Source: Thunnus maccoyii
Taxonomy: Eukaryota; Chordata; Actinopteri; Scombriformes; Scombridae
Direction of reading: 5' to 3'
Length of the DNA stretch: 64,000 bases
Assembly (NCBI RefSeq): GCF_910596095.1
Contig: NC_056544.1
Location: 7,332,655-7,396,654 of the forward strand
Under the pieces are notes generated by a model. The model searched no databases and was not told the origin of the DNA. It was given only the letters and a program-made list of their open reading frames with translations. Shown piece after piece: positions 1 through 64,000 of the stretch (position 1 is its first letter; every line of letters begins with the position of its first letter). The translations under genes and the position numbers were made by a program.

Positions 1-365
1 GTGTTAGGGCGAGACAAAAGTGTAGTTTTCAGCTGTGGTCAGTTGACAGATGTTACAAAGTCACCCTAAAAGAGCACGTTAACATACTGACAGTAGCATT
101 TAGCTTAAAGCCCCACTGTGCCTAAGTAAAACCTCACAGAGGCACCAGCATGGCTCTAGACTCTTGTTATGTTTCCTGTCAAGAGATTCAACATCAATTT
201 ATATCGTCGACAACAGCTACTTGTGGCAGAATACCAATATTTGTATGCTATACTATACAAGAGCACTGACTAGCCTGTGTTGCTTGGTGGGTGTGAGTTT
301 TAAACCCCAGCATGTTCTCAGTGGCATTAGTGCACAACAGCATGCATGTGTTTTGCTGCTTTCAG

Positions 366-905
366 AGTGTCCAGTTACACATGAAGGCCCCCAGTGGGGA
401 CTCTCTTCCTGCACGAGGCACAGCTAAGGTGACCCAGATGGTGGTCCTCAACAACCCAAACAAGGTGGGCTTGGCACACACACACACACACACACACACA
501 TGCACACACAAAACAGTTATTGTTAGTAAGAGGCAAAGTCAGGAGACACTTCCCTCTTTTATATCAAACTTTATCAGCAAGAGATAAAAGTTTCTGTTGT
601 AAAAGTTAGATGAGTTTGAAAATACAAGATAAGAATAAAAATGTTTATTCACATTTCCACACATCTACAAACCTTATTATTGTATTCATCAAGAAAGATC
701 CATTATTGCTAAAATGTGCCAGGTCCAAATATTTTTTTTAACTCCCATCCTAGATGTTTATTCTAGCTGCTATCTAAATCCTGCTTCTCCCTTCCAGGTG
801 AACCTGAAGATGAGGATACGCATATCTTACACAAACCAAGGATCCGGCTTTCAGGATACAGTCCAGATTGACTCCTTCCCTGGACTCAATGCTGCCAGCC
901 ACTGA
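366..905 (+). CDS. ap1g2: AP-1 complex gamma-adaptin, C-terminal ear (last two exons)
   Basis: Two exons are visible, 366-464 and 798-905 (stop TGA 903-905). They are joined by a GT-AG intron and are in frame with each other. Together they encode 68 residues of the gamma-ear beta-sandwich, including the strand-rich stretches VTQMVVLNNPNK and RIRISYTNQGSGFQDTVQI. In AP-1 gamma subunits this ear ends the protein and recruits accessory factors to clathrin coats at the trans-Golgi and endosomes. The tail has the family pattern of basic strand, small loop, acidic strand and a final proline-containing turn. The rest of the gene lies left of the window. The choice of ap1g2 over ap1g1 rests on linkage with NEDD8, HOMEZ and DHRS1 as on human chromosome 14. 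GGA proteins have a similar ear but match the end less well. Confidence 0.82.
475..510. repeat. (CA)n microsatellite
   Basis: A CA dinucleotide run with one TG interruption, in the last intron of the gamma-adaptin gene. Confidence 0.95.
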
Positions 906-2261
906 CAGCAGCCGCTCAGTCCAACAGGACTACGATAAGAGTCTGTGAATGAATCAGCGGGCGTCACCCCTTCACTGATGAAGGGTTTCTGTGCTGTGAA
1001 ACCCTCTACACTTCAGTCCAAGCTGCTGTTTCTCAAACACCTGATTTTGTTTGTTTTTAACGGCTGAGGAACATGTTTCTTTCACAGGAAATCACAGCCT
1101 CATGTATGAACTCAGTTTTCCCTTCATTTGGAAGTCAAGTGTAAATGAGAGTGATGTGGCACAGGCTTTGGAATATGCAGGTATAACATGAAAATACTCA
1201 AATATTAGTATTTGTCTTGGAATTTGCGGTGTCAACTGTCCATACAAGTGTACCTAAGTACCATCCAGGGTTTTTTTTTAAACTACAGCTGATTGTATTC
1301 ATATTCCACACTTCAAAATATGTACTTTTTTCGTGGCTACTGTCACACAGCACTCCATCTACCCTCCCTTCAAAGCGATTTCCTTTATGAAATACTTTCC
1401 TTCATCCTCTTCACATTGTTTAAAAAGCAGCTGAACACTAACAAATGAACCGCTCCTACTGTTATGAAACACTGTTATCCAGATTTTAAACACAACCATA
1501 TGACTTGCTTCTGCTGGTCTTCAGTCGCTCCTATCTTTTCTCAGAGTATACATCTCAGCTCCTAATTTCTCCTGTGCCTTTCATACCTTTGAGAGCAGAG
1601 GTTTTTTTTTCTCTCATGTACTAAATAATGTAATTATATAGTTTTGGAGGCAAAGAAACGGTTTTAATTGTAAGTTAGCGTTACATAAACATGTTCTAAT
1701 CATTCCCATACTAGCAACTCTTGCTTTTCCTGAACAGTATCTCCTTGTCTATTGTTTACAGAATACCTTTACTGAGTTATTTTGATTCATGAAGGCTGTG
1801 TACAGTGACACAAAGATGAGCATGGTAACTCCCTGCAAGATGTATATTTTAGATACTAAGTACTGTATATACAGTAAGCACAATTGGAAGAATTTTAAGT
1901 CTTTGATCAATTTACACATGCAAGAAAACATACCTCTTAAGAGCCAGTTAGTAATTTGATAAATCATCTCATAATCATCTTTTAAAAAAAACACTGGATG
2001 CTGGATGTCAGCAATGGTGCTTCAGTGCAATCTGTACCAGACTGTTTCAGATCACTACCTTAAATTAAAATGTAAAAGAACAGACCAGGAGGAGTATTCT
2101 GTCAACTGTTTAGATCCTCTTTGAAGCTTCTGTCTCATCTCATTTTCTAATAAAAATAAAAATTAAAAAAAATCAGTTTTCAGAAGCCTCAGCAGTGACT
2201 TGCGTCGGTATCTGTGCTCAGTGTGTGCATTTGAAGGACGACGCTCGACTCAACTTCAGCA

Positions 2262-2267
2262 TTTATT
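2262..2267 (-). terminator. Candidate nedd8 poly(A) signal (AATAAA)
   Basis: TTTATT on the + strand reads AATAAA on the nedd8 strand, about 300 nt downstream of its stop codon. No other canonical hexamer was noticed nearer the stop. Confidence 0.5.
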
Positions 2268-2416
2268 CACAAGCAAAAAAGACCACAGTGTTGCCAAAAC
2301 TGTCTCTTGTACTGCATGAGTGTCTGCATCAACTGGTCAAACTCAGAAAAGCCAATGTGGGTTACAAAAAAAAAAACAACAAAGGAATTAGAACGTCCTT
2401 TTTATCTCTTTTTTTA

Positions 2417-2441
2417 GGGGGGGGGGGGGGGGGGGGGGGGG
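2417..2441. repeat. 25-base poly-G tract
   Basis: An uninterrupted run of 25 G on the + strand, preceded by a T-rich run. It falls in the predicted nedd8 3' UTR, where the RNA would carry C25. Its length may be uncertain in the assembly. Confidence 0.95.
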
Positions 2442-2566
2442 CGGTGGTTGATTTTGTTTGCTTCGGCCCGGGAGCGTGGGATTTCATATCTATGTGCTGC
2501 AGCATGGTTAGATGGTGACAGACACCTAAAGCGTTGGCACTCAGCTGGCCCCAGGACAACAGCCAC

Positions 2567-4138
<1,572 letters not shown>

Positions 4139-4379
4139 GTTGAATTAACAGTAAACTACAAATCGAAATGATATGAGTTATTTACTGAACAAAACGCTTC
4201 GTAAACTGGCGAATATCAACCTGCTCGCCCAGCTCGAGTTTACTTCCTGTCCTGTGTGGCACGCTAAAAACCTTCCGACGTCGTCGCTCACCGGGAGAAT
4301 AATGGTTCCGCTCTGGTGGAAACACATCAGCTGTTCTGAACTCACAGCAGCAGCAGATATTTACACCCTTTGTTAATGT

Positions 4380-5090
4380 AAAAGTGGCGATATCACGCTG
4401 TGAAAATACTACATTACAAGTAAAACTCCATTCACATTTTCACTCAAGTAAACTCAAAATTGTATTGAAGGTATCATGTAAAAGTGTTGTATTTATATGC
4501 ATATTATATTATTGGTGTATTATTAATGTTGTAGCTGGTCGAGGTGGAGCTGAATTTTAATACATATTTTAATTTGAATATTTAACCGCTTTAAGTTTCT
4601 TTCTATTTTTCTAATAGAAATTTTAATTCTAAATGTATTATTGTTGGGTATTGCATGTAGGATACTGCAGTTTTTTTCTGTGAGTTAAGGGGGGTTTCCA
4701 AAGAAAATTTCAATAATGCAGAGGAGGGATTTTTTTTGTTGTTGTTTTTGGGGAAAAAATTTAAAAATTCAGTCCTCACCCCCACCCCAATAATTTTTTT
4801 ACAGTCCAAACCTACTTTTAAGTAGTTCAGTCTGTAAAAATGGATCATATTTTACAAACTGACCATGTTTTATATGTAAGATATTATGTACGATATAAGC
4901 AATGTCAGGTAGCTAGCAGCTAAAGCTGTTGAACAAATGTAGTGGGGTAAAAAGTACATTTGTAGTAGTGAAGTAGAAGTAATTTGAAAGTGAAGTACAT
5001 GTACTTTAAAAGTGCACTTCAGCACAGTACTTAATATGATATAGTATTTGAGTAAAGTAAAGTAATTAAGTTCCGCCACTGCATGTGAAA
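4380..5090. repeat. Dispersed teleost repeat, decayed
   Basis: Between nedd8 and the first ZP gene. Words such as ACATTACAAGTAAAACTCC and CACTCAAGTAAA at the left and AAGTTCCGCCACTG at the right are typical of a very common teleost non-autonomous DNA transposon rich in AAGTA/TACTT words. Edges are approximate and no clear target duplication was found. The left end also includes the nedd8 upstream region. Confidence 0.4.
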
Positions 5091-5185
5091 TGTGTCAAAA
5101 TGTATACAATAAAATAAAACTCTGAACAAATACTCAGTCTGTTCCTGCACAGATGTTGGTCATTCAGCTAATTAGACAGGAAGTC

Positions 5186-5191
5186 TATAAA
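5186..5191 (+). promoter_or_regulatory. TATA box of the first ZP3-like gene
   Basis: TATAAA 37 nt before the start codon at 5228, implying a very short 5' leader. A TATA box with a leader of about ten bases is common for fish egg-coat genes. Confidence 0.65.
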
Positions 5192-5227
5192 TTGTGCGAG
5201 TTTCAATGTGCTCTTGATCATTCAGTC

Positions 5228-7206
5228 ATGGTGACTCATCTCTATCTAGGTGTGATAATCTTGGCTGTTTTTGCAACAACTGTTGCTGCAGGTATTCTTC
5301 ACACGTGCGTGTAGAGATTCATTATCTTGTGTACGTTTCTGAAGTGTTTCATGTACAGAAATCATGAGAATTTGTTTGCAGATATCCAAGTTGTCTGTGC
5401 AAAAGACGCAGTAAGAATCACATGGAAGATCGGTGCGGAGCTGGTGCCACATGCAGCTCGTCTTTTCCTTGGAAACTGCATGCCTTCCCGTTTGAATGTT
5501 CTGCCCACTGGAGAGGGGGAAGCACAGTTCAACTACCAGTTTGCTGACTGCAAATTTAAAAGACGGGTAATGTATATGCTTTTTTTCCAAACTTAAATAC
5601 CTTTCAGCCACTTGAGTGTCTTAATAACCTGTCGTTCTCTTCTACAGATGAAAGGAAAATTCCTCATCTATCAAAATGAACTGACTTACAGGCCACAGGC
5701 AAAGTCAAAACCTGCAGCCTTTGTGTATCCCATTGAGTGTGTTTATAAAAGGTAGAGTATCTTTTTGACTGAAACTCATGTTTACTGCTGAAATGAGAGA
5801 TGAGGAAAGTCCTAATTATATATTTCAGACCTGAAGGGTGGGTTCCTCCATTCCTGAACCCTGGATCAGGTGCTTCTGAAGGTCGGGGTGGGCTGGTGTT
5901 CCACATGGCACTCCTCAATGGTGAGTCCGCACCCTGCCAAAACTACAGACAATACAACATGAGGATGGTCAAAGACAAATTCTGAACCCATTTATTTTCC
6001 CCTACAGAGCAATTAACAGGCGTAGCAAAGACTAATGTCATCCCTCTGGGCTCGTTCATGCCTATATGGGCTGCAGTGGAGCAGAAGTCCCATCAGCCAT
6101 TGCTGCTGCTGATGGAGGAATGTGTTGCAGCCACCACAGCAGAGCTGCAGCCTAGCAGCCAGGTTTACCCCATTATTAGCAATAAGGGGTAGGATTCAGA
6201 TACTGGTCAGGCGTTACAGTGATCATTCCAGAAGACGGGCTTTGTTGCTAATCTGTGAAATTTAAATTTTCTTCAGGTGTCTTTTGGAAAGCGTGAGGGG
6301 AAACTCCATGTTCCTCCCTCGGTACCACTCATCTGCAATCATACTTTACCTGCAGTCCTTCAATTTTGGTCTTGGAGAACAGGTAAAAGAAATGTTAGCT
6401 GCTAACTGAATACTTTTGAATTTAAAAAAAAAAAGTGACAGTTTGATGTGCTCCTCAGGTGTACATCCACTGTAAACTGACCGCATGGGATCCTGAAGTT
6501 CTTGATGAAGGCAAGAAAGCCTGCCATTATGCAAAGGAAAGTGGGAGGTAATCAGGGTTTAAAGGAATTGTCTGACAGTTTGGAAAATATGCTTGTTCGC
6601 TTTCTTTCTCACTCATGTCTGTACGCTAGTAGAGCTAGAGCCAGGAGGCAATTAGCTTAGCATTAACATGGGAAGCGGGGGGGGGGAAATGGCTAGTCTG
6701 GTTCTCTGAAATAAAAGACTACAATCCCCTGTAAAACTGAATAATTTACACATCTCATTTGTTTAATCAATACACAAACAAAATAGGACCCTTTTTTTGC
6801 TCTTTTCTCAGATGGGAACTACTAGATGACCCATTTCAGAGCGGCCTCTGTAGCTGCTGCGATTCAACCTGCAAATCCCGTTTCAAAAGAGGAGTGGATT
6901 TGGGTATCAATTTTATGCCAACTTGGTTGATTTTGAATTGTGCTTGTTCTTAAAATCACTGCCATCCTTTTCTTTTCTTTCTTCAGAGTCCCAGGGCCTG
7001 AGTCACAATTCTGTGTTGGGACCCCTCATCATAGTGGATCAGTCTGACTCAAAAGCCCACAACATACCAATGGGGTCTGTCACGGCAGCTGACTCTCAGG
7101 TATAATAAGCCACCAAGTATGTCTTTTCTTCAGAAATGAATATTTTTGAACATAAAGACTGAAGTTCTTGATGTTTTCTTAACAGGAAAAGACCAGTCTA
7201 AGCTGA
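5228..7206 (+). CDS. Zona pellucida sperm-binding protein 3-like (ZP3 family), copy A
   Basis: Ten exons: 5228-5291, 5382-5566, 5648-5751, 5829-5920, 6008-6188, 6277-6382, 6459-6547, 6812-6903, 6987-7099 and 7186-7206. They encode 348 residues. Residues 1-21 are a hydrophobic signal peptide. A ZP module follows, with the ZP3 hallmark EQKSHQPLLLLMEECVA near residues 170-186. I count 12 cysteines, as in the ZP3 class, ending in the cluster C287, C289, C290, C294. A furin-type site RFKR lies at 297-300. It is followed by the hydrophobic patch VLGPLIIV (314-321), which in this family holds the precursor until cleavage. There is no transmembrane tail, as in many fish ZP proteins. Expected role: secreted subunit polymerising into the egg envelope. 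Which fish zp3 paralogue this is cannot be told from sequence alone. Confidence 0.93.
6555..6760. repeat. Dispersed teleost repeat in ZP copy A intron 7
   Basis: Contains the words AGAGCCAGGAGGCAATTAGC and TTAGCTTAGCAT, which occur in a very abundant teleost interspersed repeat. Non-coding, lying between exons 7 and 8. Edges and class are uncertain. Confidence 0.5.
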
Positions 7207-7382
7207 TGGGCGCATTAAGGGAATCCTGCACAGCAGAGGTGGCAGTAGCAGATGGCATCAGCGTCCCTACTTACAAGACTTCAGCTGTACAGGACCTGGA
7301 CTTTAAGTGTTTGCATATTCATTTGAATGCAGTAGTAATTGCCCAAAACATCATACATCCATCTTAAACATTCTGATGTACA

Positions 7383-7388
7383 AATAAA
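7383..7388 (+). terminator. Poly(A) signal of ZP copy A (AATAAA)
   Basis: Canonical AATAAA 177 nt after the stop of the first ZP3-like gene. Confidence 0.6.
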
Positions 7389-8893
7389 CCTGCTGTAAAC
7401 TCCTGTTCAGCTTCTTTTTTTTTTTTTTTTAAATTACTCTTGGCAGTGTCTTATGTTGACATCAAATGTGGCAAATGGCTACTTCTCAGACTTTTATGAT
7501 CTTGTGTTGTGCTTTACTTTTGGTGAGCTCGTAAGGCTGTTCAAGGTATCACACAACTCCATCAAATTCAATAACATATCATCCAGACTCTATTCTTTTA
7601 TCCAGGTTATTGTAGTTAAATTGTAAAGTAAGTCATGATTGTTCCAGTTTACCACTTTTTTTTTTTTTTTTTTTTTTTGCTGGCTGTTTCAAGGCAACTG
7701 ACATGTGATAAACTTAAACTGTGGTTTTACAAATTAATGGACCATCTAAATATTAGACACAAATTTAATAACTCTGTCTGGCTCTCATGTCCTCAGACCA
7801 ATCTTTGTGGGTCACATGCTTTAGAGCAGTGGTTCTCAAAGTGGGGTCCTTGAGGGGGTTCCAGGGGGTCCCCAGCAAAAAGGGGAATCATTTATTTTCA
7901 ATATAATTTCATCTATAAGTAAGACAATGATGTGTGACTATTGTGGTCATAGGTTTCATACGCTTTCTGTAATAAAGCATCTAAAAGCAACAATCTCAAC
8001 AGATGAGGGACCCTGGGACAAAATCTTGACAAAATGGGGGTCTGTGGCCTAATTTGTGTCAGTTTGAGTCCTTGATGTGAAAAAGTTTGAGAACCACTGC
8101 TTTAGAGGATCCAGGCCTTGCACTGACACAACCATTCTTCTTCCATTGGACACTACATAGCTCTTCCATTTTTTCACACTGATTATACTGAGATGAATAA
8201 ATACATACAGAAATATCAAATTTATATGAAATCAATATTGAAAATGTCCAAGTCAATGTGATTTCTTCTTTTAACCCCAGATTCTCACTCATATACAGTA
8301 TGTAGTAAAGAATTAGAGTTGGACCACTTTTACTTGCATTTGAATGGAGCTTGCTGTTTTTCTTTCTTTCCATATATATAAAATTAATTTTACTACCTGA
8401 ATATACAAGTCCTCTTCTTTTTTTTTCTTCACAATTTTACCTGCATTTACTGTTTACTGCATGGTTGCAAGGACATTGGTAAAGAAAAATATAATTACAT
8501 AGTCTGGATTCCTGATCTTGACTTTGCATATCTGTAGAATAATTATTTTAATTTACATTATACATACTTTTTATGTATATTTGTAAAATGTGTCACTATA
8601 ATTTCAAAATTTTTATAACAAAAAAAAAGTGTTCTTCTACAAAATGTGATATCTGGATAATCCTCAGATTTACAGCTACATGTTAAACATACCAAAGATC
8701 AAGCTACAACATATCAAAATGAGACTGATCTAATATCTGGGATGTAGTTAGTTGCTCTCCAAGGTCATTGTAATTAGTCTGATAACCTTTGCACCTGACA
8801 TTGCTGACAAGCACCAGGTGAAAGAGGTTTCCTTAATTGATGTCCCCCAGTCAGAATAAAAACAGCAGCAGTGTCAGTAGTGCATGTTCAGTC
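7389..8893. other. Intergenic DNA between the two ZP3-like genes
   Basis: AT-rich and non-coding. It holds poly-T runs (7412-7430, 7656-7678), one hAT-type MITE listed separately, and the upstream region of ZP copy B. An AATAAAAA stretch at 8855-8862, about 35 nt before the copy B start codon, may serve as a weak TATA element. Confidence 0.6.
7827..8099. mobile_element. Non-autonomous hAT (Charlie-like) MITE
   Basis: A 273-bp element with terminal inverted repeats beginning CAGTGGTTCTCAAA and ending in the complement, TTTGAGAACCACTG. It is bounded by perfect 8-bp target duplications CTTTAGAG at 7819-7826 and 8100-8107. This end sequence is typical of Charlie-like hAT elements. There is no coding content. 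Confidence 0.9.
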
Positions 8894-10906
8894 ATGATGG
8901 CTTTTTTTTGGCAAGGTGCACTGCTTCTGAGCCTCGCAGCTGCCATTTCAGTATATGCAGGTATAATATTCCATCATTAAAACTGATGTTTTAACAATCT
9001 TTTACTCAAACTGTCGCTCGTCTTTTACTCAAACTTGACTTCTTGTTGTATCCCTTACAGACATGAAACTGGACTGCATGCCTGATTATGTGTCGCTGGT
9101 GTGGACAGAAAGCAGATCACAGGCTGATACCTCACTCTTCCGCCTGGGTAACTGTTTTCCCACCAGTTCCTCAGCTAGAGAGGCAGTTTTCAATGTGGAT
9201 CTCAGTGATTGTAACTTCAATAGAATGGTGAGTAAACTACTTATAACTGGACACTTTAAGCTTTATTCTCTACAACTTAGTAACACTTATTAATATTGTA
9301 GGTCTCTGGGAATCAGATGGTGTATACCAATGATCTGACTTATGTTTCTTCTCCTGATTCCCTCATACCACCCTTCACCCATCAAGTTGTGTGTGCCTAT
9401 GAGAGGTAGGTGTTCATACTGCTTCCACATTTAGTCGTATAAAGGATAAAACAGTGTCTTGTGTTATACAGATGCATATTTAACATAAGCAACTGCTGTA
9501 ATTTTGATGTTGTGCAGGCCAAAAGACTGGCACCCACTCATCTATGACCCAGTGTTTAATACATATGGTCAAGCAGATCTAGTGTTCCACATTGGACTTA
9601 TGAATGGTGGGTACTCAGATAAAACATCACACATAACCTGAATGAAAATTGCAGAATTGCCACAATAGCTTCTGTGACTTAACGCGCTCTGGATTTGCTG
9701 CTGTAGATGACTTCTCAGGCCCGGCTGTATCTACCAGTTTTCCTCTGGGCTCCTTTATCCCCATCATGGCTAGTGTGGAGCAGAATACCCATCAGCCATT
9801 GCTGCTGCTTCTTGAGGAATGTGTAGCTGCAACCACACCGGAGCTGCAGCCTGAAAGCAGTTTATACCCAATAATCACTAATAAGGGGTACTTTTGAAAA
9901 TATATATAAGCACTAGTTAATGGAACTGTTTGTCCAGACATTTGTAGTAACACTTATGTTTTTATAACATACAGATGCCTTGTGGACAGCAGGACATCAC
10001 GCTCAAAATTTGAAGTGAGGCAAAAATCATCAGAAATCCACTTATCCCTTCAAGCCTTTAGGTTTGCTCTTGGAGAAGAGGTAAACAATCATTCTATACA
10101 CTGTAAATGTCCTTTTGATATATCGGATACAGGGCTTTATTTAAGGGAAGAAAATCAAATATTACTATCTGTCTAAACACTGGGATTACAGAGTGACACT
10201 TATCTCAACTCAACAGGTGTTTATCCACTGCAAACTTGTGGCTTGGGATCCCTCTGGTCTTGACAACACTAAAAAGGCCTGTCACTATGTCAAAGAGCAT
10301 GGGTAAAACAACCTAGAACATTTATCAGTGTGGGGTTTTCTCTCTGAATGTTATCTGTTAATCCCTGGTAGTATTGATGCATGGAATCTGGGTTCAGGCT
10401 TCTGATGACAAGTTAAACATTGTATACAACTGTGTAGTTTTATCCCTGTATCTGGAACTGTAAAATCAGTTTTATACAGAGCTGTAAAGATAAATTATTA
10501 GGAATGCACATGTTCTATGTGGATGGCTTTCAGCACTGAGAAATTTTTAACTCGCCCATTTGTTGCTAACTGACAGCTGTTGGATCCATAGCCTGAGCTA
10601 ATGTCAAGATTCAATTAACTTGTACCACTCAAGTCAAATCATAAGTAATCAGTCTCTATTTTCACTCAGCTGGGAGCTGCTGGATAACCCTGCATATAGC
10701 AATCTATGTGACTGCTGTGAGTCCAGTTGCAAGTCCAGGAGGATGAGGAGTGTAGCATCAGGTATTTGCACAATATCTGCTGTATTTGACTAGTCTTGTT
10801 TTGCTGGTCTAATCTTTTCTTTTTTTTTTTTTTTTTTGCAGGGAAACATGGAGTAGTACAAACAGCAGTTCTTGGGCCAATGACCATCACTGATGGGAAA
10901 TCCTGA
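8894..10906 (+). CDS. Zona pellucida sperm-binding protein 3-like (ZP3 family), copy B
   Basis: Nine exons: 8894-8960, 9061-9227, 9302-9405, 9518-9606, 9707-9887, 9975-10080, 10217-10302, 10670-10761 and 10842-10906. They encode 318 residues. Two ATGs are adjacent and I took the first. The signal peptide covers about residues 1-22. The ZP module again has 12 cysteines and the ZP3 hallmark EQNTHQPLLLLLEECVA. The final cluster is C280, C282, C283, C287, followed by RRMR (290-293), a minimal furin-type site, and the patch AVLGPMTI (306-313). There is no transmembrane segment. Exons 3, 5, 6 and 8 have exactly the same lengths as in copy A (104, 181, 106, 92 bp), so the two arose by tandem duplication, but the proteins have diverged strongly. 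Copy B lacks the short tenth exon and has a shorter tail. Confidence 0.92.
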
Positions 10907-12949
10907 AGTATCCTCCATGTAAGCAACTTGATTTTTACATTGCAATGTTTATCCTTAACTGCCTCCACTAACATCTGTTGTCCCCAACAGGAATGAATCC
11001 ATCTTATGGACTGGCTCCTTTAGTCTGAAGTGGCTTTTTATATTTGACAAGCTTCTGAAAGCTTAGTGTCCTTTTCCTTGCATTTCAGATTGTAATGTGG
11101 CCATTAAAGATGTATTCAAACTACACACTCTGAATAATGCTCAAATTAAGTTATTCTTTGCCAACTGTAATCTTATTCCTGGGTAACTCTCTTTACAGAT
11201 GGGTGTCATTACAAGGGATAATGGTGGGATTTTTTATTTTAAACAACCTAAATGCAGCTCAATTTTAAACATGTCAGCATTTTGAATATGAATCAAAAGG
11301 TGACAAATGAGCTTCACTTTCCCTCATCCTCTATGAACATCTGCATGGTAAAGGGCTGTGAGCTGCAAACATTACTAATTGCACCATCACTGCCATGGTT
11401 AATATGGATAACAATGTACTATGTCCAAAACATCACTGATTCTGCAGTATTCCACACGTTAATGATTAACGTCTGCTTTACATCTGCCCTGGATGTCTGT
11501 CAACCTTAGACAAGGGTTATTTGTAGCAAAAGGTTTTGATTTACAAGTATTTTTGCTGTTCCCACGTTTGAAAACTTAATATCTGCAAAACAGTCTTGTC
11601 TTGATTCAAAACCACAATGTAGCTTCTCCTTCCAGGTGTCTCTTCCAAGGCTAAAGTCAATGTTAACATTATGGCTCAATAAGGGTTATCTAACATGCAT
11701 TGACTGGATTATTTTATTCAACTTGATGCACTATAAGTTGACACTTCTAAATTGCCTTGTTCCGTCTTACAGTATAGCCCACACTCACTCAGATGCAAGC
11801 TGATCCACTGTAATCCACTCTCAAACTAGCATTAATGTTACTAGTATAGTTGCTAAAGATTAATGATTAAGCTATAAAATCTATTTTGGAAGTGGAGACA
11901 TGGCAGGTCATGACATGTGGTGCAACAGGTGTCCTTGGGTGTGTTGGTGGTTTACATGACCGTGATATCTGCAGCACAACTAAAATGGCAAGCATTGAAG
12001 AGAAATAGAAAAATGACATGTCCTACCCAATATGTCTTGTTTTAATTATATCCATCTTTTGAAGTCAAAAAGGAGTACATGGATTTTTTTTTTTTTTTTC
12101 CAGTTCAATATTAATTTCCAGGCACATCCAACATCTTGAAATGATTGGTTCAAAAATATCTAAAAGTGCTAAAATTAGCCTCTCAAAAATTCACTAGAAA
12201 ACTCAATTTCATTAAATAAATGGTTGACAAAAGATCAGAGACCTGATTTAAAAACGTTTAAACTAAAAAGCGGACACTTCTGTATTAAATCACTGCTGTT
12301 AAAAGTAGTTAATTAGCGTATTAACATTTGAGCGCGCGCACACACACAGGGCAGCAGGGACTGGACTCATCCTGCCTGTCAGTGCTGGAGGCGGCATCAC
12401 TGACCCCCTGCTGGGCACGCAGAGGCGGGAATGACGATGACCTGACTCGGCTGTCATGTTAAAACTTTTACTCCCTCTGAGCCGGGCCACAGGTATTATC
12501 CACATGACGAAAATGAACGAGCACATATTTTCTACATTCATGGACGTTTTCAGTGTTTCTGACCTCATGTATGTCAGTATACAGCCAAATACAACGAGGG
12601 AATTTAGCAATGTGTTGTAGCTAACAGTAGCTTTAGCATTGTGGATGAATATAACTATCTGTTGACTGCTGTAGGCGCTGTACTCCTAGGGTGTGTGTGT
12701 GCGCGCGCGCGTGTGTCAGTCAACGTCAGAACAAGCTTAATAATATCTTACCATAACAGACGTTTTGACCGTCAAAGCAGGAGATATGAATGGTGCTGTG
12801 CATGTTCACTGCTGACCTGACTCACTGGGAAAATTGATGGGATAGAGCTGTTGCTAATGTTATTATTTACTCCTGTAACAGTTACTTTTCCTGTTTTGAA
12901 AAGTCAAAATGTCTTCAATGAAAATGGTCTGTCCACTTACTGGAACACT
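10907..12949. other. Intergenic DNA upstream of rnf212b
   Basis: No coding exon recognised. A more GC-rich patch at about 12330-12500, with a GCGCGCGC/CA run and GAGGCGGCAT/GAGGCGGGAA words, followed by a possible GT donor near 12493, could be the promoter and untranslated first exon of rnf212b. A GT/GC microsatellite lies at 12691-12716. Confidence 0.4.
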
Positions 12950-13460
12950 ACATGGCCAAAAGTATGTGGACATCTGAATATTACAACCATATGTGGCTGC
13001 TGACCATCTCAGTCCAAAACTGTGGGCATTGATATGCTGCCATAAGAGCCTCAAGAGCTCTAGCATTTCCACAAGATTTTGTAACCTGCAGGGATTTTCT
13101 GTCATTCAGCCAAAAGAGCATTAATGATGTGTGTGTATGGATAGGGGGTGGGGGGACTGATGTTCAGGGATAAGGCCTGGCTCACAGGCGTTTATTTCAG
13201 TTCACCCCAGGGGTGTTAGATGGGTTTGAGATCAAGGTCCTGTTCAGGCCACTTAAGTTGCCTCATATCAAACACCTAACTGTGTGCTCGGGGGCACTGA
13301 CGTGTTAAAACAGATAAGGACTTTCCCCAAACTGCTGCCACATAGTCAGAAGCACATTATGGACTAAAATATTCTATGTGATACTTTAAAAAAACTCTGT
13401 AACTGGAGCTAAAAGGCCAAGCCAAAGTATGAAAAATGGCCCCAGACCAAAAGTAATACT
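12950..13460. mobile_element. Tc1/mariner-like relic
   Basis: The left end reads CATGGCCAAAAGTATGTGGA after a TA. Several internal words (TTTCCACAAGATTTTG, CATTCAGCCAAAAGAGCATT, CTTTCCCCAAACTG) match a common fish non-autonomous Tc1-type family as I remember it. I could not find a matching right inverted repeat, so the element looks truncated. It lies just upstream of the first coding exon of rnf212b, probably within intron 1. Confidence 0.6.
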
Positions 13461-13712
13461 ATACTTACTATGCTAATACAGTAATAAATCCTTTGAATCT
13501 TTATATACCTGGCGGAAATACCTGATAAAGATGAGAGATTCTGATATATGACCATAGGAAATGCAAGGTTATTGTTGACCTACTTCAGTAAAGTCGGGGT
13601 AATGATACAAAAGAATAGACTAGCCAGCTCATTTTGGTTAATGTGAGATAATCACATATCTGTATTGTGATCTTGTGTTGATTTTTGCAGATTTTGGAAA
13701 CTAGGTCTAAAA

Positions 13713-16445
13713 ATGGACTGGTTCCACTGTAACCAGTGCTTCACAAAGAGAGGATCGAAGTTTGCTGTGTCCAGCTGTGGCCACATCTGCTGTGAAGCAT
13801 GCATCACATCTAGTAAGACTGCTGTATTCTATCTGCTCTGCGTACTAACTTTATTTACTTCAGCTTTTAACTTCACTTCTTCAACATAACCTGTAAAATT
13901 TCAACCAGTGTGACAGAAAGTTTCGGGCTAATTATGCCTCTTGTGATTTTGCCTTTTCCCTCAGAGCAGTGCAGTGTTTGTAGGGCCAGCTGCAGTTATT
14001 TGCCCATCACAGATGAGGTTGGTGAGTTTGACATATTCACTGCAAGTTACTGTCTGCAACTTTATGCCATTAAAAGAGAATGACCTTCTTATTTTACATG
14101 GCCAAAGCATTATATCTGCACAAATTTCTTTTTTAGATGAAGCCACAGGAAAAAGTGTTTTTCCAAGATCCTGTGAAGCTCATCCAATCACGAATGGAGC
14201 ACATATCGCAGGTTTGTCTCCTCTGTGCAGCATTCACCCCAAGCTCCCACACTGCTGTCCTTTTTAATTGCTACACCACTATGTTAAATGTCAGAGCAGT
14301 CAGTCAACTAATATCCAGTCAGTGAGTAATTCAGCGAGAGATTGTGTCAGCTAGAGTGATATTTGACAAGATTAAAAGCATAAGATCATTTGGGAATCTC
14401 TGAACTATTATCCAAAAGCCAAAGTTGATTTACAGTTTAATTAATTTTTTTACTGAGAGAATATTTCATAATAGGGTCTTTATACTCCTCAGATTGCACT
14501 TTTTCAGCGAACACAGATGGAGAAAGTCACAGCGCACTTCAAGCATAAGTCTGTTGAACTGGAAAGGCGTCTAAAGGAAGTCACTGAGCAGGGTTACAGG
14601 TGAATTCAGTAGTTTCTTATCATTCTTCCGTGGCTGTATAAATATTACCCCCCGATTGCAATGCTATTCTTCCCATGTCTGTTATCACAAGGCAACTCTC
14701 GGAGCTGAAAAGAGAGAATGCTCACTTAAAAAAGAAACTTTCAGAGCTGGAAAGAGAGACTGCAGAATTAAAAAAGCCTCTTTCTCAGAGGAGGGTAAGT
14801 GTTTTAAGAGTCTGATGAAAAGAAGTTAATGTTTCCAAAAGAAAGATGTCTGATTTAGACTGCACACTTTCTGCTTACCACAGGTTTCTCCAGGACAATT
14901 TCAAATAGATGGGTAAAAGCCAGTTTACATTTCAGTACTATCATGCTTGATAACAAACTTTCTAGTATTAAGTTTTGAATTATTTTTTTGTCTCATACAG
15001 TACTCAAAGGATGTCACTCCCTGTTGCTGTCACTTCCCCAGGTAAGCCAAGTGATTAAAGGTGAATTGTTACAGTAATGTTTTAATAATTGATAGTCAAT
15101 TTCATATTTTTGGATTCAAGTTGATGAGGAGTGTGTGTGTGTGTGTGTGTTTTCTTTTACCAGTTACCCCTCGTTCAAGACCTATAAGGTATGTATGACA
15201 TTGTCATGTTCTAGTGGATTTCATTCTTTATTTGCTATATCATCGTGTGTAATAAAAGGTTTGCACAACATCTTGTACTCAAATATTGTTGTCTGGGTCT
15301 CAGTCACATAGGTTCAGCAGAGTCCCAGGGGTTGGCCAGAGACAGAGGTCCCAGTCTCTCCTCCCTCACAGTAAGCCTTGTATTTAAGTGGCTGCATGTA
15401 ATTAGACCGAAATGATTGTTATGGTTTGAGAACCAAATGTATTTTTCAAAAAATACTTAATACAAGATGAATATTTAAATCTATACTTTGATTATTTTGT
15501 AACTTAATCAAAGTTTCACAATAATCCAATCACTCTGGAAAGCACTTTGAGTTGTTTTTGTATAATATTGTGCTATACAAATAAACCTGAACTTTTTAGG
15601 TGCCTCATCGAAAAAAATTATTAGTTTGACGTAACAAAAATCCTAACTCAAGGTACATTTGGTCACTTTTACTGGCACTAGACGTTTTAACTGCATCTCT
15701 GTCTTCCTCAGCGGATGGAATTCAGTTGTTATAAAGATGCCGTCTCTATGACAACAGAGCAAATTCATCTACTAATTAAGACAGAGATGTAGTTGAAAGT
15801 TTCTGAAAAAGCAAATACACAGACCTTGAGTTACATTTCTTTTTTGGTTAAACTTCTATTTCCAAGGTCAAGTATGAATTTTCACCTACAATAATTGCAA
15901 ATTCATAGACTGATTCCTTCATAGTATTCATTGAATATTCAATTCTGAACTTGAAGAGTTAAGAGAAGAATAGTTTGGTTTAACTTTTTGTATAAAATCA
16001 AGAAAACACTTTTTTTTAAAAAATCAGACTCCTGGATCAGCAACCTCTCGTTCCAGTCATAGTCCTCTTCATGAACACGGACACAGTAAGTGCCGTTGCA
16101 AACACACTTTTATAGCTCTAGCATTGGTTCTGTGATTGAAGTGGATACACTATGCTTAAACAACTCAAAAATTAAATGCATTCCATCTTAAATCACAATC
16201 CTTTTTCTTCCCTGTTTTAAAAAGGAACACCTTCTTCCTTAAGCACTCCTACAAGGTAAGAAATTATTTCCAAATAATGTCTGTTAAAAAACATTGGATC
16301 ACATAATTCTTTTGATGGGAGGATGATTCTCATGTAATTGCTCAGTCAGTCCATTTCTGTCATCCTCAGAACTCAGCGCCAGACTCCTAATGTTTTCCCG
16401 TTCCAGTTTATGAGTGGATTATCAATACTGTCACCAAGGCGTTAA
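13713..16445 (+). CDS. rnf212b: RING finger protein 212B (meiotic crossover factor)
   Basis: Twelve coding exons: 13713-13812, 13965-14017, 14137-14211, 14493-14599, 14692-14794, 14884-14912, 15001-15041, 15164-15188, 15304-15370, 16028-16085, 16225-16255 and 16370-16445. They sum to 765 bp, or 254 residues. The exon with the ATG starts after an acceptor at 13690, so there is at least one untranslated exon upstream. The RING is at residues 6-39 with ligands C6, C9, C22, H24, C27, C30, C36 and C39. The start [10 protein letters not shown] and the block [13 protein letters not shown] (52-64) are characteristic of RNF212B. A coiled coil follows at about 80-145, then a Ser/Thr/Pro/Arg-rich tail. 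RNF212-family proteins act as SUMO or ubiquitin ligases on the synaptonemal complex and promote crossover designation. Exons 6-8 and 11 are very small (25-41 bp). Confidence 0.93.
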
Positions 16446-16680
16446 TGAAATGGGCACTAACAGTTCTGGGGATATTTTTGTCAGTTTAGCAGTCATTAGC
16501 TATAGATCTGTTCATCAGGACTGTCACATGTTGTGGAAGGTGAGGATTTGTTTTTGTTCAGAAACAGTTGGCACAAATGATTAAATGTCTTGTATGTTGC
16601 TGAGTGTGTAGGTGTTTTATAGTTGTTAAGCCTATATGGATGTTACTGTACTGATCTCACAACTGCTCTTCTGTTGAGTT

Positions 16681-16686
16681 ATTAAA
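16681..16686 (+). terminator. Candidate rnf212b poly(A) signal (ATTAAA)
   Basis: ATTAAA 236 nt after the rnf212b stop, the common variant hexamer. Confidence 0.4.
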
Positions 16687-16699
16687 CTGCTAAATTATC

Positions 16700-18342
16700 T
16701 TATTTGATCATTGGTTAATAATTATGATTTTTTCTGGCAACACATTCTTATCAGCAAATTATCTCTGAGCCATTTCTGCAGATGCATATCACAGCCACTT
16801 GCGTTTTGCTCACAACAGAGAATTAACTGTGGTAAAAAAAAAAAGAAAAGAATTTGATCAATCAGAATCAGCTGAACCAGCTGGACACACAAAAACAGCT
16901 CTTGCACGCATGATTATAAAGGCAAATCTTTTACTTGTTTCCAGTGACACAATTGTGCAAATGAGATTTTTTTTAAACAGGAAAAACTACATTGAAAACA
17001 TCTGCAAAGGAAGACACAAAGTGTTTGGGTATTTCCCTTAAGCATAACACTTGCATGAATGTTTTTTATGACTAACAGAATGACAAAACACAGTGCTGCT
17101 CACCGATAAATCAATATTCTGTTCATCCAACCTATACCCAGACATTTTCACAGACTTAACCTTGATTCAATTTAAAGCCCACTTCACCCTCTGCATGTCA
17201 ATTGAGATGTACTTTGGAGTACTACACACACACAACAAATTTATGAAATAACTAATAATGCCTGTACTGATAACCTGAACATAAAATGTTTGTGCTTTAA
17301 TACATAATCTAGGACAGAAATAAAACTGTAGTTTTTCTTTGGATTATTAAGTCAAACCCAGTATGTGGACCCCCATCAGTTATCTAGTTTGTCTATACTA
17401 TAAACCATGAAGTCACACCCTACATCTACTAAGACAAAAGAGATATAAAAATACTGACTGAATCAATGAGTGCAAATCAAAGCTAATGTTGGCTGTTCTA
17501 ATATCTGTATAATGTTGAGGTGATTGTTGCTTTCTTGGTACTGGGATCCTTAACTGTTACAAATGTGCAGTAAAATGCAAGTTAGATGCAAAGTAAATCA
17601 AGTATTTCAACAGATGGCCAAAAAGAGAATCAGGGAATGTGTTTCAGGAATATGCTGAAGAAATGAATGGAATTAGATGCAACAGTATTTTCTGTACCAT
17701 TATGTTTTCAAAAGGCATGATACAAGGTTTTGCTGTTAAGGGGTCAAGAAGGACACTGTTTAGTTAGGTATTCATATTTTGTGAAAGAATTGGATTTAAT
17801 AAGCATAATGGCAGCAGGCTCTAAAACCAAAGTGCAAGATGTCAATTTAAAGTGTACATGTCCAGTGTGCTTTTCATGATAAGGAATTATTGGCTGTAAA
17901 GGAATGAGAACACACAGTGATCAGTCAACAAAATCATCAACATAGAAGTGTTTCCAGAGCATTTACTCATCTGCTATACTTAGGTACCAAAAGTACAACC
18001 AGTTTAAATTACTGCTACAATAGCATACTAAAAAAATCTGTAGTATTGATATCTAAACAAAAATAGTAAGCTCAAAAATATAGCAAACCAGTGTACAAGT
18101 TACTGTCCTATTTACAGCAACAAAATTATAATTCAAGTCCATATATATATTAGGATGAGCAGAAAATGCAGCAAATATAAAAAACACAAACCTCACTTTG
18201 GGCTTGTACTGGGAAGACTAAATGTTACAAACCTGCTTCAATTAAAGCAATATAAACCCAAGTCATAACTATGCTTGTTGGTGCAAAGGATGTGAGGAGC
18301 ACCCAACCAACTTTCTTACTTAGTCTTTAGTGTCTATGTGTC
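16700..18342 (-). other. Probable homez 3' UTR and convergent intergenic DNA
   Basis: A long AT-rich non-coding stretch between the ends of rnf212b and homez. ATTAAA hexamers on the - strand (TTTAAT near 17297 and 17793 on the + strand) could end the homez message. Nothing else is recognised. Confidence 0.5.
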
Positions 18343-20334
18343 TTAATCAGTAACAGTAGGTTCTCGGTCAGTCTCCCCAATATCCTGAGCTGCAAACCAA
18401 TCTCGCACTTGCTGGTAGCTCATTCTTGATTTCTTGCATAGAGTGTCAAGATCTTTTTCATGTAGTGAGCCTGTTGAAAGGTAATATGTTTCCAAAGGCT
18501 GGATATTGGGGGTATCTGTACTTGTTCCATTTGTTTGAGATTTTCGTTTGCGACCACCAACCCGAGTAGATGTCCCACTTCCATTAGTTAAACCACTGCT
18601 ACTTTGCTGGGCAGCAAGTTCTGCCAAGAACTGATCGCGGACACCCTTAACCCAGCGTAACTGACCGTTTTTAACAGCATACCGCGTGTCCCCAAACCAC
18701 TGAATAACATCTGCACGGGGTAAACCTGTAAGCTTAACAAGTTCTGTGTAGTCTTCACTCTTGGGCCACTGGCAGCGTAAGAAGTGCTGCTTTAACACAT
18801 CCAACTGCTCCTTGGTCTTCCTTGGTCGCCCAGCAGGAGTGAGGGCAGGGGATGTAGATGAGGAAGCCCTTGAGACATGCAAGGGTGTTTGTGAGGGACT
18901 GACTTTGGCTGAATGGGCTGACTTCTTTGATGTGCTGATGCTGTTTGAAAGTTGTTTATTAGGCGAGACTGTCAGTGGTGGGCTGCCAGAGGGGGAAGAG
19001 TAGGGAGAGGGTTTTAATATATCTGATGATTCCTGTGGAACATCTGGCTCAGTCTTGCAGGTCTTGGTCAATTGTAATGGTTTTTCTTCGTTCTGTTCCT
19101 CATCTTTAAGACTGTCCCCATCACCAGAAAGCTCCTCTGTCGCTTCATACCCATCTACCTCAGGGACCCTTTCCCCAAATGCCTCAAGGCTGTTTGTCAA
19201 GAAGGTCTGAAAGAAATGTGAATTTCTAATCCCATTGCTACGAGCTCCCTCTTGGCCCTTCACACCATTCAGTTGACGAGTACTTTGAGTAACAAGTGGA
19301 AGAGGTTGAATTTGTTGATCATGTTTACCCCCAACAGCAGTGAGATGAGAATAGTTCTGGGCTGCTGCCAGGCTTCCTCGACCAACCCTAAGCTGGTAAC
19401 GGCTGTCGCTGAACCATTTACGGATGTCATTGCGGCTCAACCCAGTTTCTTCCTGCAAACGTCTAAGCTCTACCTCTGCAGGCCAGTTCTCTCTGAGAAA
19501 GCTCTTGCGAAGGGCAGCAAGCTGAGCTTTAGACTTTTTGTAGCGCCCATGACGGTGCTGTCGTGAAGATGATCCAGAAAGGTCAAGGGAGACATCAGCT
19601 GCAGTGCTTGGTGGCGTGTCAACTGGTGGGCGGTAGAAGTATGAATCCTGAGGAGGTGGGAGGGTGGAACTGAAACATGGGGAAGTGGGTTTGGCCGGTT
19701 TACAGGAATCTGGTGATTCACACTTTGGTTTCTTTTTCTGGGGATTGAGGCTAGAGATAGCACCCTCTACGTCATTATCCTTATCATCAATGACCAATTC
19801 ATCACAACTGCTGCTCTTGCTATTAATTTTGGCTTCTTCATTTGTTTCAGTAGAGTCATCATAAAGCTCAGGTACAGACAGTTTCCGCCGTGTCTCCTCT
19901 ATCTCCTCTGAGGACCAGCTGATACCATATTTAATTCTCTGAACCATAAACCACACCTTAACTTTGTCCAGTGGCAGGGCACATACCCTTGCTAGGGCGT
20001 TAACCTCACGAGACGATGGGTATGGAAATAAATTAAAAGCTTGGACCAGCTCTGGGATGGTATCAAGTTCACGGGTCTGATCAGACTGTGTCCATACCAA
20101 TTTCAGTCCCTCTGACACTAGGGGCAAGCACACGACCGAGTTGTGGTTAGTGGTGAAACTAGCCACACCACTTGGGTTACTTTCGGCTGAGCTGGCAGAG
20201 TGGTGCAAATCCTTGACGGAGCGCTTAGCTTCGTGCTTTACTTCACTTTCCGTCTTTGTTATTTTGCCTTTAAAAGGCTCCTTCATGCCCACAAGTAGTC
20301 CAGTTCTTCCATTGTGTTCACTGTAGGTTGCCAT
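18343..20334 (-). CDS. homez: Homeobox and leucine zipper protein Homez
   Basis: One uninterrupted coding exon of 663 residues from the ATG at 20334. A splice acceptor (TTTTCTAG) ends at 20362, so exon sequence begins at 20361 and an untranslated exon lies upstream. Homeodomain 1 spans about residues 77-139 (recognition helix VKVWFMVQRIKYG), homeodomain 2 about 261-319 (NDIRKWFSDSRYQL) and homeodomain 3 about 502-558 (ADVIQWFGDTRYAV). A fourth, partial homeodomain-like fold lies near 611-656 (YQQVRDWFAAQDIG). An acidic region near 390-425 and Ser/Pro-rich linkers separate them. HOMEZ belongs to the ZHX/HOMEZ zinc-finger-related homeobox class, a vertebrate nuclear factor. A single coding exon matches mammalian HOMEZ, although this protein is longer than the roughly 550-residue human one. 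Confidence 0.95.
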   Translation of the reverse strand: MATYSEHNGRTGLLVGMKEPFKGKITKTESEVKHEAKRSVKDLHHSASSAESNPSGVASFTTNHNSVVCLPLVSEGLKLVWTQSDQTRELDTIPELVQAFNLFPYPSSREVNALARVCALPLDKVKVWFMVQRIKYGISWSSEEIEETRRKLSVPELYDDSTETNEEAKINSKSSSCDELVIDDKDNDVEGAISSLNPQKKKPKCESPDSCKPAKPTSPCFSSTLPPPQDSYFYRPPVDTPPSTAADVSLDLSGSSSRQHRHGRYKKSKAQLAALRKSFLRENWPAEVELRRLQEETGLSRNDIRKWFSDSRYQLRVGRGSLAAAQNYSHLTAVGGKHDQQIQPLPLVTQSTRQLNGVKGQEGARSNGIRNSHFFQTFLTNSLEAFGERVPEVDGYEATEELSGDGDSLKDEEQNEEKPLQLTKTCKTEPDVPQESSDILKPSPYSSPSGSPPLTVSPNKQLSNSISTSKKSAHSAKVSPSQTPLHVSRASSSTSPALTPAGRPRKTKEQLDVLKQHFLRCQWPKSEDYTELVKLTGLPRADVIQWFGDTRYAVKNGQLRWVKGVRDQFLAELAAQQSSSGLTNGSGTSTRVGGRKRKSQTNGTSTDTPNIQPLETYYLSTGSLHEKDLDTLCKKSRMSYQQVRDWFAAQDIGETDREPTVTD

Positions 20335-20361
20335 CTGGGATATGAAAGTAGGGTCTCTCAC

Positions 20362-22370
20362 CTAGAAAAGAAACAAAAACATTGATTTAGTTTTTTTTTT
20401 TTTTTTTTTTTAAATTTACTTATCTCAACTGCCAAAATGTTTTAACTTCATAGATAGGATCACTGTAGGGAGTAGGAAAATGTCTTCTTAGAGTACAGCC
20501 AAAAGTACAGACTATGATGTTTTAAGAACTTTCTGTTCTCTTTCATTCTCAAAGTCAATTATCTAACAGCTGTTTCCCCTTCCCCCCTACTTTGCACTCC
20601 TTATTCTGAACTCCCAATGAAACTAGTCGTATACTCTCTGTCCAGACTGGGTTCCCCTCCCCCAAAGTGTGGTGACTGACTTTTGTTTTGTGTGAGTGGG
20701 GGTTATTGGTAGCAAAGGGTGGGAGCGTGGGGAATGGGGATCCATGAGAAATCCATCACAGTCTACTTTCTCACCCCTTCCCAGTCAGGCTTTGTTCCAC
20801 TTCCAAGTTCTCAGTCCCAAAAGATAAGTGTAGCCTCTTCACAAAGGCAGACAGTCAAACAGAAACCTGTTGAAGGACAAAATGAGTTAGATGCATTAGT
20901 CATACTTACGCCCAAGTCCTGGCACACTATAAACTTTAACAGTACTAAACAGACCATATTTCTAATGAATAATGGTTTGAGAGGCTGAAGAAATATAAAT
21001 ATATTTCATTTGTTAAGTCAGGTGTTAAGCCAACACTTGAAAACATAACAACTGAAATGTCAGTTTGGCTGTTAGAAGGCTAAGAACAATAAATAATAGT
21101 GTTTTAAAACTACATCTGGACAGTGTTAATTGTAATTTGTGGTTCTCACTGCCTAATTATATGAATCAGGTGTCTATAACAATTACTGAGTGGGCCGTGT
21201 CTTTAAAAAAAACCCCATGAACTTCTCAGTTCAGAGGAGCTGGTTTTTATTTGGGACACCAGAGGAAATGTTGCGCATTTGGTTTGGAGATTGCGCCATG
21301 GCCGACGATTTAGGTCGCTTGAGCCACGCAAGAAATTTTCAAGTGTAGCAAAAACATTGGCGAACAATTATGAAACCACTGTATTAGTCATCCGTGACAC
21401 ACTGAGATGAGCGGCGATGAGATCATGTGGTGGCCTTCCCAGTTTGTTTAATGTTTCCACTGTAATACATGTTAAGAGTTTACGCATCGTATGTTTGGTT
21501 TAGTGTAACCAAAAGCTAAAAAGTTGCTCCCTGTGCCAGTGACAATAGTAGTCCAGTCTCTCCCCCTCTATGGCGTACTAACTAAAACGCTTCACACTGC
21601 ACAGGCGCACTTCGCCGTCAGACACGCTTCAGTGAAACATAAGAATAAACTTACCGAAAATGCCAAAATAACCCTTTACCCCAGAGGTCCCGGCGAGCGA
21701 AAAGGAAACAAAAGAAATCCTCAGTTTCCCCTCTGCCACTCCGCTTTTAATGGCCGAAGTTTTGAGGAAGACCAGGGAAACAATACCGTCTGTCTGTCTG
21801 TTTGACCCTTGTCTTATTTATCAAGCAACTCGACGGATTACAGTCGGGATACAAAGATGCGAGGCGACACAAGTTTGTCGCCTTTTCGTGGGAGTTCAGG
21901 CGTCGGCTGATTCCTGCCGTAGAGGGCTCAAATCTCCAATCCGACAGATTCAGCTGTGAATTTGAGTGGCCGACACTTCGTCCTCCTCCGTCCGTCCGTT
22001 GTTGCTTTTGTTCTTTGACTGAGAAGTGTTTCCCCTGTCCGGCCAGATCGAGGCGAGGCGGAGCTGAGGACCAGGAAGCCCAGAAGGCCCGACTGCCTCT
22101 CCCACCGTGACGGTGGGTGTGCCAGTCCGGGAGAGCAGGCCATGGATTGGAGGGAGGAGGCGCCTGTATAATAAATCCGAGGCAGTAGGATAAACATTTT
22201 CACGTCAACCACCCACCAGTCCCCCCCCCCCCAACCCCACCTCCAAATCAAACGATCCAATTTCAGAATAAAGACATTTGAGGTAATGAAAAGGAAATAA
22301 ATATTTTTTGCACAGTTAATTTTATTATTGGGAAAATCCACATTCACAAGAAAAGATGGGCAGACTCCAA
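20362..22370. promoter_or_regulatory. homez upstream intron and promoter region
   Basis: Non-coding, with a poly-T run at 20391-20411. GC content and CpG rise at about 21600-22130, the likely homez promoter and untranslated exon. The exact start site is not visible. Confidence 0.45.
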
Positions 22371-22372
22371 AC

Positions 22373-22394
22373 CATAGACTGTATACAGTCTATG
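22373..22394. repeat. 22-bp perfect palindrome
   Basis: CATAGACTGTA followed immediately by its complement. The half-site also forms the terminal repeats of the small inverted-repeat element found in the large gene (45310-45391 and copies), so this may be the joined ends of a collapsed copy of that family. Confidence 0.8.
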
Positions 22395-24029
22395 CTCCAA
22401 ACCGATTTTTGGATATTTATATCAAGAACTGCATCAATATGACACCATGATAAGAGCCCTTAAGAATAAGAAGGCAATTAAAACTGTTTTGATAAATTTC
22501 TTATGAACCGACGATATGCTACATTATTTTGAATTTGTATTACTTTTTCTTATTTTATTTTTTTCTTGTAACTTTGTATATACACCCCTGATATGAACTG
22601 TTTTTTGTGTACATACTGTTAATGTACATGTGTTCTCTAAAATAAAGAAAATCCAAATTAGGACAACAAATATCTCAATCATGATTGTCATCGAGAAAAT
22701 CATCATCTTCAATTTAAACAGACACGACATTCAACTCCTACCATATGACGAAGAGCCCTCCCTCCCTCACATAAATATAGTGGACCATACTTTTAAGTCA
22801 AGAGCTAACAACAAATAAGACAATATTTCCCCACAAGAATTTTATTGTGAACAGTATGGATTAGGCTTTGAATCAACATTAGACCTTCCTGGTGGGGAAT
22901 AAAATGTACAGAATAGAATTAAACAGTTAACTGAACATTTAAGTAAATAAATAAAATATGAAAAATCCAAATAACTAAAAGCATTTTAAAGTGTGCTTGG
23001 GGGTTGGGGGGAGGGACCTAAGTATTTCTAAAATCCTTGCTATGGATGGGGTCAATCCCCAAAATATTACCAAAAAAATCAGAGCCAGAGAGGTGTAGAT
23101 GTACTGTATCACGTACAGTTTAGCCTACATGTTAAATATGTGAATAGTCAACTTGTGAGGCTTTTCATTGTATTGTAAACAAGATGGAAGTATAATATCA
23201 CTGAAGTGTTCCAGTGATACTGTGTGTCTTGAGCAATATGCTGGCGTCAGTGTCAGATATGCTGTTCTGTAACCGAAAATAAGACAAGGGTCAAAGGTAG
23301 ATTTACTGTTTCTTTTTAATGCTTAATAATAGAATAAAATTGGCAAGTTGTAGATATCAACAAATCTGCACAAAATTCCACCTTCTATGTTAAAATCATT
23401 ATCTTATTTTATAGGTTTTTGATATGCTACCAATTTGTTACTTTGCAAAAAGGAATCAGAAGTGTTAACAGCAGTGAGAGTCTTTATTTATTTATACGGT
23501 CACTTGGCAATTGAAATACACTGGAAGTTGTAGTACTGTGTATATACATTTAATAGAAATATTACAAATAGATGCAAAAATACACAAACATTCATATGTT
23601 TCTAAAAATGTGTCATAGTTTGCTTCAGATAATTGTGATTTTGTAAACTGCTTGAAAAAATGATACATGTGGTGATATTAATAATTCCCATCATTGTGTG
23701 GCTTCACCCACAGGTGACATTGCATCTTAAAATACACAAAATATTCTAGACCGTCCTTCATGTTTACCTCAAACTTCATAGAATCACATTCATCAAGTCC
23801 TCGAGTAGTAGTGGATATGTAAGGTCATTTAAACAACAATCCTTCATAAAAATAAAAAAAAGGTAGTGTAAATAGTTTAACATGTTAAGTGTTATTATCT
23901 CCCTTCAGCTAACAGTAATGGATGTGATCCAAAACCACTCACAAGGCTTATATAGGATCTAAAGTTTGGACCACATGTGTCAGCTGAAACAATGTATTAC
24001 TGGCATGTCAGTACTGATGCAGGAACTGT
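22395..24029. other. AT-rich DNA, including the dhrs1 3' UTR
   Basis: No coding exon is recognisable. Candidate dhrs1 poly(A) signals on the - strand include AATAAA at 23483-23488 and another near 22842. A homopurine G-rich patch lies at 22996-23014. Confidence 0.5.
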
Positions 24030-27000
24030 TTAGAAGCGGCTATTTGCCAGGGTGAGCACAAAGCGTGGCAGTCGTAGGAATGAAGGGACAACAACTGAGA
24101 GCCAGGAGAGATATGGGACCTGAGTCAACAGGAATTTTAGGGAGGTGTAGTCAACTACACTTCGCCCTGGAAATAAACAGATGGACATAATATTAGAATG
24201 AGGTGATTGCACATAATGGTGAGACCAAATCTCTAATCTTCAAATGTTAAAAAAAAAAAACCCTGAAGAATAAATACAAATTTACCATCAATATCTTGAA
24301 TCCCATAGCGCCTTGCCAGGTCACAAGTCATTATAACTTTCCCAGTCAGCGACATCAGACTTTTATCTTTCAGACAGAGACAGAAACCACAACAATGTAT
24401 GTTTACTTAGCAAACAAACAGTCTCTATAAAATAATCAGCAATAAAAATCAGTTCCTGAAAATATTTTACAGTGAACAGCATAGGCAAAAATCAAATATG
24501 TGCATACAGTTACTCAAATGCTCACTTGTAGAAAGCCTTTCTGGCTGAAATTTAGTGGCGACTCCAGGAGCTCTATTTTCATGCCAACTAAGAAGCTCAT
24601 ATTTTCCTGCACCACCCACCTGCTCGGTGCACTTACATTCTGTAATATTTATTTGGTGAAGGCACGCCCATATAAACCTCTCTGAAATTCACACAAACCA
24701 CTTTTTTGTTTTACTCATGTTTACACTTTTATTTCTGGTAATGGCATTAATGCATGCAAGACTGAATAAACATTGATGACTTATTCTTACCAGCTTGCAT
24801 CATGTACTGACAACCTTTCTTTTACTCTGTTGAATCTCTTTAAGCCATCTGAGGGCAGCAGGTAGCTTGTCTGATCCATCTGCAGTCTTTAATTGGAGTG
24901 ATGTTGACAATTCTGAACGGCAGATCTGCTGGTTAAATTTTGTGTAACTAGTACCAGTTTGACCAGACCGTTGCAAAATAACCGCAGAAACCTCCAGGCT
25001 TATGTGCATATCAAACTTGTCAGTTATGATGAATAATTCTGTACAGTTTCTAATGCAAATCAACAGGTCTGGGAAAAGTGTGGATGGTGATGAGCAACAT
25101 GTGATAGAGACTGTTTGAGTTAAATTTTATTTTTAAAAACCCCAAGTTATTTGTGGATCATTATCAGAATCACGTGTGTGTCTGTCACAATATGAAGATT
25201 AAACTACAACTATTTCCCTCCCAAAACGTCAGCAGTTATTTTAGCATGTAAAACATTAAAGAGATCATATTATGCCCCTTTCTCAGTTTAATATTTTCAT
25301 TTTCATGGTCTATTGACAGACATTTGCATGTTTTTATGATAAAAAATTACCTAGTTACAATGCTGAGTGTATACTTGTGACATCACAACCTTACAGAAGT
25401 CCAAACTGCTCCAAACAAGTGCATTTAAAGGCACAGTTTCTGAATACAGGCTGTGTTCATTTCTCTGTGGAATGAGCGTTTTGATACTTCCACACTATTT
25501 ATATAGCACCTAGACCTGCTTTATAATCAAAAATGAAATGGAAATCTCCCTTTCTACAGTATGTCCCATTTAAAACAGATTTAAACTTTAAAAAATACCT
25601 TTTAAATTCTATTTTCATTTTATATATGGCACTACAGTTTTATTTAACCTCAGATGGTTATTGTATGGATCATTGTGATAATGCACAGAAACATGGTGAT
25701 CACCGGATCATCAGCGTGTCCAGAAACGTGAATTAAACTTAAAAAGAGTTATCACCTGCTTTTGGAAGTATATTTGAGCTGCTGTATTCATATTTGAAAC
25801 TCTACACATCCCAGACAACAATAAGTTTCTTCTGAGGTAGTGATTGGCCATGATTGTCACGCCCTCTTAACACACCCACTTATAATTTATGATAATTAAT
25901 TCTTTCTGGTCCCACCCCGTATGCAAGTGCGCCTGGTGAGCCTGGCCATGAATATACCAAAAGTGCAAATGCACTGTGCAGGATGCACTTGACTGCGATG
26001 TGTGCCACGCCGCTTGCTTCATGAAAGTAGAGCCCCAGGAGTCAACTGTGAAGTGAATACCATCTTATATATTATAATCCTACCTTTTGCCAGGTTGACT
26101 ATGCACTTCCCGCTCAGTTCTGTGGTTTCTCCAGCAGCAAATACATCTTTAAACTGAGGAAAAGAGAATTTATCAAACCAGCTTAGGTAGTTTCCATGGA
26201 AATGCATTTGCTGTCAGAAGAAGAGTCTACCTTAGAATTTACACCCTCTGGTGTATCCTTCTCCAGTATGAACTGAGACACCAACTCTGTCTGCACTGCT
26301 CCCGGCCACAGGCTGACAGAAACCACTCCCCTACTTTTCAGCTCAACAGCCATGTCTGCTGCCAGCCTGTCACACTGGAAAGAAACCGCAATAGAAAACA
26401 AGTTTTTATTGTACATAAAAGGTGTGCCTATAGAATTTAGATCTAATTATATGTGTGTTTGTGTTAACTGGGAAAAGAACTTACAGCGGCTTTACCAACG
26501 CCGTATGGCACATTGAAGAGATAGCGCAGCCCTCCCATTGATGAAATAGTCACTATCAAACCTCGGCCTTGAGCCACCATCAACCGGGACGCGTAAACTG
26601 AGAAGAAATAGTGGCCCCTGCCAGATAAATAAAAATAGAAAGAAGTCATAAAAATCAACTATTATTTTTTTGAAGTAAATCAAATTTTTGTAGAGAAACG
26701 TAAAGCAAGACTACAAATTGTAACCGCTTGGATTTACATTAAACATAACACAGTATGCTTCATATCTCTAAGTTTCATCTTTGTATTGTTATGAATTCTT
26801 GAAAGAGCAACGCCTCCGAGTGAATTTCCACTGAACTGAAAACTAAAAAAAGAAGGTCAAATAAAGAGCAACAGCTGATGACTGGAAATATGTCCTTAGA
26901 GGAAATGACTAAACAGTTCACTGGCAATGACTCAGTTGACTCTGCTGTATCAGACATGACGGAGCACAAAGGCCTACCTGAGCCCTGTGTTGTTGATGGA

Positions 27001-27745
27001 ATCCCAAATAGACGGATCTGTTTCCCAGAACTTCTTTCCCATATTCTCGAAGATATCCTGGGGTAACACGTCATGTTTTTAGTTCAGGTAAATCACACAG
27101 TGGGCTGTTTATGGTTGGTCCTCTTTCATACTGTTCCCTTTCATTCAAACAGCTTTTCTCTACATTAAGTGTCGTAATGGTACCAACCTGTACCCCAGCG
27201 TAGGCATTGTTCACCAGGATATCCAGCCTGCCATTCTGTTCACGTTTGATTTGTTCAAACAGTTCTTCAATATTTTCGTCTTTTGTAGAATCACAGATAA
27301 CTGGCACACAGTTTCCACCCCTCTCCTTAACCTGTGTTGTAAATAAACACAACCACTGTGAGCCATGTCAGCAAATCCTGACAGACACAATACTATTACA
27401 GCACTACAAAGCAACTTTTTCTAAGTTATCCACCAACAAGGACTGGAGGGAAGAATTCACAGATTTGTGAGTTTAACAGACTGATCACAAATTGATGACA
27501 CTTTTAACAGCAAGAAATAGGTTTGAGAAAATTCCTTTTTTTTATCTACCTAATAGCGATTTAATTTAGCAACTATAACAAACACAAGCTCATAATTTCA
27601 CCTGTGCAGCAGTTTGTTTCAGAGTCTTCTCCTGGCGTCCAGTGATGTAGACGGTGGCTCCTGCCTCGGACAGCTGGAGAGCTATTCCCCTACCAATGCC
27701 TCTGGAGGCACCGGTTACCACACACACCCAGCCAGACAGGGACAT
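24030..27745 (-). CDS. dhrs1: Dehydrogenase/reductase SDR family member 1
   Basis: Eight exons on the - strand: 27602-27745, 27188-27331, 26978-27057, 26485-26617, 26231-26374, 26084-26153, 24286-24366 and 24030-24166. They total 933 bp, or 310 residues (human DHRS1 has 313). It has the classical SDR layout: cofactor motif TGASRGIG at residues 11-18, NNAYAG at 89-94, the catalytic Ser in VTISSMGG (145-152), and the active-site YGVGK at 161-165. The hydrophobic C-terminus LSWLSVVVPSFLRLPRFVL matches DHRS1 and suits membrane association at the ER. DHRS1 is an NAD(P)(H)-dependent oxidoreductase of steroids and xenobiotic carbonyls. The bases before the ATG look like a splice acceptor (GACTCCAG), so an untranslated first exon probably lies further right. 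Intron 6 is long (about 1.7 kb). Confidence 0.95.
25255..25850. repeat. Dispersed teleost repeat in dhrs1 intron 6
   Basis: Begins around AAAGAGATCATATTATGCCC, a sequence that opens a common teleost interspersed repeat, and continues as AT-rich non-coding DNA. The right edge and class are uncertain. Confidence 0.35.
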
Positions 27746-28737
27746 TTTTCTCTGGAGTCAGAAGACAACACAGCATATATGACACAGTGAGCTCAAATTG
27801 TCTGGTAAATATGTACAGAGGTAAAAAAAAAAAAAAAAACGTTGCAAGAGTGTTGCATAAAGGAAACTCTCCCGCCCCCTGTCCAGAGTTAAGAGGGGCT
27901 ATATTTTTACGTAACACAACTACATGGTTTAGTAACTGCTATTCAACATTATGCCTATACAACTGACACACTACTGATATCTACATATCTACTGATTATC
28001 AGTCATAGGGGTGATATCACTGATCAGTGACTCATAAGTGATTAAACGTTAGCTAATGTAGGGTAAGGGTGAGTAGGCTAAGTTTTACTTGTGAAACACA
28101 TAAATGTACTGTGGGAGGCAAGTACAACAACTTACAACATAAAAATGATAAACTGTGGCGACATATACAATAAAATCTCCTCAGTTTCTCATTTTAGAGA
28201 GAACATGTGTTATGAAACGAGTTCTTACTCACAATAACAACACACATTCATGTTATACATGTTTTCTTTCTCGTTTTTAGGTTAACTTTTAATTGTTCAC
28301 AACACACATTTTCGTTTTAATAACAATAGTAACAATAATTTTACGGGTGTTGTAACGAAATTCTTCTCGTTAGAACAAGTTATCTCGTTATAACAGACTT
28401 TAACAACGACAAAAATTCAGTTAAAACCTAAATTGACGGCTCATTTGGATTAAATTTCGTGCTTAATCTGACTGCCCTGTTAACAAAGTACATTGTAAAA
28501 AAAACCCAAAAACAAACAGACAGAAATCTATTGAATTTGCTAAACTGCATCATCAAAAACCTTATTTCACAGAAGGCGCTGGATCTGGTTCGTCAAGTGC
28601 CAATAACTGTCCCGGCAAGGAAACGTTTTGGTGCAAATCTCACGGCTGGTTTATGCTGCTGTTGTGATATCCGACCGTGTTGCAGAGCCTCAAGCTATGA
28701 GTAATGTGACCAGTGTTACAGTTACGATCCTATCACC

Positions 28738-28767
28738 GCGAGATATCGTGAGATATCGCGAGAAGAC
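28738..28767 (-). promoter_or_regulatory. Tandem GCGAGATATC-type decamers in a CpG-rich promoter
   Basis: Three 10-bp units in a row: GCGAGATATC, GTGAGATATC and GCGAGAAGAC. The sequence resembles the TCTCGCGAGA-type promoter element of vertebrate housekeeping genes. It lies about 1 kb upstream of the dhrs1 start codon, where an untranslated exon is expected. Confidence 0.4.
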
Positions 28768-29686
28768 GCGGAGAGAACAGAATACAGCAGCTGGGTCACT
28801 GAGGAGTCACCATGGATGTACTATAAGAGCTCTTGTTATACATCTGTGGGATTCACGGGCGCCTCTTCCTCCTTCGTTTGACTGCTCGAGAACAGCGCAT
28901 GTTCGCCCCAGATATTCAAGTTGTTATGGGATTAAACACTCAAACAGTCATGACTTAATATCTTAATCAACTATCGATGACATTTTGAGTGTCAAATAAT
29001 CCTTGATTGAAAAACGCATGCGCTTCAACCTGTTGTGGTTTAGTTGATTAGTTGATTGGCCAGTGAACTTACAGTTAAGTCTTTGGTGTAACTTCAATGC
29101 TTTTTTAATTTAAATATACACACGATGGCGCCATAGTCCTTCTAAAAATCCATGTAGCTCATGAAGGTAGTGATAACAATAATGATGATTATGATCAAAG
29201 GAAGACGTTGGAGTTGTAGTTGTAGTGGTAATAGTAATACATGAATAATAGGATATTAAATGTTACAAGAACATTTCCAAATACCCGAGGTACAACTCTC
29301 GGCTGTGTATATGAAAGCTATTCAGTGGCTTCAAAAATTATTTTGTTCAAACATATTTTTATTGAGCAGTTTGGGTTAAATACAGAACAATTAATCACTT
29401 TTTGCTCCAAAGCCAGAGGATGAGTTATAAAAGTATCCACTTGACAGTAACAACAAAATAAACCGTGGAGAGGTAAAAAAGGGAAAAAAGAAGCAACAAA
29501 GAATCTAGATAATCCCGTCCCGTCACCCTAACCCATTCAACTTCTGTGTATTTCTTCACTCACTCACATTCTTTCACATTTGCATGTTACTGTGAAATAT
29601 TACAAAAGTGTAAAATGTAGATTGTCTGGATCCTGAAACTGACTCAACTAATTGGAATGCAGAGATCATTAATGTTATTACTCCTG

Positions 29687-29737
29687 TTCATTTTGTACCA
29701 TTGGCATGTCAAATGTCATGCCAATAGTAAAATGAAT
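29687..29737. repeat. Short imperfect inverted repeat (hairpin)
   Basis: Arms at 29687-29708 and 29717-29737 pair through about 20 bases around an 8-base loop. The core is TTGGCATG/CATGCCAA. It codes for nothing and no target duplication was seen. Confidence 0.65.
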
Positions 29738-31111
29738 GATTTTAGGGTTCTGGTATTGTGCAGGCTGGCTCACTGTCACACTGTCATGGCTTACTGGGAC
29801 AGTTGAATAGAACAGAGCTGTCATTAAGGTAATTAAATACACCTGTGCTTTTCCTACTATGACAAGTTAAAATGTCTGCTTCGTGTTATTGATGTGAAAA
29901 GCTTGAACCAAAATAAATCACTGGTGAAGTCAAACAGTTTCACTGTGGGTTGTGGCAAACACATTGAGGGACATTAAAACATTAAGTTACACTTTACCAC
30001 AGTGGGAGTCGTGGCCAGGACATTCTTGCAAGTCAGCAAGAGATTTTTAACCTCAGTGGGATTTTCCAGGGAAAATACAACAAAACGAATTACAAAATAT
30101 GACCTAGGTAAAAAAGATTGAGTTAATCATTATCAACACATGAACATTACGGGAAATAACTGAAAACAGATTTTAAAAAAAAGCTCAGACCTTGATTCAA
30201 GCCAAACTCAGATGTCATAATTTCCAGCATTGCTTCACCCAGTGCTCCCCCTAACAGAGGTCTTATCAGTAACTGTATCTGATGGTTTAGGATTAGTGAT
30301 TTAAAATTTTGTGTGGATTAAAAGTCTGGTTAAAGTTGACGTTTACTAAAGTTGTAGTATGTAAGGATATTCTGTTCCTCCTGTAATATGAATCAAGTCA
30401 CAAGTTGGATAATCGTTGTGATCTTGTGACTATTTAGGACTGTCTCAGTCAGCAGTAAGTAAGCTAGTGCTCAGCTAAGTTTTATATTCTATCTGTTGCC
30501 TTCTGACACTTGCATGAGCGAGTGTGTCCCATTAAAGACAGGACTTTTGTAGTAGAACATTGTTTATTGGGTGATTATTGTCAGTAGAAGATAAATTATA
30601 TTCTTACAAATTTTGCAGTCTAACAGGAATTCAGATTTTTTTGTCTTCATAAATCCAGTGCCAGTTTTGTTGTGCACTAACATTGTGGCATTGCCCTTAT
30701 TTGTCATTGAAATAAAGTTGAAACACGTATTTGCCAAGCGTCTTTTTATATATACTCAGAGTTTGTGCTGAATCATTTCTAAGTATTCAGAGCAGTGGGG
30801 AGTCGTCGTTCATTCAGGCTTGATCAAGATTGATGACAGATGGTCATACAAAAACCTCCTGAAAAACATTTGAATTATTAACTCAGTGTAAATAGATGTG
30901 TTTGGCAACTGCAACCTGTCAGTTGTAGAGTTGCTTATCATACATTCATGACTTGTAGCTTAAAATAATAAGTGGAATGAACATCGTACTAAGAATGAAT
31001 TAAAATTATATTAATATACTTTGTCATAAGATATTTCAGTATATTAGTATATTTGGTTAAACAGACCTGTTTACTTACTTAATAAATTGGATAGTCACAG
31101 GCTGGAGGGAT

Positions 31112-31141
31112 GATAGATAAGATAGATAGATAGATAGATAG
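31112..31141. repeat. (GATA)n microsatellite
   Basis: A GATA tract just upstream of the TATA box of the large gene. Confidence 0.95.
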
Positions 31142-31198
31142 TATTATACTGTAATCCAAAAGTCAACGCCGCCCCCACACATTCTTCATTCAGCTGTG

Positions 31199-31205
31199 TA
31201 TAAAA
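31199..31205 (+). promoter_or_regulatory. TATA box of the large coiled-coil gene
   Basis: TATAAAA 53 nt before the start codon at 31258. With the usual 25-30 nt spacing the 5' leader is about 25-30 nt. A strong TATA box suggests tissue-restricted, high-level expression. Confidence 0.7.
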
Positions 31206-31257
31206 GCATTACGACAGCAGAAAGAACAGAAGGAGAAAGTTTTATGATAGAAGCGCA

Positions 31258-34200
31258 ATGGCTGGAGGGTCTCCCTTTATTTGGATTGCCCTCCTTCTCT
31301 TCTGTGTTGTCCAGGCTTCTGACAGCAGACACGGTAAGCAACAGTAACTCATCCACATTGCACTCATTTAGTAAGGAGCCAATTAATATAAATGTTTTTA
31401 AAACTCTGACAGTTAATGTGGATTTTTTTCTTTGTCAGTCGCCTCAATCCATGATGATGGGAAAACTTTAATCGGTCATACAGGAAATCCAGAGCTGGAC
31501 AAGATCATTTCAAGTATCCCAGTGAGTCCCCTAGACTGTGACTTATCAAATGAGAACATATTCATATAAACAATTTAATACAGATTGATAACAGTGTCCT
31601 CTACCCTGTTGACCTCAGATCACCCTACCAGAAGGAATTGATCCCAGGAACATAAATGTAACGGTATGTAGCAAATACTTTTTAGGCTTATACATTTCTC
31701 ATTTGGTTTGTTTTCTACATAAAATGATTTTTTAAATCTACTTTTTTCATTTATTTCAATGAATTCTATATGTTTTGTTCTCTTACAGTCAATTACTGTC
31801 AAAACTTGTGTTGGTGAGTGGTTCTTTATACTTATACTTAACAATATGTGCATGTCAGACAAATCATACAGCAGATCATGTGCACTGATTATATGTAGAA
31901 TACTTACCAGTTACAGTGACACGGTTACAGTACTGAGCAAGCAGCTTTTGTATTAGGTAGCAGCAGCACTGTTGACTGAGATACAAGTAACAATTCTCAT
32001 TGCAAGTGTGCACAGTAGGTTAAGGCTGACATTGCGCTCTGTCTATTATCTTGCTGACTTGCTGTCTTTGTCAGGTGTGAAGGAACAGCTTACTTTGCTT
32101 AACAAGCAACTTCAACAGGCAACTCTCCACAACAACCAACCAGGTTAGTATACATCCTTTTAGTAGGAGTTGGCTTACTATAGCTCTGATATAACTGATA
32201 TAACCTCTGATCTTTCTGACAGATAATGAAGCGTTTGGACTGAGGACAGAAATCAGACAGCTGAAACTGAAGCTTTCCACATGCAGTGCGACAGCCTCAG
32301 CTATTACTAGCTGTAAGCCTTTTATTGTAAATTATACTCTACATATGTGGCACATGTGAAACGGATACACTTTGCGCAACAAAAATACATGTTAAAATGT
32401 ATCTTTAATTCCTTGACAGCTTATAAAACCCAGCTGCAAAATAAAATGAAAGAGCTCCTGGAGAAATTTGATAGCGACACTTCTCTGAGTAAGTTTGAGA
32501 GTAAAACCTCTCAATTTTCATTTAATATTTTATAGCACATATCACCATTTCTTCAGATATTTTTTATCACGTGGTAATGCCAAGTTTCTTTCTAGTTCTG
32601 AAGATCATTACAATCACCAGGGAGGTAAATACGTTACAGAAGAAGATCGAACTTGCTTCTAATTCTACTGAAAGTACTATTGACATTACAGGTGAGTGCT
32701 GTTTCACTACTTTGTTCTATATCTGCTGGCAAAGTATTTTCAATTTAGCATCCTGAATATTAATTATTATCTACAAATATTTGAACTCAGCTACAACTGT
32801 TTGATATTCTTCTATAATGCTAATCCCGTTGAGATCCTCTGTGACAACGGCTTTGATGGAAAACTTTCATATCTAAACTTGTGTCTCACAGTGCTGCAGA
32901 GAGAGCTGCAAGAGAAGATCCATGAACTGAATTTGAAGACGGAGCAGATTAAGAGAAGCCACCCGAACTCAGTGCTCAGTAAGAGCTTTAAAAAAATAAA
33001 CAAACCTTTATTAGACATTTGTAGAACAGCTGAGCAGTAAACAGCGACGAATCTCAAGGGCAGATCCTATTGTGATTTGTGCCAACTTATTAGCTATTCA
33101 CAAATGGTTGACTTGTTTTTATATGTGTGTTCAGTTCTTCAGATCCTCTCACTGCAAAATCAGATCTGGGATTTAGAGCAGGCAGAGTCAAGAAGAGGAG
33201 AAGCCAGTCCTCAGCAAAGCCAGAGAATTCTGGGTAAATTGTTGTACCTACCTGCATGTTTAGATATGAAAAGTGCCTGTTCATAATTCAGTCAGTACAT
33301 TTGAAGTGAGACTATGTAACTTTTAAGAGGAGAAATAACTTACGAATAAAACATTGAATTCATAAGCAATAAAACACACCCTTGCTCAGTTCAATTCACT
33401 CAGGGTTTTTTCTGCTACAGTCTTACTAGTATGTTAGCCAGTGTCAGCAAACTTTAGGTAAATATTGCTTTATAGTGTACATTACTGTGTCACTTTGCTT
33501 AATTTATTACTATTCTTCATTTCTGCTTCTAACAATACTGAAGCATTTTAGCTAAATGCCAGTAGTTTATACCAAATAAAGTTTAGCATTTAGCATTATC
33601 TCATAATAGTCACTTGTTTCTGCCGTGGCAGCTGCTTAACAAAAGTTACAGTCTTGCTTTAATATCCTTTCACTTTATACCATCTTTATGTTTAGAAATT
33701 TAGTTTTGCAGAAATCCATCTTTTAGCATTTTAATTCTGTATTAATGATTCACATTCTGCTAATTCCCATCAGCTCTACAAGTACAGCTGAAAACGAACA
33801 TCGATGAGCTGCGGGGCAAAGGAGATGCCGACTCAGCAAGTCAGTATATCTCTCCACATCTGTCAATATTTCCTTTATAATCTGCAATGTCAAAGGTTCT
33901 GTATCAAACATTTCCTGACACATGTTCTCTGTTGGTCCTCTAGTGCTGGAGCTGGTTTCTGTGCACAGTCAGATCACAGTGATTCAGAGGATGATCACTT
34001 ACCACACTGAGAAATCCAGGACTAATGCTGCTGGTGAGTGACTATACTGTGCGTCTGGAGATCTCATACTGTTGTGGACCTTGTCTTATTATCTAGAGCT
34101 GCTGTAAGTCATCATTTTTTGTTTCTTTGGTTAGATTTCCAAAGGCAATGGAGGCAAAAGGTCGAGCTCCTTAAAAAGAAGATTTTACAGTTGAATCGTG

Positions 34201-37200
34201 ATGAGAATAACTCAGAACTTAGTAAGTGTGCAATTTAAAAAAAAAAAAGAAAGCAGTTCAGTTGTTATTGTTGTGGTTTACAACAGCATTGATTTGACAT
34301 CTTCTTTCTTTTTTCTCCAGCCAAGGAAATTTTGGAACTGCAGAGCAAGGTGGATCATTTTCGACAGTTAATGTTAAACACCAAAACTACAACTGACTCC
34401 CTACTTAAAGGTGGATGATCCTACAGCTCTATGAACCTTGATTTACCTAAATAAGTTCAAAGTCACTTTTGTATATGTCTTTTTATTGTGAGATTATGAA
34501 ATTATTACAGAATGAACTTCTACAAATCTTTCTTCAAATGTTTTCATTACTTGTATAGTAAAATCCAAAAGGAAAAGATTGTTGTTGTTTTTTCATCCTA
34601 GAGCTAAGAGTTATGTTGGATGCGGAGAAGAAAAAGTTCAGCGACCTACAGAGACAACTGGAGGAGACAGACTTTACCCAGGCACAACTGAGTGAGTATG
34701 AGCTGCAGTTATACATAATAACTATTGCTTAGAATAACGAGTTTAATTTGAAATGATTATATATTCGTTTTGGGAAACAAATCTCTAAATCACTGATGAT
34801 TCTCATATTTTCTTATATCACCAAACCACTAAAAGCAAAGCAAAAACAAAGCACTCATATACAGCTTAAATTTGTCACCCTTAAAAATTCATAGTTTTAA
34901 AACAAATCTGTTTTTTTTTGTTCTTGCTGTTGGTTTTTTTAAATTGTATTTTGCTTGGAGCAGTCATAAAGATTATCAACATAATGAAAGACGTGAGAGA
35001 GCTGCAGGATGACAAGCTAGAGACACCATCAAGAAATCAAGAAACCAGTGAGTTATCCTCTCCTGCTACTATTTTTAAAGTCCTGCCAAAAAACGGCTGA
35101 TAATTGCCAAAAATAGCTGCCATAAATATCTAGAAAGACTCAATTTGTTTATATGTCACTGTTGTAAATCAGCCCTTCAGACTGTGCTTCAAACCAAAGA
35201 AAGGGAGTATGCCAGAGCTCAGGCTGAAATAAAGGGTGAGTGGGTTTTATCCTCAGAACGAAACAATGACATAACAAAAGGTACCATTGCAAGTGAGAAT
35301 TTTGATGTCCGGACTTTCTCTTTCCAAACAACAGAGTTGCAGAGGAAATTGCAATTAAAGAGTGAGGAATGCTCTGGACTTGAGGAAAGATATGAGCGTA
35401 AGTTGTTAACATGACTGCAGCTAAACGCTCCGATAATTTATGTTCCAGTTTCACTTCTGATTTGGATTATGTGTCTGTTTCCATCAGAGGTAAAGACTGA
35501 ATTTGAGCAGAAGATTGCAGAACTGAACAGAACTGGAGACTCCAAAGTGGCACTCAGTGAGTGAAGTTACAATATTGTCATTATGGCTTCAGTACAGTAC
35601 AATATTCATATTTAGCTGAGATCTCACCTTTTTCATGAGAGGTGTCCTCTGCTCAGTTCATCACCTGATAAGCTGTGTAATGATGTTTGCTTTGTTTTTC
35701 TGTGTCAGTTCTGAACGTGATAAACCTGCATGATGATCTGAAGGCACTGGAAGATCTGATCTCCACCACAAAAGACCCAGACAAGGTCTCAGGTGAGTAA
35801 CAGTGGTCACAGTCAATGTTTGACTCTGTTGTGCATTGAGAAATTTGTGTTCCTTACAATTATTATTTTTAAATTTACAGGTAGAATAAGATCATTTCTC
35901 CTGTCTCCAAGAGTCAAGAACTGACAGAGTTCAGATCTCGCCACTAACAGTGAAACTATTGTTAAAGTAGAATGGTCTGATTTGGAAAATTATCTCACTG
36001 TGGTAGATTGTCAGAGTTGTCACTTTAAAGACTCTGTAGGAGACTGATGGCTGATGTTTTTCTGCCTCTCCTAGTCTTTCGCTTTATCTCCCCACAGAGC
36101 TGCAGAGGCAACTGGAGGAGAAGCAAGACGAACTGAACTCCAAGACTGAAGAAATAGAGAAACTGATGGCCAACCCCAAAATAAGTGAGCACATTGATTT
36201 GATACACTGTGATCATCAGGTCACTGTTTAAGTCCAAATCATTGTTAAAGGTGTAAATTCATAGTTGTTGCCAGATTTGTCACCACTTAAAATATCAAGT
36301 CTCTTGACCCCTTATAGACAGAAACTAAATAGAAGTTGTTTTTTTCCTTGTGTTTTTGTTTTCGTCTTCTAATTATTTTTGACAAAAAGTTCCTTCATCA
36401 GTGTTTCAGAAAGAAAAAATGTTTACTTGTAATTTATGTAACTTGGCTGCTACAACAGTACAATTACCCTTTGGGATTAATTAAGTACTCTATCCACTAC
36501 TAGATAGTAGATATTACTTTCTACAAAGCTAAATGTGTTGAATGTTTGAGAGAAAAATTCCAATTTTTACCCACAATGGATAAACTCAACCTCATATCGC
36601 TGCTTGCAATAACTCTGTTTATGCATCTCAGTGTGTTTCCTTGTGCTCTTTTCTTTAAGACACCAAATCCACTGATGTTTTGATTATTAACCATCAGCCT
36701 GTTGTCAAGCAAAAAGTCCTGTTTCACACACCATAAATACTTGTTGACTTGACAGCAGTTGATGTAGGTCATGGAAATATGGAGTAATAAATGGAGTAAA
36801 TAGACATTTTGCATTTAATATTGAGGGCTGGTAAGACAGGTTTCTGAAGCAATAAACTCAGTCAAACCCACTGCATGTTTGTTTCTTTCAGTTTTAACAA
36901 TCATTGAGCTGCAGAATGATATATGGGACCATCAGAAAAAGGCTGCTAATGAGACCACTGGTGACCAAAGAAAAGGTCAGTCTGTTTTAAATGCTAATGT
37001 AACAATTCAGAGTGACATTATTTGACAAATCAAATCACAAAAGATAAAATGTAATCTCATCAAGGACTATTTTTTTGTTCTAGAGTTGCAAAACAGAGTG
37101 GATGGTCTTATCAGTGAGATCAATGACAAAGACGATGAAAACACAAAACTGAGTGAGTAGGAAATAAATTTGAGCAGAAAGATTCACAGACAAGCTGTCC

Positions 37201-40200
37201 TGTTTATATAAGATCTTATTACATTATTTACTATATTTTGACATCTTTGTGTGCTTCAGTGCTGAAAATCATGACGCTGCAGAGTCAAGTGGAATACTTG
37301 CAGAGACAGCTGTCAGAACACCAGAGGTCACAGACCGCTCAGGTAACCCGTAAGTATCTCTAATAATCCTTTACAAATCCCATATTCATTCCAATCCATA
37401 CAACTAAAATAAAAAATGTTGTTATTGCATCCTGATTTTCTGTATATAACTAATTAATGTGTTTTAAATTTGTCTCAGAGCTCACAAACGAGCTCACAGC
37501 CAAGAAGAAAGACCTACAGAAATCAGTCAATGAGCTGAATGAGAAGAATCAGAAAGATGCCAAACTGAGTAAGTAAAAAGGCAACAAGGTGTCTACATTC
37601 ATTATTAAAAATAATCTGAAATCTTTTTCGTCCTGAATAATATCTCATTTCTGTGTTTCTCAGTTCTAACAATCACTGATCTGCACAACCAACTCAGAAA
37701 CCTAGAAAAAGAAAAGCGTGACGAGGCCCAAACAACTTCTTCTACAGTTGCTAGTGAGTGTTGTGGGAGAAAACCTTCAGCTGGGCCAGATGTGTCCAGG
37801 TTCCCTACCACACTGTTTAAGTATCTTTAAGGAAAAACATCAGACTAATCAAGAATAGTTCAATATGATATAAGTTTACTCTAAATTCAGTGTACATGTA
37901 AACCGAGCTGGTCCATGGAGCAACTGAAACAGAATCATGAAACACATGCATTTATACTAAGATTCAAGATTCAAGATTAATTTATTATTATCATTTTACA
38001 ACGCAAGGTTGTATAAATGTAAATGTAGTTTGTAGTCCCTTTATGCTATCACAAAAACAGAAATCATATAAATTGATTAACAAATAATAAAACTATTTTT
38101 TATTTTGGAGTGTGGAGGATGAATTGAGGAATCTCACAGCCTGAGGAGAGAAACGGCTCTGTAGTCTGGTGGTACGACAGCAGATAACTCTGTATCTCTT
38201 GCTAGACGGCAGCAGGGTGAACAGGCTGTGGTTGGGGTGGGTATTGTCTTTTAGTATCCTTTGGGCTCTGTGCAGGCACTTCACCTCACCGATATCACTG
38301 ATGCTCGGTAGATGGGTACCGATGATGTTCTGGGCGGTTTTAATCACCCGCTGCAGAGCCTTCCTGTCTTGGGCCGTGCACATTTCATGCCAATTGGTGA
38401 TGTTTCCAGTCAGGGTGCTTTCTATTGCTCCTCTGTATCAGTTAACAAGAACTTGGGACGGGAATTTTGCCTTCTTAAGTTTCTGTAAGAAGTACAGTCG
38501 TTTCTGAGCTTTTTTTACAAGGGTGGAGATGCGTGATGTCCATGACAGGTTCTCTGTGATGTTGATTCCAAGGAACCTAAAACTGTTCACCTGCTCCACC
38601 TCAGCTCCACTGATGTAGACAGGAGTGTGTGTCTTTGCCTTCTTCTTTCTAAAATCAACAATCAGCCTCTTGGTTTTGTTGACATTGAGCAGTAGGTTGT
38701 TCTCTGTGCACCATTCTGCAAGATTGTTGATTTCCTCCCAGTATGAACTCTTATGGTTGTTTGAAATCTGGCCGATGATGGTGGTGTCATACGCAAACTT
38801 CACAACAGAGTTCTCTCCATGTTGGGGTTTGCAGTCATGAGTGTACAGCATGAATAGGAGGGAACTGAGCACACAACCCTGAGAGGCTCTGGTGTTGAGC
38901 ACTAGAGTGGAGGAGGTGTGACCACCAATCCAAGCTGTCTGGGGTCTGTCGGTGAGAAAGTCCAATATCCAGTTGCAGAGTGTGGTACTCAAGCCCGGAG
39001 TGCTAAGTTTTCCAATCAATTTCATGGGGGAGATTGTATTAAATGCTGAGCTGAAACCAACAAACAACATTCTGATGTAGGTGTTGGTATTTTCAAAGTG
39101 TGCGAAGACTGAGTGGAGGACAGTGGAGATGGCATCCTCTGTGGATCTGTTGGTTCTGCATGCAAATTGGTGAGGGTCCAGGCTGTCTGGGATGTTGTGT
39201 TTGATGTGCTGGAGAAGCAGTTTTTCAAAGCATTTCATCAGAACAGGAGTAAGTGCTACAGGGCGGTAGTCTTTCGACTAGACGCTGCAGACCTTTAAGG
39301 TACAGGGATGATGGTGGCTGTCTTGAAGCAGGTGGGGACACTCTCCTGTGACAATCAAGTGTTAAAAATGTCAGTAATAACATCAACTAGCTGGTCAGAA
39401 CATGATTTTAGTACACGGCCAGGGATGTTATCAGGCCCAGCAGCTTTATTCATAATCACTCAGCAGGATTGTTCTCACATCTGCTGTAGATACTGATAGT
39501 GGCAGATCCTCTGGTGGCGGAGTGGACTTTACAACTGACTCTTTGTTGAGGATATCAAAGCGAGCATTGTGAGACGCTGTGATGTTCTGGATCGCCTGCC
39601 ACATATCTTTGGTGTTGGTGGTGTTTAGGTCTCTCTCCAGTCTCTGCTCATGTCTCTGCTTTGCCTCCTTGATGCCAGCTTTCAGTCTTGCTCTGGCAGT
39701 GATGTATGTTTCCTTGTCACCTGACCGAAAGGCAGCTTTTTTGGCTCTGGATAGAGCCCTCACCTCTCCATTCATTCAGGCTCTCTGGCTGGGGAATGAT
39801 TTTATTGTCTTTGTGATTACCACATCATCAACACATTTGCTGATGTATGATGTCACTGTTGATGTATAGTCCTCAAGACTAATGTGGTTTTCCTGGGTGG
39901 CATCATCTCTAAACATGTGCCAGTCTGTGTATTCAACACAGTCCTGTAGAGCTGCTGTAGCTTCATCTGTCCACACAAACAGTTTTTACTAATGGTTTGA
40001 CCCTTTTTATCAGCTGAGAGTAAGTAGGCAGGAGAAGCAGGGAAATATGGTCTGATAGACCAAAACGGGAATGAGGGAGGGCTTTTTTGCTGCCAGGAAT
40101 GTTAGTATAAACATGGTCCAGGGTATTACTTCCCCTGGTGGGGATGTGGACATACTAGTGGAATTTAGGTAAAGCAGTACCACCTACAATAAAAATACCA

Positions 40201-43200
40201 TCTAGTTGTTTTGTCATGTGAATGCTGATGACCTCATACTCTTTCTGTAGTGCATTTTTTGAATTTGCATCTATAGGAATGTAAATGGAAACAACAAACA
40301 CACTGGTGAATTCTCTAGGCAGATAATATAGTCAACATATTAACATTAAAATCTGGTAAACGCCGTCCATCCACTTTGACTGCATTTGAGCACCGGAGCA
40401 TCACTGATGTGAACACAGAGTCCGCCTCCCCTCCTCTTACCGGAGTCTTGTGTTCTGTTGGCACGGAACATGGTCCGCTCATGAAGTGCAATAGCTTGAT
40501 CTGGGATGTTGGGATGGAGCCCGGTCTCTGTAAAGATGTGGACACAACAGTCTCGGATTTCCCATTGCCGAGTTAGCCTGAGTCTTATTTCCTCCATTTT
40601 ATTTTCTCTGTGACCGGACATTAGCCAGAAGTAGGTTGGGTAGAGTAATAGCCTTAGGTCCAAGCTGGGTTAGCTTGGCTCTGATCCTGGCTCTCTTCCC
40701 TCTAACTACTACCCCCTCCTATTGAGACATCAACACATTCCTGTATCACTTAGTTCCACACACCATTATATTCTCAGGCACATCTAAAGTTACAAAACTA
40801 AATGATTAACCTTGACTGTTTGTCCACTTAGTAAGACTAAAAGAGTAGAATGAGACTAGAAGAGTAAAATAATGGTGTATATTCTTCTACAAAGAATATA
40901 AAAAAATAATTGATTTATCCCCAAAGTAAATGATTTTATAACTTGATTGGGACTATATTGGTAATGTCTGAACAGGTAAAAATTTCCCACAGTGTCCTTT
41001 TCCTCCTTGGCATTATTGAATTCATGTATTAGCTGTACACCCTTCTTAAACTGAAGCATAAATCACTTTTTCAGAGCTGAGGGAACAACTGAAGGCAAAA
41101 GAGGAGGAACACTCTCATGATCAGGCTGAGATCAAAGGTAAGTTAAGTCCTGGCATGTTGAGGTTGCTGCCACAAGAAATGAAAAAGAACATTACCTTAC
41201 ATTATGAATCTGTGTTTTGTACTAGCTCTGCAGAGTGAACTGAACCAGACGGAGGCGCAATGTTCAAGTTTTGAGCAGAAACTAAAAGGTGAGTGTTGTC
41301 TCAGTTGGTTTTTACTTACTGTCCGTGCTGGCCAACAATGTCTGAAAAACTGTGAACACTCTTTTGAATCTATTGTGGGAAATGAACGGGTTTATTGTCT
41401 ATTTTAAAGTTAAAAAACAGTAGTGTCCACGTCTTTGTCTGTCAATTTTAGCAAATGATTGGATTTTTCACCATACAGAGAGATGACATGATGTATAAAC
41501 CACATTAATTTTTAGCTGTTTTTATCCTCATAATAAAACAATGATATAACAAAAGGCACCATTGCAAGTGAGAATTTTGATGGCCAGTCTTTCTCTTTCC
41601 AAACAACAGAGCTACAGAGGAATCTGACATTAAAGAGTGAAGAATGCTCTGGACTTGAGGAAAGATATGAGCGTAAGTTGTTAACATGACTGCAGCTAAA
41701 CGCTCCGATGATTTATGTTCCAGTTTCACTTTTGATTTGGATTATGTGTCTGTTTCCATCAGAGGTAAAGACTGAATTTGAGCAGAAGATTGCAGAACTG
41801 AACAGAACTGGAGACTCCAAAGTGGCACTCAGTGAGTGAAGTTACAATATTGTCATTATGGCTTCAGTACAGTACAATATTCATATTTAGCTGAGATCTC
41901 ACCTTTTTCATGAGAGGTGTCCTCTGCTCAGTTCATCACCTGATAAGCTGTGTAATGATGTTTGCTTTGTTTTTCTGTGTCAGTTCTGAACGTGATAAAC
42001 CTGCATGATGATCTGAAGGCACTGGAAGATCTGATCTCCACCACAAAAGACCCAGACAAGGTCTCAGGTGAGTAACAGTGGTCACAGTCAATGTTTGACT
42101 CTGTTGTGCATTGAGAAATTTGTGTTCCTTACAATTATTATTTTTAAATATACAGGTAGAATAAGATCATTTCTCCTGTCTCCAAGACTCAAGAACTGAC
42201 AGAGTTCAGATCTCGCCACTAACAGTGAAACTATTGTTAAAGTTGAATGGTCTGATTTGGAAAATTATCTCACTGTGGTAGATTGTCAGAGTTGTCACTT
42301 TAAAGACTCTGTAGGAGACTGATGGCTGATGTTTTTCTGCCTCTCCTAGTCTTTCGCTTTATCTCCCCACAGAGCTGCAGAGGCAACTGGAGGAGAAGCA
42401 AGACGACCTGAACTCCAAGACTGAAGAAATAGAGAAACTGATGGCCAACCCCAAAATAAGTGAGCACATTGATTTGATACACTGTGATCATCAGGTCACT
42501 GTTTAAGTCCAAATCATTGTTAAAGGTGTAAATTCATAGTTGTTGCCAGATTTGTCACCACTTAAAATATCAAGTCTCTTGACCCCTTATAGACAGAAAC
42601 TAAACCCTTTGGGATTAATTAAGTACTCTATCCACTACTAGATAGTAGATATTACTTTCTACAAAGCTAAATGTGTTGAATGTTTGAGAGAAAAATTCCA
42701 GCTTTTACCCACAATGGATAAACTCAACCTAATATCGCTGCTTGCAATAACTCTGTTTATGCATCTCAGTGTGTTTCCTTGTGCTCTTTTCTTTAAGACA
42801 CCAAATCCACTGATGTTTTGATTATTAACCATCAGCCTGTTGTCAAGCAAAAAGTCCTGTTTCACACACCATAAATACTTGTTGACTTGACAGCAGTTGA
42901 TGTAGGTTATGGAAATATGGAGTAATAAATGGAGTAAATAGACATTTTGCATTTAATATCGAGGGCTGGTAAGACAGGTTTCTGAAGCAATAAACTCAGT
43001 CAAACCCACTGCATGTTTGTTTCTTTCAGTTTTAACAATCATTGAGCTGCAGAATGATATATGGGACCATCGGAAAAAGGCTGCTAATGAGACCACTGGT
43101 GACCAAATAAAAGGTCAGTCTGTTTTAAATGCTAATGTAACAATTCAGAGTGACATTATTTGACAAATCAAATCACAAAAGATAAAATGTAATCTCATCA

Positions 43201-46200
43201 AGGACTATTTTTTTGTTTTAGAGTTGCAAAACAGAGTGGATGGTCTTATCAGTGAGATCGATGACAAAGATGATGAAAACACAAAACTGAGTGAGTAGGA
43301 AATAAATTTGAGCAGAAAGATTCACAGACAAGCTGTCCTGTTTATATAAGATCTTATTACATTATTTACTATATTTTGACATCTTTGTGTGCTTCAGTGC
43401 TGAAAATCATGACGCTGCAGAGTCAAGTGGAATACTTGCAGAGACAGCTGTCAGAACACCAGAGGTCACAGACCGCTCAGGTAACCCGTAAGTATCTCTA
43501 ATTATCCTTTACAAATCCCATATTCATTCCAATCCATACAACTAAGATATAAAATGTTGTTATTGCATCCTGATTTTCTGTATATAACTAATTAATGTGT
43601 TTTAAATTTGTCTCAGAGCTCACAAACGAGCTCACAGCCAAGAAGAGAGACCTACAGAAATCAGTCAACGAGCTGAATGAGAATAATCAGAAAGATGCCA
43701 AACTGAGTAAGTAAAAAGGCAACAAGGTGTCTACATTCATTATTAAAAATAATCTGAAATCTTTTTTTCTCTAATCTTTCTAATTTCATTTCTGTGTTTC
43801 TCAGTTCTAACAATCACTGATCTGCACAACCAACTCAGAAACCTAGAAAAAGAAATGTGCGACGAAGCCCAAACAACTTCTTCTACAGTTGCTAGTGAGT
43901 GTCCTTTTCCTACTTGGCATTATTGAATTCATGTATTAGCTGTACACCCTTCTTAAGCTAAAGCATAAACTACCTTTCTAGAGCTGAGGGAAAAACTGAA
44001 GGCAAAAGAGGAGGAACACTCTCATGATCAGGCTGAGATCAAAGGTAAGTTAAGTCCTGGCATGTTGAGGTTGCTGCCACAAGAAATGAAAAAGAACATT
44101 ACCTTACATTATGAATCTGTGTTTTGTACTAGCTCTGCAGAGTAAACTCAATCAGACGGAGGAGCAGTGTTATAGTTTTGAGCAGAAACTAAAAGGTGAG
44201 TGTTGTCTCTGTTGGTTTTTACTTACTGTCCCTGCTGGCCAACAATGTCTGAAAAACTGTGAACACTCTTTTGAATCTATTGTGGGAAATGAACGGGTTT
44301 ATTATCTATTTTAAAGTTAAAAAAAACAGTAGTCTCCACGTCTTTGTCTGTCAGTTCTAGCAAATGATTGGATTTTGGATTTTTGATCTAGCTCCATCTT
44401 CAACTGTTCAAAATTTTATAAATCAACCAATCAGACGACTAATTTCTTTGGAAAATTGAGGCCTTAATGAGTGGCTTTTTTACTGTCCCATGAAAATTGA
44501 ACAGCCCACAGGAAGAGCTACAGGAATCATTGAATCTGTAAATAGATAAGTAAGGAAGGGGTTAAGAAATGTTTCAAGTCCTTTGTGGTATTTTGTAGAT
44601 TGTTATAGTCAACAGACTGCTTTTTGGAGCAGGTGGAGTTGCCCCCTGATGGCCATTAGAAAGAATGCAGGTTTAAGGCACTTCTGCATTGGCTTCACTT
44701 TTGAGACCCGGAACTACCTGCTTGGTTCTGCGTCTGAAAAGTGAAGCCAATGCGGAAGTGCCTTAAACCTACATTCTCTCTAATGGCCATCAGGGGTGAC
44801 ACCTCTGGCTCCAAAAAGAAGTCTTTTTGTGTAGAAGTCTATGAGAAAATGACCCTACTTCTCACTTGATTTATACCTCAGTAAACAGTTTCCTAATGAG
44901 TTTGTGGTCTCAATCGCTAGTTTCAAGTCTTCTTCAATACAACTTGATGTTCATTTTGTAAATTATGTTCCCATTTCATTTAAACTTGACAATAAAGCAG
45001 GGTATGATTTAGGGCGTGGCTATCTTGTGATTGAAAAGTTGCTACCACAGCGACAACATTGGTTAGGTAATGTAACCATGGCGTAACCCCAGATATAGGC
45101 GTAGCTGCCGCTATTTGCGTTTTGCATTTTTAGTTCATTACAGCTACTTGTAACATTATGGTCGCCTAAAAAAGTCTTGTTCAGCGTTTGGTTGTGCTAA
45201 AAGACCCTCTAAGGAATCAGCTGTTCAGTTTTTCCAGTAAGTACATTTTTTAAAATAGTTTTAAGCCTGTTTGTTGCCACCGAAAATTAGCATTAGCATT
45301 ATCACAGTTAACCATAGACTGTAAATGCACCGTGCTAAGCATCACTTCTGGCTCCAAAAATCCAAGATGGCAACGGTCAATGTCTATGGTTGTAGTTCTA
45401 AAGTGTTATTTTATTAATATTGTGGAAATTGTTTACCCAATGACAACTACTAACAGTTGACATATTAACAGATACTGTATATGGTCATTCAATTCATTCA
45501 GGGGCAATATTGCTCACTTACCCAATTCATCTTACAATCTGATATCTTTCTAAACCTGTCAATTATTTCAGGACAGGAGGTATTAGTTTTTCACATGCAT
45601 CACAATATAATCTAGATAAAAAATGATATGAAATTGGGTGTGTTATGAAGAGTGATTGGCTCACGATCTTGTGATTGCTGGGTAGCCTGCAGAAGTGGCT
45701 CAGATGGTGAAGCAAGTAGCCTAATAAGATGGAGAGAGGGCAACCCTGTCGAGACCTCCAGATAGGAAATCTTGCTGAGCAGATATTGCCGGTCAAAACC
45801 ACAGACATGGATAAAAGCTTTGATCCTAATATTTTGCTCTATATTTAGAATATACAGCTGATGTATATGTGTCCTTGTAGAACTGCAGAATGACCTGGAT
45901 GACAAAATGAAGGAGCTGCAGTCCAAATCTGACAGTGTTACTTCACTTGGTGAGTGAAGGACCTACATTACTGTTTTGTTCAAACTTCTCAGTACTGACC
46001 AAATGTCATTTCTGACCCATTCAATTTTCTCTGTCCATCCCAGTGGGAGTCTAGTTTATATTTTATTTTACTTAAGTGGAGCTTGAAGGATTTCCTCTCT
46101 GTTGACTAATAATGACACTTCATGATATCTGTTTTGACAATTTAAAGTAAAAATGAGCCATTGTTTCACACTGATATTTAGTTGATGTCCCATAACCTGG

Positions 46201-49200
46201 TCATACCAATCATCTTTGTCAAAATCTGATCTTTTAATTACATTGAAAAAAAAACTGTACACAGAAATGCAGTGTGTTGTGGATCTGGATGCAGGTAGTT
46301 TAAAGGATAATGGAAACATTAGACAGTCTGAATACTGCTCTTTAGTTTAACTGCTTAAGTCTGATTGTTTCAGCTCTTCAAATTTCCACATTAACCCTGC
46401 AACTTGAGGAGCTAAAGAGACAACTACAAAACACTGAATCCAAAACCAAGATAAAAGGTGAGTGTGTTTCATTGTCAATTCAATTCAGTTCAGGCACTTG
46501 TTTTATATTGTATGTAAAATAGCTACTTTGCGACTTAGTAACAGATCAACTTAACACTGATGTGAGGTACAAAGATCAGAGGACATCCAAGTTAAAAACC
46601 GTCTTTTTCTTTGATCTGCAGAGCTTCAAAAAATTATAGACGAGAAGAATGATGAGCTGGCCAAAAAAACAGAGGAGCTGAAAGCAAGAAGTGCTCAACC
46701 TCAAAAACGTGAGTACAACATAGAGGTTCTATCGATCTGGTTTATGTTTGCATTGATTAACAACCCACTGAAACAATCAAAATAACTGAATGATATGTAT
46801 AGTTAAGGTGGCAGGTGATACATGCTAGAATATGATTATTAATGTTAACTCTTCTTTCAGTTCTACAGATTATTGCAATACAAACAGAGATTGAGAAACT
46901 GGCGAATGTGGCAGAAAATGACACAGATTACTCTAAGATTAGCGGTGAGTGACAGAACTATATCTTGACAGCATATACGAAGGACTCCAGACCAAAAACA
47001 CTGTAAAAATTACAAGTTTTTCTAATAAACGGTTACATTAAACACATTACATGTGCTCTTATGAAATTATGTTTTGATGTTGTCATTTGTGTACAGCGCT
47101 CCAAAACCATCTGAATAATCTGATTAACGGAATTGAAGATGAAAAGGACGAAAATACTAAACTGAGTGAGTCATCATCAGAATTACAGTAAAATGAACTG
47201 GTCGTTGGTCTTGTATCCAGTGAATTTACAGTATCTAATCCAGTCTTTCTTCTGTTAGTGTTTCAGATATTGGCTCAACAAGATGAAATAGCAAGACTGA
47301 AGAAGCAAGAAGACAAACAGACAAAAGCACAATTAGAGAAAATTAAAGGTGGGGAGCAGTATATATTCCTTAAATGTATGCTTTATACTTTTTCATACAT
47401 TCTGAGGACCTAAACCACAATTCTGTCTTTCTTGAAGAACTGGAGAATGAACTGGAGGACGTCAGAAATCAGATAAAAGAAAAGACAACGGTGCTGGACT
47501 CAAGTGACACAAAGATTGGTGATCTTTGTAGGTGTTTTATTCAGCTGAACAAAAACAGAATAATTAATTTCCTTCAGGATATTAAAAGTAGCTTGTTTTG
47601 TCTTTTTTTTGTTTTTTAGCGGCTCAGATTATGGAACTTCACAAGAAAATCAAACCATTGGAAGACCAAATATCAGACCTCAAGGAAACAAACGCTGAGA
47701 ACCTTGCAGGTGAGGAACAAAATGTGACATTTCTACTGTTATACACCAAGAAATAAAACATTACATATAAACAGAGTTTTATTTTTAAGATGATATATTT
47801 TGTTGATCTCTAACTTGCTTTCAGAGATTCAGAAGAGACTGGAGTTAGCAAAGAGGCAACTGCAAGACAGTGAACTTCGGCTCAATGATGCAGATGCACA
47901 GAATTTTAACTTGAGTATGAAAATGTCTTATTTGCTAATGTTTCATGTCATGTCATTTGTTTCTTTTAAGGCCAATATAACATAGCAGCTGTGTTTGTGT
48001 GTCTGCTAGTGATGGAGATTGCTGAATTGAGGGCACAACTGAAAAAGGCTGAGAAAGGGCCATCCAAAGCTGCTGAAAGAAATATCAACGGTTTGTCAGT
48101 CTGTTACTTTCCTACTATTGTGTCTCTACTGTCATTCAGCACATTCAGTCTAAGGTGAAGAATAAATTAGGTTTGTCATACAGTTGTGATAATTTGATGT
48201 TTCTCTCCCAGAACTGACGCAACAACTACAAACACAACAAAAAGAGAACAAGAAACTCCAAAGCACAAATGAAGGTGTGTACTGTACATCCCAACTTTTT
48301 CAAACTTCTCCTCAAATACTTATTATTATGTTGGTTTGTGTTTGATACACATCCATGTTTCAACCTCCTCCCTCTGTCAGACTTAAAGCAAGAGGCCAAA
48401 GAACTAAAAATGTGCTACAACGATGCCACACTGTTAAATTATCTTTAAAGGTGCAGTGTGTAGGATTTAGTGGCATCTAGTGGTGAAGTTGCAGATTGCA
48501 ACCAACTAAATAGCCCTCACCCTCCCCTTCCAAGCATGTAGGTCAACGTACGGTGCCCGTGAAGCTCGCAAAAAACATGAAAGGCTCTCTCTAGAGCCAG
48601 TGTTTGGTTTTTCTGTTCTGGGCTACTGTAGAAACATGCTGGTGCAACATGGCGGGGTCCATGGAAGAGGACCCGCTCCCTATGTAGATATAAAGGGCTC
48701 ATTCTAAGGTAACGAAAACACAACGATTCTTATTTTCAGGTGATTGTACACTAATTGAAACATACTTATGAATATTATATTCCATTTCTGCCGAGTCCGT
48801 TCTGCTAGATGCCACTAAATTCTACACACTGCACCTTTAAGTAAAAACTCAGACTAATCAAGTAGAGTTCAATATGATATAGCTTTACTGTAAATTCAAA
48901 CAGTACATGGAGCAAATGAAAGAGAATTATGAAACACATTCATTTATACTAACTACTAACCCTTCCTATTGTGGAGTCAAACATTAACTCGCTCCCATCA
49001 CTGTACCTCTCTTGGCCTAACTCATTTATCAAGACACCATTATCTCGTGTCTTTGGGTACCTTCCACCATGATTAGCTGTTTTCCAGGAACGTACAGTGT
49101 TTTGCCTTCCTTAGTAGCCAATATCGTCATGCGAGGAGACATCAACACATTCCTGTATCACTTAGTTCCATACACCATTATATTCTCAGGCACATCTAAA

Positions 49201-52200
49201 GTTACAAAACTAAATGATTAACCTTGACTGTTTGTCCACTTAGTAAGACTAAAAGAGTAGAATGAGACTAGAAGAGTAAAATAATGGAGTATATTCTTCT
49301 ACAAAGAATATAAAAAAAGTAATTGCTTTATCTCCAAAGTAAATGATTTTATAACTTGATTGGTACTATATTGGTAATGTCTGGACAGGTAAAAATTTCC
49401 CACAGTGTCCTTTTCCTCCTTGGCATTATTGAATTCATGTATTAGCTGTACACCCTTCTTAAACTGAAGCATAAATTACTTTTCCAGGGCTGAGGGAACA
49501 ACTGAAGGCAAAAGAGGAGGAACACTCTCATGATCAGGCTGAGATCAAAGGTAAGTTAAGTCCTGGCATGTTGAGGTTGCTGCCACAAGAAATGAAAAAG
49601 AACATTACCTTACATTATGAATCTGTGTTTTGTACTAGCTCTGCAGAGTGAACTGAACCAGACGGAGGTGCAATTTTCAGGTTTTGAGCAGAAAGTAAAA
49701 GGTTAGTGTTGTCACTGTTGGTTTTTACTTACTATCCATGCTGGCCAACAATGTCTGAAAAACTGTGAACACTCTTTTGACTCTCTTATGGGAAATGAAC
49801 ACGTTTATTGTCTATTTTAAAGTAAAAAAACAGTAGTGTCCACATCTTTGTCTGTCAGTTTTAGCAAATGATTGGATTTTTCACCATACAGAGAAATGAC
49901 ATGATGTATAAACCACATTTCTTTTTAGCTGTTTTTATCCTCATAATAAAACAATGATATAACAAAAGGCACCATTGCAAGTGAGAATTTTGATGTCCAG
50001 TCTTTCTCTCTTTCCAAACAACAGAGCTACAGAGGAATCTGACATTAAAGAGTGAAGAATGCTCTGGACTTGAGGAAAGATATGAGCGTAAGTTGTTAAC
50101 ATGACTGCAGCTAAACACTCCGATGATTTATGTTCCAGTTTCACTTTTGATTTGGATTATGTGTCTGTTTCCATCAGAGGTAAAGACTGAATTTGAGCAG
50201 AAGATTGCAGAACTGAACAGAACTGGAGACTCCAAAGTGGCACTCAGTGAGTGAAGTTACAATATTGTCATTATGGCTTCAGTACAGTACAATATTCATA
50301 TTTAGCTGAGATCTCACCTTTTTCATGAGAGGTGTCCTCTGCTCAGTTCATCACCTGATAAGCTGTGTAATTATGTTTGCTCTGTTTTTCTGTGTCAGTT
50401 CTGAACGTGATAAACCTGCATGATGATCTGAAGGCTCTGGAGGATCTGATCTCCACCACAAAAGACCCAGACAAGGTCTCAGGTGAGTAACAGTGGTCAC
50501 AGTCAATGTTTGACTCTGTTGTGCATTGAGAAATTTGTGTTCCTTACAATTATTATTTTTAAATATACAGGTAGAATAAGATCATTTCTCCTGTCTCCAA
50601 GACTCAAGAACTGACAGAGTTCAGATCTTGCCACTAACAGTGAAACTATTGTTAAAGTTGAATGGTCTGATTTGGAAAATTATCTCACTGTGGTAGATTG
50701 TCAGAGTTGTCACTTTAAAGACTCTGTAGGAGACTGATGGCTGATGTTTTTCTGCCTCTCTTAGTCTTTCGCTTTATCTCCCCACAGAACTGCAGAGGCA
50801 ACTGGAGGAGAAGCAAGACGAACTGAACTCCAAGACTGAAGAAATAGAGAAACTGATGGCCAACCCCAAAATAAGTGAGCACATTGATTTGATACACTGT
50901 GATCATCAGGTCACTGTTTAAGTCCAAATCATTGTTAAAGGTGTAAATTCATAGTTGTTGCCAGATTTGTCACCACTTAAAATATCAAGTCTCTTGACCC
51001 CTTATAGACAGAAACTAAACCCTTTGGGATTAATTAAGTACTCTATCCACTACTAGATAGTAGGTAGTACTTTCTACAAAGCTAAATGTGTTGAATGTTT
51101 GAGAGAAAAATTCCAGTTTTTACCCACAATGGATAAACTCAACCTAATATCGCTGCTTGCAATAACTCTGTTTATGCATCTCAGTGTGTTTCCTTGTGCT
51201 CTTTTCTTTAAGACACCAAATCCACTGATGTTTTGATTATTAACCATCAGCCTGTTGTCAAGCAAAAAGTCCTGTTTCACACACCATAAATACTTGTCGA
51301 CTTGACAGCAGTTGATGTAGGTCATGGAAATATGGAGTAATAAATGGAGTAAATAGACATTTTGCATTTAATATCGAGGGCTGGTAAGACAGGTTTCTGA
51401 AGCAATAAACTCAGTCAAACCCACTGCATGTTTGTTTCTTTCAGTTTTAACAATCATTGAGCTGCAGAATGATATATGGGACCATCAGAAAAAGGCTGCT
51501 AATGAGACCACTGGTGACCAAATAAAAGGTCAGTCTGTTTTAAAGGCTAATGTAACAATTCAGAGTGACATTATTTGACAAATCAAATCACAAAAGATAA
51601 AATGTAATCTCATCAAGGACTATTTTTTGTTCTAGAGTTGCAAAACAGAGTGGATGGTCTTATCAGTGAGATTGATGACAAAGACGATGAAAACACAAAA
51701 CTGAGTGAGTAGGAAATACATTTGAGCAGAAAGATTCACAGACAAGCTGTCCTGTTTATATAAGATCTTATTACATTATTTACTATATTTTGACATCTTT
51801 GTGTGCTTCAGTGCTGAAAATCATGACGCTGCAGAGTCAAGTGGAATACTTGCAGAGACAGCTGTCAGAACACCAGAGGTCACAGACCGCTCAGGTAACC
51901 CGTAAGTATCTCTAATTATCCTTTACAAATCCCATATTCATTCCAATCCATACAACTAAGATATAAAATGTTGTTATTGCATCCTGATTTTCTGCATATA
52001 ACTAATTAATGTGTTTTAAATTTGTCTCAGAGCTCACAAACGAGCTCACAGCCAAGAAGAGAGACCTACAGAAATCAGTCAACGAGCTGAATGAGAATAA
52101 TCAGAAAGATGCCAAACTGAGTAAGTAAAAAGGCAACAAGGTGTCTACATTCATTATTAAAAATAATCTGAAATCTTTTTTTCTCTAATTTCATTTCTGT

Positions 52201-55200
52201 GTTTCTCAGTTCTAACAATCACTGATCTGCACAACCAACTCAGAAACCTAGAAAAAGAAATGCGCGACGAAGCCCAAACAACTTCTTCTACAGTTGCTAG
52301 TGAGTGTCCTTTTCCTACTTGGCATTATTGAATTCATGTATTAGCTGTACACCCTTCTTAAGCTAAAGCATAAACTACCTTTCTAGAGCTGAGGGAAAAA
52401 CTGAAGGCAAAAGAGGAGGAACACTCTCATGATCAGGCTGAGATCAAAGGTAAGTTAAGTCCTGGCATGTTGAGGTTGCTGCCACAAGAAATGAAAAAGA
52501 ACATTACCTTACATTATGAATCTGTGTTTTGTACTAGCTCTGCAGAGTAAACTCAACCAGACGGAGGAGCAGTGTTATAGTTTTGAGCAGAAACTAAAAG
52601 GTGAGTGTTGTCTCTGTTGGTTTTTACTTACTGTCCCTGCTGGCCAACAATGTCTGAAAAACTGTGAACACTCTTTTGAATCTATTGTGGGAAATGAACG
52701 GGTTTATTATCTATTTTAAAGTTAAAAAAAACCAGTAGTCTCCACGTCTTTGTCAGTTTTAGCAAATGATTGGATTTTGGATTTTGGATGTAGCTCCATC
52801 TTCAACTGTTCAAAATTTTATAAATCAACCAATCAGACGACTAATTTCTTTGGAAAATTGAGGCCTTAATGAGTGGCTTTTTTACTGTCCCATGAAAATT
52901 GAACAGCCCACAGGAAGAGCTACAGGAATCATTGAATCTGTAAATAGATAAGTAAGGAAGGGGTTAAGAAATGTTTCAAGTCCTTTGTGGTATTTTGTAG
53001 ATTGTTATAGTCAACAGACTGCTTTTTGGAGCAGGTGGAGTTGCCCCCTGATGGCCATTAGGAAGAATGCAGGTTTAAGGCACTTCTGCATTGGCTTCAC
53101 TTTTGAGACCCGGAACTACCTGCTTGGTTCTGCGTCTGAAAAGTGAAGCCAATGCGGAAGTGCCTTAAACCTGCGTTCTCTCTAATGGCCATCAGGGGTG
53201 ACATCTCTGGCTCCAAAAAGAAGTCTTTTTGTATAGAAGTCTATGAGAAAATGACCCTACTTCTCACTTGATTTATACCTCAGTAAACAGTTTCCTAATG
53301 AGTTTGTGGTCTCAATCGCTAGTTTCAAGTCTTCTTCAATACAACTTGATGTTCATTTTGTAAATTATGTTCCCATTTCATTTAAACTTGACAATAAAGC
53401 AGGGTATGATTTAGGGCGTGGCTATCTTGTGATTGAAAAGTTGCTACCACAGCGACAACATTGGTTAGGTAATGTAACCATGGCGTAACCCCAGATATAG
53501 GCGTAGCTGCCGCTATTTGCGTTTTGCATTTTTAGTTCATTACAGCTACTTGTAACATTATGGTCGCCTAAAAAAGTCTTGTTCAGCGTTTGGTTGTGCT
53601 AAAAGACCCTCTAAGGAATCAGCTGTTCAGTTTTTCCAGTAAGTACATTTTTTAAAATAGTTTTAAGCCTGTTTGTTGCCACCGAAAATTAGCATTAGCA
53701 TTATCACAGTTAACCATAGACTGTAAATGCACCGTGCTAAGCATCACTTCTGGCTCCAAAAATCCAAGATGGCAACGGTCAATGTCTATGGTTGTAGTTC
53801 TAAAGTGTTATTTTATTAATATTGTGGAAATTGTTTACCCAATGACAACTACTAACAGTTGACATATTAACAGATACTGTATATGGTCATTCAATTCATT
53901 CAGGGGCAATATTGCTCACTTACCCAATTCATCTTACAATCTGATATCTTTCTAAACCTGTCAATTATTTCAGGACAGGAGGTATTAGTTTTTCACATGC
54001 ATCACAATATAATCTAGATAAAAAATGATATGAAATTGGGTGTGTTATGAAGAGTGATTGGCTCACGATCTTGTGATTGCTGGGTAGCCTGCAGAAGTGG
54101 CTCAGATGGTGAAGCAAGTAGCCTAATAAGATGGAGAGAGGGCAACCCTGTCGAGACCTCCAGATAGGAAATCTTGCTGAGCAGATATTGCCGGTCAAAA
54201 CCACAGACATGGATAAAAGCTTTGATCCTAATATTTTGCTCTATATTTAGAATATACAGCTGATGTATATATGTCCTTGTAGAACTGCAGAATGACCTGG
54301 ATGACAAAATGAAGGAGCTGCAGTCCAAGTCTGACAGTGTTACTTCACTTGGTGAGTGAAGGACCTACATTACTGTTTTGTTCAAACTTCTCAGTACTGA
54401 CCAAATGTCATTTCTGACCCATTCAATTTTCTCTGTCCATCCCAGTGGGAGTCTAGTTTATATTTTATTTTACTTAAGTGGAGCTTGAAGGATTTCCTCT
54501 CTGTTGACTAATAATGACACTTCATGATATCTGTTTTGATAATTTAAAGTAAAAATGAGCCATTGTTTCACACTGATATTTAGTTGATGTCCCATAACCT
54601 TGTCATACCAATCATCTTTGTCAAAATCTGATCTTTTAATTACGTTGAAAAAAAACTGTACACAGGAATGCAGTGTGTTGTGGATCTGGATGCAGGTAGT
54701 TTAAAGGATAATGGAAACATTAGACAGTCTGAATACTGCTCTTTAGTTTAACTGCTTAAGTCTGATTGTTTCAGCTCTTCAAATTTCCACATTAACCCTG
54801 CAACTTGAGGAGCTAAAGAGACAACTACAAAACACTGAATCCAAAACCAAGATAAAAGGTGAGTGTGTTTCATTGTCAATTCAATTCAGTTCAGGCACTT
54901 GTTTTATATTGTATGTAAAATAGCTACTTTGCGACTTAGTAACAGATCAACTTAACACTGATGTGAGGTACAAAGATCAGAGGATATCCAAGTTAAAAAC
55001 CATCTTTTTCTTTGATCTGCAGAGCTTCAAAAAATTATAGACGAGAAGAATGATGAGCTGGCCAAAAAAACAGAGGAGCTGAAAGCAAGAAGTGCTCAAC
55101 CTCAAAAACGTGAGTACAACATAGAGGTTCTATCGATCTGGTTTATGTTTGCATTGATTAACAACCCACTGAAACAATCAAAATAACTGAATGATATGTA

Positions 55201-58200
55201 TAGTTAAGGTGGCAGGTGATACATGCTAGAATATGATTATTAATGTTAACTCTTCTTTCAGTTCTACAGATTATTGCAATACAAACAGAGATTGAGAAAC
55301 TGGCGAATGTGGCAGAAAATGACACAGATTACTCTAAGATTAGCGGTGAGTGACAGAACTATATCTTGACAGCATATACGAAGGACTCCAGACCAAAAAC
55401 ACTGTAAAAATTACAAGTTTTTCTAATAAACGGTTACATTAAACACATTACATGTGCTCTTATGAAATTATGTTTTGATGTTGTCATTTGTATACAGCAC
55501 TCCAAAACCATCTGAATAATCTGATTAACGGAATTGAAGATGAAAAGGACGAAAATACTAAACTGAGTGAGTCATCATCAGAATTACAGTAAAATGAACT
55601 GGTCGTTGGTCTTGTATCCAGTGAATTTACAGTATCTAATCCAGTCTTTCTTCTGTTAGTGTTTCAGATCTTGGCTCAACAAGATGAAATAGCAAGACTG
55701 AAGAAGCAAGAAGACAAACAGACAAAAGCACAATTAGAGAAAATTAAAGGTGGGGAGCAGTATATATTCCTTAAATGTATGCTTTATACTTTTTCATACA
55801 TTCTGAGGACCTAAACCACAATTCTGTCTTTCTTGAAGAACTGGAGAATGAACTGGAGGACGTCAGAAATCAGATAAAAGAAAAGACAACGGTGCTGGAC
55901 TCAAGTGACACGAAGATTGGTGATCTTTGTAGGTGTTTTATTCAGCTGGACAAAAACAGAATTTTTAATTTCCTTCAGGATATTAAAAGTAGCTTGTTTT
56001 GTCTTTTTTTTTGTTTTTTAGCGGCTCAGATTATGGAACTTCACAAGAAAATCAAACCATTGGAAGACCAAATATCAGACCTCAAGGAAACAAACGCTGA
56101 GAACCTTGCAGGTGAGGAACAAAATGTGATATTTCTACTGTTATACACCAAGAAATAAAACATTACATATAAACAGAGTTTTATTTATAAGATGATATAT
56201 TTTGTTGATCTCTAACTTGCTTTCAGAGATTCAGAAGAGACTGGAGTTAGCAAAGAGGCAACTGCAAGACAGTGAACTTCGGCTCAATGATGCAGATGCA
56301 CAGAATTTTAACTTGAGTATGAAAATGTCTTATTTGCTAATGTTTCATGTCATGTCATTTGTTTCTTTTAAGGCCAATATAACATAGCAGCTGTGTTTGT
56401 GTGTCTGCTAGTGATGGAGATTGCTGAATTGAGGGCAAAACTGAAAAAGGCTGAGAAAGGGCCATCCAAAGCTGCTGAAAGAAATATCAACGGTTTGTCA
56501 GTCTGTTACTTTCCTACTATTGTGTCTCTACTGTCATTCAGCACATTCAGTCTAAGGTGAAGAATAAATTAGGTTTGTCATACAGTTGTGATAATTTGAT
56601 GCTTTCTCTCCCAGAACTGACGCAACAACTACAAACACAACAAAAAGAGAACAAGAAACTCCAAAGCACAAATGAAGGTGTGTACTGTACATCCCAACTT
56701 TTTCAAACTTCTCCTCAAATACTTATTATTATGTTGGTTTGTGTTTGATACACATCCATGTTTCAACCTCCTCCCTCTGTCAGACTTAAAGCAAGAGGCC
56801 AAAGAACTAAAAATGTGCTACAACGATGCCACACTGTTAAATTATCTTTAAAGGTGCAGTGTGTAGGATTTAGTGGCATCTAGTGGTGAAGTTGCAGATT
56901 GCAACCAACTAAATAGCCCTCACCCTCCCCTTCCAAGCATGTAGGTCAACGTACGGTGCCCGTGAAGCTCGCAAAAAACATGAAAGGCTCTCTCTAGAGC
57001 CAGTGTTTGGTTTTTCTGTTCTGGGCTACTGTAGAAACATGCTGGTGCAACATGGCGGGGTCCATGGAAGAGGACCCGCTCCCTATGTAGATATAAAGGG
57101 CTCATTCTAAGGTAACGAAAACACAACGATTCTTATTTTCAGGTGATTGTACACTAATTGAAACATACTTATGAATATTATATTCCATTTCTGCCGAGTC
57201 CGTTCTGCTAGATGCCACTAAATTCTACACACTGCACCTTTAAGTAAAAACTCAGACTAATCAAGTAGAGTTCAATATGATATAGCTTTACTGTAAATTC
57301 AAACAGTACATGGAGCAAATGAAAGAGAATTATGAAACACATTCATTTATACTAACTACTAACCCTTCCTATTGTGGAGTCAAACATTAACTCGCTCCCA
57401 TCACTGTACCTCTCTTGGCCTAACTCATTTATCAAGACACCATTATCTCGTGTCTTTGGGTACCTTCCACCATGATTAGCTGTTTTCCAGGAACGTACAG
57501 TGTTTTGCCTTCCTTAGTAGCCAATATCTTCATGCGAGGAGACATCAACACATTCCTGTATCACTTAGTTCCACACACCATTATATTCTCAGGCACATCT
57601 AAAGTTACAAAACTAAATGATTAACCTTGACTGTTTGTCCACTTAGTAAGACTAAAAGAGTAGAATGAGACTAGAAGAGTAAAATAATGGAGTATATTCT
57701 TCTACAAAGAATATAAAAAAAGTAATTGCTTTATCTCCAAAGTAAATGATTTTGTAACTTGATTGGTACTATATTGGTAATGTCTGGACAGGTAAAAATT
57801 TCCCACAGTGTCCTTTTCCTCCTTGGCATTATTGAATTCATGTATTAGCTGTACACCCTTCTTAAGCTGAAGCATAAATTACTTTTCCAGGGCTGAGGGA
57901 ACAACTGAAGGCAAAAGAGGAGGAACACTCTCATGATCAGGCTGAGATCAAAGGTAAGTTAAGTCCTGGCATGTTGAGGTTGCTGCCACTAGAAATGAAA
58001 AAGAACATTACCTTACATTATGAATCTGTGTTTTGTACTAGCTCTGCAGAGTGAACTGAACCAGACGGAGGTGCAATTTTCAGGTTTTGAGCAGAAAGTA
58101 AAAGGTTAGTGTTGTCACTGTTGGTTTTTACTTACTATCCATGCTGGCCAACAATGTCTGAAAAACTGTGAACACTCTTTTGACTCTCTTATGGGAAATG

Positions 58201-61200
58201 AACACGTTTATTGTCTATTTTAAAGTAAAAAAACAGTAGTGTCCACATCTTTGTCTGTCAGTTTTAGCAAATGATTGGATTTTTCACCATACAGAGAAAT
58301 GACATGATGTATAAACCACATTTCTTTTTAGCTGTTTTTATCCTCATAATAAAACAATGATATAACAAAAGGCACCATTGCAAGTGAGAATTTTGATGTC
58401 CAGTCTTTCTCTCTTTCCAAACAACAGAGCTACAGAGGAATCTGACATTGAAGAGTGAGGAATGCTCTGGACTTGAGGAAAGATATGAGCGTAAGTTGTT
58501 AACATGACTGCAGCTAAACACTCCGATGATTTATGTTCCAGTTTCACTTTTGATTTGGATTATGTGTCTGTTTCCATCAGAGGTAAAGACTGAATTTGAG
58601 CAGAAGATTGCAGAACTGAACAGAACTGGAGACTCCAAAGTGGCACTCAGTGAGTGAAGTTACAATATTGTCATTATGGCTTCAGTACAGTACAATATTC
58701 ATATTTAGCTGAGATCTCACCTTTTTCATGAGAGGTGTCCTCTGCTCAGTTCATCACCTGATAAGCTGTGTAATTATGTTTGCTCTGTTTTTCTGTGTCA
58801 GTTCTGAACGTGATAAACCTGCATGATGATGTGAAGGCTCTGGAGGATCTGATCTCCACCACAAAAGACCCAGACAAGGTCTCAGGTGAGTAACAGTGGT
58901 CACAGTCAATGTTTGACTCTGTATTAACCGTTTGTTGTGCATTGAGAAATTTGTGTTCCTTACAATTATTACTTTTAAATATACAGGTAGAATAAGATCA
59001 TTTCTCCTGTCTCCAAGACTCAAGAACTGACAGAGTTCAGATCTCGCCACTAACAGTGAAACTATTGTTAAAGTTGAATGGTCTGATTTGGAAAATTATC
59101 TCACTGTTGTAGATTGTCAGAGTTGTCACTTTAAAGACTCTGTAGGAGACTGATGGCTGATGTTTTTCTGCCTCTCCTAGTCTTTTGCTTTGTCTCCCCA
59201 CAGAGCTGCAGAGGCAACTGGAGGAGAAGCAAAACGAACTGAACTCCAAGACTGAAGAAATAGAGAAACTGATGGCCAACCCCAAAATAAGTGAGCACAT
59301 TGATTTGATACACTGTGATCATCAGGTCACTGTTTAAGTCCAAATCATTGTTAAAGGTGTAAATTTGTAGTTGCTGCCAGATTTGTCACCACTTAAAATA
59401 TCAAGTCTCTTGACCCCTTATAGACAGAAACTAAATAGAAGTTGTTTTTTTCCTTGTGTTTTTGTTTTCGTCTTCTAATTATTTTTGACAAAAAGTTCCT
59501 TCATCAGTGTTTCAGAAAGAAAAAATGTTTGCTTGTAATTTATGTAACTTGGCTGCTACAACAGTACAATTACCCTTTGGGATTAATTAAGTACTCTATC
59601 CACTACTAGATAGTAGATATTACTTTCTACAAAGCTAAATGTGTTGAATGTTTGAGAGAAAAATTCCAATTTTTACCCACAATGGATAAACTCAACCTCA
59701 TATCGCTGCTTGCAATAACTCTGTTTATGCATCTCAGTGTGTTTCCTTGTGCTCTTTTCTTTAAGACACCAAATCCACTGATCTTTTGATTATTAACCAT
59801 CAGCCTGTTGTCAAGCAAAAAGTCCTGTTTCACACACCATAAATACTTGTTGACTTGACAGCAGTTGATGTAGGTCATGGAAATATGGAGTAATAAATGG
59901 AGTAAATAGACATTTTGCATTTAATATCGAGGGCTGGTAAGACAGGTTTCTGAAGCAATAAACTCAGTCAAACCCACTGCATGTTTGTTTCTTTCAGTTT
60001 TAACAATCATTGAGCTGCAGAATGATATATGGGACCATCAGAAAAAGGCTGCTAATGAGACCACTGGTGACCAAATAAAAGGTCAGTCTGTTTTAAATGC
60101 TAATGTAACAATTCAGAGTGACATTATTTGACAAATCAAATCACAAAAGATAAAATGTAATCTCATCAAGGACTATTTTTTTGTTCTAGAGTTGCAAAAC
60201 AGAGTGGATGGTCTTATCAGTGAGATCGATGACAAAGACGATGAAAACACAAAACTGAGTGAGTAGGAAATAAATTTGAGCAGAAAGATTCACAGACAAG
60301 CTGTCCTGTTTATATAAGATCTTATTACATTATTTACTATATTTTGACATCTTTGTGTGCTTCAGTGCTGAAAATCATGACGCTGCAGAGTCAAGTGGAA
60401 TACTTGCAGAGACAGCTGTCAGAACACCAGAGGTCACAGACCGCTCAGGTAACCCGTAAGTATCTCTAATAATCCTTTACAAATCCCATATTCATTCCAG
60501 TCCATACAACTAAAATAAAAAATGTTGTTATTGCATCCTGATTTTCTGTATATAACTAATTAATGTGTTTTAAATTTGTCTCAGAGCTCACAAACGAGCT
60601 CACAGCCAAGAAGAAAGACCTACAGAAATCAGTGAACGAGCTGAATGAGAATAATCAGAAAGATGCCAAACTGAGTAAGTAAAAAGGCAACAAGGTGTCT
60701 ACATTCATTATTAAAAATAATTGAAATCTTTTTTTCTCTAATCTTTCTAATTTCATTTCTGTGTTTCTCAGTTCTAACAATCACTGATCTGCACAACCAA
60801 CTCAGAAACCTAGAAAAAGAAAAGCGCAACGAAGCCCAAACAACTTCTTCTACAGTTGCTAGTGAGTGTCCTTTTCCTACTTGGCATTATTGAATTCATG
60901 TATTAGCTGTACACCCTTCTTAAGCTAAAGCATAAACTACCTTTCTAGAGCTGAGGGAAAAACTGAAGGCAAAAGAGGAGGAACACTCTCATGATCAGGC
61001 TGAGATCAAAGGTAAGTTAAGTCCTGGCATGTTGAGGTTGCTGCCACAAGAAATGAAAAAGACCTTACATTATGAATCTGTGTTTTGTACTAGCTCTGCA
61101 GAGTAAACTCAACCAGACGGAGGAGCAGTGTTATAGTTTTGAGCAGAAACTAAAAGGTGAGTGTTGTGTCTGTTGGTTTTTACTTACTGTCCCTGCTGGC

Positions 61201-63908
61201 CAACAATGTCTGAAAAACTGTGAACACTCTTTTGAATCTATTGTGGGAAATGAACGGGTTTATTATCTATTTTAAAGTAAAAAAAACAGTAGTCTCCACG
61301 TCTTTGTCTGTCAGTTCTAGCAAATGATTGGATTTTGGATTTTTGATCTAGCTCCATCTTCAACTGTTCAAAATTTTATAAATCAACCAATCAGACGACT
61401 AATTTCTTTGGAAAATTGAGGCCTTAATGAGTGGCTTTTTTACTGTCCCATGAAAATTGAACAGCCCACAGGAAGAGCTACAGGAATCATTGAACCTGTA
61501 AATAGATAAGTAAGGAAGGGGTTAAGAAATGTTTCAAGTCCTTTGTGGTATTTTTAGATTGTTATAGTCAACAGACTGCTTTTTGGAGCAGGTGGAGTTG
61601 CCCCCTGATGGCCATTAGAAAGAATGCAGGTTTAAGGCACTTCTGCATTGGCTTCACTTTTGAGACCCGGAACTACCTGCTTGGTTCTGCGTCTGAAAAG
61701 TGAAGCCAATGCGGAAGTGCCTTAAACCTACATTCTCTCTAATGGCCATCAGGGGTGACACCTCTGGCTCCAAAAAGAAGTCTTTTTGTGTAGAAGTCTA
61801 TGAGAAATGACCCTACTTCTCACTTGATTTATACCTCAGTAAACAGTTTCCTAATGAGTTTGTGGTCTCAATCGCTAGTTTCAAGTCTTCTTCAATACAA
61901 CTTGATGTTCATTTTGTAAATTATGTTCCCATTTCATTTAAACTTGACAATAAAGCAGGGTATGATTTAGGGCGTGGCTATCTTGTGATTGAAAAGTTGC
62001 TACCACAGCGACAACATTGGTTAGGTAATGTAACCATGGCGTAACCCCAGATATAGGCGTAGCTGCCGCTATTTGCGTTTTGCATTTTTAGTTCATTACA
62101 GCTACTTGTAACATTATGGTCGCCTAAAAAAGTCTTGTTCAGCGTTTGGTTGTGCTAAAAGACCCTCTAAGGAATCAGCTGTTCAGTTTTTCCAGTAAGT
62201 ACATTTTTTAAAATAGTTTTAAGCCTGTTTGTTGCCACCGAAAATTAGCATTAGCATTAGCATTATCACAGTTAACCATAGACTGTAAATGCACCGTGCT
62301 AAGCATCACTTCTGGCTCCAAAAATCCAAGATGGCAACGGTCAATGTCTATGGTTGTAGTTCTAAAGTGTTATTTTATTAATATTGTGGAAATTGTTAAC
62401 CCAATGACAACTACTAACAGTTGACATATTAACAGATACTGTATATGGTCATTCAATTCATTCAGGGGCAATATTGCTCACTTACCCAATTCATCTTACA
62501 ATCTGATATCTTTCTAAACCTGTCAATTATTTCAGGATAGGAGGTATTAGTTTTTCACATGCATCACAATATAATCTAGATAAAAAATGATATGAAATTG
62601 GGTGTGTTATGAAGAGTGATTGGCTCACGATCTTGTGATTGCTGGGTAGCCTGCAGAAGTGGCTCAGATGGTGAAGCAAGTAGCCTAATAAGATGGAGAG
62701 AGGGCAACCCTGTCGAGACCTCCAGATAGGAAATCTTGCTGAGCAGATATTGCCGGTCAAAACCACAGACATGGATAAAAGCTTTGATCCTAATATTTTG
62801 CTCTATATTTAGAATATACAGCTGATGTATATGTGTCCTTGTAGAACTGCAGAATGACCTGGATGACAAAATGAAGGAGCTGCAGTCCAAGTCTGACAGT
62901 GTTACTTCACTTGGTGAGTGAAGGACCTACATTACTGTTTTGCTCAAACTTCTCAGTACTGACCAAATGTCATTTCTGACCCATTCAATTTTCTCTGTCC
63001 ATCCCAGTGGGAGTCTAGTTTATATTTTATTTTACTCAAGTGGAGCCTGAAGGATTTCCTCTCTGTTGACTAATAATGACACTTCATGATATCTGTTTTG
63101 ATAATTTAAAGTAAAAATGAGCCATTGTTTCACACTGATATTTAGTTGATGTCCCATAACCTGGTCATACCAATCATCTTTGTCAAAATCTGATCTTTTA
63201 ATTACGTTGAAAAAAAAACTGTACACAGGAATGCAGTGTGTTGTGGATCTGGATGCAGGTAGTTTAAAGGATAATGGAAACATTAGACAGTCTGAATACT
63301 GCTCTTTAGTTTAACTGCTTAAGTCTGATTGTTTCAGCTCTTCAAATTTCCACATTAACCCTGCAACTTGAGGAGCTAAAGAGACAACTACAAAACACTG
63401 AATCCAAAACCAAGATAAAAGGTGAGTGTGTTTCATTGTCAATTCAATTCAGTTCAGGCACTTGTTTTATATTGTATGTAAAATAGCTACTTTGCGACTT
63501 AGTAACAGATCAACTTAACACTGATGTGAGGTACAAAGATCAGAGGATATCCAAGTTAAAAACCATCTTTTTCTTTGATCTGCAGAGCTTCAAAAAATTA
63601 TAGACGAGAAGAATGATGAGCTGGCCAAAAAAACAGAGGAGCTGAAAGCAAGAAGTGCTCAACCTCACAGACGTGAGTACAACATAGAAGTTCTATTGAT
63701 CTGGTTTATGTTTGCATTGATTAACAACCCACTGAAACAATCAAAATAACTGAATGATATGTATAGTTAAGGTGGCAGGTGATACATGCTAGAATATGAT
63801 TATTAATGTTAACTCTTCTTTCAGTTCTACAGATTATTGCAATACAAACAGAGATTGAGAAACTGGCGAATGTGGCAGAAAATGACACAGATTACTTTAA
63901 GATTAGCG
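31258..63908 (+). CDS. Giant secreted coiled-coil protein, unrecognised, with repeated exon units (3' end outside window)
   Basis: I do not recognise this gene. It has at least 91 coding exons with GT-AG borders, encoding 2,356 residues before the edge. Residues 1 to about 20 ([20 protein letters not shown]) are a signal peptide. Exons 1-26 are: 31258-31333, 31439-31521, 31619-31663, 31789-31813, 32075-32143, 32223-32312, 32420-32488, 32596-32691, 32892-32978, 33135-33233, 33774-33839, 33944-34033, 34135-34221, 34321-34410, 34602-34691, 34964-35047, 35173-35235, 35335-35397, 35488-35556, 35709-35792, 36098-36184, 36892-36975, 37084-37152, 37260-37349, 37479-37568 and 37664-37753. Later exons are listed under the units. 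From exon 5 on all are phase 1-1. Two exon types often alternate, one opening I/V-L-x-I-x-x-L and one opening E-L-Q-x-x-L. Both are Lys/Glu-rich with heptad-like leucines. N-glycosylation sequons recur (NRT, NET, NQT, NDT). I saw no transmembrane segment. A secreted or matrix rod protein is inferred; the far C-terminus is unseen. Confidence 0.8.
35247..37960 (+). repeat. Partial repeat unit 1 of the large gene (exons 18-26)
   Basis: Introns and exons here align closely with 41519-43894 in unit 2; exons 18-26 correspond to exons 29-37. After exon 26 the homology jumps at about 37787 to the tail of a full unit (48425 onward), so the exon 38-50 block is missing here. Unit 1 lacks the TTAA MITE. 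It is followed by the LINE insertion. It is the most diverged unit by eye. Confidence 0.85.
37961..40702 (-). mobile_element. LINE of the L2/CR1 group, decayed
   Basis: About 2.7 kb, on the - strand, inserted in the intron between exons 26 and 27. It shows an endonuclease fragment (about 40346-40663, [19 protein letters not shown]), a linker region (about 39446-39976), a reverse transcriptase (38438-39238, with [15 protein letters not shown] and [16 protein letters not shown]) and a C-terminal part (38093-38440). Frames are broken between these parts. The first catalytic Asp of the RT (usual xxDYSSAFN) reads GFSSAFN, and the FADD motif reads FAYD, so it cannot be active. The 3' end, at the left, carries tandem ATTCAAG words typical of L2-like tails. 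Units 2 and 3 have the uninterrupted site, TATACTAACTAC. Confidence 0.85.
44621..44817. repeat. Foldback (82-bp inverted arms) in unit 2
   Basis: Arms 44621-44702 and 44737-44817 are reverse complements with few mismatches, around a 34-bp loop. They contain TGATGGCCATTAGA and TTTAAGGCACTTC and their complements. It lies in the long intron between exons 39 and 40. The transcript would form a long stem. Confidence 0.85.
45172..45238 (+). pseudogene. THAP-type zinc-finger remnant in unit 2
   Basis: Reads [20 protein letters not shown], with the C-x4-C that opens a THAP domain, then a GTAAGT donor. An in-frame stop precedes it and nothing of the second half (C-x2-H) follows nearby. This is best read as the first exon of a THAP-bearing transposase of P-element type, left inside a non-autonomous copy. 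Confidence 0.5.
45310..45391. mobile_element. Small inverted-repeat element in unit 2
   Basis: An 82-bp segment bounded by perfect 10-bp inverted ends, AACCATAGAC and GTCTATGGTT. It may mark one end of the same decayed transposon that supplied the THAP remnant. Confidence 0.5.
48381..48448 (+). pseudogene. Stop-bearing pseudo-exon closing unit 2
   Basis: After a good acceptor (CTCTGTCAG), the phase-1 frame continues as [19 protein letters not shown] and ends NYL-stop. There is no donor before the TAA at 48446-48448. The stop overlaps the TTAA target of the following MITE. Since its neighbours are all phase 1-1, skipping it keeps the frame; including it would end the protein. An ancient exon that has lost its donor is the simplest reading. 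Confidence 0.65.
48449..48836. mobile_element. TTAA-target MITE (piggyBac-like) in unit 2
   Basis: A 388-bp element with inverted ends starting AGGTGCAGTGTGTAGGATTT and ending in its near-complement, AAATTCTACACACTGCACCT. It sits between TTAA at 48445-48448 and TTAA at 48837-48840. The unfilled site survives in unit 1 near 37821-37835 (ATCTTTAAGGAAAAAC), which confirms the TTAA duplication. Confidence 0.8.
53023..53219. repeat. Foldback, unit 3 copy
   Basis: Same 197-bp inverted-repeat structure as at 44621-44817, carried along with the unit duplication. Confidence 0.85.
53574..53640 (+). pseudogene. THAP-type remnant, unit 3 copy
   Basis: Same reading as the unit 2 copy, with the same preceding stop, so it was already dead before the duplication. 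Confidence 0.5.
53712..53793. mobile_element. Small inverted-repeat element, unit 3 copy
   Basis: Same 82-bp segment as at 45310-45391. Confidence 0.5.
56784..56851 (+). pseudogene. Stop-bearing pseudo-exon closing unit 3
   Basis: Identical in layout to 48381-48448, with TAA at 56849-56851 and no donor before it. Confidence 0.65.
56852..57239. mobile_element. TTAA-target MITE, unit 3 copy
   Basis: 388 bp, the same length and ends as in unit 2, flanked by TTAA at 56848-56851 and 57240-57243. It was duplicated with the unit rather than inserted independently. Confidence 0.8.
61580..61776. repeat. Foldback, unit 4 copy
   Basis: Third copy of the 197-bp inverted repeat, same position within the unit. 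Confidence 0.85.
62130..62196 (+). pseudogene. THAP-type remnant, unit 4 copy
   Basis: Third copy of the C-x4-C remnant, unchanged in layout. Confidence 0.5.
62274..62355. mobile_element. Small inverted-repeat element, unit 4 copy
   Basis: Third copy of the 82-bp inverted-repeat segment; a few extra TTAGCA words lie just before it. Confidence 0.5.
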
Positions 63909-64000
63909 GTGAGTGACAGAACTATATCTTGACAGCATATACGAAGGACTCCAGACCAAAAACACTGTAAAAATTACAAGTTTTTCTAATAAACGGTTAC

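Follow-up and report, generated by a model that had tools for sequence, protein, structure and literature searches.

The window, a stretch of 64,000 nucleotides from the southern bluefin tuna, Thunnus maccoyii, carries a gene on its forward strand in which one block of exons is present in near-identical copies (Table 1). By self-comparison, there are three full and two partial copies, each with at most 24 small exons. Our exon model comprises 117 coding exons and 3,218 residues, and it is letter-for-letter identical to NCBI protein P0119, annotated in this species as "golgin subfamily A member 4 isoform X1". We note that NCBI protein models, P0119 included, are themselves computed. A first strict exon scan gave 10 exons, after which thresholds were loosened; two exons per unit, as well as N1–N4, C3, and C6, were placed by hand, and the match to P0119 was found afterwards. 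A LINE reverse transcriptase lies antisense in the 3.0 kb separating units 0 and 1, at an intronic position in the model.

Table 1. Features of the gene and its exon array, in window positions.
Feature	Positions	Strand	Evidence
Exon N1, with the start codon and a predicted signal peptide ([25 protein letters not shown])	31258..31333	+	exon model; identical protein P0119; hydrophobic N-terminus in relatives
Exons N2–N4 (83, 45, 25 nt): N-terminal segment; Cys kept in consensus of 40 relatives	31439..31813	+	
Exons O1–O13: old diverged coiled-coil part; O1–O12 readable as six two-exon modules	32075..35235	+	
Partial unit 0: exons 3–11 (block A) only	35245..37761	+	
Unit-junction segment, diverged remnant in two pieces (89–90%)	37825..37960	+	
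Antisense LINE-like ORFs, reverse transcriptase at 38438–39277	38093..40669	-	ORFs; Pfam RVT_1 7.3e-24
Unit 1: R-A-R-B and junction segment; 24 coding exons, 625 residues	40724..49135	+	
R before block A, unit 1 (exons 1–2 and introns)	40991..41467	+	94–95% to R copies preceding block B; exact runs up to 150 bp
Block A, unit 1 (exons 3–11)	41610..43894	+	
R before block B, unit 1 (exons 12–13 and introns)	43898..44376	+	
Block B, unit 1 (exons 14–24)	45881..48274	+	
Junction segment with ~400-bp element, 36-bp inverted ends	48427..49135	+	copies J1–J3 differ at 1–2 of 709 bases
Unit 2 (24 exons)	49136..57538	+	
Unit 3, exons 1–17 inside the window; unit end ~66100 outside	57539..64000	+	

An earlier note on this DNA had placed units of about 8.4 kb at 40724, 49136, and 57539, after a partial older unit near 35247, and self-comparison agrees, with the partial unit (unit 0) starting at 35245. 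Long alignments among units 1–3 are 98.4%–98.8% identical, the first 1.9 kb of units 1 and 3 are 96.6% identical, and unit 0 is 97%–98% identical to the matching unit parts. Kilobases at more than 98% identity between units exclude chance resemblance. The note's count of 24 exons per full unit also held, but these amount to 1,875 nt and thus 625 residues, not 622. Similarly, the units that it described within the window are there, but array and gene continue outside: unit 3 runs beyond the window edge and is followed by a shortened unit 4 (66101–66904 and 66989–71026 in window-extended numbering), and coding extends to 72993 in the same numbering. The C-terminal exons after unit 4, including those for a B30.2 domain, a domain of binding type, are present once. 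All 94 unit exons (9 + 24 + 24 + 24 + 13, with 74 inside the window) are open and flanked by AG/GT sites, and, as had been claimed, each is phase 1-1.

Each unit is itself composite. The array reads A, R-A-R-B, R-A-R-B, R-A-R-B, R-B, unit 4 consisting of R-B without block A. R is a direct repeat of ~480 bp, made of two 63-nt exons and their introns, that stands before each of A and B; its copies are 93.4%–99.6% alike, with exact runs of 87–293 bp. With the R exons included, A encodes 284 residues and B 341, and by sequence comparison the two are old sister blocks. At a finer scale, exons alternate in pairs (alternation score 16.1; shuffles: mean 0.01, sd 1.15, 0 of 10,000), in a test of 30 exons whose labels were set by position after the pattern had been seen and from which exons 1–3, 12, 13, 24, and O13 were left out. 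The repetition is nested, from two-exon module to 11–13-exon block to 24-exon unit. The separate A and B repeats had been missed in the earlier note, as had the signal-like N-terminus and, outside the window, the B30.2 domain at the C-terminus.

The earlier note had also proposed that the protein grew as 24-exon units were duplicated in tandem and in frame. Such growth of one coding sequence by entire blocks of exons is supported, and P0119, although computed, joins all units exactly as our model does. Alternatively, transcripts may skip most units or end early, so that the array is never translated as one protein. Several features could be read in this way. The exon following exon 24 is equivalent to C1 after unit 4 and in units 1–3 is cut off by the junction segment with loss of its donor, so the model skips it there; donor scores are weak for exons 20, 22, and 23 of each unit, as well as for C3; and NCBI isoforms P0120–P0123 omit a block. 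However, all unit exons are open with AG/GT sites, the start exon and the B30.2 exons lie outside the units, and skipping the truncated exon preserves phase 1. The block-skipping isoforms also carry hybrid blocks and may reflect ambiguous read mapping among near-identical exons. We regard transcripts that skip most units or end early as very unlikely.

Near-identity also raises the concern that the tandem units are an assembly artefact, with haplotype copies or mis-joined repeats standing in for a true gene with fewer units. The units are 98%–99% identical, and the array comes from one assembly. Yet three full and two differently truncated units, five copies of unequal extent, are incompatible with two haplotypes, and the 124 kb examined is free of Ns. 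The same A, AB order opens the annotated proteins of T. thynnus and T. albacares. A 308-residue coil stretch had all 31 of its genomic matches at this locus. Additionally, dS between unit 0 and units 1–3 is 0.056–0.070, compared with 0.016–0.028 among units 1–3, which marks unit 0 as clearly older. An artefact is thus very improbable.

A genuine array could still be old and stable in number, its copies held alike by selection on the protein alone. Consistent with selection, the unit exons are open and dN/dS is below 0.45 (0.21–0.43) in seven of nine unit pairs; the other two pairs gave 0.75 and 2.02, each with at most 2.5 synonymous differences. Protein selection does not account for non-coding sequence, which among units 1–3 has diverged by only 0.8%–1.0%, and by 0.1%–0.3% in the junctions, nor for repeated blocks that differ between species. 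We consider selection alone improbable, and the low non-coding divergence together with the species differences implies that gain, loss, or gene conversion has been recent.

Outside the array, the protein has a signal-like start and a C-terminus that matches Pfam PRY (2.1e-18) and SPRY (8.2e-18). Signal-like N-termini are found in relatives as distant as salmonids, shad, and carp, although the N-terminal 110 residues gave no match to carp or shad at E < 1 and matched 2 of 12 proteins overall. Hydrophobic periodicity in the rod is 2.28 at 3.5 residues, compared with 1.04 ± 0.18 in shuffled sequence, and 2.22 at 3.6 residues; being as high at the second as at the first, it shows an amphipathic helix and is not specific to a coiled coil. 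For a short relative, AlphaFold predicts long helices together with a beta domain, mostly at pLDDT over 90. The best matches among solved structures, for the PRY-SPRY domain, were pyrin and butyrophilin 3 (E ~1e-36). A near-invariant SPRY cysteine is absent from the seven tuna paralogues and two solved relatives examined.

The database names of this protein and its relatives (golgin, myosin, interaptin, restin homolog, DDB_G0290503) fit poorly. Golgin subfamily A member 4 has a C-terminal GRIP domain and no signal peptide. The C-terminal 324 residues of the tuna protein match PRY, SPRY, and, weakly, Rod_CreS, with no GRIP at E 0.01, and GRIP is likewise absent from the precomputed Pfam list of P0119; a signal-peptide-like start and a PRY-SPRY (B30.2) end do not suit the golgin name. 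We also considered the TRIM family, which has RING and B-box domains before the coiled coil, and the butyrophilins, which combine extracellular Ig domains with B30.2. The tuna scan covered the first 458 and the C-terminal 324 residues; B30.2 is present, but no Pfam family, Ig included, was found in the first 458 residues. Whole-protein scans of P0045 and P0139 gave no Ig domain, and membership of either family was rejected. Relatives with the symbol si:ch211-14a17.10 match better: P0086, P0102, and P0128 align over 82%–100% of the query, and carp P0137 and P0139 match the rod and C-terminal tail (E 1e-24 to 1e-61), not the first 110 residues. Full-length similarity, the signal-like start, the predicted coiled-coil rod, and the C-terminal PRY-SPRY place the tuna protein in this group. 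No zebrafish-named match appeared in the protein searches; the zebrafish protein is F1R4U6.

Repetition of the same stretch is widespread in fish. Among annotated proteins, internal repeats of at least 85% identity occurred in 36 of 95 species, from 28 genera. These counts rest on 118 of the first 132 proteins (14 extra isoforms dropped), assigned to species by name with the longest isoform taken for each; 45 proteins found later were left out, and scoring in the searches was limited to the ~8,000 candidates with the most words in common, within a range of lengths. We note that copy numbers outside T. maccoyii come from annotated proteins, some of which are incomplete or merged with their neighbours (P0130, P0131). 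A total of 36,594 repeated residues could be placed on a one-unit reference: 35,744 (98%) fall in R, A, or B, 790 (from 6 species) in the coil stretch that follows, 40 in the O part, 20 in SPRY, and none in the N-terminal part; the O-part residues come from 1 of the 36 repeat-bearing species, Scortum. Counting by share of species gave the same picture. Lengths of 1,228–1,383 residues occur in 23 of the 44 relatives that align end to end and lack near-identical repeats.

Block counts differ among the annotated proteins, in agreement with the earlier expectation that unit number varies between species. Which block is repeated (A, B, or both) also varies by species, so blocks smaller than the 24-exon unit are mobile too. 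Same-species copies cluster in only 14 of 38 species in the block-A tree and in 16 of 23 in the block-B tree. Combining isoforms X3 and X6 of Atlantic bluefin (T. thynnus) gives five A and five B blocks, one unit more than the four and four of T. maccoyii, a count weakened by the hybrid blocks in block-skipping isoforms. Unit counts exclude the T. albacares models, whose B30.2 end is missing.

The gene is an intragenic multi-exon segmental duplication of the kind known from nebulin and CR1, with near-identical tandem blocks inside one coding sequence and the frame kept. The suggestion that no gene with this layout had been described is thus incorrect, as nebulin, titin, and CR1 are known cases. 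Human nebulin (NEB) too holds a tandem multi-exon block in one coding sequence: eight exons in three copies of ~10 kb, subject to copy-number variation (PMC9109913). However, it is a muscle protein with one block size, whereas the tuna gene has sister blocks A and B in four copies each, R at their borders, and the same stretch repeated in many fish genera. In CR1, allotypes differ by entire multi-exon long homologous repeats (30 versus 37 SCRs; long form 2,494 residues, short form 2,044; PMC7487969), but CR1 is a receptor of complement-type SCR modules, unlike the predicted secreted rod and B30.2 head described here. Titin, a sarcomere protein likened here by description, has a segmental duplication region prone to recurrent copy-number change (PMC9142044). 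Chicken BG genes, which are butyrophilin-related, build a coiled-coil tail from 13 to 36 tiny exons of 21–24 nt, the number differing between genes of one haplotype, and unequal crossing-over has been proposed (PMC4046983). BG proteins differ in having an Ig domain, a transmembrane segment, an intracellular tail, and smaller exons, and the source describes whole-gene expansion, not tandem blocks inside one gene. TRIM proteins, butyrophilins, and pyrin share the PRY-SPRY domain, but no RING, B-box, or Ig was found in the scanned parts of the tuna protein, for which a signal peptide is predicted.

Taken together, we consider it likely that this teleost gene encodes a secreted coiled-coil rod with a C-terminal B30.2 (PRY-SPRY) domain, and that the tandem exon-block copies in the rod were gained, repeatedly, by unequal crossing-over between the direct repeats at block borders. 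Recombination of one R copy with another, or of one whole unit with another, would add or remove 284, 341, or 625 residues with the frame intact, and recent exchange would keep the copies alike. A helix rises 0.15 nm per residue. Each unit would then extend the rod by ~90 nm, so that the reach or avidity of the B30.2 head would depend on copy number. The same-symbol zebrafish gene appears in two granulocyte-related gene lists, a slight hint that granulocytes might make the protein; the head might bind an extracellular partner. More tentatively, the gene could encode a secreted immune rod of fast and repeatedly re-invented length, its border repeats a recombination hotspot producing in-frame changes of 284, 341, and 625 residues, with length alleles that segregate within species and serve a B30.2 recognition head as a molecular ruler.

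No study of this gene was found in the open-licence literature, judged by titles and the beginnings of abstracts and, for the topic of block duplication, among the matches listed; in the sources found, the symbol si:ch211-14a17.10 appears in table entries only (proteome, gene, and review tables). The gene stands out for its nested architecture, its recurrence in fish, and the lack of any study found. The analysis singles out a widespread teleost gene from behind ill-fitting database names, and offers a clean natural case of a protein growing by whole exon blocks at nested scales, in which the unrepeated parts of the gene serve as an internal control. Should length vary within species, how rod length relates to function could be tested directly.

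Self-comparison of the sequence, from a genome of 782 Mb in 54 contigs, revealed a tandem array on the plus strand with a partial unit (unit 0), three full units (units 1–3), and a shortened unit 4 past the window. An exon model was derived using splice-site scoring; thresholds were then loosened and the model completed by hand where required. The model contained 117 coding exons (31258–72993) encoding 3,218 residues without interruption: four N-terminal exons that open with a signal-peptide-like sequence, 13 old, diverged coiled-coil exons (O1–O13), 94 unit exons, and six C-terminal exons, the last encoding the PRY-SPRY (B30.2) domain (Pfam 2.1e-18 and 8.2e-18). In a protein search made after model building, the NCBI protein of Thunnus maccoyii for this gene, P0119 ("golgin subfamily A member 4 isoform X1"), was identical to the model protein over all 3,218 letters. 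Relatives were labelled si:ch211-14a17.10 or had various ill-fitting names.

Features of the array and its surroundings; positions above 64000 extend the window numbering downstream
Feature	Position	Strand	Basis
Homez homeobox gene	18346–20361	-	long ORF, Pfam
Unit 0, partial	35245–37761	+	self-comparison
LINE-like ORFs	38093–40669	-	
Unit 1, full	start 40724	+	self-comparison
Hairpin	44614–44827		
Repeat adjoining hairpin	44849–45400		
~400-bp element	48446–48842		
Unit 2, full	start 49136	+	self-comparison
Unit 3, full	start 57539	+	self-comparison
Unit 4, shortened (loci L009, L010)	66101–66904 + 66989–71026	+	self-comparison

Upstream, Homez is one long ORF in which three homeodomain stretches accompany a Homez domain (Pfam 3.3e-24). 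Downstream lie a DUF4508 protein on the minus strand, which we take to be C14orf119, and a SAP-domain start that resembles acin1 and is presumably ACIN1; gene order in human 14q11.2 is similar. A Cebidichthys protein, P0131 (NCBI name acin1a), combines a SAP domain and PRY-SPRY, which fits a fusion of neighbors and the same gene neighborhood in that fish.

Each full unit comprised 24 exons of 63–90 nt. The earlier note had claimed three such units, all of phase 1-1 exons, and both self-comparison and exon model bear this out at the same starts; its 622 residues per unit become 625 (1,875 nt). Units 0–4 carried 9, 24, 24, 24, and 13 exons, and all 94 had AG/GT sites, an open frame, and phase 1-1, with weak donor scores at unit exons 20, 22, and 23 (splice-site scorer). 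The unit contains two sister blocks, A and B: exons 4–11 and 14–21 have eight lengths in common (69, 84, 87, 84, 69, 90, 90, and 90 nt), with 17%–59% identity in matched pairs compared with a mean of 15% in unmatched pairs. Exons 1–2 or 12–13, with their introns, form a direct repeat of ~480 bp (R); its copies at these two sites share 92%–95% identity and include exact matches as long as 150 bp. Given these matched lengths and an R before each block, the array reads A / R-A-R-B / R-A-R-B / R-A-R-B / R-B. Two sequence types alternated exon by exon through O1–O12, exons 4–11, and exons 14–23 (n = 30 exons). With labels assigned by position after inspection of the pattern, the within-minus-between score reached 16.1; shuffled labels averaged 0.01 (sd 1.15), and 0 of 10,000 shuffles scored as high. 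This alternation forms a layer older than the A/B blocks, so duplication shows at nested scales: a module of two exons, the pair of sister blocks, and the tandem units. Units 1–4 also carry a hairpin (arms 83% complementary) and an adjoining repeat with at least 59 genome matches, the full-length ones beyond this locus being 81%–85% identical.

Non-coding divergence was 0.8%–1.0% among units 1–3, ~2% to unit 0, and 2.2% to unit 4. Synonymous divergence (dS) was 0.016–0.028 among units 1–3 and 0.056–0.070 from these to unit 0. dN/dS was 0.21–0.43 in seven of nine overlapping unit pairs; the remaining pairs (0.75 and 2.02) each involved unit 4 and had at most 2.5 synonymous differences. The 709-bp junctions between units differed by 1–2 bases, and downstream of unit 0 a diverged remnant of this segment persists. 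The three unit junctions each contain an element of ~400 bp bounded by inverted ends of 36 bp (97%); the unit-0 remnant aligns solely with the part beyond this element and may be an empty site. The divergence pattern fits successive unequal crossing-over with recent exchange between copies, and is at odds with two haplotypes having been left in the assembly. The antisense LINE-like ORFs in the unit 0/unit 1 intron are absent from other junctions, so they were either inserted after the unit-0 duplication or lost from the others. A genome search with a 308-residue rod part placed all 31 matches at this locus, and the next best matches to the B30.2 domain (40%–45% identical) belonged to other genes. 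Elsewhere in this genome, a large B30.2 gene cluster (G000:C2:1.8–3.5 Mb) has numerous open frames of ~560 residues that may be TRIM genes.

Three protein searches returned 177 distinct proteins, 175 named, all fish (one named cluster also bears a ferret label, likely a contaminant), and two nameless. From the first 132 proteins we retained 118, covering 95 species (longest isoform each), and traced each species' protein as a path along a one-unit reference. In 44 species the protein was complete at both ends and free of near-identical repeats; 23 of these proteins had 1,228–1,383 residues, 14 had 1,495–1,634 (in several of them a second A block is present that is older and diverged), four were shorter, and three longer. 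Internal repeats (85% identity or more across 80 residues) occurred in annotated proteins of 36 of 95 species, in 28 genera; for example, blocks A and B are each present three times in Amphiprion, B four times in Limanda, and A three times in Dicentrarchus. Of 36,594 mapped repeated residues, 35,744 fell in R/A/B and 790 in the following coil (six species, 20 or more residues each); Scortum contributed 40 in the old exons and Perca 20 in SPRY, while the N-terminal exons had none. Averaged over species, the shares were 0.56–0.74 in R/A/B, 0.13 in the coil that follows, and 0.00 in the other parts. In FastTree block trees, same-species copies grouped as a single clade for 16 of the 23 species with several B blocks and for 14 of the 38 with several A blocks. 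Nearest copies belonged to congeners in several cases (Epinephelus, Channa, Lates), so part of the duplications are shared and older; this also holds for those of the three Thunnus species. Sequence comparison thus indicates that the R/A/B stretch multiplied repeatedly, yet fewer than 28 independent times.

Block number also differed between computed gene models in tunas. Two T. thynnus isoforms, 3,559 residues each, lack different A blocks; if both mirror the genome, this species would carry five copies each of A and B, one unit above T. maccoyii. NCBI isoforms P0120–P0123, P0117, and P0118 skip a single block, either of 284 or of 341 residues, and T. maccoyii isoforms with a skipped block have hybrid block starts. 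The skips may represent real block-level splicing or ambiguously mapped reads. The steps between models (284, 341, and 625) are those predicted from direct repeats at block borders.

In-frame multi-exon segmental duplication has been described for nebulin (PMC9109913), CR1 (PMC7487969), and titin (PMC9142044), and variable coiled-coil exon number for chicken BG genes (PMC4046983). Unlike these, the tuna gene has nested blocks with direct repeats at block borders; these two features and their recurrence in one gene throughout teleosts are new here. Our literature search found no paper on this gene among the matches listed.

Several features bear on possible function. Hydrophobic periodicity was 2.28 at 3.5 residues and 2.22 at 3.6 (shuffled, 1.04 and 1.03). 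AlphaFold modelling of P0099, a relative of 762 residues, on an alignment with 39 others (mean pLDDT 78, pTM 0.44) yielded long helices and, at the C-terminus, a confidently modelled beta domain. A simple score, rather than a signal-peptide predictor, marked a hydrophobic N-terminus in 120 of the 165 Met-starting proteins among the 177. Two B30.2 cysteines (locus L009, 8440–8993), 95 residues apart, each reached 90% or more conservation across 40 relatives, and one of the pair was missing from all seven tuna paralogues compared and from two solved relatives. This pattern would be compatible with a disulphide in a predicted secreted domain. For zebrafish si:ch211-14a17.10, a table in a review, in its entry for cells given a lymphocyte label, sets the gene beside icn, grn2, lyz, mmp13a.1, and lect2l (PMC12163001), a microglial list has it near grn2, icn, and srgn (PMC9653411), and an embryo proteome table includes the protein (PMC9995408). 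Another source gives lyz and mmp13a.1 for neutrophil clusters, icn and grn2 for NK-like cells, and mmp13a.1 and lect2l for further clusters as well (PMC10948150). These gene lists offer a weak lead to granulocytes as the site of the protein. Most likely, the protein works as a secreted rod that presents a B30.2 head for recognition and whose length is set by the number of blocks.
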